64,000 bases of DNA from Asterochloris sp. CNOR1 (lineage: Eukaryota; Chlorophyta; Trebouxiophyceae; Trebouxiales; Trebouxiaceae), in assembly GCA_963969365.1 (NCBI GenBank), contig OZ017748.1:1612001-1676000 (forward strand), given 5' to 3'. The notes under the pieces were generated by a model. It had not been told where the DNA came from, did not search any database, and worked only from the letters and a program-made list of their open reading frames with translations. Made by a program: the position numbers and the translations under genes. This document shows, piece by piece, positions 1-64,000 of this stretch. Numbering within the stretch: position 1 is the first letter of the stretch; every line of letters starts with the position of its first letter.

Positions 1-2598
1 GGGTGGTCTCATGCGCCAGCTGCATGCAGGGACCGCTCAGTCAGGGAGTGCAGTGCTTGTAGCAAGTCAGAGGGAGGCGTGCCGCCTTGCTGCGGCTACA
101 TGCGGCAGATGCTGTGGCAAGGGCGAGGGGCTGCTCCAGTGAGAGGCCCAGCTGCAGGACAGTCTGCAACAAGGCACCTTCCAAAGGAGCTGCGGTGCTG
201 AGGGCTGGGTGCCTGCCGCGCTGAGGGATGGCTGAGGGCTGCTCTATGCTGACATTTGCTCGTGCACAGGGGCTGCCATGCTGTGCTGAAGCTCGCCACA
301 TAACAAGCACCAGGACACTGCTACAGGTTGCTGTAATGGCTGCATGGAGTCTAGTGCTGCAGCAGCCAGCTAGCCTGACCTTCAGCTCCTTTGTGTAGTC
401 ATATGCCACATAGCACAGCTGCTCCTTGATGCGGCGCACCGTATCAAAGTCAGCCGACCTGTTGAAGGCATAGCCTCGCCGAAGCAGCAGATCCACGAGG
501 TGGGCAGTCACATGCCTGCCTGCAGGATGCATGATGGTCACCATGCTGCTGCCCACCTGGCAAGCGCTCATATTGCCAGCCTGCCTTGCCCACTATCAGA
601 AGGCACGGCTTCAGGGGTTCATGCTGCTCTGGCAGCAATGCTTCACACAGCTGGCTGCACCTGACAACACGGGGAGCCAGTCTCTCATGTTGTGGGGTAC
701 AGCCACAAGCAGAGCCTCTCTCACGCGTGAGGTGCAGCCAGCAGCAGCAGCATGCAGCCCTTCAGGAGGCTCTCAGGAGGAGGAGATTCAACAGGGCAGT
801 GACATGACTGCACCAGCTCTCAGGACGTACTGCTGCCTGTCTGGCAGAAAGCTCAACAAACCATGTACAGCGATACGAGCAACACACTTGTGACTCTTGC
901 CACAGGTGTGGCAGGCAGCTGCTGTTTAATGTAGGCATGCCAGAGAGAGCTGCATCCATGCAGCAGGTGCCCCGGAGCATGGAAATGTGCTGCTGGGAGC
1001 TGAATGCAGCCTTGCTGGCATTCTGCTACTTTGAAGGAGCCGGCACTCAGGCCCTGCAAGTGAGCGCATGCAGCTGACCCACAAAGAGGGAGGAGGCAGC
1101 CATGCCCATGAGGGATGCCAGACACCTCACCTGCCACATTCAGGCGCCTGGTCAAGTGGGGAAAGGAGAAGCCATCCACTACAGGCACCTGCAAACATGT
1201 AATGCACATGTTGCAGTCACCATGGCGCCACGTGTCTGCGGCCTGCAGCTGTGGCATTACAAGTCAGCTCACTGTGTGGGTGACCCCATCCCCAGAGTCC
1301 ACCACCAACCCAGTCAGGAGGCCTGCAAGCATGCCAAAACCAGCTGAATGGCACACAGCATTGTGTATTGATGCTGTAATGGACACGTTAGCACTGCAGC
1401 GCACCATCCTGGCAATGCATGAAATGCATCAGTGTGCTGTGAGCGGCACAGGGCCACCCACTCCTGTCAAAGGAGTGCTCAGGCTGCCGTGCTGTGTGCA
1501 ATTCAGCAGGGCATTGCAGCTAAGTGTCTCGCTCAGGCGCACCTGCAAATCCTTGGAGGCCCCAGCCTGGGTCTCTTGATGTGCCAGCAAGCCAGAGCTG
1601 ATGCCTACTTCAATGCAGCAGTAATGACCTGTGCCTGCAGCCTCACCCTGTGCATAGAGCGTGAGGACAGCCTGTATCTGGATGTAGGCGCCAACGAAGC
1701 CATAGCGCTCAAACATGGTTTGAAAGAGGCGCTCACGGTTGCTGCGAGGATTCAGTGGGGGGTCCGTCAAAAGGACGTGGCTGTCTGTGGGATCCACTTT
1801 GAGCTGGCTGCTGAAGGTGTGTTCCCAGACATGATACATGTCGTCCCAGTTCTGCACGATGCCATTGGAGATGGGGTAGGAGACCTACAAGGCAGGGGCA
1901 GCCTCTGCTGAGATGTAGAGGCAGGCTTCAGAGCTTGCAGTTGCTGTTGCCTTGCATCAAGGCAGCATGGCTGGCTCTGGGGAGTCAGCGGCAGACATCA
2001 GCAAACAAAGGATCGACGCTGATCAGCCCTGTGCTGAGAGGCAATGGAACATTAATCAAGGTGCACTGCCTGCAGCTGCAGATCCTTACGTGAAGGCAGA
2101 GCGCCTTGCAAGACAATGACAAGTGCAGCAGTGAAAGGAGACGGCAACAAGCGCAGGATGAGGAGCATGCTGGCAGCAGGTCACCTGCAAAGATTGGCGT
2201 TGTTCTGCACACTCCACACCAACCATGATGTCCTGCAGGCAGCTACTCAGGTCTGAAGAAGCAAGATTGGCAAGGCAAGGTGCGGCGTGCAGGAGGACAT
2301 GAGGAGCCAGACACAAACATGATGGTGCCAGCACACCTTGATCTTCTGCTGCGTGATGGCCTCATCAGCACGCAGCAAGGGCCTCCCAACCATGCAGGGA
2401 AACACTGCCCTAGGAAAGTTGTCACCTGCAAAGCCTGCCTTGACAAACTGAAGGGAAGACAGGCCGTCCAGTCAGGTGCCACACAGCAGAGGCAGGATCA
2501 ATGCTCTGGCAGATCTCAGCATCCCTCACCCCGGTGCCATTGTCACAAACAACCACCTTGCGCCTGGCAGCTTCCAGGCCGCTGGTGCTCATGGTCAT
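1..2598 (-). CDS. ARP2: Actin-related protein 2 (ARP2/3 complex), 3' part missing
   Basis: ARP2 is the actin-like subunit of the ARP2/3 complex, which nucleates branched actin filaments in the cytoplasm. Eight exons are visible on the minus strand: 2598-2530, 2447-2337, 2232-2185, 1884-1647, 1322-1273, 1188-1131, 519-380 and 19-1 (cut by the window edge). All junction phases agree. The translation shows the actin phosphate-1 motif VVVCDNGTG, then [30 protein letters not shown], the phosphate-2 motif [22 protein letters not shown] and [14 protein letters not shown], matching plant ARP2 in order and spacing. Either of two in-frame ATGs (2598 or 2592) could be the start. About 243 residues are present; the last third lies outside the window. 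The match to ARP2 rather than actin or ARP3 rests on the lines from LLTDPPLNP onward. Identification is firm, single splice sites are inferred. Confidence 0.93.
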
Positions 2599-3594
2599 GG
2601 CTGCTAAGGCATCCTCTAATTCTTGTCACCGCATCGTCAGGATGGCAACGCAGATGGTTTGACCATTAGGTTTGCCTCAAGATACTCAGCCCTCATTGGT
2701 GCAATGGGTGTGACTTACAGGACAGGGCCCTCAGGGGTGGTGGGTTGCAGTTTAGAATTCTTGTGGAAGCTCAACAAGCTGAGGGCCGGGAAGACATGAA
2801 AGTAAACAGGCTCTATTCCGCCTCATAGCTGTACATGCCAGGGTGGTTAAGCCTGCAGGGCAGCATTACAGTGAGCACCAAAGTCTGATGCTGCAAGAAG
2901 CAGCAAGCCAGTGGTGCACGCCAGCAACGATGCACGCTAGTGATGAATGGCAGGGTTGAGCTCTGATGATCCTTACCTGGCCAGACTCTCTTCTGCCCTG
3001 GCCTGGGGTTGGGCTGGCACTGGGCATCATCCTGCATCAGGCATCACTTTGTTCAAGCAGTGTAGGGGGCTAGAAGTGCTGCAGCAGACAGGGGGTTATT
3101 GCCAACATTGACGCCACCCAGTTGTGGTGCCTCTGCTCTTTCAGCAGGTGCTCAACAACCTTAATACACAGTCCGCAGCCCTGTAGCCTTCTTTTCAACA
3201 TAAGGGCGCTCCACTGAGTCTGGTGTACTGTAGGTGCCCACCTCCAACACAATTGCAGTGCTAGGAGTGAGCTACTCCTGCTTATTGTATGCTCCGTGCG
3301 CCCAGAACAGCTTGTAGCATCAGCTTCCTGAAGGTGTGCTCTGCTGAATACACTGCAGCTCAAAAGTGCATGCCCCAGCTGTTCCTGGCCACTGGTACTG
3401 ACTTACAACATTGCTAGTGCCTGAGCCCAGAGCCTAGGCTCCATTGAGGTGTGCTCTGTTGAGTACTCTGCAGCTTAATTGTGCATCCCCAGCCTGGTCT
3501 TGGCCAACACACACACAGCACCAGAGGTGCCCACAGCCCTGAGCCTAGGCAGTTCCAATCAATGCTTTCAGGACTGCCGCAGCTGTGGTCTGCC
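2599..3594. other. Gap between ARP2 and casein kinase 1
   Basis: About 1 kb separates the ARP2 start from the casein kinase 1 stop, both on the minus strand. It should hold the ARP2 promoter and the kinase 3' untranslated region. No open frame here resembles a known protein. The only structure seen is a decayed direct duplication at 3328-3500, listed separately. Confidence 0.5.
3328..3500. repeat. Decayed direct duplication, about 110-nt period
   Basis: The stretch 3328-3400 is repeated imperfectly at 3438-3500. Both copies contain gaggtgtgctctg-like sequence, then ctgcagct and a gtgcat...ccccagc block in the same order. The copies differ at many single positions, so the duplication is old. 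It lies just downstream of the casein kinase 1 stop and may be 3' UTR or the remains of a further intron. Confidence 0.6.
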
Positions 3595-6447
3595 TCACCT
3601 CCTGCCAGAGTCTCCCCGCACCATCGGCCTGGTCGCAGCTCCGCCGTAGGTTGCGCCGCCAGTGCCACCTTGATCACTCTCGCGTGTCTCCCTTTCCCTG
3701 GAGGCCCCTGCGCGGGCTGGCTGCACCAGCGTCTGCGCCTGCTGTGTCTGCTGATACTTGAGGATGGTCCAGTCAAACACATAATCCCACTGGAAGCCTG
3801 CAGACAGAAATCATTGGTTGAGCTTCCATGACAATACGGCCTGCCACAGGTTGCTGCACTACATCAGCATGGGCCTGACTGACAGCTCAGGCTAGCATGT
3901 CATGTTTCCAGATTTGAAGGCCTGGCTGAAGCCCGAGGTGACTCAGGGTGGATCTGCCCCTGGGTGTGTTGGTCTTGTGCACCCCTCAAGAGCACAGGAG
4001 TTCAAGTTTAGCTCACCATCGCGAGCAAACAGATCCCTGAACAGCTTCCTTAGGTAGCTGTAGTCCGGTTTGTCGTCAAAGCGGAGGGAGCGGCAGTACT
4101 GGAAGTATGTGGCAAACTCCAGAGGGAATCCCTTGCACAACAGCTGCAGGCAAAGGGGAGGTTGTTACTGTCTGGCAGCCTTGTGAGGACAGTCGTCCTC
4201 ACGGTGCTGCCAACTGCAGCTCATGCGGGATGGGTGGGCATGCACAGCTATTTGCATTTATGAGTGGCAGTGGGTATGCACAGCAGCATGCATCAAACAA
4301 ATGCCAGGCGAAGGCTGCGACAGTGCATTTCTGCATCAATAGGCATTGGCAGCAGCCAGCGGTGAATCAAGTGGCCATTGCCCCCAACAGCAAGGCAGCA
4401 TGTGGACATCGGAGTACCCCCACCCCCTGCAGCTATGGCAGCTTCTTTCTCAAACAGCAAGTGAGTCAGTTCCAGCAGATCCATTTGCAGCTCCAGTGCA
4501 TTGTCAGTCAAGCCAGAACACCAGAGCCTGGCTCAGCACAACCAGCAATGAGCTGAAGCCAGCCGCTGACCGTGAGTCAAGATGGCTGCCCAGCTGCACG
4601 ATGTCACCTGTGCAGGTGCATGCAGTCAGCACAATTGTGCAGGCTGACCTCAATTGGAGTCGCCATCTTCTTTTCGCTGATCTTCTCATACTTCTGCTTC
4701 TTGGTGGCGGCCTTCAGCCCCTGCCAGGGAAGGCTGCCACGCAAGAAGTACATCAGCACATAGCCCAGGGACTCAATGTCATCCCGCCTGCACAGCCAGG
4801 GCAGGCTGGGCCTCAGCTGAGCGCCGAGCAATGCAACTGCTGCAGTGCAGACTGCTGAGCAGACATATTGGCGAGCAGAGCTCGTCTGAAACCTCACGTA
4901 GTACCACACTGTTTCGAGTGTCCTCAGTGGCTTCAGAGAGGAGCACCTTGCAGCATTAGAGCACAGGGAGCCCTTCATGCTGACCTGCTCTGCTCAATGC
5001 CCAGGTGTGTGTTGATGCTGGCATAGCGAGCCGTTCCTGTCAGGTTTTTGTTCTCCCTGTAAGGAATGTGGATGTGCGTCTTGGGGTCCCTGTACTTCTT
5101 TGCCAGCCCAAAGTCAATGATGTTGACCTGCAGGGCAGCGCTGTGGTCTTTGCTGAATGTCATGGCACTGCACAGTTCCTGATAGAAGGCGCCAAGCTCT
5201 CCTTGCAGGGTGCTCAGGAGCAGTGAGCTGGATCTGCTTTAAGGGCAGCACACGACACTGGCTTTGCTAAACCCATAGCACTGCAAGGCTCCAGGCAAGA
5301 GCATATGCTAGACACGATCTGCAAGCTGCTAAGCAGCATTGAGATGCAGTCGCTCCAGACCTGAGCGACTGTCGTGCTGCATTGGTGCCCCCTTTTGCGT
5401 AGCAAGACTCCAGGCTTTGCTGCTTAGGGGCCTCAGCAGCAATGCGCCACATCTGCTTTAGACATTAGTGCTTCACGTGAGCTTCGCAGGACAGCTCTGC
5501 ACACCTGGTTGGCCCGCTTGCCCAGTCCCATCAGGAAGTTGTCTGGCTTGATGTCCCTGTGGATGAAAGACTTGCTGTGGACATACTCAATCCTTGAGAT
5601 CTGCATGGCACAAACAGCACGGTTGAAGTAGTGGACGTTTGACACCTGCTTGCAGATAATCCACTGCATATCCTCAGTCCTGCAATGCAAGGCATGCTCA
5701 CATAAATGACCCGGTGCCTAGTGGCAAGCCTTCAAAGCCCCCAAAGATTGAAGGAGAACTGCTGTTCGTGATCTCGAGCTGTGGTGCTTGCTCGATGTCG
5801 ATAGGTCCATTCGAACGGGGCAGGACAGGTCTCTTGCAGGCACGAGACTCACCAGCTGGTCCGCCAACATCAGCACCGTCTTCAGCGTGAACTTCCTGTT
5901 GCAGAAATTGAACAGGTCCTCCAGGCTAGGCCCCAGCAGGTCCAGTACCATCACGTTGTAGTCCCCCTCAACTCCATACCACCGAATGTTGGGAATGCCA
6001 GCTGCAGAAACATGACGACAAGTTGGTGTTCCTGTGCTGAGGCAGGCTCTATGCAGCAGCAAAAGCAGCACTCACTTCCACCCTGAAGGATCTTGTAGAG
6101 CTTGGACTCATACAACAGCTGCGGGTGCTTAGACTTTATTGACTCCTGCACAGCGCAAATTGAACATGCTCAGGCTCAACATGCACAGCTCCAGCCTGCA
6201 CAAGCAAACAAACTCACCAACTTGATGCCAACCTCCTCTCCAGTGTGAATGTGGGTGCCTGCAACACCATGCACCTCATGAGCGTGCGGTCGCACACCTC
6301 AGCCTTCCTGTCCTCTTACCCTGCCAGCATCACTGACACTGGAACCTCTGCTGAACCCTGCCTACCTAGGTAGATGTCTCCAAAGGAGCCGCTGCCAATC
6401 TTCCGTCCCAGCCTATAGCGCCCTGCAATTCGAATGTCCAGCGCCAT
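3595..6447 (-). CDS. CK1: Casein kinase 1 family Ser/Thr protein kinase
   Basis: CK1 kinases phosphorylate Ser/Thr on many proteins, with roles in clock, membrane traffic and cell-cycle control. Exons on the minus strand: 6447-6366, 6258-6218, 6145-6076, 6001-5853, 5600-5505, 5127-4985, 4787-4649, 4143-4017 and 3797-3595; phases agree throughout. The start is the ATG of [20 protein letters not shown], where the glycine loop follows at once, as usual in CK1. Further landmarks are [10 protein letters not shown], the catalytic loop [26 protein letters not shown] (DFG), the CK1-specific [12 protein letters not shown] in place of APE, and the lobe sequence [19 protein letters not shown]. The C-terminal tail after [11 protein letters not shown] is short and rich in Gln, Arg and Gly. 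The stop at 3595 overlaps a good gtgagg donor, so a longer spliced tail cannot be excluded. Confidence 0.94.
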
Positions 6448-7619
6448 GGCCCCCGGCTGGCACCCTTGGCTGGGTCAGCAACGCCGAGCTGCACCACGCA
6501 GAGCAAAAGCACACAGCGGACACTAAATATGAAATAGTTGCTACAAATAATAATCTGCCCTGGTCTACAGCAGCTAGCAGCAGACCGAAGCTGTTGGTAG
6601 AGATGCGCGACGGCAGACATGACAGCAAGTTGTGACTCCTTGACTTTGCAGGCAAGAATGCAACGGCCTGAGGGACAACTAGGCTACCCCTCTAGTGCAG
6701 GCCGCAGATTTCAGCAGCAAGGCATGCCAGACTCAGCTTGTAGCACAGAGACTCAGGTTCTAGAGCCTGCACAAGCTGCTGGCAGAGGCTCGTCACTATA
6801 TGTGGATGTCAGCAATGGCCGGTCTGCAATGTCGGTGCTGCCCATGAGCCCTTGGAGGACCTACATGCACCTTAGCGCTGTCTGCTGTGGTCCTGCAGCA
6901 TGTCTGTGTCTGGCTCAGCTCAGCAGTCACAGCTGGTGAACCCTGAATGAAAGCAGGCGTGATTGGTGCGCGTCAGACATGCAGGAGCAGTGATTGCATG
7001 GGAGTCGCCCAGAGGAGCAAGCTGACGTCACCTCTGGCCCTGGCATTGCTGCCTGAGCCTTTGGCTGCTGCAAGTATAGCATATTGAGTGTGCACAAATG
7101 TGAGGACTGCGCCTTGTACAGGCAAGCCCTCAAGCGGGGCCATGGCGCCTGCCCAGTGAGGTCCTATCTCGTCCTGTTCAGTCAGGCAGCCAGCGTGCAT
7201 GGTTTGATGGGGACAAGCAGGTGAGAAGCATGTTTGAGCAGCATGAACCTGCCTGCGCACCAGACCCAGCTTTCATTCAGAGGCCCCACCTCACATGTCA
7301 GCAGAACAATGCATTGATGTGGCTCGCAATCAGCACATATCCACTGGGTTGACAGCTTCAGCCAGGCAGTTTTCAGCTACCATTGGCTGCCCAATGGCCA
7401 AGTGCCCTGCCCTGCTGCTGCTGAGCTGTGGCATACCGAAGAATAGGTTTGCCATCAATCATACCCCTCAGTCGCTAAGCACAGAGACGTCAGCTCTTCT
7501 CTGCTGCTCACGGGCATCCAGAGTGCAGAGCTTTCCACTTGACAAATCGTGCTGCAGCATTGTCACCACATTGCAGCTCTTGCTGTATAGCCCAGTTCTG
7601 ATTCCCTCAAGCTGTCAGC
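6448..7619. other. Divergent intergenic region
   Basis: About 1.2 kb lies between the casein kinase 1 start (minus) and the small gene at 7620 (plus), so it should contain both promoters and 5' untranslated parts. I saw no conserved coding frame, RNA gene or repeat array here. Confidence 0.5.
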
Positions 7620-8319
7620 ATGGGAGGAGAGAAGAAGCTCGTCCGCAGGGTAGCAGACCTCATGCAGGCAGACAGAAACATGCAGCTCCTCGATGCTGTG
7701 GAAAAAGTGATGGACGAGGTGGACTACGATGACACCATGACAGTGGACGAGGTTGCTGACCTGGTGGAGAAGGAGCGGCAACACAGGAAAGAAGTTGCCA
7801 AGGATGCAGGTGGGGTGCATTTGCTGCAGCGCATTTGTATCTAGCTCCTGGCCTGCAAGCAGCCAAGGCTCTTCACGTGGCAGCAGTGATCAGGGCCCAA
7901 AGGCTGCTTAGCGTATCTGATAACGCTGTGCCCCACAGCGTGCTGGTGCTACCACTGCTTCCCCGCAGCATGACGGCCTGCGATGACATGGCAGCTTTGC
8001 AGCGCCAGGTGCTCTGCACTCTTCTCTCAAGCAACTTATTGTACCTGCGGATGCAGACTACCAGGAGAAAATGCAGCTCAAGGAGGCGCAGAAGAAGATG
8101 GATAGGCTGGCGATGCAGTCACAGAAGCAGGATACAGAGAAGGAAGTGGAGGATGAATGGGAGCCAGAATTTGAGGCCCCAAAAAGCTCTGAGTGGGACA
8201 ACACCCTGGAGGTCTTGGACAAGCTGCAGGATCGCCTCAAGGCTGCAACAAACAAGCACGATGGCAAGGAAGGGCCGGCACCTGTTGACACGACGGGAGA
8301 CAACAGCCAGCCCTGCTGA
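7620..8319 (+). CDS. Small charged helical protein, function unknown
   Basis: Two exons (7620-7809 and 8057-8319) join in phase to give 150 residues. The intron has a gtgggg donor and an atgcag acceptor. The protein starts MGGEKKLVRRVADLMQ and is rich in Asp, Glu, Lys and Gln throughout, with a run of acidic residues (TEKEVEDEWEPEFEAP) in the middle. No transmembrane segment, signal peptide or cysteine cluster is seen; most of the chain looks helical, possibly coiled coil. I do not recognise the family. Support for a real gene comes from the biased composition, the phase-compatible intron and the isolated position. Its 3' end faces the SHPRH 3' end at 8486, 166 nt away. The short Thr/Gly-rich end (VDTTGDNSQPC) is followed by a near copy of the same bases just past the stop. 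Confidence 0.7.
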
Positions 8320-8485
8320 CACCACTGGAGACAGCAATAGCTCAGAATTCATTGTTTGAGGATCACCCGCTCTCTCTATTGATTCATTTGATGACGCATC
8401 GACTCTCAGATGAGGTGACCCTGCTGCAAGTCTGAGACAGTAAGCATTTCATGGAGGTTGATGATGGTACAAGGACAGGCAGCAC

Positions 8486-11400
8486 TTATGTGGTGGCTGC
8501 CCAGTCTTGGTCCAACAGCATGGCAACGTCCCTGCAGGCAGTGCTGAAATACATTTCCTGGTGACGGCGGCGGCTTGGGAGCATGTGCAATGCTAAGTCA
8601 GGTGCAGGTCGGCGGAGGGCACGGCCACAACTGCAGTGGTGCACATCGACAGCACCCACAACTTTGCAGTATAGGCAACAGGCTGGAGGCCTGCTGCAAA
8701 CTGGCAGCAGCAACAACCTGGCTGCTCACTAGCACAGGCAGCATTGGGGCTGTTGCATGCCGGCAGCACAAGCAGCAGGGAGCCAAGCAGGTCACCTGAC
8801 AGTCAGCGCAGGCTCCCCCTGCTGTTTGCGTCTGAGGTTGGCAGCCCCGGACATGTCCATAGCAACAGCGCGCTGCTGGCCAAGCCTGTGCACATTCTCC
8901 TCTATTGTGGCAGAGACCACAAAGTGGTGTACAAATGTGTCCTGGGCCTGGCCAATCCTGTGCACTCTCCCCACAGCCTGAGCTTCAACGGCGGGATCCA
9001 GGAGCGGCTCTGCCAGTATGACATGCTGTGCCTCTGCAGGCAGCATGCACAGTGTGGATGGGCTGTGTGGGCAGCATGCTTATGCACCTGTGATGCTGTC
9101 TGGCGCAACAGGCTACTACGATATGCTGCAGCTGGCACGCACAGCACTGCAAGGAGGAGGCCTTTGCTTGTCAGGTAATGGCTGTCTCTGCCCTGCTTGG
9201 TGGGCAGCAGCAGAGTCTTTGCGCAGATCTGCTCTGCATCACTGCACGGTGCCCCTGTCGAGTTGCGGCTGTCACTGCCCTGCCTGGCCAGTGGCAGCGA
9301 GCTCTGTGCCTGATGTGTGCTCAAACCGTATGCCCAGAGCAATGAGCTCACCAGTCACTTCTGAGGCCCCTGCTGCCTGATATTGCTCTCCTTGTGCTGG
9401 CACCATCCCCTCACACTGCATAAGGGTGCGCTCTTACCTGTCAAATTGAGGCCAGTACTGCCCTGCTTGATGAGCGGCAGCAGAGGTTCTGCGTGAGTAC
9501 TGCAAGGGAGTCACCTGTCAAATTGAGGCCATTGCTGCCCTGCTTGGTCAGCAACAGCAAGATCTGCGTCTGCCCAGTGCGACCCCCACTACCACCAGCC
9601 GTGCTACCACCAGCCGTGCGCTTGCCGCGTGCCTGGGTTGGGCTCATGGCCTGTAAGTCCCCCTTGAAGCATGCAATGGCAGCATCAAAGCCCTTGCGCC
9701 CATGGGCGTAGGCAAAGGGCAGCTCGTTGGCTTGCAGGGCATGGGCCACAAGCTCCAGGACGTCGCTCCAGGAGCTGAAGATCAGCAGCTTGGCCTGGGG
9801 GTCTCCCTGGGTGAGGCGGATGACCCTGCGCAGAATGGCCTCGATCTGCAGGGACAAGGACAGGGCCTCAATGCATCACAAAGGTGGTGGCAAAGCGATG
9901 CTTTAAGGTGGACAAGAGCAGCCAGGCCTGAGCTGTGTTGTCAACTTAGATGAAGCACTCTGACCAGAAGCCAACAAAATAGCAGCAGCACTTTCTTTCT
10001 GCCTAGAGGATTCTAGACCCCTCCAGACCCCTCCAGAACCACCTTGACCTGTCCAGCCTTTTCGACAGCAGTACAAATCGATCTCGACTGGACGAATACC
10101 ATAACCAACACAGACAAGCAATCGAGCAGACATTGAAGTGCTGAGCCCCAGCAAAGGCCATAAGAGCAACGTCACACCACAGACCTACAAACAATAATGG
10201 ATCAGCAGAACTGGACACAGAAGGTTCGGCAGGCCATTCAGCAGGCCATAGAGACAGCCAGGGATTCTGGACACCCCCAGCTCACAGCCCTGCACCTGGC
10301 AGTTGCCCTGCTGGAGGATCCCGGGGGCCTGGCCAAGCAGGCTGTCCTGCGCGCATCCAATGAGCAGACGTACCTCAGCCTGCTGCGTGTCCTCAAGAAG
10401 CGCCTGGTTAGGCTGCCTTCTGTGAGCCCCTCGCCAGGTGTGTGAGAGTGTGTGTGCCTGGGACCCACAATGCATGCAGCTGGCACAACAGATCTCAGCC
10501 AATGTACTGGAGAAGCTCATGCAGACAGACAGGTGCTGCCCTGCTGCATGCAAGTCCATGCATGCAAGTCAGTCGCCGCACCACAGAGTTCATGCAGGTC
10601 CCCTGGCAAATGCCGCTGCTGCTGCAGAGCCCTGGCCCAGATGCAGTTGCCTGTATGAACTGCAGCTGGCCCGCCTGCATCGTGCCTGTGCCCAGCAACA
10701 TCTGAGATTTCCTATGTTGTTGCTGCTGCACATGAGCAGCCATGTCTTCCTGTGCGCACTGCCATCGGCACCATCGCAGTGCACGCGACTTTTGACAGCT
10801 GCATATGGTGCTGCTGCAGACGAGCCCCACCCCAGCCGCGACTTCCTGCACGCTCTGCAGCAGGCCGACAAGATGCGCAAGGACAAGGGCGACTCCTACC
10901 TGGGCGTGGACTGCCTTTTCATTGCTGTGCTCAATGAGAAGGACGTAGCCTCCGCCCTGGCAGATGCGGGGGTTGGCAAGCTGCAGATCGAGACTGCGCT
11001 GCTCGACCTCAGGGGCAAGGACAAGAGCAAGAAGGCAAGCCCCCACAGCTGCATGCATACACTGCCCCTGCACCATACCCCCCAAGGCATGTCATGCGAC
11101 TAGTGCCAGCACCCATGGCATGCTGTGCAATAAACAAGCTTGCAGCTTATGTCCCTGACGTTACAGCCACTTCGAGCACCTGACATGATCTGCTGCTTGG
11201 TTGAGCCCTGCCTGTCCAGTTGCACTCCAGGTGCATCTTGGAAGCACAAAAGCATTCCTGTGGCTCAGATATGCACCTGCTTGTAAGCCTGGCCGCCCAG
11301 CCTGCCTGGCCTGCGCTGCACAGCCACCAGCACTGCCGCCTCTTGCATCCCAAGCCAATGAACAGCCCTGTCTTCTTGCCTGCAGATCAACACTGATCAT

Positions 11401-14400
11401 GCAGACGAGACCTTTGAGGCGCTATCCAAATATGGCAATGACCTGACTGCTCAGGCCCCTCGCCTGGACCCTGTGATTGGGCGTGACGAGGAGATTCGCA
11501 GGGTCATTCGTGTTCTGTGTCGGCGCACCAAGAACAACCCAGTTTTGGTGGGGGACCCAGGTGGGCATTGCCTGCTTGCATGCATGCATGGGCAGCTGCC
11601 TGGGCTGGTGCTCTGCCGACTTCAGCAATGCATCTTTTGTGTGTTGGTGCACCAAGCACTAACCCTGTTCTGATGGGCAACCCAGGAGAGGGAACAGCTA
11701 CAGTGCCCTGCCAGCTGGCTGTATGTGTACAGACCCAGGCAGTGGGCGTGCAGCTTTTGCCACCTTGCCTGCCAAGCAACGGTCCTCCACAGAAGTACGC
11801 CTGAATGCATTCTGCTGATGGATGGCCGACCAACACCTCCAGGGCTCATTCCCTGCTCAGCATGTACAGCGTATGGAACTCTCTAAAACCCGCTGTCTGC
11901 CTGCTGACCACAGTCTTAGCACTGCAGGTGTGGGCAAGACTGCCATTGCAGAGGGCCTGGCACAGCGCATTGTGAGGGGCGATGTGCCCTCAGTGCTTAA
12001 GGACACGCGGGTCATTGCGCTGGACATGGGGGCCTTGGTGGCAGGTGTGCAGAGCAGCAGCCTGCTGTGGTCAAGTGGCTTGCATGCAATGTTCTGGACT
12101 TGCACAGGCAGCCTGAATGACCACAATGGGTAGCAGCAAAGGCGTGGGATCCCTGATGGCTGTCGCCCAGGGCAACTGCTGTGCTCATGCGCTGGATGCC
12201 CAACCATGTGACAGCACGTGTAACCCCCTCAGTTTAGCCCTTGCTGCAAGTGCCAAGTACCTGCAGGCTGCACTACTGGGGCTCATTGTGTGAGAGGCAG
12301 TCCAAAACCTCTTCTGTATGCACGTGTACAGTCCCACAGCTACCTGGCGGCCTAGAGCTCACCCCTGCTGCAGGATATGCCACATAAAAACCTTTATTGT
12401 TCGCCCTGTGCGTGACTTTGAGTGAGAACCCTACTGGCTGCAGCAAGCTCCTGACTAAACACAAACAGCACACAGCCTTGACAGCTTGAGCAATGTTGTC
12501 CTCTAGGTGCTAAACAGCGCAGCAAGAGCGCCTCAGTGCTGCAAGAGACCTCTTTTATGCTACATTTCAGTGACAGCCTGAGGCTTATGGTGCTGCAGAT
12601 GACAAGCACTGCAGCATGTTTGAGGGCCCTACAGTTCTGCACCTGGATTCCTTAGCAACTACACAGTGGTAATGGCCTGGCCGCCGCCCTGCTGCAGGTG
12701 CCAAGTACCGCGGCGAGTTTGAGGAGCGCCTCAAGGCCGTGCTGCAGGAGGTCAAGGATGCTGAGGGCAAAATTGTGCTGTTTATCGACGAGGTGCACCT
12801 TGTGCTGGGCGCGGGGAAGACAGACGGCGCCATGGATGCAGGTGGGCACTTGTGGCAGCATCGTGCTGCAGCTGGTGGGAATGTATATTCAGCCTGTTGG
12901 GGAAGTGTCTGCCTGCATGCTGAGAGGCTGCCTACCTGGCTGCTGGCAGACACTTTGACAGCAGCTACCCAGTTCTGCATGCACTAACACGGCAGCATTG
13001 TGGGCAGAGGCTCTGTGCCCTCAAGCTGACAGATAGTCAGACATGCCCTGGCAGATAAGCACCCTGACGCACATGCTGCATGTGGGGCCAGTGTCCAGCC
13101 CGTTCCTGCCAGAATCCCAAACAGCCCATCAGCAATGCACATGCCATGTGTGTGCCAGGCGGCTGCCAGGATGTTCAAGCAGACCAGCAGCCTGACTAAC
13201 ATGTCCCCCATGTGTCCTGCAGCAAACCTGCTGAAGCCCATGCTGGCGCGCGGCGAGCTGCACTGCATTGGCGCCACTACCCTGGCAGAGTACAGGTTGC
13301 ACATGGAGAAGGACGCTGCCTTTGAGCGCCGCTTCCAGCAGGTGCTGGTGGGAGAACCCTCCGTGGAGGTAGGCTAGCTTCTGGGCACAGGAAAAGGCCT
13401 GTCTCCTTCCTCTTTTCAAGGTCCCTCACTGCCAGCAGGCAGTGTTCTAGTAACTAAGCTGTGCATGGCGTGTGCTGTTCTGACCACAATGTTGCATGGC
13501 AAGGGGTGTGTGCGGGAGCACCAGCTCTGCTCTGCCATCCCGCCCTGGTATGGTCCTGCCAGCAGCATCAGCATCCAGCCGCCTTTAACCTGTATACCAC
13601 CCACCCCACTGCTGCAGGACACTGTCCAGATTCTGCGCGGCCTGAGCGAGAAGTACAGCAGCTACCACGGCGTGCGCATCCAGGACCGTGCCCTGGTCAT
13701 GGCGGCGGTGCTGGCTGACCGCTACATCACCGCCCGCTTTCTGCCCGACAAGGCCATCGACGTAGTCGATGAGGCCTGCAGCAACCTGCGCGTCCAGCTG
13801 GAGAGCATGCCTGAGCAGCTGGACGCCATGCTGCGCCAGCAGTACCGTCTGCAAGTGGAGGAGGCTGCCCTGGCTAAGGAGAAAGACCCGGTGCGTTGCA
13901 GGGCCAGTCCAAGAGTTATCTGGCTTCCCACCATGTTGCAGTCTGCATCTACCTACAAAGGTATGTGCAGGAGGCAGCCACCTTTGTAGTAAGGATCTGC
14001 GTGAGGCCTCGGAGCAGCCCTTGCTGCAGTGCTGTTTGCACATTTGTGATCAAGGGCAAGAGTCCAGCAGCAGGGGTGCCCTTGTGAGGTTCTGAATATG
14101 CCTGGTGCGCCTGGCATCACAGCCAGCCAGCTTGGCACCCCTTGTCACAACTGGGGCATATATTAGGGAAGCTAATGTCTTGATGCAATGGGTCTAAACA
14201 TAAGCAGCCAGAACAAGGCCCCATCAGCAGCCATACAAAGGCCCCCTGCAGCAGCTGCACGCATCATGCCTGTTCCCCTGCTGGCCTGACAAATCATCCT
14301 GCCTGCCCTGCTGTCACAAGGGAGCCAGCAGCAGCTGGAGGAGGTTGCCAGGTGCTGGCAAGGCGCTGGCCAGGCTGCAGGTCAAGTCTTGCCCCCTGCC

Positions 14401-17400
14401 AGCAGCTGCATGCACCCCAACTAAGCCCCCGGCTGCCTTGCTACCACAGGTGAGCCAGCAGCGGCTGGAGGAGGTGCGAAAGGAACTGGCAGAGCTGCAG
14501 GACAAGCTGCAGCCCCTGATGCTACGGTATCAGCAGGAGAAGCAGCGCCTGGAGGGGATTCGCCAGCTGCAGAAGAAGAAGGAGGAGCTGCTCATGAAGC
14601 TCCAGGAGGCCGAGAACCGCATGGACCTGGCCATGGTGGCTGACATCAAGTGGGTGCTAGATCTGCTTTTGGGGGTTGGGCATGCTCCTAGTGCAATTGT
14701 GTACTGGCTATGCCTGTGATTGGGTGGGAGAGTGCAAGTGCGTATTGGTGAGCATCATGGAGCCTCAGCAGCTGCACTGTGCCAGTACAGCAGTTGAAGT
14801 ACCTGGCCCTGACGGCTGACAACAAGCGTGAGCTGCCTCTGTATCTGTGGCCATCCTTGTGGCCAGCAGGGTGTCTCAGCAGCTGCATGGTGCCTGTGCA
14901 TTGACTTGTGATGTGCAGACCATGCTGCTGGACCTAGATAAGGTCCAACAGCATGCAGCCAGCCTTGACATTGGCGTGCTCCACAGCTTCACAAACCAGT
15001 TGCTTAGACCCTGCAAACCCCACTCCTGCAGGTACGGCGCCCTTGGAGAGGTGGAGGAGGCCCTCAAGCGCAAGCTGCAGGAGCAGCCCAAAGACATGAT
15101 GCTGAGGGAGGAGGTAAGCTTGGGCCACCCAAGATGACCAATTCTGGCCTGGCACAGCCTGGTTCCCAGTGTCATCTGCGCGCAAGGCGCCCAGCAAGGA
15201 CTAGCACAGCCCTGGGTACCACAACAGCACTGGACGTGCGCCTCTTCGCAGACTTGCTTGTTCAACCGGCGCTGTGGCCTGACAGGGTTTCTCCTGATGT
15301 GGCTGCGGTCACAGCCAAAGACATTAGCACTCCAGGGGAGGACATTTAGCTTGTGCCCATCCATGCAGGTCAAAGTACAACAAACAGACATGCTCAGGCC
15401 AAGCTCACTGAACCAGACAAAGTTGCAAGTGCCCCTCTGTGCTCTTGCTGCAGGTCACAGTGGAGGACATGGCCAATGTGGTCTCTCGCTGGACGGGCAT
15501 TCCCGTTAGCAAGCTGACCCTGAGTGAGCGCGAGAAGCTGCTGCACCTGGCGGAGGAGCTGCACCACCGTGTGGTGGGGCAGGACCAGGCAGTCGAGGTG
15601 AGCTGATGCTCGTGCTGTGCTTGTCACGATTATGCATGTCAGGTTTGCACCGTTATGCGGTGGGGCAGCAACAGGCAGTCTAGGTGGGTGACAGGCGACA
15701 TCTTGGGCCTTCAGCGGTTCTCAGCAGCAGATAGAGCCTGTGATCATGGTCAGCTTGTCCTTCAGTGGGCTTGTATGTGTCAGCTGTGCACCTGACCACA
15801 ATTGTCACCGACATAGTTGTATGTGAAGGTGCTGCGGGGCCTGTAGAATGTAAGGCCGTTGCTTTGGGCAGCCCTGTTATGCTTGATAGTGCTGTGCAGC
15901 TACGCTTCCTGCCTGCAGGCGGTGGCCCAGGCGGTGCTGCGTGACCGAGCGGGGCTGTCTTCGCGCAACCGCGGCAGCAGCTTCCTTTTTCTGGGGCCCA
16001 CAGGTGAGACAGCCTGTGCTGTGCAGCAAGCATTGGGCAGCCCTGTTGTGTTGAGTATTCACAACTCTAGCAAGCTGGAGCCTAGCACCCTCAGCATCCA
16101 GCAGCCACAGGTTGCCAGCAGAGCCAGCCGGCCTGCAGAACTGCCGGCCAGCAGCCCCTACAGATGGCAGCCACCTGCTGGCAAGCGGGGGCAGACTGAG
16201 CCTGCCTTCCCAACAGCATGCACTGTTCAGGCAAGCCTCCCCCAAGCTGACAACCATTATTCTCACCCTGTGTGCAGGTGTTGGCAAGACCGAGCTGGCT
16301 AAGGCCTTGGCGGTGCAGCTGTTTGACAGCGAGAAGATGATGGTACGCATTGATATGGGGGAGTACATGGAGAAGCACAGCGTCAGCCGCCTCATTGGGG
16401 CGCCCCCAGGCTACATTGGGCATGAGGACGGGGGCCAGTTGACCGAGGCTGTCAGGCGCAAGCCCTACAGTGTCGTATTGCTGGACGAGGTTGAGAAGGT
16501 GGGATGTGCTGAGTATGATGGTTTCCCCAACTGTCAAGCATACCCCAAGCTGAGTTGTGGTCTTGCATGTCTGCTTTTGTGCAGACAGACAGAGTGCAGG
16601 GCTCCATCTGGCTGGGGTCTGAATGGTGATGGGTGCAAGTTGGGCCTGGGCAGGTGAGGCAGCTCAAGGCTGTCAGGCGCAGGCCCTATAGGGTGATGTT
16701 GCTGGAAGATGTTGATAAGATTCTGGTGTGCTCCTCCGAGGGACTCATGTCTGCTGCATGTAGCCATAGCCGCACTGAGCCAGAGTGCAGCTGCAGCCAA
16801 GCTGGGCTGCTGCCCTCTGCCTGCCATGCACTGCGTGCACAAGGCGGTTGACAAGCTGTGCCTTGCCCTAGTCCCTGCTTGCTGCATGCCAGCCAAGCAG
16901 GCTGAGGGTCCTCCAATTGCTCAGCCTGATGGTGGGCATGCACCAGACAATTGGCTCCGAGCGCCCAGCCAGCATGGTCCACTGACAGCAGCATTGGCCC
17001 ATGGCCGTCTGAGCACTTCTTGACGGCAGCACAACTGAGGCACCACTGCCACTCTTGCTACAGGCGCACCATGACGTCATGAACGTGCTGCTGTCGGTGC
17101 TGGATGATGGCAGGCTTACAGACGCTAAGGGCAACATTGTGTCCTTTGCAAACACCATCATCATCATGACCTCCAACCTGGGCTCAGACATCCTGCTGGC
17201 CATGGGCCTCCACGCCGACTCCAGGGAGCGGGTCATGCACTTGGTCAAGACTCACTTCAGGCCAGAGTTCCTCAACAGGTAGGTGCTGCTGATGTGCAGG
17301 ATGGTCATGCAACTTTGTGTCAAGCGGCCAGCTGATGTCCCTGACTGCCTCTCACAGCTGCTGCCGAATCAACCTTCATGAGAGCTGGTAGCAGCCCATC

Positions 17401-20400
17401 TGCTTGGGGACTTGTGACCGGCCCCACAGGGCTTTATGCCTCTTGCAAATTTCAGTCACGTCTGCATGTCAGCAGCCTGCTGCTGCCTTGCATGCAGCCG
17501 CAGGCTGATGACACTGCACCGCAATGCCAACAGGGCAGCTGTGCTGCATGGTCGACAGGCAGCTGGCTGCTGGGTGGTCAGCACCAAGGCAATGCTGTGC
17601 GTCAGTGCATGGCCACCAGACCAGTTGTTGCCAGCACTTGCAGTACACTCTATCTGGAATGGGTCATCAACCCCGTTCCGTGATGCCCACCAGCAGCTGC
17701 TACTGAGTTGAGTGAGCTGCTGCAGATGCTGTGCTTGATGTTGCTGCCCCCAAGCTCCATCCCCTGCCACCTGCAGGCTGGATGACACAGTCATGTTTGA
17801 GCCCCTGGACCCTGTGAAGCTGCGCGGCGTGGCCAGCATGCTGGCAATGGAGCTGAACCAGCGTCTGAGGGACCGCAACATCACCATGGTGGGCACCCAC
17901 ACAGGCTGGACATAACTTGCAGCAGGCTGATGGCCTCCACAGTGCATGACCACCAGACATCCTGGACTCGCGCAGGCTGACTGGACACGTGCAGAAGCCT
18001 GCTTCCTGCATGCTCTTGCATGCCCTTCAAGCCCGCCCATTGTTTCTCGGGGATGCCTGGTGCCTCCTGATGGTTGCCAGCCCCTGGTCACCAGCCCTTG
18101 CAGAAGGGTGATTGTTCCCTTGTGTACCAACACCATCGTGATGGGTGCCTGCCATGTGCACTGGCCATCTGAAGTCACCCGGCCTGCTACATGCACCTCA
18201 GCCACCGCGACTCTGCAGCAAGCCAGCTGAGCATGGCTGCCGCCAGTCAGAAGGCCTGCGCTGAGCAGCTTTGGGAGACTGAGGGTCATCAGTATGCGCT
18301 AGGTTTCAGGGCTTTGGTGACATCGGTGCTGCTTGCATCGAGAGTTATATGGAAGCCCAACAACCAGTCACCTGACATTGGCAATCCCAAGCCCATCAGA
18401 CACCCCAGCTAAGGCGTCCACTTTGTGATGTGCAGGTCATGACTGATAAGGCTTTGGACCTGGCAGTGCGCGAGAGCTACGACCCAACATTTGGCGCCCG
18501 CCCCCTGCGTCGCTGGCTGGAGCAGCACATCATCACAGCACTCTCGCGCATGATTGTTGCTGGTGTGCAATGTGTAGTGGCTGCCAGCACCCAGCATGAC
18601 AGATGTTCAGCTGTGTGACAGCGCCTGCCTGCAGCATGTTGCCTCGGCCAATGCTAAGCTCCATCTGGGTGACAATCTGGCAGCCAGCAGCCCCACAACC
18701 ATGCCTGGCACTCTGAACTTGTTGCTCATTTCTTGATTTTGCCAGGAGATTATCCCTTGCACCTCAAGCGTCCATACCCCACTTGCTGTGCTTGGTGCTT
18801 GGGTTTAGGCCAGGAGGTTGGTGTGTCTTGGTAGCGGTTGCAGGGTGACTGGGGGGCACAGGCCACCCCTCACGATGAGCCCAGTCAACCTTCACCTGCC
18901 TGCCTTGCAGGCGAGCTGGAGGACAACAGCAAAGTGGTGGTGGACGCCAACTCAACGGGCAACATGCTGACATATGACGTCGAGAAGCTGCCTGACAAGC
19001 CAGGGCAGGGCCATGGCACCAAGCGCGTCAAGCTCGCAGTACCAACAGACATTGACGAGGAGGACGAAGACTCAGACATGGAGACATGAAGCCCCCATGA
19101 GAGATGGGTCACAGAGCAGCAGCAGCTCTTAAACCCCCTGTAGATCTTGCAGCCTGCCAGAGCAACTGCAGCTGGCCTGAGAGAAAGTGATGCCAGCTGC
19201 GGGGGCAGCTTGAGAAAGACTCTCAACAACTCATTCCTGAACCCCCAGACGTAAGCTACCATTACAGTCTGCTTGACAAACCTCAAGTGCATGCAGAATT
19301 GAAGGTTGTCTTGGAATGGCCATACCCAAATGTCAATCTAAATGAATGGCTGAGACCTGTCTCAAGTGGCAGACAGCTGTGCCCCTGCATTGGCAACAGG
19401 CCTACCCCTAGATGGCCTGGTCTCCTGCCAGCCTTACCTTATTGTCTCTGTCGTGCAGCTAGACACATGTTATCTCACAATGGAGCCATGGTCATGTCAA
19501 CCCCTCCTGCTTACCTAAACCCCTGCCCAGCTAACCACTGTGTTGCCTTGGTGTCCGTGCTGGCCATGGGGGGCCCTGCTGCCTCAGTCCATGTGCAGCG
19601 AACCCTGCTCCTATACCCTGCTAAAATAAGCCAGCTTCTTACCTTGGTGCCATAGCTGCCCCTGACCTCCACTCCCGCCTCCTCGTCAGCGCGAGCCTGA
19701 TGATGTGCCCCATCCGCTTGCCTCAATGCAACATAGGCCATGTCTGCTGCTATCACCCGTGTGCGGCAAGTGGGGCAGCTGATGCGCTTCTTCCCCTGCA
19801 CCGCACACAGCAATGCTTCAGTGGCCAGGGAACAACACCCCCACCACACCACTGCAGGTTGCAAGTATTACATCTTTAAGTTTGCGACAGGCTGGCTGTG
19901 AAGAGGTGTTGCTCTGCTATGCTGTACGTCAAGCAGATGCCCACTGCTCTCGACTGTGCTGCATGTACGCTGCTCACCTCAGGAGACAGGTTTGGCGCCC
20001 TGTCCACCAATGTGAGGCTGCATCTGCAGCACAGCTGGTGCCCACACGGCAGCATGTAGAGCTCATGCCCCAGCGGATCGTGGCAGATGGGGCACCTCTC
20101 AGTGCCTGCAGGCACTCACGCACTCATGTCTACCCAAGTGAAGCGGGGTACAGCCTTCTGGTACCCATGGCACAGCGCACACCCTGAGCATGCTGTGCAA
20201 GGTCTGAAGCTGCCTAGCTGCAGCAAAAGCCTGCCAGACCAAAACCAGGTTTCTCGGCAGCAGGTGCCATGGCCTACCTGTGCTGGTAGGCTCTGCAGCT
20301 AGGACAGGTTGCAGAGCGGTACTTGGAGACTGCACGCTTGGACTGCCCTGTTGATGTGATTGAATGCCTGGCGGGGTTGCAGGGCGCTCCCGCAGCTGGC

Positions 20401-23400
20401 TGCTACCAGCACCAGCGGCTGGCAGCTGCTCCTGCTGCTCCACCCTGGCCTTCTTCAAGCCCTGCAGGTAACGGAGCGTGCCCAGAGTCCTCTTCAGGTC
20501 TGCGTCTGCCATCAGCTTCTCCTGAGTGAGCTCCTGCAGCAGAGATCACAATGTCAGCGCCGGCAGACTGAACCATGTCAAGGAGGACAGTCTCAAGTAG
20601 CAGGGGACTGGCAACACAGCTTTGATCGGCCTGCCAGCATGCAGCCTCTGCCTTTCAGCAACCCCTGACTGAGCTGTGCAGGGCAAAGCAATGGGGCTGG
20701 CATCAACTCTGCCAGAGGCTGCCCAGCATGCAGCTCACTTGCAGCCGCCCAGAGCCCCTGGCTGAGCTGGGTAGGCAAAGCCCAGCGGTCCTGAAAGCCA
20801 CCCTTGCAGTGAGTGTCTGCAGCTGACCTCCCGATGGGGGCTTGCTCAACCCACTTACAGTGTTTTTAATGGGCACCTCAGCCTCGTGCAGCTTAAAGTT
20901 GACCTCGTGGGGCTTGACCGTCTCCCCTGGCAGCCGCAGTCTCAGACGAAGCGTAGACATCTCCAGCTCATCTCTGGCATACAGGGTTGCACGCTGCAGA
21001 ACATACAGCACAGCCTTGTGGACATGGTCTTTCAAAAACAGCTAGCAGCAGGAGCCACCTAGCTGCACCCTTGCATGCAGCGATGCAGCAGAACCTTGCT
21101 GTTGCTGTGGGATTTGTGCAGAGACTGTGGCAGATGATGGCAGCATGCTCTTGCTGATGCAAGGCAAGCCACAGCATGAAGAGAAGGCACGACAAGCACA
21201 TGTGCAACGCTACAGGCCAGAAGGAAAAGCGAGAGGGCACCACAGCAGCGTCGACACCATGCCTGCATGAGCATGACAGCTCTCGACTTGAGGAACACAC
21301 GCTTGGCGGCCTCAAAGCGCTCCTGGTCCAGTTTGGCCGCAGCCAGCAGGATGTCTCGTGCCCCAGCTGCAGTCACAGGAGCTCAGTGTCAGGCCGTGAC
21401 AGGCCCCATTCTCACCCTACCAATACCCATGGGAGTCCCAGGCTTCACTGAAGCTGCCACATAGGGAGGTGGTCAACCCCTGGCAGACGAGTCCAGCTGA
21501 GCAGCTGCCAGCAGAACATCCTGTGCTGAAGCTGCAACCACAGGGGCACACTCTTGGCTCCCTGTTCGGGAGCAGCATGTCCTTGTGGGTGTCTACTCAG
21601 TGCGCGCATGATGCAGATGGTTGACAGCTGCACACAAGCTTGCAGTACAGGTGAAGGCAGTGTTGCTTATCGATACACCCTGCCCTTTGTTCATATTGTA
21701 CTCATGTTGTACAAGCCCCTGAGCGGCTCAGACGGCAGCCTGAGCACAGGTGAGGTGTCCTGTGTCAGAGCTTACAAGCAGCACTGCCACAACGCTCACC
21801 TTGATTCAGACTCAGCTTCTTTAGCCCCCTTAGCTGACCTGCCATCAGCTTGAGGGCCTGCTCAGCCTCACTGGGCTGCCTGACAACCTCAGCAGTGGAC
21901 ACAGCTGCACCCTCAGCTCTGCCAGCAGCTCCTCCATCCAGAATCTGGATGCCTGCTTCAACACCGGCTGCCTCCCCCAGGCCGCCACGCCCCACATGCC
22001 TCAGGGTTGCTGCCTGCGCCTGTAAAGGACGTGGGGTGGTGTGGCATAAGCAGCCTCAACCCCAGCAGCCCCAGCTGGCCTGCCACACCCTGTAGGTTTC
22101 AGGGTTGTGGCATGCACATTCAGCCACAGACAGGCCAATTTGGCTGCAGCCTTAGGTATCAGCAGTCTTCCCTATATGCTGCAGCCTTGGTGCAAGCAGC
22201 CACTTGAAATGATGACCCATTGGCGGTTCTGCCTGCTGGCAACAGGCTGTTGGCAACAGGCGAATTCTGCTGCTTATGTGCACAATCGAAGCTTACAGCA
22301 AGGGCAGGCAAGTGCCACAGCGTGCCCGCAGGCAGCAGCGATCAATGCCACTTGGCTGTCAGTGCCACACCAAAGCTCAAATCAGGACATGCAGAGTGCG
22401 ACATTGTGCACAGGGCCCAGCACCCACCCGTTGAATGGCCTCCTCTGCTGTGACGTGCTGCCCGGCTGTCATGGCATGGGTCTGCAGGCTGAACAGACGG
22501 ACCTCCCATACCAGGAAAGCCTCGTCCAGGCGGCAGTGCCGGCACACTCTGCCGCTGACGCCCAGCTCAGCTCGACAGCGTGCACACTGGGCAGCCTGCG
22601 AATGGGTGCGGCAGAGTTTGCAGGTGCTGAAGAGAGGCTGCAAGCAGAGACAGATGTCTGCCAAAACAACAACATGCAATCTTTGTAGTGATGGCTTGGC
22701 TGGCTGGCAGGTGCGCAGTCAAGAACAAGGCCAGAGATGCAGCACCAATTCAAGCCAGAGGATGTCATGCAGAGTTCAAGCAACAGCAGACATCTGGCAG
22801 GGGCAGCCGACCACATGGTGCTGCGACGAGGCCCCATGACAATGTGGAGTATTACCAGCCCCTGATGCAGGGAATGCAGCTTCTCAAGGCACAGGGCACT
22901 GTGCAGTGTGCCCGGCACCACACGCTTCAGCCTTGAACAGGCATTGAATGGCGCTGTGCAGAGTGGTCGGTTGTTACACAAGTTCTCTGGCTCCTTGCAT
23001 GCGCACCTCCTCCACCAGCTGCTCTGAGGGCTGGCTGCACTCAGCGGTCAGCTGCTGCAGGCCCTCCAGGGACTCGGTCTGAGCTTTGCGAATGGCGGCC
23101 AGCTCCCCCTGGAGCAGCAGCTGCAGGCCACGCAGGTTCTTGAAGCGCCGGGCCAAGGAGGTCGCATTTTGCCTCACCAGCCGCTGGTACCTGCACGTAC
23201 AGCCAGCACCTGCATATCCTTGCAGCTGATCCAGGGCAGATGTCTGAATGTTGCCAGCAAGGCCTAACCCCTTGCGGCTGCTGACCGTGCAGGTTGGTGG
23301 AGTGAAGAAGTCACGTGTCAATGTAGGTGCTAGTATCTGCACAGCTGCGCAGTCAGCTCCAGAACGGGCCCACCGGCACTGGCACCATTGAAGAAAAATA

Positions 23401-26400
23401 ATGATTTGCTGATTGGTACATGTGCAAGAAGCAGGGCTATCAGGTGCCTCTGCAGCCAGCAGTGCACATGTCACAAAGCAAAAGTCAAGTTTTCAAAGTG
23501 CCAGCTGTTGGCAGGCAGTGGAACCCAGCTTTTAGGCACGTGGCAATTGGGCAGGACCAGTGACAGCCTGAGCAGGGTGTCGGCATGGCAGGGACTGCAC
23601 ATGGCGCTCATCGCCTGAAGAGGTGTGTACGGGAGCAGGTTAGCACAGCACTTCCAGCAGGCATTCCCCAAAGTACTCGTATCTTGATGCACCAACAGAC
23701 AGAGTCCCAGACCACCAGGAGCAGATAAATGCTAAGTGGATCCGGTTTTGAGGGTCACCTGTCACGCTCCTGCAGCTGCTCCTTGATCACGTCCGCTGCT
23801 ACCTGGCCGCCTTCGCTGCCATGCTGAATCAGCATTTCTGTGGCTGACTGCCACCACTCCTCTCCCACATCGCTGATCTCCTTTATGTCAGCAGTGCCTG
23901 CATTACAAATGATCAAACAACAAGTCAGTCTCATACTGGAGCCACTCTCATGTTGGAGCCATCCCTGAGCATCCCGTGTGCGTTGGCTTACTTACTTCTG
24001 TTCTGCAGCACAGACAGGTGAGTCCTGACCACAATCACCAGCCAGATGGCGCCGCTAAACCACACAACACACTGCTGGAAAAATCGGGCTGCCCCTACGA
24101 GCACCTCAAAATGGTGCAGCCCGCTCTATACAGGCAGGCTCATCATGACAGTACAAGCAACATGCTGGCACAAAGCAGGCCAATGGCAAGCCTCACCCCC
24201 TTTCAGCTGGCAATCCACAGCAGACAGTCACACTCTGCAGCCAATCATTGCAGGAGACCCCTTGCTGCAGCTGCTGCCTGCCCTCATCTTGAAAACCCAC
24301 CTTGTGTCAGCTGCCGCTCAACCTTCTCGAGGGCAGCCTTGCTGTCCGCAAACTCCTTCTCAGCAGCTGCCAGCCTGGCGACAGAGTCAGCCATGTACTC
24401 GTCTCTGATGCAGTCTGCATCGCGCGTCAGGGTGCTGTCGCGGAGGGTGGGGGCCAGCCCCGCGGGCAGGCTGGCCCCAGCGGCGCCCAGCAGCTCGCTC
24501 AGGTTGTGGAGGGCGTGCAGGCGCTGCAGCGGGTCCGTGCGGACGGCTCCCTCGTTCTGGGCCGCAATGAAAAGGGCCTGCAGTTGGCCAGGCCGCAGGA
24601 GGGCTGGGTCCAGCCGTGGAGTGCACTGCAGGCCTGCCACCAAGGAGCAACATGGCCATGATGCAGCATGGTCTGGAATGCAAACAGTTGGGGGAGCTGT
24701 CTGGCATGCACTGCAGACAGAGCCACAGTGGAAGATATCACATGCCCACTGCAGACTGACAGAGCCACCCTGACAGAGCACAGCCAATATGACCTACGCC
24801 TCAGAGCACGCCCGACAAAGAACCCCCAGGATCTCCAGACTGACCCACCTCGCGATATGCCTGCACAGCGTCTGCCTCATTGTGCTCCAGCAGCATGAGG
24901 GCAGCCAGGCCATTCAGGGCAGCCAACAGCACTCGTTGGGCATCCTCTGCCTCTATGCGGGCCTTGTTGGTCAGCACCACCAGTATCTCTTCCATGGTCA
25001 TGGGTGCGCGGGCTGTGGCCAGCGACCTCAGGCCGCCAGAGCCCACCTGCGTGTCGTGGCAGGCTTCAGGCAGCTGCTGTAGTTTCCTGAGTCTGGCAGC
25101 TGCCAGCGCTGTGGCCACGGGACCGCCCTGCCTCACTTGTTGAACATAGCCTTAACAGCGGAAGCAGTCTGTGCAGGTTGTGTGCACCACCTGACCCTGG
25201 ATGCGCTGGCTTACAACCTTGAAAACGCAGATCACGACTGCCAAGCCTGCCACAGGGAGCTAGGAGAAGCTCCAGCTGTCAGCTGAACATTGAGGTCTTG
25301 GAACAGTGCACCTGTCAATCAGCGCTGCCCTGATGAGGTGCAGGGTCATTAGCATGTTCAGGCCACAGGAGGCAGCGCACCTGCAAACAAATCCTTGCCA
25401 CAGCCGTGTATAGCTGCCCACCTTAGATGGGCAGGGTCACCAATACGGAACCTACAGATCGAGCTACACCTGAGGGTGGCAACATGCCTGCCGCAGCCGC
25501 AGCAGCGGGTGCAGCAGCTTCTTCTCCTCTGCTGGGGTCAGGCGCCGCGCAGCAGCTGGGGCATCATTCCCACCCGCCACTGCTGACAGTGCCTGCCCTG
25601 ATATGGCAGAGCGGGCCTTGGCCAGGCAGTCCTGGTGCTGCCGTCGGTAGAAGTGGCGCTCTGCAAGGCGACATGAGGCAATATCAGGCAGTCATGAAGC
25701 ACCCCTGGTGCAAGCTTTCCTCTGCAGAGCAGCCTTTGTCTCATCTTATGCTCCTTCCATTCAGAAGTGATGCTCTGCAGGACAGCATCACAGGCACTCA
25801 GGCGGTGCCGAAGAGACAAAGGCAGGCCTAGCTAGATGCAGAGCTCTGCAGGGCAGCATGAGGTGCAATCAGGCAGAGATGAACAGCCTGAGGCTGTCCT
25901 GGGTAGGGCTAATCATTCGAAGCCAGGCACTGCTCTTGGTGCAGGACAATATGGCTGTCAGCCTCGGCTGTTGCCGCAGACCATACTTTGCTCGTGCACA
26001 AACTTGATGAGCCCCACGCGTGGTGGTCAGAAAGGCATCCAAGCCGAAGCCATCATGCACATCGCCATGCCAGCGACCAGCCTGGCCATTGATAGCGCTA
26101 ATTATCCCAGGCTCACATGGCATGCATGGGGCCCACCTATTGCCCCAAAGGAGAGCTGCGACATCTGCGACGTCTGTGGGGGAATGCCCAGCTCCCCTGC
26201 AACATCTGCTTTGGCAGTGCGCCACATGAGGCCTCCCTGCCAAGGACTGAGGAGGCTTATCAGCCTTGCACGCCCTGCAGCCATAGCGGACAGGCTGAGG
26301 GGATGGCAGCAATGAGAACTGCTGATGCGGTGACACAGGGATGGCAGAACAGCGTAGTGGAGCAATAATGCTAAAGCTGCATGTCATGCCAACACAAGCA

Positions 26401-29400
26401 ACCCGGACATAATGTAGGTCTTCCCCATCAAAAGGCTGCTTAACAACCTGAGGTGTGCCCCATACATGACCAACGTGAGAGGTGAAACCCGAAGTGGCCC
26501 AGCAGCGGCTGCAGAGACCTGTGCCGCACCTGCAGGGGAGCCTGCTTCTGTGGGTCGTTGGCAGACCCGGTTCCACCAAAAGCGCTGGTGCAATGGGGCA
26601 GCATGCAGGAAGTACATGAGGCCATACAGATCCTCCAGGCCCCGATTAATGGGAGTTCCAGTGACACACCACCTGGAGGGAAAGATAGACAGATAGCGCG
26701 GCATGATCAGATGGATGCAGACTTGAGCAAAGTGGGATTGAACATTCACTGACAATTAGATACCCTTTCATGGAGTCAAGGCAGCCCACTGCCAGCTGCC
26801 ATGGCCTCGCTGATGCCCAGCAAACCTGCATGTGTACTTGCAGCAACACGGTGCTCAAGCAGCACGTCTCAGGCTACGACTTCTGTCTTCAGACTGAGCA
26901 GAGGCAGGCATGCAAGGGAGCTTACCTGTGCACGGCAGGGATCTTGACAGTCATCTCTGCAGCCTTGGCTGTGGAGCTCTCCACCATCTGTGCCTCATCC
27001 AAGCACACCCGCCACCAGCGCAGTCTGGTCAGGGGCGTGGGGATCACCTGCAAGATGCATCACGCCACTCCTGGTTGGACAGAGGACAAACCCAGGGGTT
27101 CAGAGTGGAAGACCAGAGCAGCTTGACAAAAGTGCAGGGTCACCTGCTGGCATCAAGACAGCATTGTCTGCCACAGACAGAGGTTTAGGCCAGGGCGTTG
27201 GGCACTCTCAAGACGTCTTGGTGGACGAAGCAGGGAGCATGCAGGTGCAGGCAGGCCCCTGCAGCCTCTGTGCATGGCTAGATGTACTCACGCACAAGAC
27301 AGGAGCTCTAGAGAGGCGACTGAGTCATGCAATGCCTGGAGGGGTTTGGTGCACATGTCAGCAGCTCAGCACGGGCGGGCAGAGCCTTGTAGTATGTGCT
27401 CAGGGCACAGTGCTGCTACAGCGCACCTCATACGCCTTAGGGCGGCGGAAGGTACGTGTCTGGGTGCCAGGGTCAGCCTCGTGATGGATGTCACGTCTCA
27501 GAACATCGTAGGTGGTCAGCACAATGTCTGCAGATGCCAGATCGGCAGCAGACACCACATGAAATGCCTTGCTCAGCACCTGCAGCAGGCAGGATGCTGC
27601 TGGCTATGACTTCAGCCACTCACCTGCTCCGAACGGCATGTGGTACATCGGTCAGACCAAACAAAAGTTCACGAAACGAAACGCTGGACACAAAACCAGC
27701 GCTGAGACGTCGTCCGACACATGCATTGCCCCCGGAGAAGACATGACAGGCAAGCTGAAGCTATGGCAAGGCTGCCTGGTCCTTGCTGGCCAGACTACTG
27801 CACACTGCTTAGGCTTCTCCAATCTTCAGCCACGAAGCAGATCTGCAAGTCGAGACAGGGCAGCCCGCAATCAAACGTCACCCTCCAGGGCCTCCTAGGC
27901 TCCTGTCTGCATGATGGCCCAGCTGAGCGCTTCCAGGTGGTGTCTGAATCAAGTCGTTCCTGCCCACCTCTTTGGGCTTCCTGGGCTTGTGATTGCGTTT
28001 GCGCTTGCGCTTGGCCACCCCGTCGTCGGTGTCACTGCCCTCAGCTGCAGCTGCCAGGCTCCTGCCCCCCAGCTGCTGTGCCGGCAGGCCCTGCTGCTGC
28101 CCCTCATACACCACCACCTTCAGGGCCCCTTCCCTGATGTGCTTCTTGATTTCAGTCTGCCACTGGTGCAGGATGGAGGCTGGGCACACAATCAGTGTGG
28201 CGCCGCAGTCTGAGCCAACCTCGGAGGCAGCTTTGGCACGCAGGCACTGCTGGCAGAAGTAGGCGCCTGCAGCGGCATGGCACAGGGAAATGACAGGAGT
28301 GCACCACCCTGGGCCCATACAAGCATGAGCAGGGGGCTCACCTTGGCTTCACAGTTCCTGGTAGCAAGCAGCACAGCATCTGCAACCTGTACATCACCCT
28401 GCCTGAGGCAGGCTCACAGCCACTACCCCACCGTCACAGGCAGGCAATGGCACATCCAGCAAGAATGGAGGGGCCCCCTCACAAGGTGGCAGCCTGCCGA
28501 TCCGAGGCCGCATGCAGGGCAGCTCACCGCGTGGCGCCCTGGCCAGCCCCACGCAGGCGCCGTGCTGCCACACGAGGCAGGCATCGCACTGCACCCAGAG
28601 GCCAGTGTGGTCCTCAGGGTCAGCATCTGCATCAGACACTCCGCAGGGGCACTGGATGCGCTCCCTCGCCTTGATCTGTACCTGCTGTGGCACAAAGCTC
28701 ACATCTACCTCGCGCTTGTTGCAGCGACATGTCTATAAATCTGCAGGGCAGCTGGAAGCTGGGCACACAATGGCAGCAGTGCAGCTTCGAGCCAAGCACA
28801 CACGGGCACACTGTACTTTGAGATGGCCTCTGAGCATTTCAAAGGCTACCTTTTTCAACTCACCGCCTTGGGCTTCCTAGCATTGCGAGCCTGGAACTTG
28901 TGCGCCGAGATGCACGCCAGAAGCTCCACAGTCTTGCCCAGGCCCATTTCTGCATGCCTCATTCTGCTCAATGCTACTCCTGGCCAGACAGTGGATGTGC
29001 AGAAGACACACTGGCCCCCAGCAGAGGACGCAGCCGCATGTCAGTGGCAAAGCAAGTACAGCTTCACTTCACAGCAGAGTGCACAGCTCTGCATAACGCT
29101 CACCGTCGCAGAGGATGCCACCCTTCACTGGATGGGGTTGTTCAAAGCCTGTCTGGCTTAACGCTCCGGTGAAGGGATTCATGTAAAGCAACCTACCATT
29201 CAGGCACTGCACCTCCCTCCAAAGGGGATGCAGGCCTGAGGCCTGCCCCTGCACACAGGCAGACTGCTCACCAGCACACAGAGTCACAGTCTGCAGGAAG
29301 GCACTGCTGCTGTCAACCTGCTAAAGCAGGACAGGTTGGCAAGTAGGGGTCGTGTGCAGTGATGTGGAATTTACCGATAATACGCCTGTGCATATGTGTG

Positions 29401-30885
29401 CCTGGCTTGATCAAGTTTGCCATCGGAAATTGTTGCACGCAACCCTTCAGCTGCCAGCAGGCCGAACTTGCTACCCTGGATGGTGGCCCTGACTTGTGAG
29501 TTAGGACAGGTGCATGGGTTTGTTGTTGGAGGACGCTCACCAGCTGGCCCTTCTCCCTGGCAACCATCCAAGCAGCTGCTCGCCTCTGATACGACCGCAG
29601 CACAGGGTTGAGCTGTGGCAGATCTTGCTGCAGCTCAGGCTCACGGCCGCTGGGCTTCACAGCAGTGTACAGCTCTGCTGCATCAAAGAAGTGTTGGGCC
29701 TCTTGGGCAGAGGCCTCCTCAGCAGAGACCTGCTGGGCAGGGGCTGCCTCAGCCGAGTCCTGCCGAGTGCCAGGCTGCTGCATTGCAGAAGTCTGCTGAT
29801 GGCTGCTGATGCCCGCTGAGGGCCCAGCAGACTGCACCACCGGCCCATTCTGGGGCCCTGCTGCCTCTGCGGCGGCTGCTGCTGCTGCGACATGAGTTGT
29901 GTGGTCCCCGCTATTTCCCCTCTGCCTCCTGTGGTGCACAAATGTTACGCTGGCATCGTCCAGCAGCCGCTGCTCAGCATGAGCCTCAGCGCTGTGCTGG
30001 GGCAGCAGCCAGGCCTGCAGGGCGAGCCACTGCTGCTGCCACAGTCGCTGAGTCTGAGTCTCTGGATCTGCACATCATTGATAGCAAGTTGCAAGCATAT
30101 CTTGCTTTTGTGCAGCATGCTGCAACGTCACCAGGCATGGCAGTCAGGGGTGGAGTCATTAAGTGCCAGGACCTCACCTACTGGCTGTTCTGTGAAGGCC
30201 GCCTCTGTCAGGCAGAGCACCAGGGATGGCTGTTGGCTGTCATATGACAGCAGGGCTTTGCTGGTCTTGATCAGACTACACAGACCTCTCAAGGCAGGCA
30301 TGCCTGGGAATCTGACAGTGCCCTGCATCATGGCAGGTCTGGTCAGCACCTTTACTGCATGTGCAAGAGAATGCACTGCAGAGGTTTGTCTACCACGGGT
30401 TCACTGCAGGAAGAACTGTGGCAGCATGCAAGACATTGTTGCCAGTCAGCAGCTATGCTTGAACTGTCACCTACCTCCTCGTCAGGTGTCTTCAGAGTCC
30501 CGCAAGGTGACTCGTCTACATCCTGCAACTCCGCAGTTTGTGCCTGACTCAAGTGCAGTGCCAGCCAGCAGCTTCTGCCAGCCACCGGAGGCTCGCCAGC
30601 AGGGCGTGGCTGCACCCCAGGGCCGTGCTGGTCCAGGGGCAGCAGGGCAACCTGCCACAGCTGGCAGCCAGCAGGGGCACCTCTGTGCACCTCCAGCCGT
30701 GTTGGCAAGGGCATAGTGTCTGGTCTGGGCTGCTGCCTGCGCCGCTTCCTTGCCCGAATGGGCACATCTGCACCAGAATCGCCGCTGCCTTGCTCCTGCT
30801 GGGGCTCAAACGGCACCTCATCCTCTGCTCTTGACTCTACTGTCCCAAGGTTGGCTTGTGGCTGGCTCTGCTTCCGGCGTGGCAT
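8486..30885 (-). CDS. SHPRH: SHPRH-type SNF2 helicase / PHD / RING E3 ubiquitin ligase
   Basis: SHPRH (yeast Rad5 relative) polyubiquitinates PCNA and remodels stalled forks in the nucleus. About 25 minus-strand exons were recognised, among them: 30885-30475 (start [10 protein letters not shown]); 30067-29541 ([13 protein letters not shown]); about 29260-29114; 28949-28864 (Walker [13 protein letters not shown]); a PHD exon near 28730-28520 ([28 protein letters not shown]); about 28260-27975 ([12 protein letters not shown]); 27583-27427 ([13 protein letters not shown]); 27047-26926 ([18 protein letters not shown], the DEAQ box); 26672-26536 ([19 protein letters not shown]); 26241-26137; 25660-25470 ([12 protein letters not shown]); about 25137-24850; about 24632-24301; 23898-23760; 23192-23008; 22637-22428; RING on 20105-19978 ([13 protein letters not shown]) and 19795-19643 (CPTC, then GSYGTK); then across a 9.8-kb intron 9845-9515 ([25 protein letters not shown]), 9033-8796 ([10 protein letters not shown]) and 8531-8486 ([14 protein letters not shown], stop). 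Domain order matches human SHPRH without its H15 part being evident. Exons between about 22430 and 20860 are less sure. Confidence 0.9.
9165..9580 (-). repeat. Three decayed copies of an SHPRH helicase exon end
   Basis: The 3' end of the helicase motif V exon (9515-9580 on the minus strand, ending before the gtgact donor) recurs at about 9430-9500, 9240-9300 and 9165-9225, all in the intron just downstream of it. The nearest copy keeps the block that encodes KQGSxGLNLT and is followed by a better donor (gtaaga) than the real exon. The two farther copies have lost parts of the frame but keep the caagcagggcag core. Each is 50-70 nt long. Confidence 0.75.
10010..10040 (+). promoter_or_regulatory. 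Heat-shock element cluster of HSP101
   Basis: Three units of the form TTCTAGAccc, CTCCAGAccc and CTCCAGAAcc follow one another with exact 10-nt spacing at 10011-10040, about 160-185 nt before the HSP101 ATG. This is the inverted nTTCnnGAAn layout bound by heat-shock factor trimers, with one or two mismatches per unit. The position inside the promoter of a heat-shock gene makes it credible. The cluster lies within an intron of the opposite-strand SHPRH gene, so HSF binding would occur inside that transcription unit. Confidence 0.6.
10197..19089 (+). CDS. HSP101: HSP101 / ClpB disaggregase, cytosolic type
   Basis: ClpB/HSP101 is a hexameric AAA+ ATPase that pulls proteins out of aggregates with HSP70. 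Sixteen exons, all phase-consistent, give 891 residues: 10197-10437, 10820-11034, 11386-11560, 11928-12044, 12698-12841, 13223-13368, 13618-13890, 14450-14649, 15032-15113, 15454-15597, 15919-16003, 16278-16498, 17064-17278, 17777-17888, 18436-18562 and 18911-19089. The Clp N domain starts at residue 1, so there is no plastid or mitochondrial presequence. Then come Walker A1 (GDPG/VGKT, split by an intron), [19 protein letters not shown] (Walker B1), the coiled-coil middle domain (exons 7-9), Walker A2 [13 protein letters not shown] (also split), VVLLDEVEK (Walker B2) and the C-terminal [14 protein letters not shown]. The acidic end [13 protein letters not shown] resembles plant cytosolic HSP101. 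Intron 2 uses a GC donor (gcaagc at 11035). The whole gene sits in an SHPRH intron on the opposite strand. Confidence 0.96.
11641..11700 (+). repeat. Decayed copy of HSP101 exon 3 end
   Basis: This intron stretch resembles 11518-11560 (the end of exon 3, encoding [14 protein letters not shown]). The shared blocks are gcaccaag, aaccc(a/t)gtt(t/c)tg and ggg(g)acccagg. The copy reads roughly [13 protein letters not shown] before running into unrelated sequence, so it keeps the frame around the P-loop but not the GKT part. It lies about 80 nt downstream of the real exon. Confidence 0.6.
14309..14512 (+). repeat. Decayed copy of HSP101 exon 8 start plus source
   Basis: The start of exon 8 (14439-14512, including its acceptor) is matched upstream by 14309-14395. 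Both contain gagccagcagc, ggctggaggaggt or agctggaggaggtt, and ctggc...gctgcagg.caag in the same order. The copy has its own cac-aag in place of the cacag acceptor, so it is probably not spliced now. The offset is about 130 nt. Confidence 0.7.
15640..15690 (+). repeat. Decayed copy of HSP101 exon 10 end
   Basis: The sequence around 15655-15690 repeats the end of exon 10 (15568-15605): both have cgtgtggtggggcag or tatgcggtggggcag, then a cc/ca-aggcagtc.aggtg block that includes the donor site. The copy lies about 85 nt downstream and carries a stop in the exon frame. Confidence 0.6.
16437..16735 (+). repeat. Copy of HSP101 exon 12 end (Walker B2) in the next intron
   Basis: The exon 12 end at 16437-16500 (encoding [21 protein letters not shown]) is repeated at 16655-16722. 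The copy still reads close to [20 protein letters not shown], with the key Walker B aspartate-glutamate order changed to ED. The exon-intron border aag|gt is changed to aagatt. Offset about 220 nt. This is one of the least decayed copies in the window. Confidence 0.75.
27620..27730 (+). pseudogene. GIY-YIG endonuclease fossil fragment
   Basis: A short plus-strand stretch inside an SHPRH intron encodes [15 protein letters not shown] followed by an H-rich end, which is the first motif and the following basic motif of GIY-YIG nucleases as found in mobile introns, Penelope-like elements and large DNA viruses of algae. Only about 35 residues are recognisable and nothing flanking belongs to the family, so it is a broken remnant. 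Its base composition is more A-rich than the neighbouring sequence. The source element cannot be named from so little. Confidence 0.5.
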
Positions 30886-31874
30886 GAAAAGACAAGGAAG
30901 TCCTGCACATGTGCACACGCAGAATGTCATACACATGCTTGTGCTATGACAACTCAGCTTTGGCGTTGCTGCCACATGCAGGTTGAGCACTGGGAAGCCA
31001 GGCACGATGATCAGTATCCCACCTCAAACTTATGCAGAAGCCCCTTGCCCCATATTGACGCACAATCGAGTGAGCTGGCAGATTGACAGCCCAGAATGCA
31101 AGTGTAGCAGCCCTACACAGGTTCGGACACCTAGGGGCTTTGGGAAGTGGCCTCACTGCACAGGGACACCGGATTGGTCAATGCTGCACATGGGAGTTGC
31201 ATGGACGAGATACTAAATGTAGCCCCATCCAACCGTTGCAGGCTGCAGCCCCAGTAATTCCCTACTCTGCAAGAGTGCTTGAACAAATAGCCTCCGTGGT
31301 CTTCTCGGTTTGACTTGGTTGGCAATTCCAGCCAGACTTGTCACATCAAGGCCTGCATCTCAGCTGTATAATGCCAGTTCACCAGCAAAGCCGGACTGGA
31401 GACTCAAATCAGGCCTGCATTCATCCAAGGTGCACAGGTCCCTGCATGATAGTGTTTCAGCCTGCCCAACCAATGACGTCTCACTTCCATGCTGTTTCCT
31501 CAACACACAAGGAATGGAGTCAGGAGCAACATGAGCATGCATGCTCACCAGATGTGTCTACCCCACTTGCAGAAGGTGATTCGGCCGCTGCGCAGGCGCC
31601 ATAATAGTATCCGGAGTCAGCATGCCAGGGTGAGAGATGCTCTGGGCAGCCCATGAATCTTGTCTGATCAAGCCACCAGCCATGTGGCACCGTGTTGCAT
31701 GCTCACTCCCACTCAAACAGCCCCAGCACGCAACATCATCCAGCTGCTTGCTCCCATGCTCAGGTGGCCAGGTGAGCTGATCAGCCTGCATGCTACCTCC
31801 CATGAGCAGCCCCACTTTTAGGCGAGGAGCTGCTCATTTGCATGGGCTGCCGACAATCAGCTGCTCGCCTGCAG
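30886..31874. other. Divergent region between SHPRH and myosin
   Basis: About 1 kb lies between the SHPRH start (minus) and the first myosin exon I can support (plus). It should hold both promoters and the first coding exon of the myosin, which I could not place: the exon at 31875 begins in phase 2, so an ATG exon is needed upstream. No other gene-like frame is seen. Confidence 0.5.
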
Positions 31875-34800
31875 GGCTGCCAAAGCAAAGCAGAAGGCCG
31901 GTAGGGCTCCAGTACCAGCCTGGAAGAATGACACGCTGGAGGGGCTGGAGAAGGGGTCGCGTGTCTGGTTCAGGGCCTCCGACACAGAGTGGCGCCTAGG
32001 CACGCTGACCAGCGTCAATGCCAAGGTCACAGCGGAGTGCATCGTCGCACTCGATGCTCAGCAGGTGGGCTGGTTGACGCACAGGCTGCCCTTCAGCAGG
32101 ACACAGAGTGCACTCGGGACATGCACCAGCACGCTGCATGCTCAGCACGGGGGCAGCCAGTCCTCCAGCAGACCTTCTGCTGGGCCCTGCGTGGCTCTGC
32201 CTGGGCAACTGGCATCACTGCGCCTGCTGCGAATCGGCGGCCAGCTGGCGCCAATCTGCTCTGGTGCAAAGTCTCCATTCTCCCATGTGAACCTGCCAGG
32301 CCAAGGCAGGGTGGTGGCATGCGCCTGTTGTCAGCCTGCGTCCACATTCTCCACAAAGGAAACCAGAGCGAGAGCCCTGAGTCCGTTGCGCAGGAGCTCA
32401 GTGTAAAAGGCTTGTCAGGCAGGGGCGGGCAGGCGAGGTGGCCTGCCAGCCCGACCCTGTTCAGTCTCTTGTAAGAGGCATGCTGCTGCATGCTGTCCCT
32501 ACAGCAAGGCGGCCGGGAGATGGTCAGTGCTCACAGCACGAAGAACATGCTTGTGGGCTGGCCCTGTTGGACGGCGGTGCAGGCAGTGGCTGCTGAAGGG
32601 CGGTCGGGCAGACCGAGCTGTGTGACGCCCAGCACGGCTGCCCCTGCAAGCCCTGCTACATGTTGCTGCTGCTGCAGGGCCCTGGCAGTGGGGAGCTGGC
32701 CACCGCCCAGATCACACAGTGTGTCCCCGCAAACCCAGCCATACTGGATGCAGTCCCTGACCTGACCAGCTTGACCTACCTGAACGAGCCTTCTATCCTG
32801 CATGACCTCAACCAGAGGTGTGCTTCTGCCTGTGGCAGTCCCCGCGCAGGCCAGCCACGAGATGACCAGCTTTGCTGCATGCAGCCCGCTCCAGGCATCA
32901 ATCTGCTGCCCCAGCTAGCTGCATGCAGGCGCACATACACTGGGCATCACCCTTGCCGGCTGCCCTATCTGGCCACCATCAGGGCCTGCCTTGGGTGCAA
33001 CTTCCGTTGCCTTTCACGGTCTCTGACTGGTTGGTGGACATTCTGCAGCACGGGCAGCAGGTCGGGGGCACAGCACCCGACAGCAGGCTTGGAATGGCCC
33101 CTGTGTGCCTGTGCAGGTATGCCCAGGACGGGATCTACTCCCATGCAGGGCCTGTGCTGATCGCAGTGAATCCCTTCAAATCCGTCCCGCTGTATGCGCC
33201 CGATGTGGTGCAGCGCTACAAGGTAATGGGGAAGCCTGTGTGAGCCAATTTGATCATATTGACTGACTCTGGCTGCTCCTTGGAGGCCAGGCCTGCATCA
33301 TGTGAAGGTGGTTTGCATCCCTGCAGCAGTGCACCTACACAGCTGTCAGCCTGCACTTGTCTAGTCTAGCTGGATCTGACCCCTATGGCCCCGCCTACAT
33401 TGACACGTAGCAGGTGCAACTCATCAGTGCAGCACAACAAAGCTCCGTGCATGGCACAGGCCCGCGCCAACGCAGAGCAGGTGGAGGGCTGGGACCCGCA
33501 TGTCTTCCTGATAGCAGACAAAGCCTTCAAAGCCATGGCTGCACGCAACGCCAGCCAGAGTCTGGTCATCAGCGGGGAGAGTGGAGCGGGCAAGACTGAG
33601 ACCACCAAGGTTGCTATGCAGTATCTGGCGGGGCTGGCTGGAGGCACTGGTGAGCTTGCAGGCTGCCTGGAGACAGTGGGGCACCTCAGGAGCAGCCATG
33701 CAGTGCCTGGCAGGGTTAGCATGCTGACACAAGTAAGAGATGCACAACACAAGGCAGGCTTGCATGGCCATCCATGCACATCCTGCAGGGGGTGTTGTGG
33801 GCGGGTCCCAACCCCTTGGATGCCATGTGAACTGCACTGCTCTGTCCTGAAGGCCTCTGGTTCGATTGCTGCCCAAGCAGGGTTCTTGTGGCAACCATTG
33901 CTGCAGGGGTGGCGGTGCAGGTCCTGCTGACATACCCCGTTGTTGCTCAAGCACCGCTCCTACCCACGCTGCAGGGGTGCAGTGACAGGCCCCGCAGGCT
34001 CCCTGCCAGCGACAGTCGCATCTGAGCACAACATGTGTCCCGGCGGCCTTCGCAGTGCACTGCTCACGTGTGGGTGCTGCCCCTGGCTGCAGGGGTGGAG
34101 GGGCAGGTTCTGCAGACCAACCCCCTGCTGGAGGCCTTTGGCAATGCCCGCACGCTGCGTAACAACAACTCCTCCCGCTTTGGGAAGCTGTTGCAGATCT
34201 ATTTCAATAACAGTCGGCACATCTGCGGGGCCCTGATCCAGACCTACCTCCTGGAGAAGTCCCGGGTGGTGCACCAGCTCCCAGGGGAGCGGAACTACCA
34301 CATCTTCTATCAGGTGGGGCGCTGACACCTCTCCACAGGAAACCTGGATCTACGCATGCTGAACCGCGGCTGGTGTTGCTCACTGACAGAGGAACATCCC
34401 TGGGCAGTGATGGCATGCCTTTCATGACACCTTCTGCGTGCTGCTGTGCTACTGGAGCCAGCATGGCTGGCCAACTGCAGTTCGCCATGTCTAAGTCTGA
34501 ATTGCAGAGCCATGGCATGTTTGAGCTTTTTGCCGACAGCAGGGCAGGCTTCTGCAGGTGTGCTGGCCTCTGTGTGACAGGCATCTTGAACTCTGAGGAA
34601 CAGCCACCTGTCGTACTCCTGCAGAGCAACAAGGAGTCGCCTGCCGCCTGCAGATGTTAAGCTGTGCAGTTGCGTGGCTTCCTCAGCTTGCTGCGCCCAG
34701 CCTGCAGTTGCTGCTGAGCTGGACTGGTAGCCCTTGCATTGCTTCTGCCCTGCAGCTGTGCAGCAGTGCAAGGGTGTGTCAGACGAGGAGGCCAGGCAAC

Positions 34801-37800
34801 ACTGCATCTCTGCAGAGCCCATGCAGCTGGCACAAAGCACCTTCTGACAACCCCCTGGCCTGTGCCTGCCCTGACAGCTGCGCAAGTGCGGAAGTGCTGT
34901 GATGTGTCTCTGCACACACCTCCCCTTTTTCCTGCTCTGCAGCTGTGCAAGGGTGTGTCAGACGAGGAGGCAGAGCGCTACTGCATCCCCGCAGACGCCA
35001 TGCAGCGCTTCCAGTACCTCTCCCGCAGCGGGTGCACAGCCATTGAGGGTGTGGACGACGCAGCAGACTTTGTGCAGGTCAAGCAGGCCATGGCGGCTGT
35101 GAGCATTGCAGCAGATGACCAAGGGCAGGTGAGCTCAGCATTGAGCTTAGCCAGTTCTGTGTTTCCTGGGCTTGCTGGCATATAGCCTCCAGACTGAAGA
35201 TCCAGCCGTTTGGCACTGCATGCTGTGAAGCCAGGGATTAGGTCAAAGGTCATAGGAGACATGGGCAGTGCTGCAACCTGATCAAGCTGAGGTGAGGCGT
35301 TGTAACAATCAGTTGCTCTGGATGTTGCCACGGACATCTGCGGCCGCATGTCAGCAGATCAGGTTGTAGTCGAGGAAGTTGCTGGCGGCCATGGGCAGTA
35401 CAGCAGCTGAAGCTCTCCCAGTGCTGCCACACTCAGGGTGGCAAGCAGAGGCTACGCCTGCCAAGTGCTGCATAAGTGCTAGGGCATGGCAGCTAAGGCC
35501 TTTGCTGCCCATAACCATGTCTGGGTTATCCTTGAACTGCAGCAATGCATGGATGTTTCCAAGTCAAGACGTCTGGTGTTGCTGGCCGTCCCCTCACTGC
35601 GTGCTGTGAAGTCAACGCAAATGGTGCAGCTCATGTCAGCCATGCTGTTGCCATTGGGACAGAATGGCTGGGCAAGATCACCCCAGATGCCATACGGAGG
35701 ATAGTATGACCTGCGCTGCACTGTGCTGTGGCAAAGGGACCACCAGGCCTGCCTGTAGGTGTTGCTGCTTTTGTCAAACATCCTCTCGCTGGGCGGCGCC
35801 AGCACTTTCAGGTCTTCGCTGTGGCCTAGTCACAGCCTGGCTACCACTGCCAAGTGCTTGGTAGCGTCTGTGGTGCTGGGTGCACTGCACGGCACGCCAT
35901 GGCCGTGAGAAGGTGCTGCTGGGTCATCTTGATATAATGCCTGCTCAAGCCCAGGGTGCTGCGTGTCTGGCTGACAGGCCTGCAGGTGCCAACGGATGCT
36001 GTCATGTTCTGCAGGTGTTTCATCTCCTGTTGGGTTCCCTTTGGCATCAACAGCTCCGGTTTTCAGCTCGCCAGACCTGACTTGCAGGTGTTTGAGCTTC
36101 TGTCAGGCATTCTCTGGCTGGGCAACATCACATTTGAGGCCAAATCAGAGGACAGCGTAGCCCTGGTGGAGGATGAGGCATTGCACAATGCAGCAGCCCT
36201 GCTGCAGTGCCAGCCTCAGGCATTGGTGGCAGCCCTGACAAAGCGCAACATCGTGGCTCGGGGGGAGACCATTGTGACAAACCTGAAGCTGGAGGGCGCC
36301 AACGATGCCAGGTCTGCAGACTTTGCTCTGGCCTGCGTGGCAGCCTTACATGAGGAGAGTCACATGTCATTTGTTGGGTCGCCTGTCCGCCACACTGCTG
36401 TTTCCCAGACTCAAGGTGCCAGCCATGTTATAGAGGCTGCATTGGGGTCCCCAAAGACGGCAGTGATCCAGCACTGTCCTCCTGAGGGTCTCCCAGAATT
36501 TCAGGTGCCTGCCGCTGGCAGGTTGCAAGGCTGACCCATGTGCTGCCTGCAGATGCCCTTTCATGACTGGTCTGTAGCCAGGCCACCCTGGCCAGGCTGC
36601 CTGTGCATTGCTGTTGAAGAGGCTGTTGGAGCCCATGACATTTATTGCACGGTCTTGCAGGGATGCCCTGGCTAAGGCCGCTTATGCCTCCCTGTTCAAG
36701 TGGCTCGTGGAGCGCATTAATGCTGCCCTGTCTGTGGGCAAGCGCAAAACAGAGACCTCCCTTAGCATCCTGGACATCTATGGCTTTGAGTGCTTCAAGG
36801 AGAACAGCTTTGAGCAGCTGTGTATCAACTATGCCAATGAGCGCCTGCAGCAGCAGTTCAACAAGTGAGTCTGACAGGCTGTGCTCAGCAGCTGGTAGAG
36901 AGGTTTGTGAGGCTCCCAAAGTCGTGCAGCACTTCATGGGAGTCGCCCAGGTGCAGCCGGTATCTGATTTCTAAAGCACCTGGCTGATGCATTACCTGGC
37001 AAACTGCCAACGCAGCAGCTTGGTGAAACCCTTGCTCCTAATAGGAATAATGTTTCATTGGAGCAGCCAGCCACATCTTTGACTGCATGGGGCCAGAACC
37101 TCACTCTCATCCTCTCCCCTTTCCGCAGGCACCTGTTCAAGCTGGAGCAGGAGGCGTACTCCAGTGAGGGCATTGACTGGACCCACGTGGACTTTGAGGA
37201 CAACCAGGAGTGCGTGGACTTGATTGAGAGCCGGCCTCCCAAGTCTGTGGGCATCATGTCCCTGCTGGATGAGGAGTGCATGTTCCCCAAGGTGGGCTGC
37301 CAATTTCATCGTATAGTCTGGCTTGTGTCTGGAGCAAATCAGAGCTGTGGCCTGGCAGAGGCCAGGCTGCAGGAGTAGCCAAAGTCTGCAGTATCTTGCT
37401 GCACACGCCTGCATGTGTCTGACAGACAAGTGCACGTGCCCACTCAGGACATGCCTGCTGGTGTCTGCCTGCCTTCCTGGGCTGCACGGCGCCGCGCCAC
37501 CCGCTTGCTCTTTGTGCCTGCACCAGCGTGACCACACCAGGGCTGCACTGCACACCCTGTTGCTTCCAGCTTATAGATTGTTGTACACCACCCTCTGCGC
37601 AAGAATCAACATGACACTGGGCAGCCACCCAGGCTGCATGTCTTCTTCAACCACAACCTGCCTGCATCTGCCTGGCCGCCTCCATTCAGCAGGGGCTGCC
37701 ACCTGCAGGCCACCGACACCACCTTCAGTGCCAAGCTGCGTGAGAATCTGGCCCACAATGGACGCTTCAGCTGGGACTCGCGCAGCCCTGCTGCGGACTT

Positions 37801-40800
37801 CACCGTGGAGCACTACGCTGGCCCTGTGACCTATAGCTGCCACAGATTCCTGGACAAGAACAGGGACACCCTTAGCCCAGGTGCCCGAGCGTATGGTGCC
37901 GCCCCTCTGGCTGGCTGTCTGGTTTGAGCATCACTGTAGTGCTGTGCAGAAAGCAGACACCCCTGCCCAGGTGCAGCCCCTTGACGCTGTCTCACCGGCT
38001 GGCTTGCACATCTCAAGACGGTTTTGCCCTGATGGTGCTGTACTGCAGCCAAAGCTTCGTTACAGCTGTACTGCTGTGCAGCCTTGCAGCCTCTCACAGT
38101 TACAGGGTCGTCCCCAACACCAGCCTGTCTATGACAGCGCTGATTCAGCTGCTGTGCACAAGCCAGGAGGCCCTGCTGCAGCAGTGCACTCAGTCTGGGT
38201 TGCCATGCCAAACCCAACCAGCATCTGTTCCCTGCTGCACCCATAGACTTGGTCAGGCTGCTGCGTACCAGCCGGCAAATGGAGCGCTTGCCCCTTATGC
38301 AGTGTCGTCCCTGTTGCAGATCTGATTGAGCTGTTGCGTGCCAGCCAGCAGGGCCTGATGCAGCAGCTGGCTGTCCACATTGCGGCAGGCCAGGAGAAGA
38401 AGAGCGCCCAAACAGTGGGCTCGCGTTTCCGAGACCAACTGAAGGACTTGATTGCTCGTCTGGACCAGTGAGTTGCTCCCTGCTTTGTCATGCCGCTGCT
38501 TGCTGTTTACGCACAAAAAGTTGCTGTCAGAAGTTGAGCTTCACTGAGCTGCTTGGTAAGTCAGGGGCAACAGCTCCTGAGGGTCCCATGCAGTCTGGCT
38601 CGCTGCAAGCGCGCAGAGGCTGAGCCTCATGACCAGCTGAAGGACTTGATTGTATGCCTGGGCCTGAGAGTGGTCATCAGGTTTCAGGCTCAGCGCCTAG
38701 GTACCAGTGCGTGTATTGGACAGCCTGGCATGCTCTGGGTGTCTGGCACTACGGCTGCTCTGTCGGTGCAAAAGCCCACGCCTGCCAGCCCGTCATCACC
38801 AGCAACAGCAACACTGCCAGGTTGCTGCATATGGCGAGGCTGCTGGCTTACCTGCAGCATTGCAGCCCTCTGGCGCGTGGTGTCCCAGGCTTTGCATTGC
38901 CGCCTTGGCAGGTAGCCTGCTTTGCATCAGATAGCCGCAGGCCGCCCACCTGGCAGCCTGTGCGCGTGCTGCCGCCTCCTGCCAATGTACACCAAGCCCG
39001 CCCTTGCCTGCCTGCAGGACGGAGCTGCACTTTGTGCGGTGCATCAAGCCTAACAGCGCCCAAGTGCCTGACCGCTTCGATGCCCCCCTGGTGCTGCACC
39101 AGCTGCGCTGCTGCGGGGTGCTGGAGGTCACGCGCATTGCCCGCGCGGGGTACCCCACCCGTTATGCCCACAGCGCATTTGCTGAGCGCTACCGGGTGCT
39201 GCTGCACGGCCGCAAAGGTGGGCTGTGGGATGCCCGTCACCCCTGTTATGCCCACAGGGTGCTGAGCGTAGCCGGGGCTGCCTGGCCGCAGAGGTGGGAT
39301 GTGTGTTACTTCAGGGGCAGTCAGGACCCTGCCATTCAGGCCCTCCTCAGGATCTAGTGAGCAGGATTGGGAAACTTCTTTGCTGAGCGCTACAGGGTGC
39401 TGATGCATGGCCGCAAGGGTGGGTATGGGTTCCTTGAGGGCAGTGGAGACCGCCACTCAGGACATCCTCAGCAGGCCTGCTCTGAGGCTGCAGCATGGCA
39501 GCTGGCTGAACTGCAATCTTTGCATCTGGCATCACCACAAATCGTTGATGTCACGCTGGCCAGGTATAAGCGTGCCCAACACTGATCCAGGGATGTGGCT
39601 GGCAGCCTTAGATGGTGCCCCTGCATGTGCATAGAAAGGAGAGTCAGCTGGAGGTATGGCTGCTGGAGGAGGGTGTTTCACTGCTGTTGTCTTTTGCTTT
39701 GCAATCTGGCATGCATACCTGCAGCAAGGGCAAGGAGAGTGCAGTGGAAGTTCTTAAGAGCTCGGTGCCCCTCTTGGCGTCGCCCCACAGCAAAGTCATG
39801 CCTTAGGCAGCACATGCCTGCCTGCAGCCAAGGGCAAGGAGAGTCCGCTGGAGGTGTGCAAGGCGCTGCTGGAGGAGTTCCGTGTGGCTCCCGCCATGTA
39901 CCAGGTCGGGCGCACCAAGCTCTTCTTTCGGGCGGGCGTGCTGGGGCACCTCGAGGACACTTGGGCACGCATACAGAGGTCAGCCGCCACCAAGCTGACT
40001 GATTGCCCCATGACTGCTGGCGCCTGCCGCAGACTTGAGGGTCAGGTGCATGCCCTGCATTGCTGCAGTGCTCAAGTGTACACTTGCTCGTTGACTATTG
40101 CCTGCAGTGTCCTGAGCCGCCAAACTCAAGCCGCAATGCTGCAGCACATGCATGTCCACCAATCTGCTCCACAAAGTTCACCACTCACCTCTGAAGCTGC
40201 TTCAGATCTTGATGCTTGCAGCTCCCTTCGTATGCTGTCGTGCTGCTCCCCTGCAGTTCCGTGCTGACGCTCCAGAGCACTTGGCGCATGCTGCGCGTGC
40301 GACGGGCATTTTTGCTGCAGCGTCGGGCTGCTGTGCGCATCCAGGCTCGTGCCAGGTGAGAAGGCGCAGCGCCCATGCATCTGCTGCTCAGACAGAGATC
40401 CCAAGGCCACCAGCTGCTTGAACAGTGGGAGTCAGGAGAAATGTCATGTTCAGTGTTGCATGTGCACCTGGCGGCGCCTCCTTTCCTCCAGTGCTCCTGC
40501 TGCTCAAGTACCTACATTTTTGGAGCAGGAGGCCACTTGATCCTTGAGGCAGGGATGTGCACGCTCATTGCCTGTATTCAAAAGGAGCCAGAGTATCATC
40601 TGCAGGAAGCAACATGGTGACCTGACGCTTGGTGGGCTGCAGGGGCATGCGCGCCCGCCGCCTGTTCTTGGAGATGCTGCAGCAGCATCAGGCAGCCATC
40701 CACATTCAGGCTGCAGTGCGGGGCCACACCCAGCGCCAGCGGTACCTACACACCCTTGCAGCTGTGATCTCGCTTCAAATGGGGCTGCGACGCTGGCAGG

Positions 40801-43800
40801 TGAGCTGGCAGCCGGCCAAGGCAAGGGTGTGACGGAGGTTTGTCCAGGCGCCCCTGCGCACAGGCAGTAGATGGAGACATGGCAGGCATCCTACTGTACT
40901 CAGGACACTCTCTGGCTGTGCCTGCGTGCTGTTAACTGCCAGAATCCATGGCTGCTGTAGACAGTCAGGACTCATGAGGCGTATTTAACATTTCGCTGCG
41001 CACGAGCCGCTCTGAGCCTTACCAGACACCAAAGCATTAGGGCTGTAAAAAGCTGGGTCTGAATACAGTCGTGGCCAGCGTGCGCAGCATGAACTGCTTT
41101 CACAGTGCCTGCTGCTGCTGCAGGTGGGCACAAGCGCCTTGTCATGCGGCACAGACCAAGGTGCTGACATGTGCCAGCCACGCTCAGCGCAGGAATGCTT
41201 GATCCTGCTGCAAAAGGGTTGAGCATCATATTGTTTGGCACAAACAGGTAGTGTGCCAGCCCTGCATAGCATCAGCCATTTCAGTCTCCCCTCTGCTGCA
41301 GATGGGCAACCGCACCATTGTACCGCATGGGCAGCTGCTGTGGGCCTGTGCCTGCTCAGCCAATACAGCTAGATCTGCCTGCTGCTGCGGGTTGCAGGTG
41401 GCCAAGTGGCTGGGTACTGCACAACCAGGTGCTGCTGGGATGACCAGCCCCATCAATTGCAGGAAGGCCTCATCTGCCAGCTGCTGCCGCTGCAGGTGGC
41501 CAAGCGCCTCAATGTGCGCCGGGAGCGGCGTCATGTGCAGGATGTGCAGCGGGCTGCAGCAGCTGAGGCTCTGCGGCGCGAGGAGGAGCAGTTCGACCAC
41601 ATCAAACACGAGTTTGAGCTGGACAACGCAGGCATCAGGTCTGCCCTTGTGTTCTCATCATGCCAGACTAAGTCTGCGTCAGGCTGCTGCATGCAGGAAG
41701 TTGCCAAACATCTAGACTCTTGGTGGAGCTTGCAGGCTGCACATCAGCCTCTTGTGCTCATCATGTGGGATTGCAAAGTTGCTAAGGTGGCCCTGCTCAG
41801 TAACCACTCATCTCCCAACTTAGGAAGCACTAAAGAGGCTTCACACAGCCATGCAGCGTCCCTGACATGTATCGCAGGGACGTGCTGCGGCTCTGGCAGC
41901 AGCACGGCACGGAGATTCAGCAGTGGAGGGAGCACCAGGCTGCCAGCCCCAGCCTGCAGGATGCAGGGCTGCAGGTGGGCACTGCTACTGGAGCTGTCCA
42001 GCGCCCGCCAGTCAAGGGCTGTCAGATGGGCAGCAGGCAGCTGCTGTCCACTTTTGACTTGTGTGCAAGCAGCCAACCTCAGTGGACTTGCAGCTGTGTA
42101 CTGCTGCTAGCTGCCAGCTCTGCATGTCTTGTTGGGCCTCACGGTGCTGACCGCCAGGCCAGCATGCCTTTGTGGGCCCCAAGGCCTGTAGTGTGCTTGT
42201 TGCCAGGGCTTGTTGCCAGATCTGCATGCTCTGTGTGCCCCTGCTGCAGACATCAGCCAGTCTGGCCCCAGCCTCATCCACAGGCAGCCCTCAGCAGCAG
42301 CAGCAGCGGTCTGCCACTGCTGCTGTTGGCAGCATGGCCAGGATACAGACAAGGCAGGCAGCCACCGAGGAAACTGCCAGCGACTGGCAGCAGAATCCAG
42401 CTGCCGCTGCATCAGTGGCCAGCAGCGTGGAGGGTCTGCCAGAGGGCATGCAGCGTCCCACATTGCTGCAGGCGCAGACCTATGAGCAGGTAAGCTTGCT
42501 GGCCCGAGGGAGGACCATCTACATGGGCCGCCAGGCTTGTGCTGTCAAGTCAGGATCATCCTCTTGGCCAGCCCTGCTTTAGCTGCAATGCAACGGCAAA
42601 AAACTCAGCATGGGGGACTTGCAGCAGCAGCATGCGCTTTTCGCTCATTGACCCTGGACGCAGCAGTGCACGCTGGCCAGTCTGTCTGGGCTGCTCCCCC
42701 TGTGGACAGCTGGGGAGCAAATGTTCCCAGCTACGCAATGCTGCTGCCTGGGCATACGCAGCAGCCTGATCTGACAGCTTCAGCTCCCTCTGCTTAGCCA
42801 GCAGTCCTCACAACAGCACTAGCCTCACGTGCAGCGGCCCCCCAGCAGCACAGGCGCCCACCATCCAACAAAAGGTATCTGCCAGCGGTGGACTAGCTTC
42901 AGCTGCAGCACTGGCCTCAAGCGCCACAGCCATGCACTGATCTCAGGGCTTGCAGCTCCGTCCTGTACCCAGCTTGTCTCTGGCAGGTGTCTTGTGCTGT
43001 GCAGCTCAGCTGCACAGGCGCTCTCTTTGCAGTGCCTGACCTGCCCCAAGTGCTATCCTGGTCAACCACAGCCAAGTTGCCGTGTCACTTCAGCCCTTGC
43101 ACCTGAGCAGTCAAATGACTGAGAGGCCTGGCAGCTGAAGGAACAGCACCATGACCATCAAGCAGCAGGCAACTCACTAATCAGCTGCCTGCCCCTGCAG
43201 CTGGAGGCTGGTCAACCCAATGCACACAGGCTGCATCATGCAGCCAACTAATACAGCCACCTCCTTCTATTGCACAGACGCAGCTGGACTCTGCTCAGTG
43301 CCTGCAGCCAACTCACCATGTCACCTCCCACACCCGGAGTGTTGGTGCTGACTGTAGCAATGCCTGGCACCTGCAGCTGGAGGCATGGGAGGCCTATGCG
43401 CGCAAGCTGGAGGAGCAGGTGCAGGACCTGGTCACTCACAACGAGGCCATGCAGCGCGAGCTGACTGAGGTGCACTGTCTGCTCGACGATGGCACTGACC
43501 CGGAGGTGCATGGTGAGTGCTGCTCAGCCTGCCTGCAGGGACTCTCAGGGGGCTTGTGTGGCTGGCTGGCAGACCATTAGCTGACCAGCTGGCTGCCCAG
43601 CAGCCGGGTGCAAAATGACTGAATGTGTACAAGGTCAGGCAAGCCAGCCGTTGTGCTTTCATGTTGCATCAGCAGGGCCATGCGCCCATGACATGCTTGG
43701 CCTAAACATCTGGCAGGGCTGTACAGGAGTGCTTGATGCGTGATGGCAACCACATGACTGCTGCGACGCAGAGATCTTTGAGCATGCCCGGCAGGAGCGG

Positions 43801-44780
43801 GAGGGCCGCCTGAGCGGCTCGGCAAGGCCCAGCGTGCAGGATGCAGACTTCGCACTGCAGGCCCAGCGCCCAGGTGAGTGACCCTGCTGCAGGAGCCCCA
43901 CCCTGCTTCACTCCGGCCTGGTGCCCAAGGTGCCATGCATGGCGACCAAATTTGGCATGGTTACAGTCTTAGATAATTAGGCATGAAGCTGCAACCCAGC
44001 AGTTTGCCTGCCACTGCCCCTGTCAGCCCTGCAGACGCTCTGAGCTCTGAGGATGGGGGGCTGCAGGGAGCAGGTGTTCAGGGCAGGCTGTAGGGGTCAG
44101 GCATCTGGCCTGCCTGACCTCGACGGCTGCCTGTGTGCAGGGGAGCAGCAGCAGGCTGCAGGGGCCAAGTATGTGGACGTGTTGGCCAGCGAGTTGAACC
44201 GCAAGCAGCATCTGTACAACGATGACCTGGCATTCATAAGGGAGGTCAAGCAGGGAATCGTGGCTGCCCCTGGCATGAACCCGGACCAGGAGCTCAAAAC
44301 GCTGCGCATGCGTTTTGATGCATTCAAAAAGGACTTCAAGGTGAGCTGCTGGTGGATGCTGCAGGTTTGCTATTGCATGCAAGATCAACCGGCTGAGGCA
44401 AGTCTCCAGGATAAGCCAGCATTGGCAGTGGTCGTGCCAGCAGAAGCTGTGCCAGCCTCTCTGCCTCCACTGCCGCGGAGGTTCTGCGCAGGGGCACAAG
44501 CGCTGGGCACTCAGGACTGCCCCAACACGCTGCTTGGGCACTGGAACTGCAGGCGCGACTGGCAGACACAGAGAACATCCTGAAAAAGATTGACAAAACA
44601 GAGCGCAAGTCAGCTAAAGCAGAGCGCCGCTTGTCTGGCCAGCAGCAGCCAATACTGGCGCGGACCTCCACTGCATCATCACTTGACCAAGAAAGTGTTT
44701 CAGGCCTTGATGCTGCCAGCCTTACCAAGCAGAAGCAGGGCATGTTGAGCAGAATGTCCTTCAGGAACAAGAAGAAATGA
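31875..44780 (+). CDS. Unconventional myosin, plant class VIII-like (5' exon missing)
   Basis: Myosins move on actin using ATP. Twenty-two exons in phase give about 1,230 residues: 31875-32064, 32678-32817, 33117-33222, 33460-33649, 34093-34313, 34943-35128, 36088-36311, 36661-36864, 37129-37291, 37709-37880, 38320-38467, 39018-39217, 39828-39978, 40257-40355, 40643-40799, 41496-41638, 41878-41974, 42250-42489, 43377-43512, 43772-43873, 44141-44340 and 44553-44780. An SH3-like start ([15 protein letters not shown]) precedes the motor: P-loop [12 protein letters not shown], switch 1 NNNSSRFGK, switch 2 [17 protein letters not shown], actin-binding FVRCIKPN and converter [14 protein letters not shown]-type motifs follow ([45 protein letters not shown]), then broken coiled coil and a basic end ([12 protein letters not shown]). 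No DIL globular tail is seen, which argues for class VIII over XI. Many introns carry copies of nearby exon edges. Confidence 0.93.
33780..34125 (+). repeat. Three copies of a myosin exon start upstream of the real one
   Basis: The acceptor and first bases of the exon at 34093 (ctgcaggggtggaggggcag then gttctgcagacc) have relatives at about 33784, 33900 and 33970. The second copy is closest (ctgcaggggtggcggtgcag, then gtcctgct). Each copy has a ctgcag acceptor followed by gggtg. All lie in the intron just before the exon. Confidence 0.65.
34742..35015 (+). repeat. Copy of a myosin exon start about 190 nt upstream
   Basis: The exon start at 34936-35012 ([20 protein letters not shown]) is preceded at 34745-34830 by a close copy that reads nearly [19 protein letters not shown]. 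The copy also begins right after a ctgcag-like acceptor and is among the best preserved echoes. The match fades after the cat/gac-gccatgcag block. Confidence 0.8.
38125..38675 (+). repeat. Two copies flanking one myosin exon
   Basis: The exon 38320-38467 has an upstream echo of its start (38128-38200: ctgattcagctgctg, then agccaggaggccctg.tgcagcag) and a downstream echo of its end (38590-38675: agcgcgcagagg, then gaccagctgaaggacttgatt). So both borders of one exon were duplicated outwards into the two adjacent introns. Offsets are about 190 nt upstream and 210 nt downstream. Confidence 0.75.
39150..39430 (+). repeat. Two downstream copies of a myosin exon end
   Basis: The end of exon 39018-39217 (ending [10 protein letters not shown] before gtgggc) is echoed at 39229-39262 (the cccgttatgcccacag part) and again at 39365-39425. 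The second copy reads [16 protein letters not shown] and keeps the gtgggt donor. The intron thus carries an almost intact alternative exon end, about 195 nt from the source. Confidence 0.75.
39718..39870 (+). repeat. Copy of a myosin exon start about 105 nt upstream
   Basis: The exon start at 39824 ([17 protein letters not shown]) is preceded at 39720-39765 by cctgcag then caagggcaaggagagtgcag, reading [14 protein letters not shown]. Acceptor, frame and about 40 nt of exon are shared. Confidence 0.75.
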
Positions 44781-45133
44781 AGCTCAGCCTCAAAAAAGAT
44801 GATGTTGTCAAGTTGAAGACTGGGGCATGAATTACAAACTTGATGAAATGGCACACTCTTGATCTCAAAAAGAACCACTGTTGCTAGAACAGCATTTGGC
44901 AAACACACAAACTCTGCGAAGGAGTCCCAAGCTATGCACGGGTTCATATCACTTCAGCAGCAGAAGTCGTAGTGACTCCGTCAAAATTGGCACAAAATGT
45001 TGGTGAGAGCTCCTTTGAGCTCAGCAAAACACATGGCATTCCGCTAGAAGATGCCAAATTCAAAATGCTTGGCTACATAGGCCAAGCTGGGGACATGGTG
45101 CTTGGGCTCAGGGCCACAGTATCTGCTCAAAAT
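44781..45133. other. Convergent 3' region
   Basis: About 350 nt between the myosin stop (plus) and the stop of the small minus-strand gene. It should hold both 3' untranslated ends. A plus-strand frame starting at 44972 is open here but is antisense to the minus gene and is not supported. No canonical polyadenylation signal was identified with confidence. Confidence 0.4.
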
Positions 45134-45741
45134 TCAGTTGCCGCCAGCTGGGAACAGCCTGAGACCCTTGCTAGACTTTCTCTCGGCAAAGCCCTGGAGG
45201 GTCTCATTGGTCATCATGGACACCTGCTCAAGGGCGCTGGCAAACCTGCGCCCGCTGCGGGCCCTCTTGTTGTCAGCAAAGCCCTGAAGGGACTCATTAG
45301 TTTCCATGGAGACCTGCAGTGCAAAGTCAGCTTAACCAGCTGAGGTGTGTGACATGGCAGGTGGCTGCCAGGGCGGGAAGTGACAAATTTGGACTGGCAA
45401 CATCACAGTACAATCTATGAGATTCAGTACAGATTCAGTCACAGGTCATTGTCAATACGATGCTGTACTGCTGCGGTACGCACCTGCTCAAGGGCACTCC
45501 AGCCAGCTGGCCGGGGGACGTAGCTGCGTGCAGCGGCATTGGGCTGCTGCGCTGTGACCCTCTGTGCCTGTGCCTGTTCCTCCCCAGGCACATCTGGACG
45601 CCAAAAGGGGGACTGGGCAGCTGGTTCTGCAGCTGTGGAGTTCTGGGCAAACCGCAGGAAGCCACCACTACGCTTCTGCTGCTGGTGCGCAAACTTGCGC
45701 ACTGATACTGTGGGGTTCACCATATGGAGCTGGCCGATCAT
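45134..45741 (-). CDS. Small protein with internal repeat, function unknown
   Basis: Two minus-strand exons, 45741-45484 and 45313-45134, join in phase 0 (donor gtgcgt, acceptor ctgcag) to give 145 residues from MIGQLHMVNPTVSVRKFAHQ. The second half holds a repeat: SALEQ-VSMETNESLQGFADNKRARSG is followed by ASALEQVSMMTNETLQGFAERK (written here in parts). The first copy is split by the intron exactly between ALEQ and VSM, while in the second copy the same point is continuous exon. This suggests an exon-internal duplication across a splice junction. The middle is rich in Ala, Gln and Pro. No known family, signal peptide or membrane segment is recognised. The start could lie further upstream, since an acceptor-like ccgcag precedes the exon at 45748. 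Confidence 0.55.
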
Positions 45742-47519
45742 GGTGACCTGCGGGGTCAGAAAATGCCGGCTCAGTGCGCCACACAATTTCAAAGTTGCCT
45801 CGACAGAGCGGTGTATACAGTGCTCAAGAGGCTGCCTGCCGGCTGGATGCAATCCCAACAAGGAGGGCGCTGGCATGCACCAACGTCAGCTGCCTGGCTG
45901 CCGATGCCCCTGCGGCACTCCTGGAGAGACCACACAAGTGCAGACATCCACCACACGGCAAGGCATTTCCTGGGCAATACTGCAGGCGCCAGCTCGTTGT
46001 GCCGCACCTGTTGAGACCTGGCGAATGTGGGGGGTGATGAGACCAGAGGATGCTCCGGAAAGTTAAGATGCGAAACGGAGGTGTTTATGAGGGACGTGGC
46101 GTGTTTTCAGTTTTTATATAACCCATCTGACACTTGCTGCCAAGAAGCTGCCATTGCTGGAATGAGCACCCTGGGGAGCTGCAAGAGCTTGCGGCAGCTG
46201 TGTTCAGGTCCTTTGAAAACTGTTCTGGTGGACACATAGGGGCCCCAACATGGCAATGCTGCAGCATGGCATTAGACACCCATCTCTCAGAGACCAGTGG
46301 AGTTTTGTTGTAGCTTCCAGTCCTGCTCTGGGTGCCCCAGCAACGCATGCAAACCTGTCTCATGACTGTGTTGTCTTGGACGCAGTGAGCTTGCTGCCAG
46401 ACGGAGAACCTGGGAGCCCAGGGGGAGGGGGAGGAGCATGCATACATGACGGCTCAGCTTTACACAGCGCTCAGGCCAGTCTTATTAGCATTGCTGCAAG
46501 AGCGGCCTGAAGCTCCATGCGACCCTCTCTCAGGCAGTAGGCAGCACCTCCACACCACCAGGAAATGCAGTCTAAAGTTGGGGCACAACCCATGAATTGA
46601 ACAGGTCTGCTGCTGCATGATCATGGGCTACAACTCATGCCAACTTGCAAATTGGTGTAAGCCCCTTCTAGGAGGCAGCTGATGGCTCCCGGGGCTTACT
46701 GGACCACCCTTCTGCCAGAGGTCGCGATTCATGCTCCGGTCACCCAGCCTGTGGGAGATGAGGCTCACCAGACTATCAATGCACCTTCAGTTGCAACACA
46801 GTGCAGCCTTGTCTGATTTGCATGGTTCAGGGTGCTGTAATTCAGCAGTGCACGGGGTATAGGCAGGCTCTGGCTGAACGTGAAGCCTCTGCCTGCTGTA
46901 TAGGCTGGTCACAACACATTGAGCTGATGAGGTGCTGAGCAGGCTAGCAGGTCGGTGCATATCAGATACTCAAAATATCTTAGCATTTCTCTAAATCAGA
47001 GCACCAGTGGATTTGACTGAAGCAGTGAGCACCACCAGTGCCCATAGCCGTCAGGATCAACGCAGCGTTGAAGAAGGGGACTTGTAATCCCAGAGAGCGT
47101 CCACTGCGCTGCGTCGGGCAGCCCTTCAGAGTGTTCTGCGCTGGACCGCCAGAGGTAAGCAGGCAGGGAGCTGGGATGCACCTGGATGGGCGGGAGGCGC
47201 TGCTTCCAATAAAGCGCAGGCAGCTCCCGTGGTAGCCCAATGGTTCATCCGCCCTGCTTCGGCATCCTGAAGCCACCGCAACGGTCGGCAAGCGGCTGCC
47301 CAGCGGTTCAATGAAAGTGCAAGTGCCAACCATGCACCCCAAGGGCTCCCTGGCTTTGACCTGCTGGGCGCCTGTCAGCCCAGATACATGTAAAGGCAGC
47401 TGCTCAAGTCACAAAATGGACTAGGTGTGGGCTTGAGAATGTTCCTTGCCGCATTGCTTCCATGCACTGTGCCCCAATTGTTATCATACCTCTGGCCTGC
47501 AGAGAGTTGTTGAGTTGAG
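45742..47519. other. Intergenic region before the MYB gene
   Basis: About 1.8 kb between the start of the small minus-strand gene and the MYB start. It may hold 5' untranslated exons of both, since the two genes diverge. A block at 47080-47300 is GC-rich with several short inverted repeats, but it does not match tRNA, SRP, RNase P or U-snRNA landmarks that I could test by eye. No protein-coding exon is supported. Confidence 0.4.
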
Positions 47520-50250
47520 ATGGTGCGAAAGCAGTATACCATCAGCAAGGCGCGTGAGAAGTGGACGTCAGAGGAGCATGCTCGCTTTCTGGAGGCCATT
47601 GCTCGCTACAACCGTGACTGGAGGAAGATAGTGGATTTCATAAAAACCAGGACAGTTGCCCAGGTATGCTCCAGCTTGTGGGCACAGATCCCTGGGCAAA
47701 GTGCAGCAGGTCAGGCTGCCCGTGCCCACAGTGTGCCACATCACCCCCCTGGCTTCTGCCAGATTGGGCTGGTGTGGGCTGCAGCAGCCTGCAGGAATAC
47801 ATCAGTAGGCAGGCGACATTAGCCTGGCCCAGGGGCCACTTCATGCAGGTGTATGAGGGCACGCTTGGCTCTCAAAAGATCATGCCCTGACTGGCAAAGC
47901 AGGCTGTCGTGATGCAATGCACCGCCTGCATCCAGCAGGAATGCGTGAAGCACGCGCGCCTCAATCTTCAGGTCTGGGGCAAACGCCAGGGTACCAGGGG
48001 GGGGGCCGTTCTCAGCCAATACCAGCCCACCCCCTGCAGGTGCGCAGCCATGCGCAGAAGCACTTTCTGAAACTGGAGAAGGAGGGCAAGGGGGATGAGG
48101 TACCTCCTGCAAGGCCTAAAAGGCGCTCGGCCCGCTCTGGCTCAGCGCAAGGCCCCTCCAAAGCTGCCAGGACGAATGCTGGCAGGAGGCAGGACATTTC
48201 TGGCAACAGCACCAGCTGCAAATCTGGCAGCAAGTCCACCTCGGTGCAGCTCAGCACGGAAGAAGGTTAGTTGGGCTGTGGGCACGTCAGGCTGTTGGGG
48301 TGTGTGAGCTTTGCTCCAAGGTCTACTGGGAGTTTTGGCAAAGGTTGTACATTGGCAGTTGCTTGCTTGAATGCCTCTGTCTGAGACAATTGGGTTCACA
48401 GCACGCAGTTGAGCTGCCATGCCCCCTGTTCAGGCGCTGCTCTGACGCTGCAGGTGGCGAGAGCAATGCTGGAACTAGCATTGGGCCAGAGAACTCAGCG
48501 CTGTCCGGCAGCGGGCACGAAACCTTCACAGGGGATGCCGGGGGCTTCAGCGGGCAGGCTGGGCATGACAGCGCCGACACTGAGGCAGTCTTGGTGCGTG
48601 CCCACCGGCTCCTGAAGAAGCGTGCTTGCATAGGGGTGGGCTGCATCAAAGGGGCTTTGCTGGATCCCGGCTACACATTCTCCACTGGTCACAACTTTGA
48701 TGCGCCTCTCGTCTGCAGCCAGACCTGGAAGCTAATGGTACATTTTGTGCTCGCTCTGGTCCCCTCGCTGCACCTCGATGTGCACCTTCTTGGTCCCCAT
48801 GGAGACCTGTTGCTGCACCTTGTGCATTGGACTCCTCTCTGGCCAGGCAGATGTGCTCTGCTGCCTGCAGAGCACCACTGCTCATGTCCTGCATGTGTCT
48901 GCAGGGACCTATGACCACTGCCAGCATCATTGCAGACGATCCCCTCCCAGCTGGGCATGAGCCCGTCTCACAGCAGCCCAAGAGCGCCTTCCTGCCCTTT
49001 GATGTCAAGCAGATGGGGCCTGACCAGCGGTGGGCTGTGTGTACTGCGTATTGCTGCTGTGCTGCCATTGTGGGTGCCTGGTCTGCCATACAGTACGGTC
49101 GGCTCTTAGGTGTCTGTGGTGTCACTGCTGTGAGCAGACAGTGGTCTGCCTGGATGATGGCTGCTGGCACTGGCGCCAATGACCTGCTCACCTTTCATGC
49201 TTGCCTCCTTGATACCTGCTGCAGTGCTGACTTGTTAGTTGCGTGGGAGTTGCTACAGCATCTGACACTCGCTTGTCTCTGCTGTAGGCTTCAGCTGCTT
49301 GGGATGATGCAGCAGCTCACCAATGTGCCCCAGGCCTCAGACCTGGGGCTGCATGTCAGGGAGCGGTCCTCTTCTGCTCTGGAGGCAGCTGCCGAGGACC
49401 GCCTGTTGGAGCAGCAGAAGCAGCAGCACCAGATGCTGCTGCACTGGCACCAGCAGCAGCAGCGTCAGGCCCAGTGGCAGCAGCGCCACCTGCAGCAGCA
49501 GGAGCAGCAGTGGCAGGGGTGGCAGGCAGCGCAGCAGGCCATGCTGGGCATGACCCCCATGGGTCACGCACCTGCCATGGGCGCTCAGATGGGGGTGCCC
49601 AACCCCCTGCAGGCAGCCGGCCTGCCCTATGCAGGTCCCCTCGGGATCAACTGGGCCTTTGACATCCCTATGGGGCCAATGGGCATGGCGCCGGCGCCTC
49701 AGGGCGGCAGCTTGCAGCTCCCAGAGGACATCAAGCCGCCCTCTGTGCTGTCTGGCAATGGTGAGGCCTTGTTCAAGGCTGCTGGAGTTGCATTCTGGGT
49801 CATTGCTATGTCAAGGTGGCCAGCGGCCTGAGTTTATCAAGCTGCCCTAGGTGCTCCATGGCAGTGGTGAGGCCTCACCTCACGGCGGCCCAAAATGCAT
49901 GCTTCCCACCAGCAGGGCATTCTGCAGGGCTTATCACTGCCTCAGCATGGCTGACAGCCTGCAGCCGCTTAAGGTCATCAAGCTGCCACATCTGCGTTGT
50001 GAGGTTGAACATGCCTGTGGCAGCCCCTAAACAGCCAGATGTGGCTCTTGGCCACGCCTGGCTGCTGCCAACCTCTCGCTTTCTCTGCTGCTGTTTGGCT
50101 GCTGACTCCAGTGCTGCTGGTGCAGACATTGGGGAATTTGCTAAGATGGGCGGTGGGGAGGGGCTTTTCTCTGGAGGCGATGCTGATTCAGGCTCAGGCT
50201 TTCTGTCTGAGGATCTTGGCGCAGCTGCAGCAACTCTCCTGAACCTTTGA
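47520..50250 (+). CDS. REVEILLE/LHY-like single-MYB transcription factor
   Basis: SHAQK[YF]F-class MYB-related factors bind evening-element-like DNA and act in the plant clock. Six phase-consistent exons give 410 residues: 47520-47663, 48040-48265, 48454-48593, 48905-49029, 49288-49760 and 50126-50250. The MYB repeat starts at residue 11: REKWTSEEHARFLEAI, RDWRKIVDFIKTRTVAQ and VRSHAQKHFLKLEKEG, with the SHAQKHF signature beginning exon 2, as in RVE8/RVE6-like proteins. A basic region (PKRRSARSGS) follows. Exon 5 holds a Gln-rich stretch of about 45 residues encoded mainly by CAG (49390-49530), then Met/Gly/Pro-rich sequence. The C-terminus is acidic and Gly-rich (EFAKMGGGEG...), ending in ATLLNL. 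The start ATG is directly preceded by a short leader. Whether this is a clock component or a stress regulator cannot be told from sequence. Confidence 0.9.
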
Positions 50251-50564
50251 GAGTCGCCAGCCGGCGCGAAGTAACACTGCTGAAGAGCGCAGCACTCTCG
50301 ACAGGTCCTATACATAGCGTTCTGGTTGTGAGCAACACCTCATGTACGATCAACAACTGTGCAATTTCAGGCCACTTAGGTTCCGACTGCGCCTCAGGCT
50401 GCTTCTGCCTCATTTCTGTTACACCAATTTTCCCAGCAAACTCCTACACTTGCTGGCCTGGAACTGCGCTCTAGATACAGATACTTTAACACAGTGCCGA
50501 CATTGGATCAGGGCCTTGTCATCCTACTGGTCTCTGTCATGAATTGCTACTGCTTTGCAACGCA

Positions 50565-53404
<2,840 letters not shown>

Positions 53405-53714
53405 CTGCAGCACCGCCTGCAGGCGGGCAAGCAAGCAGACTGAGGCTATGTTCGTGATGGTAGCAACAAGCCTCTGCAGAGGCTGACTTCTGCGGCAAGA
53501 GCTGGAACCGGCTGGCTTGACATGGCTCAGATATCCTTTGAGCCCTGGTCGGGCTTGAGGGTGAACAGTTCGGTGTCGCATAGGCTGCACTTGCAGTGTT
53601 TCGACATGGCCTGATTGATGCAAACTGCAGCCAAGAATGGATGTTACGTTCCTCCCATTTCTCCCTAATAATGAAACAAGTCTTGCCAAGATCCCCCCCA
53701 GCACAGGTTAGCCA
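53405..53714. promoter_or_regulatory. Divergent promoter region of DHS and MIP2/NBAS
   Basis: About 310 nt separate the first supported DHS exon from the first MIP2/NBAS coding exon on the other strand. It must contain the missing DHS first exon and both start sites. A minus-strand frame stays open through it, which may be partly coding. No TATA box is obvious. Confidence 0.4.
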
Positions 53715-56700
53715 ATGCAATGGCTGCAGTTACCGTCTGCTTCTTCAGCCATTCCTACACCAGCTGAGTGTAGATCTGATCGCACTGACCATGTGAAGTT
53801 GAGCTTGCAACTAGCCCAGTGTGCTGGAACGAGCTGGGCCCTGCCTGCAGCTGGAGCATGCTTGTCACCTGATGGCCAGTGTGCGGCCTGCTGGCAGGCG
53901 CAGAGCTGTAGCCTCAGCCTCCTTGAGGCTGACAGCAAGCAGGAGGCGGCAGTGACGCTGTCTCCTGCAGCCGGCAAGAGTGCAAACGGCAAGGCTGGCC
54001 CAGCAAAGCCAGCTGACGTCCTTACCCTGGGAGCATGGAATGCCGACTCCAGCACTCTTGCTGTAGCAACTGCGGGGGGAGGCATCTATCTTGTATCTCG
54101 CAGGTGGGAGCTTCTGTCCTGCGGTCCAGCTCGACGACATCAACTTGGCTATATAGAGTGTCCTGTACTTCTGCCAAGCGGGCAAGCGCAGCTCTGCACA
54201 GCCTTTGCCCCAGCAGATGACCAGTCCCCAGAGCGATGCGCACTGCAGGGGCGGTCAGGTGCTTCAAGATTGGCCATCCAAGCTGAGCAAGTGGGCCCGG
54301 GATGGCTTGATGGGGCTGGCATTCACGGACCACGGGGCCCTCCTGGTGCTGAATGGCATCGGCGACGTGTGGATGCTTCCCCTGGAGCAAGGCGCCCCCA
54401 GCCAGCCACAGAAGCCTCTGCTGAGCGTGAAGGTGGTTGCAGGCTGCCCAGCACTGCCTTGAGAACCCTACAGAGGCAGTGATGCTGTTCTGGGCGGGGA
54501 GCAGGTTGGCAGTCGAGGAGCAGGCTTGACAATCAAGCAGGAGGTGTGGCAGGTGCTGAAGGTCCCTGCAATGTGCCAATGCGAGGCCTCTGCTGAACGG
54601 GAAGGTGGGGCCAGGCCCTCCTGCAGCCCTGGCACCACCTTGCTGTCTCGGGAGCCTCTGCTGAGCTTGCCATCAAATGCAGGCTCTTCTGCAGCCCTGC
54701 TCACCAGCTTGCCTGTCTGTGAGTGTTGCACTGAAATGTCTGATGCTGAATGTGACAGCGCCTGCTCATGCAGCAAGCTAAGCTGGGCAGCAGATGCTGA
54801 GAGAGTGACCTGAGCTGGCGCGCCACTGCGGTTCCTACATCACACAGAGCAGGACAGCAGATCCCTTCAAGGAGCCCCTGCTGAAATGCAGGAGTGCCAC
54901 ACACGAATTACTGGCATGGCATTCCTCCCCCAGCCTTCCCTGCTGGTCGTTGTGGGCGAGCAGAGTGGCCTAGAGGAGGCTCCCACTGCGGACCAGCTGG
55001 ATGCAAAGCTGACGCTGTCTGTGCATAATCTGGGTGACCCTGCCCACGCGGAGCTGACCGTGCTGAAAGGGGACGGCCGGGCAAGTGCTTGCACCCTGTA
55101 GTGTGCAGGCCGTGTCCCCACCAGCGGCACATTCTTGCTGTGCATTCAACGTGGGCCCTACGCTGCCCATGTGTCTTTTCCTGGGCTGAAGTCCACATAG
55201 AGGTGGACATGCCGATCGGGGACTGCCAGGCAATGCCTGCGGGTTAGAGCGTGCAGGCCTCAGCAGCAGCATGTATGTCACCTGCCGCGTGAGCGCTGCT
55301 GTGGTCCTCTCAGACTGGGGATCTGTCCGGGGTTTGGCTTGCTGTGCATGATGCTGTCCCCTAGATGGGTAAGAGCGGCTGCATTTGAGACACACCCAGG
55401 AGCAGCAGGTCTTTGAGGGTGTGCCACTCTACACTGCAGGTGCGCTCTGTGTCTGGCAGAAAGCATCAAGCATCACGCAAATGGGCCGTTGCCACTTCAG
55501 AGGAGTGCATTGCAGTGACTGTGGAGGGTGGCCCGCTGCTGCTGTACGACTTTGAGGTGGGCAGTCAGCCCAATGAAGTTACAGTCCTGCTGTTTGCTGC
55601 CGATGTATGGCTTTCGGGTGGGCCCGCGGTCCCTTATGAATCGCTGTCAAGCCGGCTTTCTGCTGATCAGCGGCTGTTTAGGTGGGCTTGCAACCCCACT
55701 GAAGCTGTTTGGACCCTGCCCAGCAGCAGCAGGGATCCAGCAGCACCTCAAGGGGAGTTCCAACACATGCTTGAATGGCTTGTGGCCTCAATGCTGTTGA
55801 GGGAGCCTGCTACCCTTGGAGAGAGCATTACGTGTGGCAGGTAGAGTGCACTGCACGTGGCCAAGGCTGATCACCTTCATCGCTTCAGAGCAGCAGCAGC
55901 GGCGAGAAGGGGCTGCGCAGGCTGGAGCCCCCAGACATAAAAGAGGCACAGCAGAACATTGACAAGTTGAGGAGCAATGGCTGCCTCGTCCGGTGGAACG
56001 TCAATATGCTGGCGCTGCTGACACTTGATGGCCAGCTGAAGCTGGTGGACATGTCGACACTGGTAGTGACAGATGCCCCGGACGAGCTGCAGAGCCTGCA
56101 TGGTGAGCCTGTGCGCTGCAGCTTGCTGTGCCACGCGAGCTGCAGTGCCTCAAGGCAGACCTGCAGGAAGCATCAGCTGCTTTTAATGCATGGTCGCTCT
56201 GTCATCCTCTCCACACAGAGATGTCCAGACCACTTGCAGTGCCTGCACAATGAAAATGCTACCAGGTGTATGTGGACTGCAGCGCCCTTTCCCCATCTGC
56301 TATCTGCGCTTGCTTGGGTTGTCCACCTCAAATCGCAGCCTTTTCAAGCTGGTCAATACGCTCCTCTGTGCTGCGACTGTATGAGTCGTCAAGAAAGCTT
56401 GACTAGCCAGCACATGTGCAATCATTGGTCTTGTATGCCTGCAGGCATCGCCCTGGGCAGCGGGGCCGGCCCTGACAGCTCAACTTCTGGCAGCCTGCTG
56501 ATGCTTGGTTGCCTGGATGAAGGTGCCCCACTGTCCAGCTATCCCAGGTGGGGTGTCTTCCACAACACTGAGTAGACCCCTGCACCTCAGCCAGTGTTGC
56601 TACCTGCAGTAGTTACAATCCAGGGCCTTGCTTTGCTGGTCAAAGTTGAGCACTCATGCAACAACAACAAAAGTCCTTTAGTTTGCGTGATGAAATGTTG

Positions 56701-59700
56701 CCTGGCACTGCCCAGCTGCTGATGGGATGTCAGCGTGTCGCTGCAGGCAGGAGCAGTCTGGCAGCCTGCTTGACATTTTGTCGCCCACTGCCACCCCACG
56801 TGACACTCGGCAGCCAGGCGCCGCAGGACGCACGCGATGGCGGCCGGCGTTGCTGACTGGGGTTGATGATGAGGCTCGCCTGCAGCAACACCTTGAGCGG
56901 CAGCAGTGGGCAGCAGCCAGAGACGTGGCAGCCAGCATGGGCAAATCCCTGGATACCATCCTGAAGTAAGTTGCCTGCTTTGACCAGGGCAGCGGGGCAC
57001 TGATTTTGTGTGGTAGTATCCTTGTGACAGCAGCTGACTGACCTCGTCCACATTATGAGTATTATTGCGCGCAAGGCACTACTGTGCCATATCATGCCCG
57101 TCTCGCGAGTTTACTGGCTGACTGCAGAGCCCAGTGGGAGGCCTCTGAGGTCACAGAGGAAAGCATTGGAGCCTGCTTGCAGCCTGCAGAGGACCGTTTC
57201 TGGGCTGCAGAGCAGGCTCTGACAAGGCTCGCCCCCACAGCCCAAACACAGGAGGCCCTGCTCCATTTTATGCTGGAGGAGTCAGCACTTCAGATGCAGA
57301 CGCTGCATGGTAATGACTGTCTTGGCTCATGAACGTCCCCATGGAGCAGTGCACCAAGCTGTCAAGCTCAGGGCAGCATGTGGGCCTGACCCGGCTCATT
57401 CATCTTGCATGTAGAGGTTTGCATTCTGGAGCTTTGCCACTCAGAGGCAGCTCTTTGACCTTGCACTCTAGCACAAGCCAAACAGTGGGAGATACCCCTC
57501 AGCATAGCATGGGTGCTTTGCATCACCCAGGCACCTCCTAGATGCAAGACTCACGTGTGAGCAGCACAGCATACCCCTAATTGGACTGCAGGTGCAGAGG
57601 ACGAGCAGTCCCAGGCAACTGCCTTCTGGTGGCTGCAGCAACGCATAAGAACGCTACGGCAGCTGGAGCGCTTGCACACACACCAGGCCCTCAGCAATGG
57701 GTGGGGTCTGTCCAGAAGTGTCTATGTACCTTGTTTAGTGTGGTTTCGCAGAGATCGTTCGACCTTGCACGTATTTCCTCAGGCTGCTGCGTTATTGCTT
57801 GTGGCTGTGTGTGTACATGCTTCCGTCCACAACAGGCTGCTTAAGTCATGTGTTCCTGCAGGTCATTTGATGCTACAGGGTACAGCGCACTCGCCAACTG
57901 TGAAGCATTTGATGCCGCAGTGGTGCTGGCGACCTCAGCTCAAACTAAGCAGCTGCAGATCCTGCTGCACCGCCATGCATATGTTGTGAGCAGCAGGATC
58001 TTGCACGTCCTGGACTGTCTGCCTGAGACCCTCGGCTCCCAGCAGGTTGCGGATCTGCTGGTCCAGGTAAGCAATCTGCACCTGCTGCTTGACCGCCTGC
58101 AAGTGGCCATTTAGCAAAGATACTCACAAGTATTGCTAGTGCTTGCCCTCAGCATGTAAGCCGCCCTCGCCTGCTGGCGCAGTGCCATTACCAGCCCCTT
58201 CAGCTTGCCATGCTGAACATGCGCTGCCACACATGTGACGCCCCGCCCACCAGCAGGAGCCTGCTGAGTGGAGTGAAACTGCATGCAGCGGTCTAAGCTC
58301 TGTGTTTCTCTGAGCTTGAGGCTCTGCCATTGCAGAGAGCATGCACAGCATCACCTACACGAAGTTTGCCACCCCCGCTCTGTGTGCAGTTCAGTCCCGA
58401 CCAGTGGCCGGAGCTGTTGAGGGAGGCTGACTGGGCAGAGATGCTTGACTACTGCGTGCTGCTAGCCCAGCAAAATTGCGAGGACCTGTGTTATGCTACA
58501 GAACCCATGGTGCAGGCTTATGCTGGCTGGTGCCCCCCCAGTCGCTTTCAGGCAAGTTAGCCGATCATCAGCTGCATGGACGCGCTATGACATCAGCAGT
58601 GCTGCACCTCAGCAGTGCCTGCTGCTGCAAGGCTGCACTGTGTCAACTTGTATCACCAGTGCTTCATGGTTGTCCATGCCTGCGTTGACATGCAGCTTGC
58701 ATCCCTTGGCGATTGCTCCCATGCTGGCAGAGACAGTGTTGCACTGTTTGTGCATGTTCATCAGCCAAGGCCTCACCGGCACATTGTGCAGGTCTTGAGG
58801 CTGTAGGCTGTCCCCAGCTGAAGCCCTGCTTGCCAGAGAACAACCCACAGCTTTGTTGGTGCTTGACACAACAAGGGGAAGTGTCTGTGTGAAGGTCTCT
58901 CCATGGCTAGCCAGGGCTGTGCAGCAGACAGACGCCCAATGTGCCTATGTGCCTCGGCCTGGCAAAACGTGCTGACATGCTTACCAGCCTGCAGGTTGCT
59001 GAGTGGTTGGTGGAGCGTGCCAAGGCTGTAGAGCAGACCACAGGCCAGCTGGGCTTGTGTGCTCGACTACTGAAGCAGGCTCTGGCCCAGGCGGAGGCAG
59101 CGGAGGGTGCTTTCGCTCCCCAGGCACAGCAGCTCACAGACAGCATCAGGGAGCTCCAGGCTGCCATGCGAGCAGGCAAGTCCTGCAGACTGCCTTGGCT
59201 GCTGCTGTGCAGACAAGCAGGCAGTTTCTGTGTACTGAGCGCTGCTGTGCGGGGCAGCTTAAGCTTGATTGCCATGATGCAGCAGCCAAAGAGGTAACTG
59301 CTGGCCACTTCACCTGCACTTTCTTTCTGCTCCTCCTGAATCGATGATGGAGTACTGCATCTGCAGATCCTCAGCACTGGCACATGTCCCTGGCTGAGTT
59401 CAGCAGCCAGGACCCCCTCAAGAAGCTGCAGGACAGCATCAGGAGCGCTCAGGGCGCTGGCATTGGGGATGCCAGCATTGCAGGTTGGTAGGCAGCTCAC
59501 AACATCTGGCACCTGCTATTGTTGAAGTCATGGGAACGTCTCAACAAGGCAGGCTGCAGCGTAATGCCAGTGGGAGCCACCACTGATGCTGTACAGTTCT
59601 GCATTGGAATTCCCATGGGCAAAGGGCAAAGCATTCAGCATGCTGGCCCGTCTAGGAGCTCAACTGTCTGCTTGGCTGTGTGCAGGTATCATCACACAGC

Positions 59701-62700
59701 ATCTCCTGGAGGTACCACACAAGGAGAGACTCGATCAGCTTCACAAGCTGCTCAGAAACAGGCACAGCCAAAATCTCAGCTGCTGCCTGCACGTCCTGCA
59801 GCAAGAACTAAAGGAACCAAAGGTGCCCCTTGGTCCTTGTTCAACAGTTGCTGATCCCTATTGATCCATGCCATGAAATGCATGCCGTGTACTGCACCCA
59901 CAGCTGCTCAGAAGACAGCCCACCCCATGCCAAGCTGCTGCCCACTTTGTCCTCCTGTAGGATGGCTGCAGCCGCTGATACCTGCAGCAGGCCCACCACC
60001 ATGTTCCAGCTTGCAGCTGTGGTTGTGTGTTGACCCAGACAGCCATGCTGCAGCTTTGCCCTTGCTGCAGCATTGCCAGCAGAGAGTGACCCCGTCTCAA
60101 CACTTCCCTGGCCTGTTTGCAGGCTTTTGAGACTAGAACAGAGGCAGCTGCAGCTGTTGTGAAGACAGTGGATGTTCTGGAAGCAGGCACTGAGTGGGGC
60201 CACCTGGATGCATTGCTGGAGGAAGCTGCACACTGCCAGGACGTAGAGGAGTCCACCTTGCTCAGGGTGCAGCAGGTGACAGTGGCTGTACAAAACATGT
60301 ACAGCCGCTTGGCAGCCTGCCGGCAATGCATTGGCTGAGGCTATGCACGGTGAAGCTGCAACGATGTATGGCTCGCCACCAGTAATGGCAGCCAGATGGC
60401 TTACCACAGAGACCCACTTGCAGTGACGGGTTTCCAGCTGCTGCGTCAGGTGGCACCTGAGCACAGCTCAAGAGGTGCTGCGCAGTGCAGAGCTACGGCC
60501 GTGTGACCTTGCCCCGCCGCCTGATGTTTCAGTGTGGCCGTCCTTCTAGGCTCGCAGGGCCATATGCTGCATCAGATGGCAGTCGCGCTGCTCCCTGAGC
60601 GCTGCCCATTCACAGCCACACAGCATTGCCGCCAGCACTGTCATGCCTGCAGGTCAAGCTGCGTGTGGCAGCAGCCAAGCTGCTGCATCAAACTGCAGTA
60701 GAGGCTGCTCCCCAGGAGCTTGTGGTGGAGGATGCTGATGCTGCACGCGCCCTGCTGGAGCGTGTGTTGCGACAGCACACCTCTGGCAAGCCTGCTGAAT
60801 CCCAGTGAGTGCTTCAGAGGGTTCAGTGGCTTTGTTTGCCTGAATAGTCGTGTATCCAATTGGCAACGCAGGTCTCGTGGCAGTGCGGTATGCTGGCAAG
60901 GCAGGAAGGTTGCAAGGTGGCTGGTGCAGTGATGCCTTAGACAAGGTATCTACAGTGTTTGTGAGAATGTGCTCAAGAGCTATGCTGCAGGTAGGGCAAG
61001 CTGTGGCAGCAGCTGCATGTGCCTGTCAGCTCTGTCGAAGGAAGAAAGTGCAGCATCACTTGAGCATGCGAAATGGTGATTTGCATTTGGCTGCAGGTGG
61101 GGCGAGATGTGGCAGCGACTGGGCGAGCTGCACAGGTGTCTTTGGACGGGCTGCCTGCCACTGGAGGCGGTGCATGCTGCAGCAGTGAAAGCAATGCTCT
61201 GCTGCGGCCACTTCACAGCTGCCAGGAAGCAGCTGGCAGGTGAGGCACTGTCTCCCACAGAAGCACGAGCAACTTGACATGCAGCACAGCAGCCCTGCAA
61301 AGTCTGTATGGTCCATGTCCAGCCCATGTCACCTGCTTTCTGCTGGGATAGCCTTGTCTAAATGAGCGCCAGCAAAACAATCGCTTGTTGTTGTGCAGAT
61401 GCTCTGCAGACAGAGTGTCTGATGCCAAATCGCAGTCTGTCATTGCAGCAGCCCACAAGCACTTATTGGGTGCCCACTGATCAACCCCTTGCTGTCCTTA
61501 TGCGTGCTCCAGAGATGCATCGCTCAGTACAGCCCAGGCTGTCATTGCAGCAGCCCCCCAGTGCTTCCAGGCTGCCCACTGAACCAGCACTGGCTGGCCT
61601 CATGCAGGATCCAGAGAAGGATCGCATGACGCAGTAGCACAGGCTGTCATTGCAGCAGCCCGCCAATACTTCCAGGCGGCCCAGAGTGCAGACTCGGAGG
61701 AAATGGCTCTGGCCCAGCTGTGCTTAGCAACGCTGCCCAAGCATGCAGCTGTTCAGCACGAGCTGGCAAGCATTAGGGCCCTGCAGGAGCTGCAGTACTT
61801 TGGGGTGCATCTCACTCCGGCTGAGTATCAGCAGGCAAGTGTCTAGGGTGCCATCTAGGGTGCCAATGGCCACTGTAGCATTGCAGGAGCTGCAGTACTT
61901 CAGAGTGCACTTCCTGCCTGCCAGGTACCAGCAGGTGGCATGTGGTCAGCGAACCTTAGGCACCTGAGCAGCGCAAACTGTTAGATAAAGGCTGTTTGAG
62001 GCACACTCATCCCGTACAGCCATGATGCTGCTGTAGCATTTGGGGGTGGGCATCTCTGCTCATAGTCCTAACTCAGTCATGGAGAAGCCGTGCAGGTTGG
62101 GCAACCAGTTGGCGCTGGTACAGGTGGCCTGTCTGCAGACCTCGGGGCACCGTTTGGCAGTTGTGGTGCTGGGCTGCAAGCTGCGTGACTCATGCACGAC
62201 ATTCTGCCCTGCAGGTTGGCAACCGGATGGCGCTGGTGCAGGCAGCCCTGGCTGCAGATGCCAGTGCCCATGCCAACATGGGGGCCATCAGGGGCCTAGC
62301 AAAGCTGCTGGACATCACAGGCCAGGACCAGGAGCTCTGCTTCCATGCAGCCCACGCTGCCCTACAGCATGGTGATGGCCCCTCAGCGCGCAGGCTGTGC
62401 CTGCCACTTGTCGAGCGAAACTACAGGCCAGCCTGGTGCCTGGCAGCGGCCGTTGCCCGGGAGACGGGGGACTCGGCCTCCGACATGCGCCTGCAGCAGA
62501 GGCTGCTGCACTTTGCGCTACTGCACTGCCCCAAGTCCCAGGTGAGGCCTGCACAGTTACTTGCCGCTGCTTAGATTTGCCACTGTGAACGTTGCAGTGG
62601 TGCACTGCCCTTGTCTGTAGATGAGCCCTGCTATGCACTGCCTCACGTCGCAGGCAAGGCCTGCAGCAGCAGTTGCTCAGCTTTGCAGTGTTGTACTGCT

Positions 62701-64000
62701 CCAAGCTGATTAGGCCTCCGCAGAGGCTGCTGCACTTTGCTGTGCTGCACTGCAACAACTGACAGTGAGGCCTGCACCTTCTGCCTTGGCATTGCTGCAC
62801 TGCCCTGCAGGTGAGAGAGACCGCAAGGCACTGCCTGATGACTGCCATAACTGGAGCTGAGGCTGTGCACGGCACGCGGATGAGTCACAGTTGGCTGGTT
62901 GGGGCTCTGCATGTGGGACTGCTGACAGAAGCAGAGGTCTCCAGAACACATGTTATATTATGTCATCAACTTCACTGCTGCAGATCTGTGGCCTGCTCAG
63001 CCACCTGGAGGCCCTGCACAGCCACACTGGGGGACGTAGCCTGCACCACAGCATGGAGGATCTAGAGCAGCTTCTGGGGGAGACCATCCATTCAGCCAGC
63101 AGCCCAGGTGAGCACATGCCATTCTGACAAGGAGCTACATTGGTGTGACCAGTCTCAAACGTCAGCTGAAGCTAAGCAAGCAAAATTGGTCAACAGCATA
63201 GTCTGTATGTTGATTGCTGAGGTGCACGAATGTGACAGGCTGTGCTGGTGACCAGCCTCTGATTACACACTTCAGCGGTACACCTTCCTGACAGTTGCCG
63301 AGCTGATGTCTCAGGCCTGACGCTTGCCCCATACAGGTGCTGCATATGCAGATAGCTGCCAGGAAGTGAGCTTGGCAGGTCCTTACCTCACAGCTGTGGC
63401 CTGCTGCCTGCACCTGCTGCGCTCTGGGGGCTGCGCGGCTCTGGAGGCCAGCTTAGCGCGCTGGCAGCACAATCCGGCAGGACACCGATGCGCACTGCTG
63501 GCGGGAGTCACCGCAGGGGCCCTGCAAGTGCGTGCTTGGCAAGTGGTGCATAAGCGCAGCTGCTGCTGGTTCGAGTGCCCAGAAGCTGCTATTTGAGGCC
63601 GGCCAGACATGGCTGTCATTCAGTACAATTCATATTGTGTGCGCTTCAGCTGCTGGGTGGCACCGTCTGGGGGGCAGGAGCATAACAGGCACTGAATTGC
63701 TGCAAGCGTGGTCCTTTCCTGTGGCAACATTGTGCATGGCTTGAGGTCAGTTGCCCAACGGTGTGTTTGCCCACTTGCGTTCTGTGGGACAGCGAGACCT
63801 CAAATGACCCACAGCGTTGCATGATCAACCCACACAGGTGTCTTCATGAGGTCCCTGGGCACAGCTCTGCAGTCAGCCTCCAGCAGGGAGCAGAGCACCT
63901 GAAACCACTTTTTGTCCCCCAGAATCATTAGGATGGTGCCCTGTGCAGGTGTTGCTGGGGCACAGCTCTGCCAGCAGTCTCCAGCAGGGGACAGAGGTCA
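53715..64000 (+). CDS. MIP2: MIP2/NBAS-like SEC39-domain tethering protein, 3' end missing
   Basis: NBAS in animals and MIP2 in plants join ZW10/MAG2 in the Dsl1-type complex that tethers Golgi-derived vesicles at the ER. Supported exons: 53715-54103, 54249-54432, 54892-55080, 55440-55556, 55889-56102, 56445-56522, 56716-56965, 57128-57309, 57592-57700, 57862-58066, 58390-58551, 58995-59175, 59367-59483, 59686-59822, 60123-60275, 60653-60804, 61097-61239, 61656-61834, 62215-62541, 62984-63107 and 63337-63527. All phases agree, giving about 1,260 residues before the edge. The first third looks like a beta-propeller (LGAWNADSSTLAVATAGGG, RITGMAFLPQPSLLVVVGEQ). Then come the SEC39 parts, e.g. 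LQILLHRHAYVVSSRILHVL with CLPETLGSQQ, FSPDQWPELLREADW, and AARQYFQAAQSADSEEMALA with LQELQYFGVHLTPAEY, which line up with NBAS. Four introns use GC donors. The start at 53715 is the least certain point. Confidence 0.87.
54408..54890 (+). repeat. Copies of an MIP2/NBAS exon end
   Basis: The end of exon 54249-54432 (agcctctgctgagcgtgaag before gtggtt) is echoed at about 54583 (ggcctctgctgaacgggaag then gtgggg), 54652 and 54866. The first copy keeps the aag|gtg border. All three lie in the intron that separates this exon from 54892-55080. Confidence 0.65.
61436..61960 (+). repeat. Tandem exon-start copies and an exon-end copy in MIP2/NBAS
   Basis: The acceptor ctgtcattgcag plus cagccc occurs three times, at about 61437, 61538 and 61643, with a 101-105 nt period; only the third leads into the open exon 61656-61834. 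The end of that same exon (caggagctgcagtacttt then gggtgca...tatcagcag) recurs at 61886-61936. So the exon is flanked by two decayed starts and one decayed end. Confidence 0.8.
62085..62780 (+). repeat. Copies flanking the large SEC39 exon
   Basis: The exon start at 62215 (gttggcaaccggatggcgct, then ggtgcaggca) is preceded at 62096-62150 by gttgggcaaccagttggcgc, tggtacagg and cctgtctgcagac. The exon end (ctgcagcagaggctgctgca ctttgc, here in two parts) recurs downstream at about 62652-62700 and 62716-62780, the latter with a gtgaggcctgcac block as after the real donor. Confidence 0.75.
63830..64000 (+). repeat. Direct duplication at the right edge
   Basis: The stretch 63837-63892 (acag then gtgtcttcatga..., gggcacagctctgcagtcag, cctccagcaggg) is repeated at 63949-63999 with the same order. 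Both start right after an acceptor-like cag and could be the start of the next MIP2/NBAS exon and its echo. Which one is used cannot be decided inside the window. Confidence 0.6.

Follow-up and report, generated by a model that had tools for sequence, protein, structure and literature searches.

Decayed copies of exon edges in introns of Asterochloris sp. CNOR1 point to a probable old wave of small tandem duplications

Introns of Asterochloris sp. CNOR1 contain decayed copies of the edges of adjoining exons, which we term echoes. The duplications are local and exclusively direct, have units of about 100 bp and partly occur in series; they decay neutrally, lengthen introns, carry no signature of intron birth and include few young copies. 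With a probability of roughly three in four, they go back to an old wave of small tandem duplications that hit coding as well as noncoding DNA and in which units crossing an exon-intron border left echoes behind and lengthened introns.

Results

The sample comprised 294 kb of the genome, namely a window of 64,000 nt (GCA_963969365.1, contig OZ017748.1, positions 1,612,001 to 1,676,000, forward strand) and 23 stretches of 10 kb. The exon map consisted of exons predicted by a gene finder trained for this analysis, which exactly recovered 21 of 23 exons set by hand. Three gene names given in the original prediction, HSP101, myosin and deoxyhypusine synthase, hold up, as alignment showed each spliced product to be colinear with solved structures. 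Because these proteins align colinearly without the echoes, the latter are not missing exons, and the view that they are not real exons that had been mis-annotated proved right for these three genes. The name SHPRH, on the other hand, rests on a single SNF2-domain exon, and no Pfam family match was found for two further exons of that stretch; the identity of the last gene as NBAS was looked for and not confirmed.

Comparison of the window with itself (blastn, word size 7, dust on), a check named beforehand, revealed 25 direct matches with a score of at least 44, all at lags of 50-700 bp, and not a single match at larger lags or in inverted orientation. At a score of at least 34, direct matches numbered 46 at lags below 1.5 kb versus 17 at any larger lag, and inverted matches numbered 24. 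In the complete 294 kb, direct matches at lags within 1.5 kb outnumbered inverted matches by 157 to 1 at a score of at least 35 and by 204 to 7 at a score of at least 32.

For exon edges, a match was counted only when the adjoining flank beat all 150 control flanks, with other introns, the wrong side and the reverse complement of the adjoining flank serving as controls. This applied to 27 of 224 exons at the 5' edge and to the same number at the 3' edge, i.e., the two edges are symmetrical in echo frequency. Wrong-side matches were seen for 2 (5') and 4 (3') of the 224 exons and reverse-complement matches for 3 and 1. When both edges were pooled, 54 of 448 adjoining flanks stood against 6 of 448 wrong-side flanks (Fisher P 2.5e-11). 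The window alone contributed 10 (5') and 8 (3') of 73 exons, with 1 and 0 wrong-side matches, which comes close to the 'about twenty' echoes first noticed there. Five held-out stretches comprised 41 exons, of which 6 and 4 matched, while wrong-side and reverse controls both gave 0. We thus confirm that the echoes are real and also present outside the window: As originally proposed, they exceed all three kinds of control, and they recur elsewhere in the genome, with the held-out stretches in agreement. Of 63 echoes, 40 had an exon match ending at most 3 nt from the splice site, which fits a duplicated unit crossing the border, since such a unit requires that. Exon-intron pairs amounted to 46 (17.6 expected) and exon-exon pairs to 2 (10.5 expected).

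The two examples regarded as best at the outset are both present and reside in the myosin gene (plus strand). An exon start at 34934-35006 has an upstream echo at 34755-34827 (lag 179; 83.6% over 73 columns), and an exon end at 39178-39222 recurs at 39379-39423 (lag 201; 91% over 45 nt). The latter belongs to a serial family (39158-39423) with a second echo, in which 39158-39227 corresponds to 39242-39303 (lag 84; 75.7%), and the echoes are linked to 39279/39404 at a lag of 125. They share one intron with two upstream echoes of the next exon start, likewise linked (39636-39671, lag 200, 81%; 39710-39751, lag 103, 84%; entire feature 39636-39877). Upstream echoes were also found for the myosin exon starts at 34086-34124 (33900-33938; lag 186; 84.6% over 39 columns), 36071-36123 (35743-35794; lag 328; 77% over 53 columns) and 38322-38366 (38140-38184; lag 182; 80% over 45 columns), and the exon end at 38433-38473 is repeated at 38631-38671 (lag 198; 80% over 41 columns). 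In HSP101 (plus strand), three exon ends are echoed: 11513-11561 at 11637-11686 (lag 124; 80% over 50 columns), where GA replaces the GT donor of the exon, 15570-15600 at 15656-15686 with GT kept (lag 86; 87% over 31 columns), and 16446-16498 at 16667-16719 with the donor lost to AT (lag 221; 83% over 53 columns). The HSP101 exon start copied from 14433-14512, which takes in 17 nt of intron, has its upstream echo at 14303-14380 (lag 130; 77.5% over 80 columns). In the deoxyhypusine synthase gene (minus strand), an exon edge at about 52450-52566 is accompanied by a row of successive echoes at 52561-52663, 52691-52784, 52824-52896 and 52982-53066 (lags 105-500; 71-84%) that occupies most of its intron; the protein is colinear with the solved enzyme without this chain.

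Further echoes accompany an exon end on the minus strand (9513-9569, exon 9515-9845; echo 9436-9494; lag 77; 83% over 59 columns), which beats all controls, and two exon edges on the plus strand, namely a start at 62206-62258 (upstream echo 62087-62139; lag 119; 83% over 54 columns) and an end at 62496-62554 with two linked echoes (62630-62665, lag 113, 84%; 62720-62777, lag 224, 85%). Measured lags of 68-500 bp agree with the 60-350 nt initially claimed. Away from exon edges and with no strand assigned, the window contains a noncoding tandem pair at 3332-3391 and 3447-3506 (lag 115; 84% over 61 columns) and, according to Tandem Repeats Finder, a noncoding array of 2.4 copies with a period of 102 at 61433-61683.

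Blastn suppresses matches close to the self-diagonal. The lack of blastn lags below 50 may therefore be partly an effect of the program, and lags were checked by an ungapped scan for this reason. Among its 51 repeats, 26 had lags of 70-139, 6 of 10-69, 3 of 140-189 and 7 of 200-239, so lags of 10-69 remained few; the background lag range of 2000-2600 held 0 repeats. A lag peak at 80-119 is common to noncoding and exon-linked pairs (64 and 82, respectively), and 16 of the 31 pairs with lags of 170-240 have a link to a shorter step. Thirty purely noncoding pairs resemble simulated full tandem pairs with a per-copy divergence of 0.12-0.25 in their length/lag ratio, identity and score. Counting against tandem duplication, copies abut outright in only 11 of 90 pairs, and the gap between copies proved to be filled by significant homology in 10 of 78 pairs tested. 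Since noncoding pairs of the same unit size exist but fade faster, the seeming concentration at exon edges reflects, at least for the most part, how well copies can be detected. Splice-crossing duplications are the easiest to detect because the exon copy is held by selection and hardly changes.

Introns with an echo have a median length of 511 bp, which drops to 344 when the lag is subtracted, compared with 325.5 for echo-less introns. The two groups differ in length (P 2.5e-6) but no longer do so once the lag is taken off (P 0.55); note that this contrast is partly helped by geometry, because long introns offer an echo more room. Introns with an echo are thus longer by about one unit, and echoes do not seem to create new introns. 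The signature of birth, a donor region matched by the acceptor region of the same intron with a lag the size of that intron, was found in 0 of 201 introns, which speaks against intron birth by tandem duplication among them; the shortest introns seen measured 66-102 bp. Of the original prediction that introns had grown or been born by local duplication, growth by about one lag therefore stands, whereas birth had to be abandoned.

Young copies, with at least 93% identity, made up 1 of 47 exon-linked pairs and 0 of 49 noncoding pairs, compared with about 32-36% and 27%, respectively, expected at constant rate. Constant-rate duplication was rejected for its poorer fit, the difference amounting to about 26 log units (log likelihoods of -118.8 and -121.0 versus -93.0 and -93.8). 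Because young copies are rare, the set looks like an old pulse, and the idea that local duplications are made often is not supported for the present. The estimated proportion of signal-free exon edges was 0.81 (5') and 1.0 (3'), with 1.07 and 1.16 for the wrong-side controls, one bin of which is itself slightly shifted (mean z 0.28); a large stock of hidden, very old echoes has weak support at best.

Alternative explanations

In principle, the echoes could reflect no more than the tandem duplication that goes on at a steady rate in every eukaryote, and young copies could be scarce merely through artefacts of sampling or assembly. According to excerpts of PMC8355091, humans and plants commonly carry small tandem duplications, and the density reported here was measured in one genome. 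However, young copies are far too few for a steady process in exon-linked and noncoding pairs, and one SNP per 20-30 bp should already allow an assembly to separate copies, so that we consider this explanation unlikely. That echoes serve as alternative or decoy exon edges under selection is very improbable. Their acceptors keep AG in 15 of 23 cases and in-frame stops are somewhat few (3 versus a neutral expectation of 7.6, P 0.057), as such a function would predict, but only 7 of 17 donors keep GT, 15 of 47 alignments are gapped, and lags modulo three (15, 13, 19) reveal no preference for multiples of three. Echoes show little coding constraint: pN/pS between exon and echo is 0.60 over 583 codons, and codon positions 1, 2 and 3 are mismatched at rates of 0.159, 0.127 and 0.211; functional alternative or duplicated exons, with coding constraint on both copies, were rejected on the basis of this pN/pS. 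Substitutions at codon positions 1 and 2 (C>T 26/334, G>A 20/328, A>G 26/317, T>C 21/267) lack the C-to-T/G-to-A bias of repeat-induced hypermutation of duplicates, which was likewise rejected. An origin from a mobile intron-like element (introner), through its fragments or its target-site duplications, would match short repeats flanking unrelated sequence and a unit about as large as the shortest introns, and yet is hardly credible: The window is devoid of repeats at larger lags at a score of at least 44, a single 201-bp probe over one echo matched only its own locus genome-wide, and the birth signature is lacking. A dispersed family of transposons or introners was thus not seen in the window at this score or with this one probe.

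Homology beyond the splice sites bears on copying that respects splice junctions, in which exon-edge pieces would be re-inserted nearby, e.g., after reverse transcription of a splicing intermediate. Identity past the donor is at background (0.26 at +7..+13, 0.29 at +7..+20), while acceptor-side homology extends about 14-20 nt into the intron. Simple decay predicts a donor-side identity at +7..+20 of 0.47, 0.40 and 0.33 at indel/substitution ratios of 0.1, 0.2 and 0.4, and the shortfall has P values of 0.0005, 0.0085 and 0.22, respectively; gaps in the echoes point to a ratio of about 0.1, i.e., to the first of these values. When alignments were extended into the intron with gaps allowed, the extension reached significance at 1 of 16 donors and 6 of 19 acceptors, and echo alignments span 40 nt versus 52-55 nt in simulations at low indel rates. 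Donor-side echoes fit decayed abutting copies poorly, and the stop at the donor, the inward run at the acceptor and the donor shortfall all speak for splice-aware copying. On the other hand, noncoding pairs share the size peak and are nearly as numerous as exon-linked ones, echoes are direct only and never distant, whereas re-inserted cDNA is expected at many distances and in both orientations, and the acceptor-side length is also expected from constraint on branch region and pyrimidine tract. We grant this explanation a slim chance, and a marginally slimmer one to the specific version in which donor-side copies end at the donor and acceptor-side copies reach approximately the branch point, like first-step splicing intermediates that landed adjacent and in direct orientation in a bounded past episode.

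Discussion

According to the preferred reading, an old wave of small tandem duplications, units mostly of 70-135 bp would have struck coding and noncoding DNA, sometimes serially at one spot. Duplications inside exons would mostly have been removed by selection, and both copies of intronic and intergenic duplicates would have been free to decay. A unit that spanned the border between exon and intron would have left the outer splice site in use, and for this very reason the protein would have stayed unchanged. The intron would have gained one unit in length, and the redundant exon edge, together with its splice site, would have turned into unconstrained intron sequence, an echo. Guided by the literature, we infer a break-repair route and a pulse in time: Breaks with staggered ends (opposite-strand nicks about 100 bp apart) may have been filled in on both sides and joined.

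Intron lengthening is usually ascribed to transposons and relaxed selection. Splice-crossing duplication is a simple, datable route that adds about 100 bp per event and leaves the protein untouched. The conserved exon acts as a ruler for echo age, and intron growth, as distinct from birth, becomes countable in one genome. The pattern prompts two questions, namely what caused the past peak of the process and why its units are so near 100 bp. A description of the echo pattern was not found in the open-licence literature; most subscription journals were outside this scope, and novelty is unproven.

Intron gain by tandem genomic duplication was reportedly described by Gao and Lynch (2009) and Hellsten (2011). 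As far as excerpts of the sources go, introns can be gained when a genomic segment with an internal AGGT is duplicated in tandem (PMC3443670), with a case in potato (PMC4974935). The route in the excerpted PMC3443670 and the echoes both touch coding sequence, duplicate splice signals and leave the protein unchanged, but echoes lengthen existing introns and lack the birth signature. Rogers and Bendich 2025 (PMC11782384, in excerpt) compared the two intron ends and described direct repeats of 4-30 bp near intron borders. These resemble echoes as direct repeats close to splice sites, whereas echoes are copies of exon edges of about 25-100 nt within the intron at lags of about 70-400. Finally, excerpts of PMC8355091 describe small tandem duplications arising at staggered-end breaks through fill-in by CST-Pol alpha-primase and subsequent end joining. 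Both those duplications and the echoes are direct, adjacent and about 100 bp or less, with no inverted copies; unlike the former, the echoes form a fossil set with a 70-135 bp peak, serial families and few recent events.

Local direct repeats

From the genome sampled (56.4 Mb, 21 contigs), the window, 18 stretches of 10 kb from one fixed coordinate on 18 contigs (L-numbers) and, later, five more stretches were each compared with themselves. At a score of at least 44, the window yielded 25 direct matches at lags (distances between copies) of 50-700 bp, none beyond 700 bp and no inverted match. The 18 stretches gave, at a score of at least 40, 59 direct matches at lags of 50-1000 bp, five at 1000-2000 bp and two inverted ones; the five later stretches gave 11 direct matches below 1 kb, none at greater lag and none inverted. 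Over all 294 kb, 157 direct matches stood against one inverted match (score at least 35, lag up to 1.5 kb). A longer-range pattern than usual was seen in L014 (1981-3722), where 17 related direct-repeat pairs of one family lie at lags of 93-1411 bp.

Among 51 repeats from an ungapped, unbiased scan, 26 had lags of 70-139 bp, followed by a dip (three at 140-189 bp) and a second group (seven at 200-239 bp). About half of the pairs at lags of 170-240 bp (16 of 31) have a linked copy at a single shorter step, and 25 families take in 83 of the 148 matches, so that a longer lag often represents several steps added together. A peak at 80-119 bp is common to noncoding and exon-linked pairs, which favours a mutational unit over selection at splice sites.

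Exon echoes in adjoining introns

The exon map was produced by a small gene finder whose training began with hand-set exons and continued with its own predictions. Its final version recovered 21 of the 23 hand-set exons exactly, missing one GC-donor exon and one acceptor by 12 nt; as these exons were in training, this is no independent test, which is instead provided by protein alignments. Spliced HSP101, myosin motor and deoxyhypusine synthase proved colinear with solved structures over 770, 658 and 304 aligned residues, respectively. For HSP101 exon 10820-11034, a GC donor is apparent at window 11034-11035 (GCAAGC), and the protein is colinear with ClpB1 across the junction. HSP101 (window 10820-19089, plus strand) is flanked by minus-strand exons (9516-9845 and 19643-19795) that are helicase-C-like and RING-like by eye and for which Pfam and PDB searches gave no match; on this by-eye reading, an intron of the SNF2-type gene would harbour HSP101 as a nested gene. 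Upstream of the echo genes, the minus strand carries an actin-family exon (1648-1884, Pfam E 8.4e-24) and a casein kinase I exon (5853-5999, E 1e-24).

For 224 internal exons, up to 80 nt per edge were compared with 450 bp of flanking sequence in which other exons had been masked; the flanks of 150 other exons served as controls. The original prediction that decayed copies of exon edges (echoes) lie in the adjoining introns, for which it had named non-adjacent introns as a control, was upheld: all controls were beaten by the 5' edge against the upstream flank in 27 of 224 exons and by the 3' edge against the downstream flank in another 27/224. Edges paired with the wrong-side flank did so in only 2 and 4 exons, and reverse-complemented adjoining flanks in 3 and 1. 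The 41 exons of the held-out stretches gave 6 and 4 positives, with no wrong-side and no reverse-complement positive. When one equal-scoring control was tolerated, 52 of the 224 exons had a near-edge echo (63 edges in total). In 40 of these 63 echoes the exon part of the match comes to 3 nt or less from the splice site, and the median echo lag is 131 bp. Five of the 18 stretches (L003, L008, L014, L015, L019) have no echo; median introns are short in L008 (80 bp), L014 (134 bp), L019 (180 bp) and L003 (228.5 bp), and genes with short introns seem to be spared.

Exon-intron pairs numbered 46 (17.6 expected from random placement) and exon-other pairs 12 (8 expected), with 18 intron-intron pairs (21 expected), 13 pairs outside exons and introns (32.2 expected) and two exon-exon pairs (10.5 expected). 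At divergence 0.2, and with differing thresholds, the simulated detection rate was 0.49 in exon echoes as against 0.145 in noncoding pairs, a ratio similar to the observed exon-edge enrichment. A real preference for exon edges may contribute as well.

Decay and age of the copies

Copies abutted in only 11 of 90 pairs, and of 78 pairs tested for homology filling the gap between copies, 10 were significant; according to simulation, most old pairs would fail this test. In length/lag, identity and score, 30 purely noncoding pairs resemble simulated decayed abutting pairs (per-copy divergence 0.12-0.25). In exon echoes, the intron side beyond the acceptor fits, with 0.425 observed where indel ratios of 0.1-0.2 predict 0.38-0.47. 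Beyond the donor, the observed 0.292 falls short of expectation (P 0.0005, 0.0085 and 0.22 at indel ratios of 0.1, 0.2 and 0.4), and gaps within echoes point to a ratio of about 0.1. This shortfall could be explained by selection destroying the decoy donor through small indels, and a shifted intron match in two echoes (L006 and window 62215) is suggestive of such destruction.

Between exon and echo, pS was 0.247 and pN 0.148 (ratio 0.60, 583 codons), the pattern that a freely drifting echo would leave beside an exon changing chiefly at silent positions; the silent excess indicates that real time has elapsed for the exon as well. In-frame stops in echoes (3 observed, 7.6 expected, P 0.057) deviate mildly, in the direction opposite to free drift. 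GT is retained in 7 of 17 echo donors and AG in 15 of 23 echo acceptors.

The idea that this genome makes such duplications often was not supported for the present: a single one of 47 echoes is at least 93% identical, where a constant rate predicts 32-36%. Likewise, none of 49 noncoding pairs of at least 35 nt reaches 90% identity (27% expected), the L014 array being tallied with the exon-linked pairs (4/67 at that identity). Deconvolution places the observed echoes at a divergence of 0.12 or more. Were the birth rate constant, older copies could never exceed younger ones per unit time, and duplication activity must therefore have dropped. A few young repeats, short or of short period, do occur (33-bp period, 97%, in L020; matches of 22-31 nt at 93-100% in L021, L022 and L025).

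Growth versus birth of introns

Introns had also been proposed to grow or to be born by local duplication. An intron-creating tandem duplication leaves a donor region resembling the intron's own acceptor region; this signature occurred in none of 201 introns, which speaks against birth. Growth is supported: introns with echoes have a median of 511 bp, or 344 bp once lags are subtracted, compared with 325.5 bp for echo-less introns, and the difference disappears upon subtraction (P 2.5e-6 before, 0.55 after). Echoes occur in 0 of 78 introns below 300 bp and in 35 of 122 introns of 300-2000 bp; greater room in long introns may contribute part of the difference in intron length. The youngest array consists of three 68-bp copies with 94-96% identity (L014 545-748, in the region 528-748), each ending in an acceptor-like TTGCAG followed by GT. 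Read by eye, it sits in an intron grown from ~80 to ~216 bp, a possible case of recent growth; the gene finder disagrees and calls an exon over the first copy.

Comparison with break repair

Repair of staggered-end breaks with fill-in yields short, adjacent, direct duplications (PMC8355091). Such repair might be the source of the duplications studied here, agreeing with them in orientation and size.
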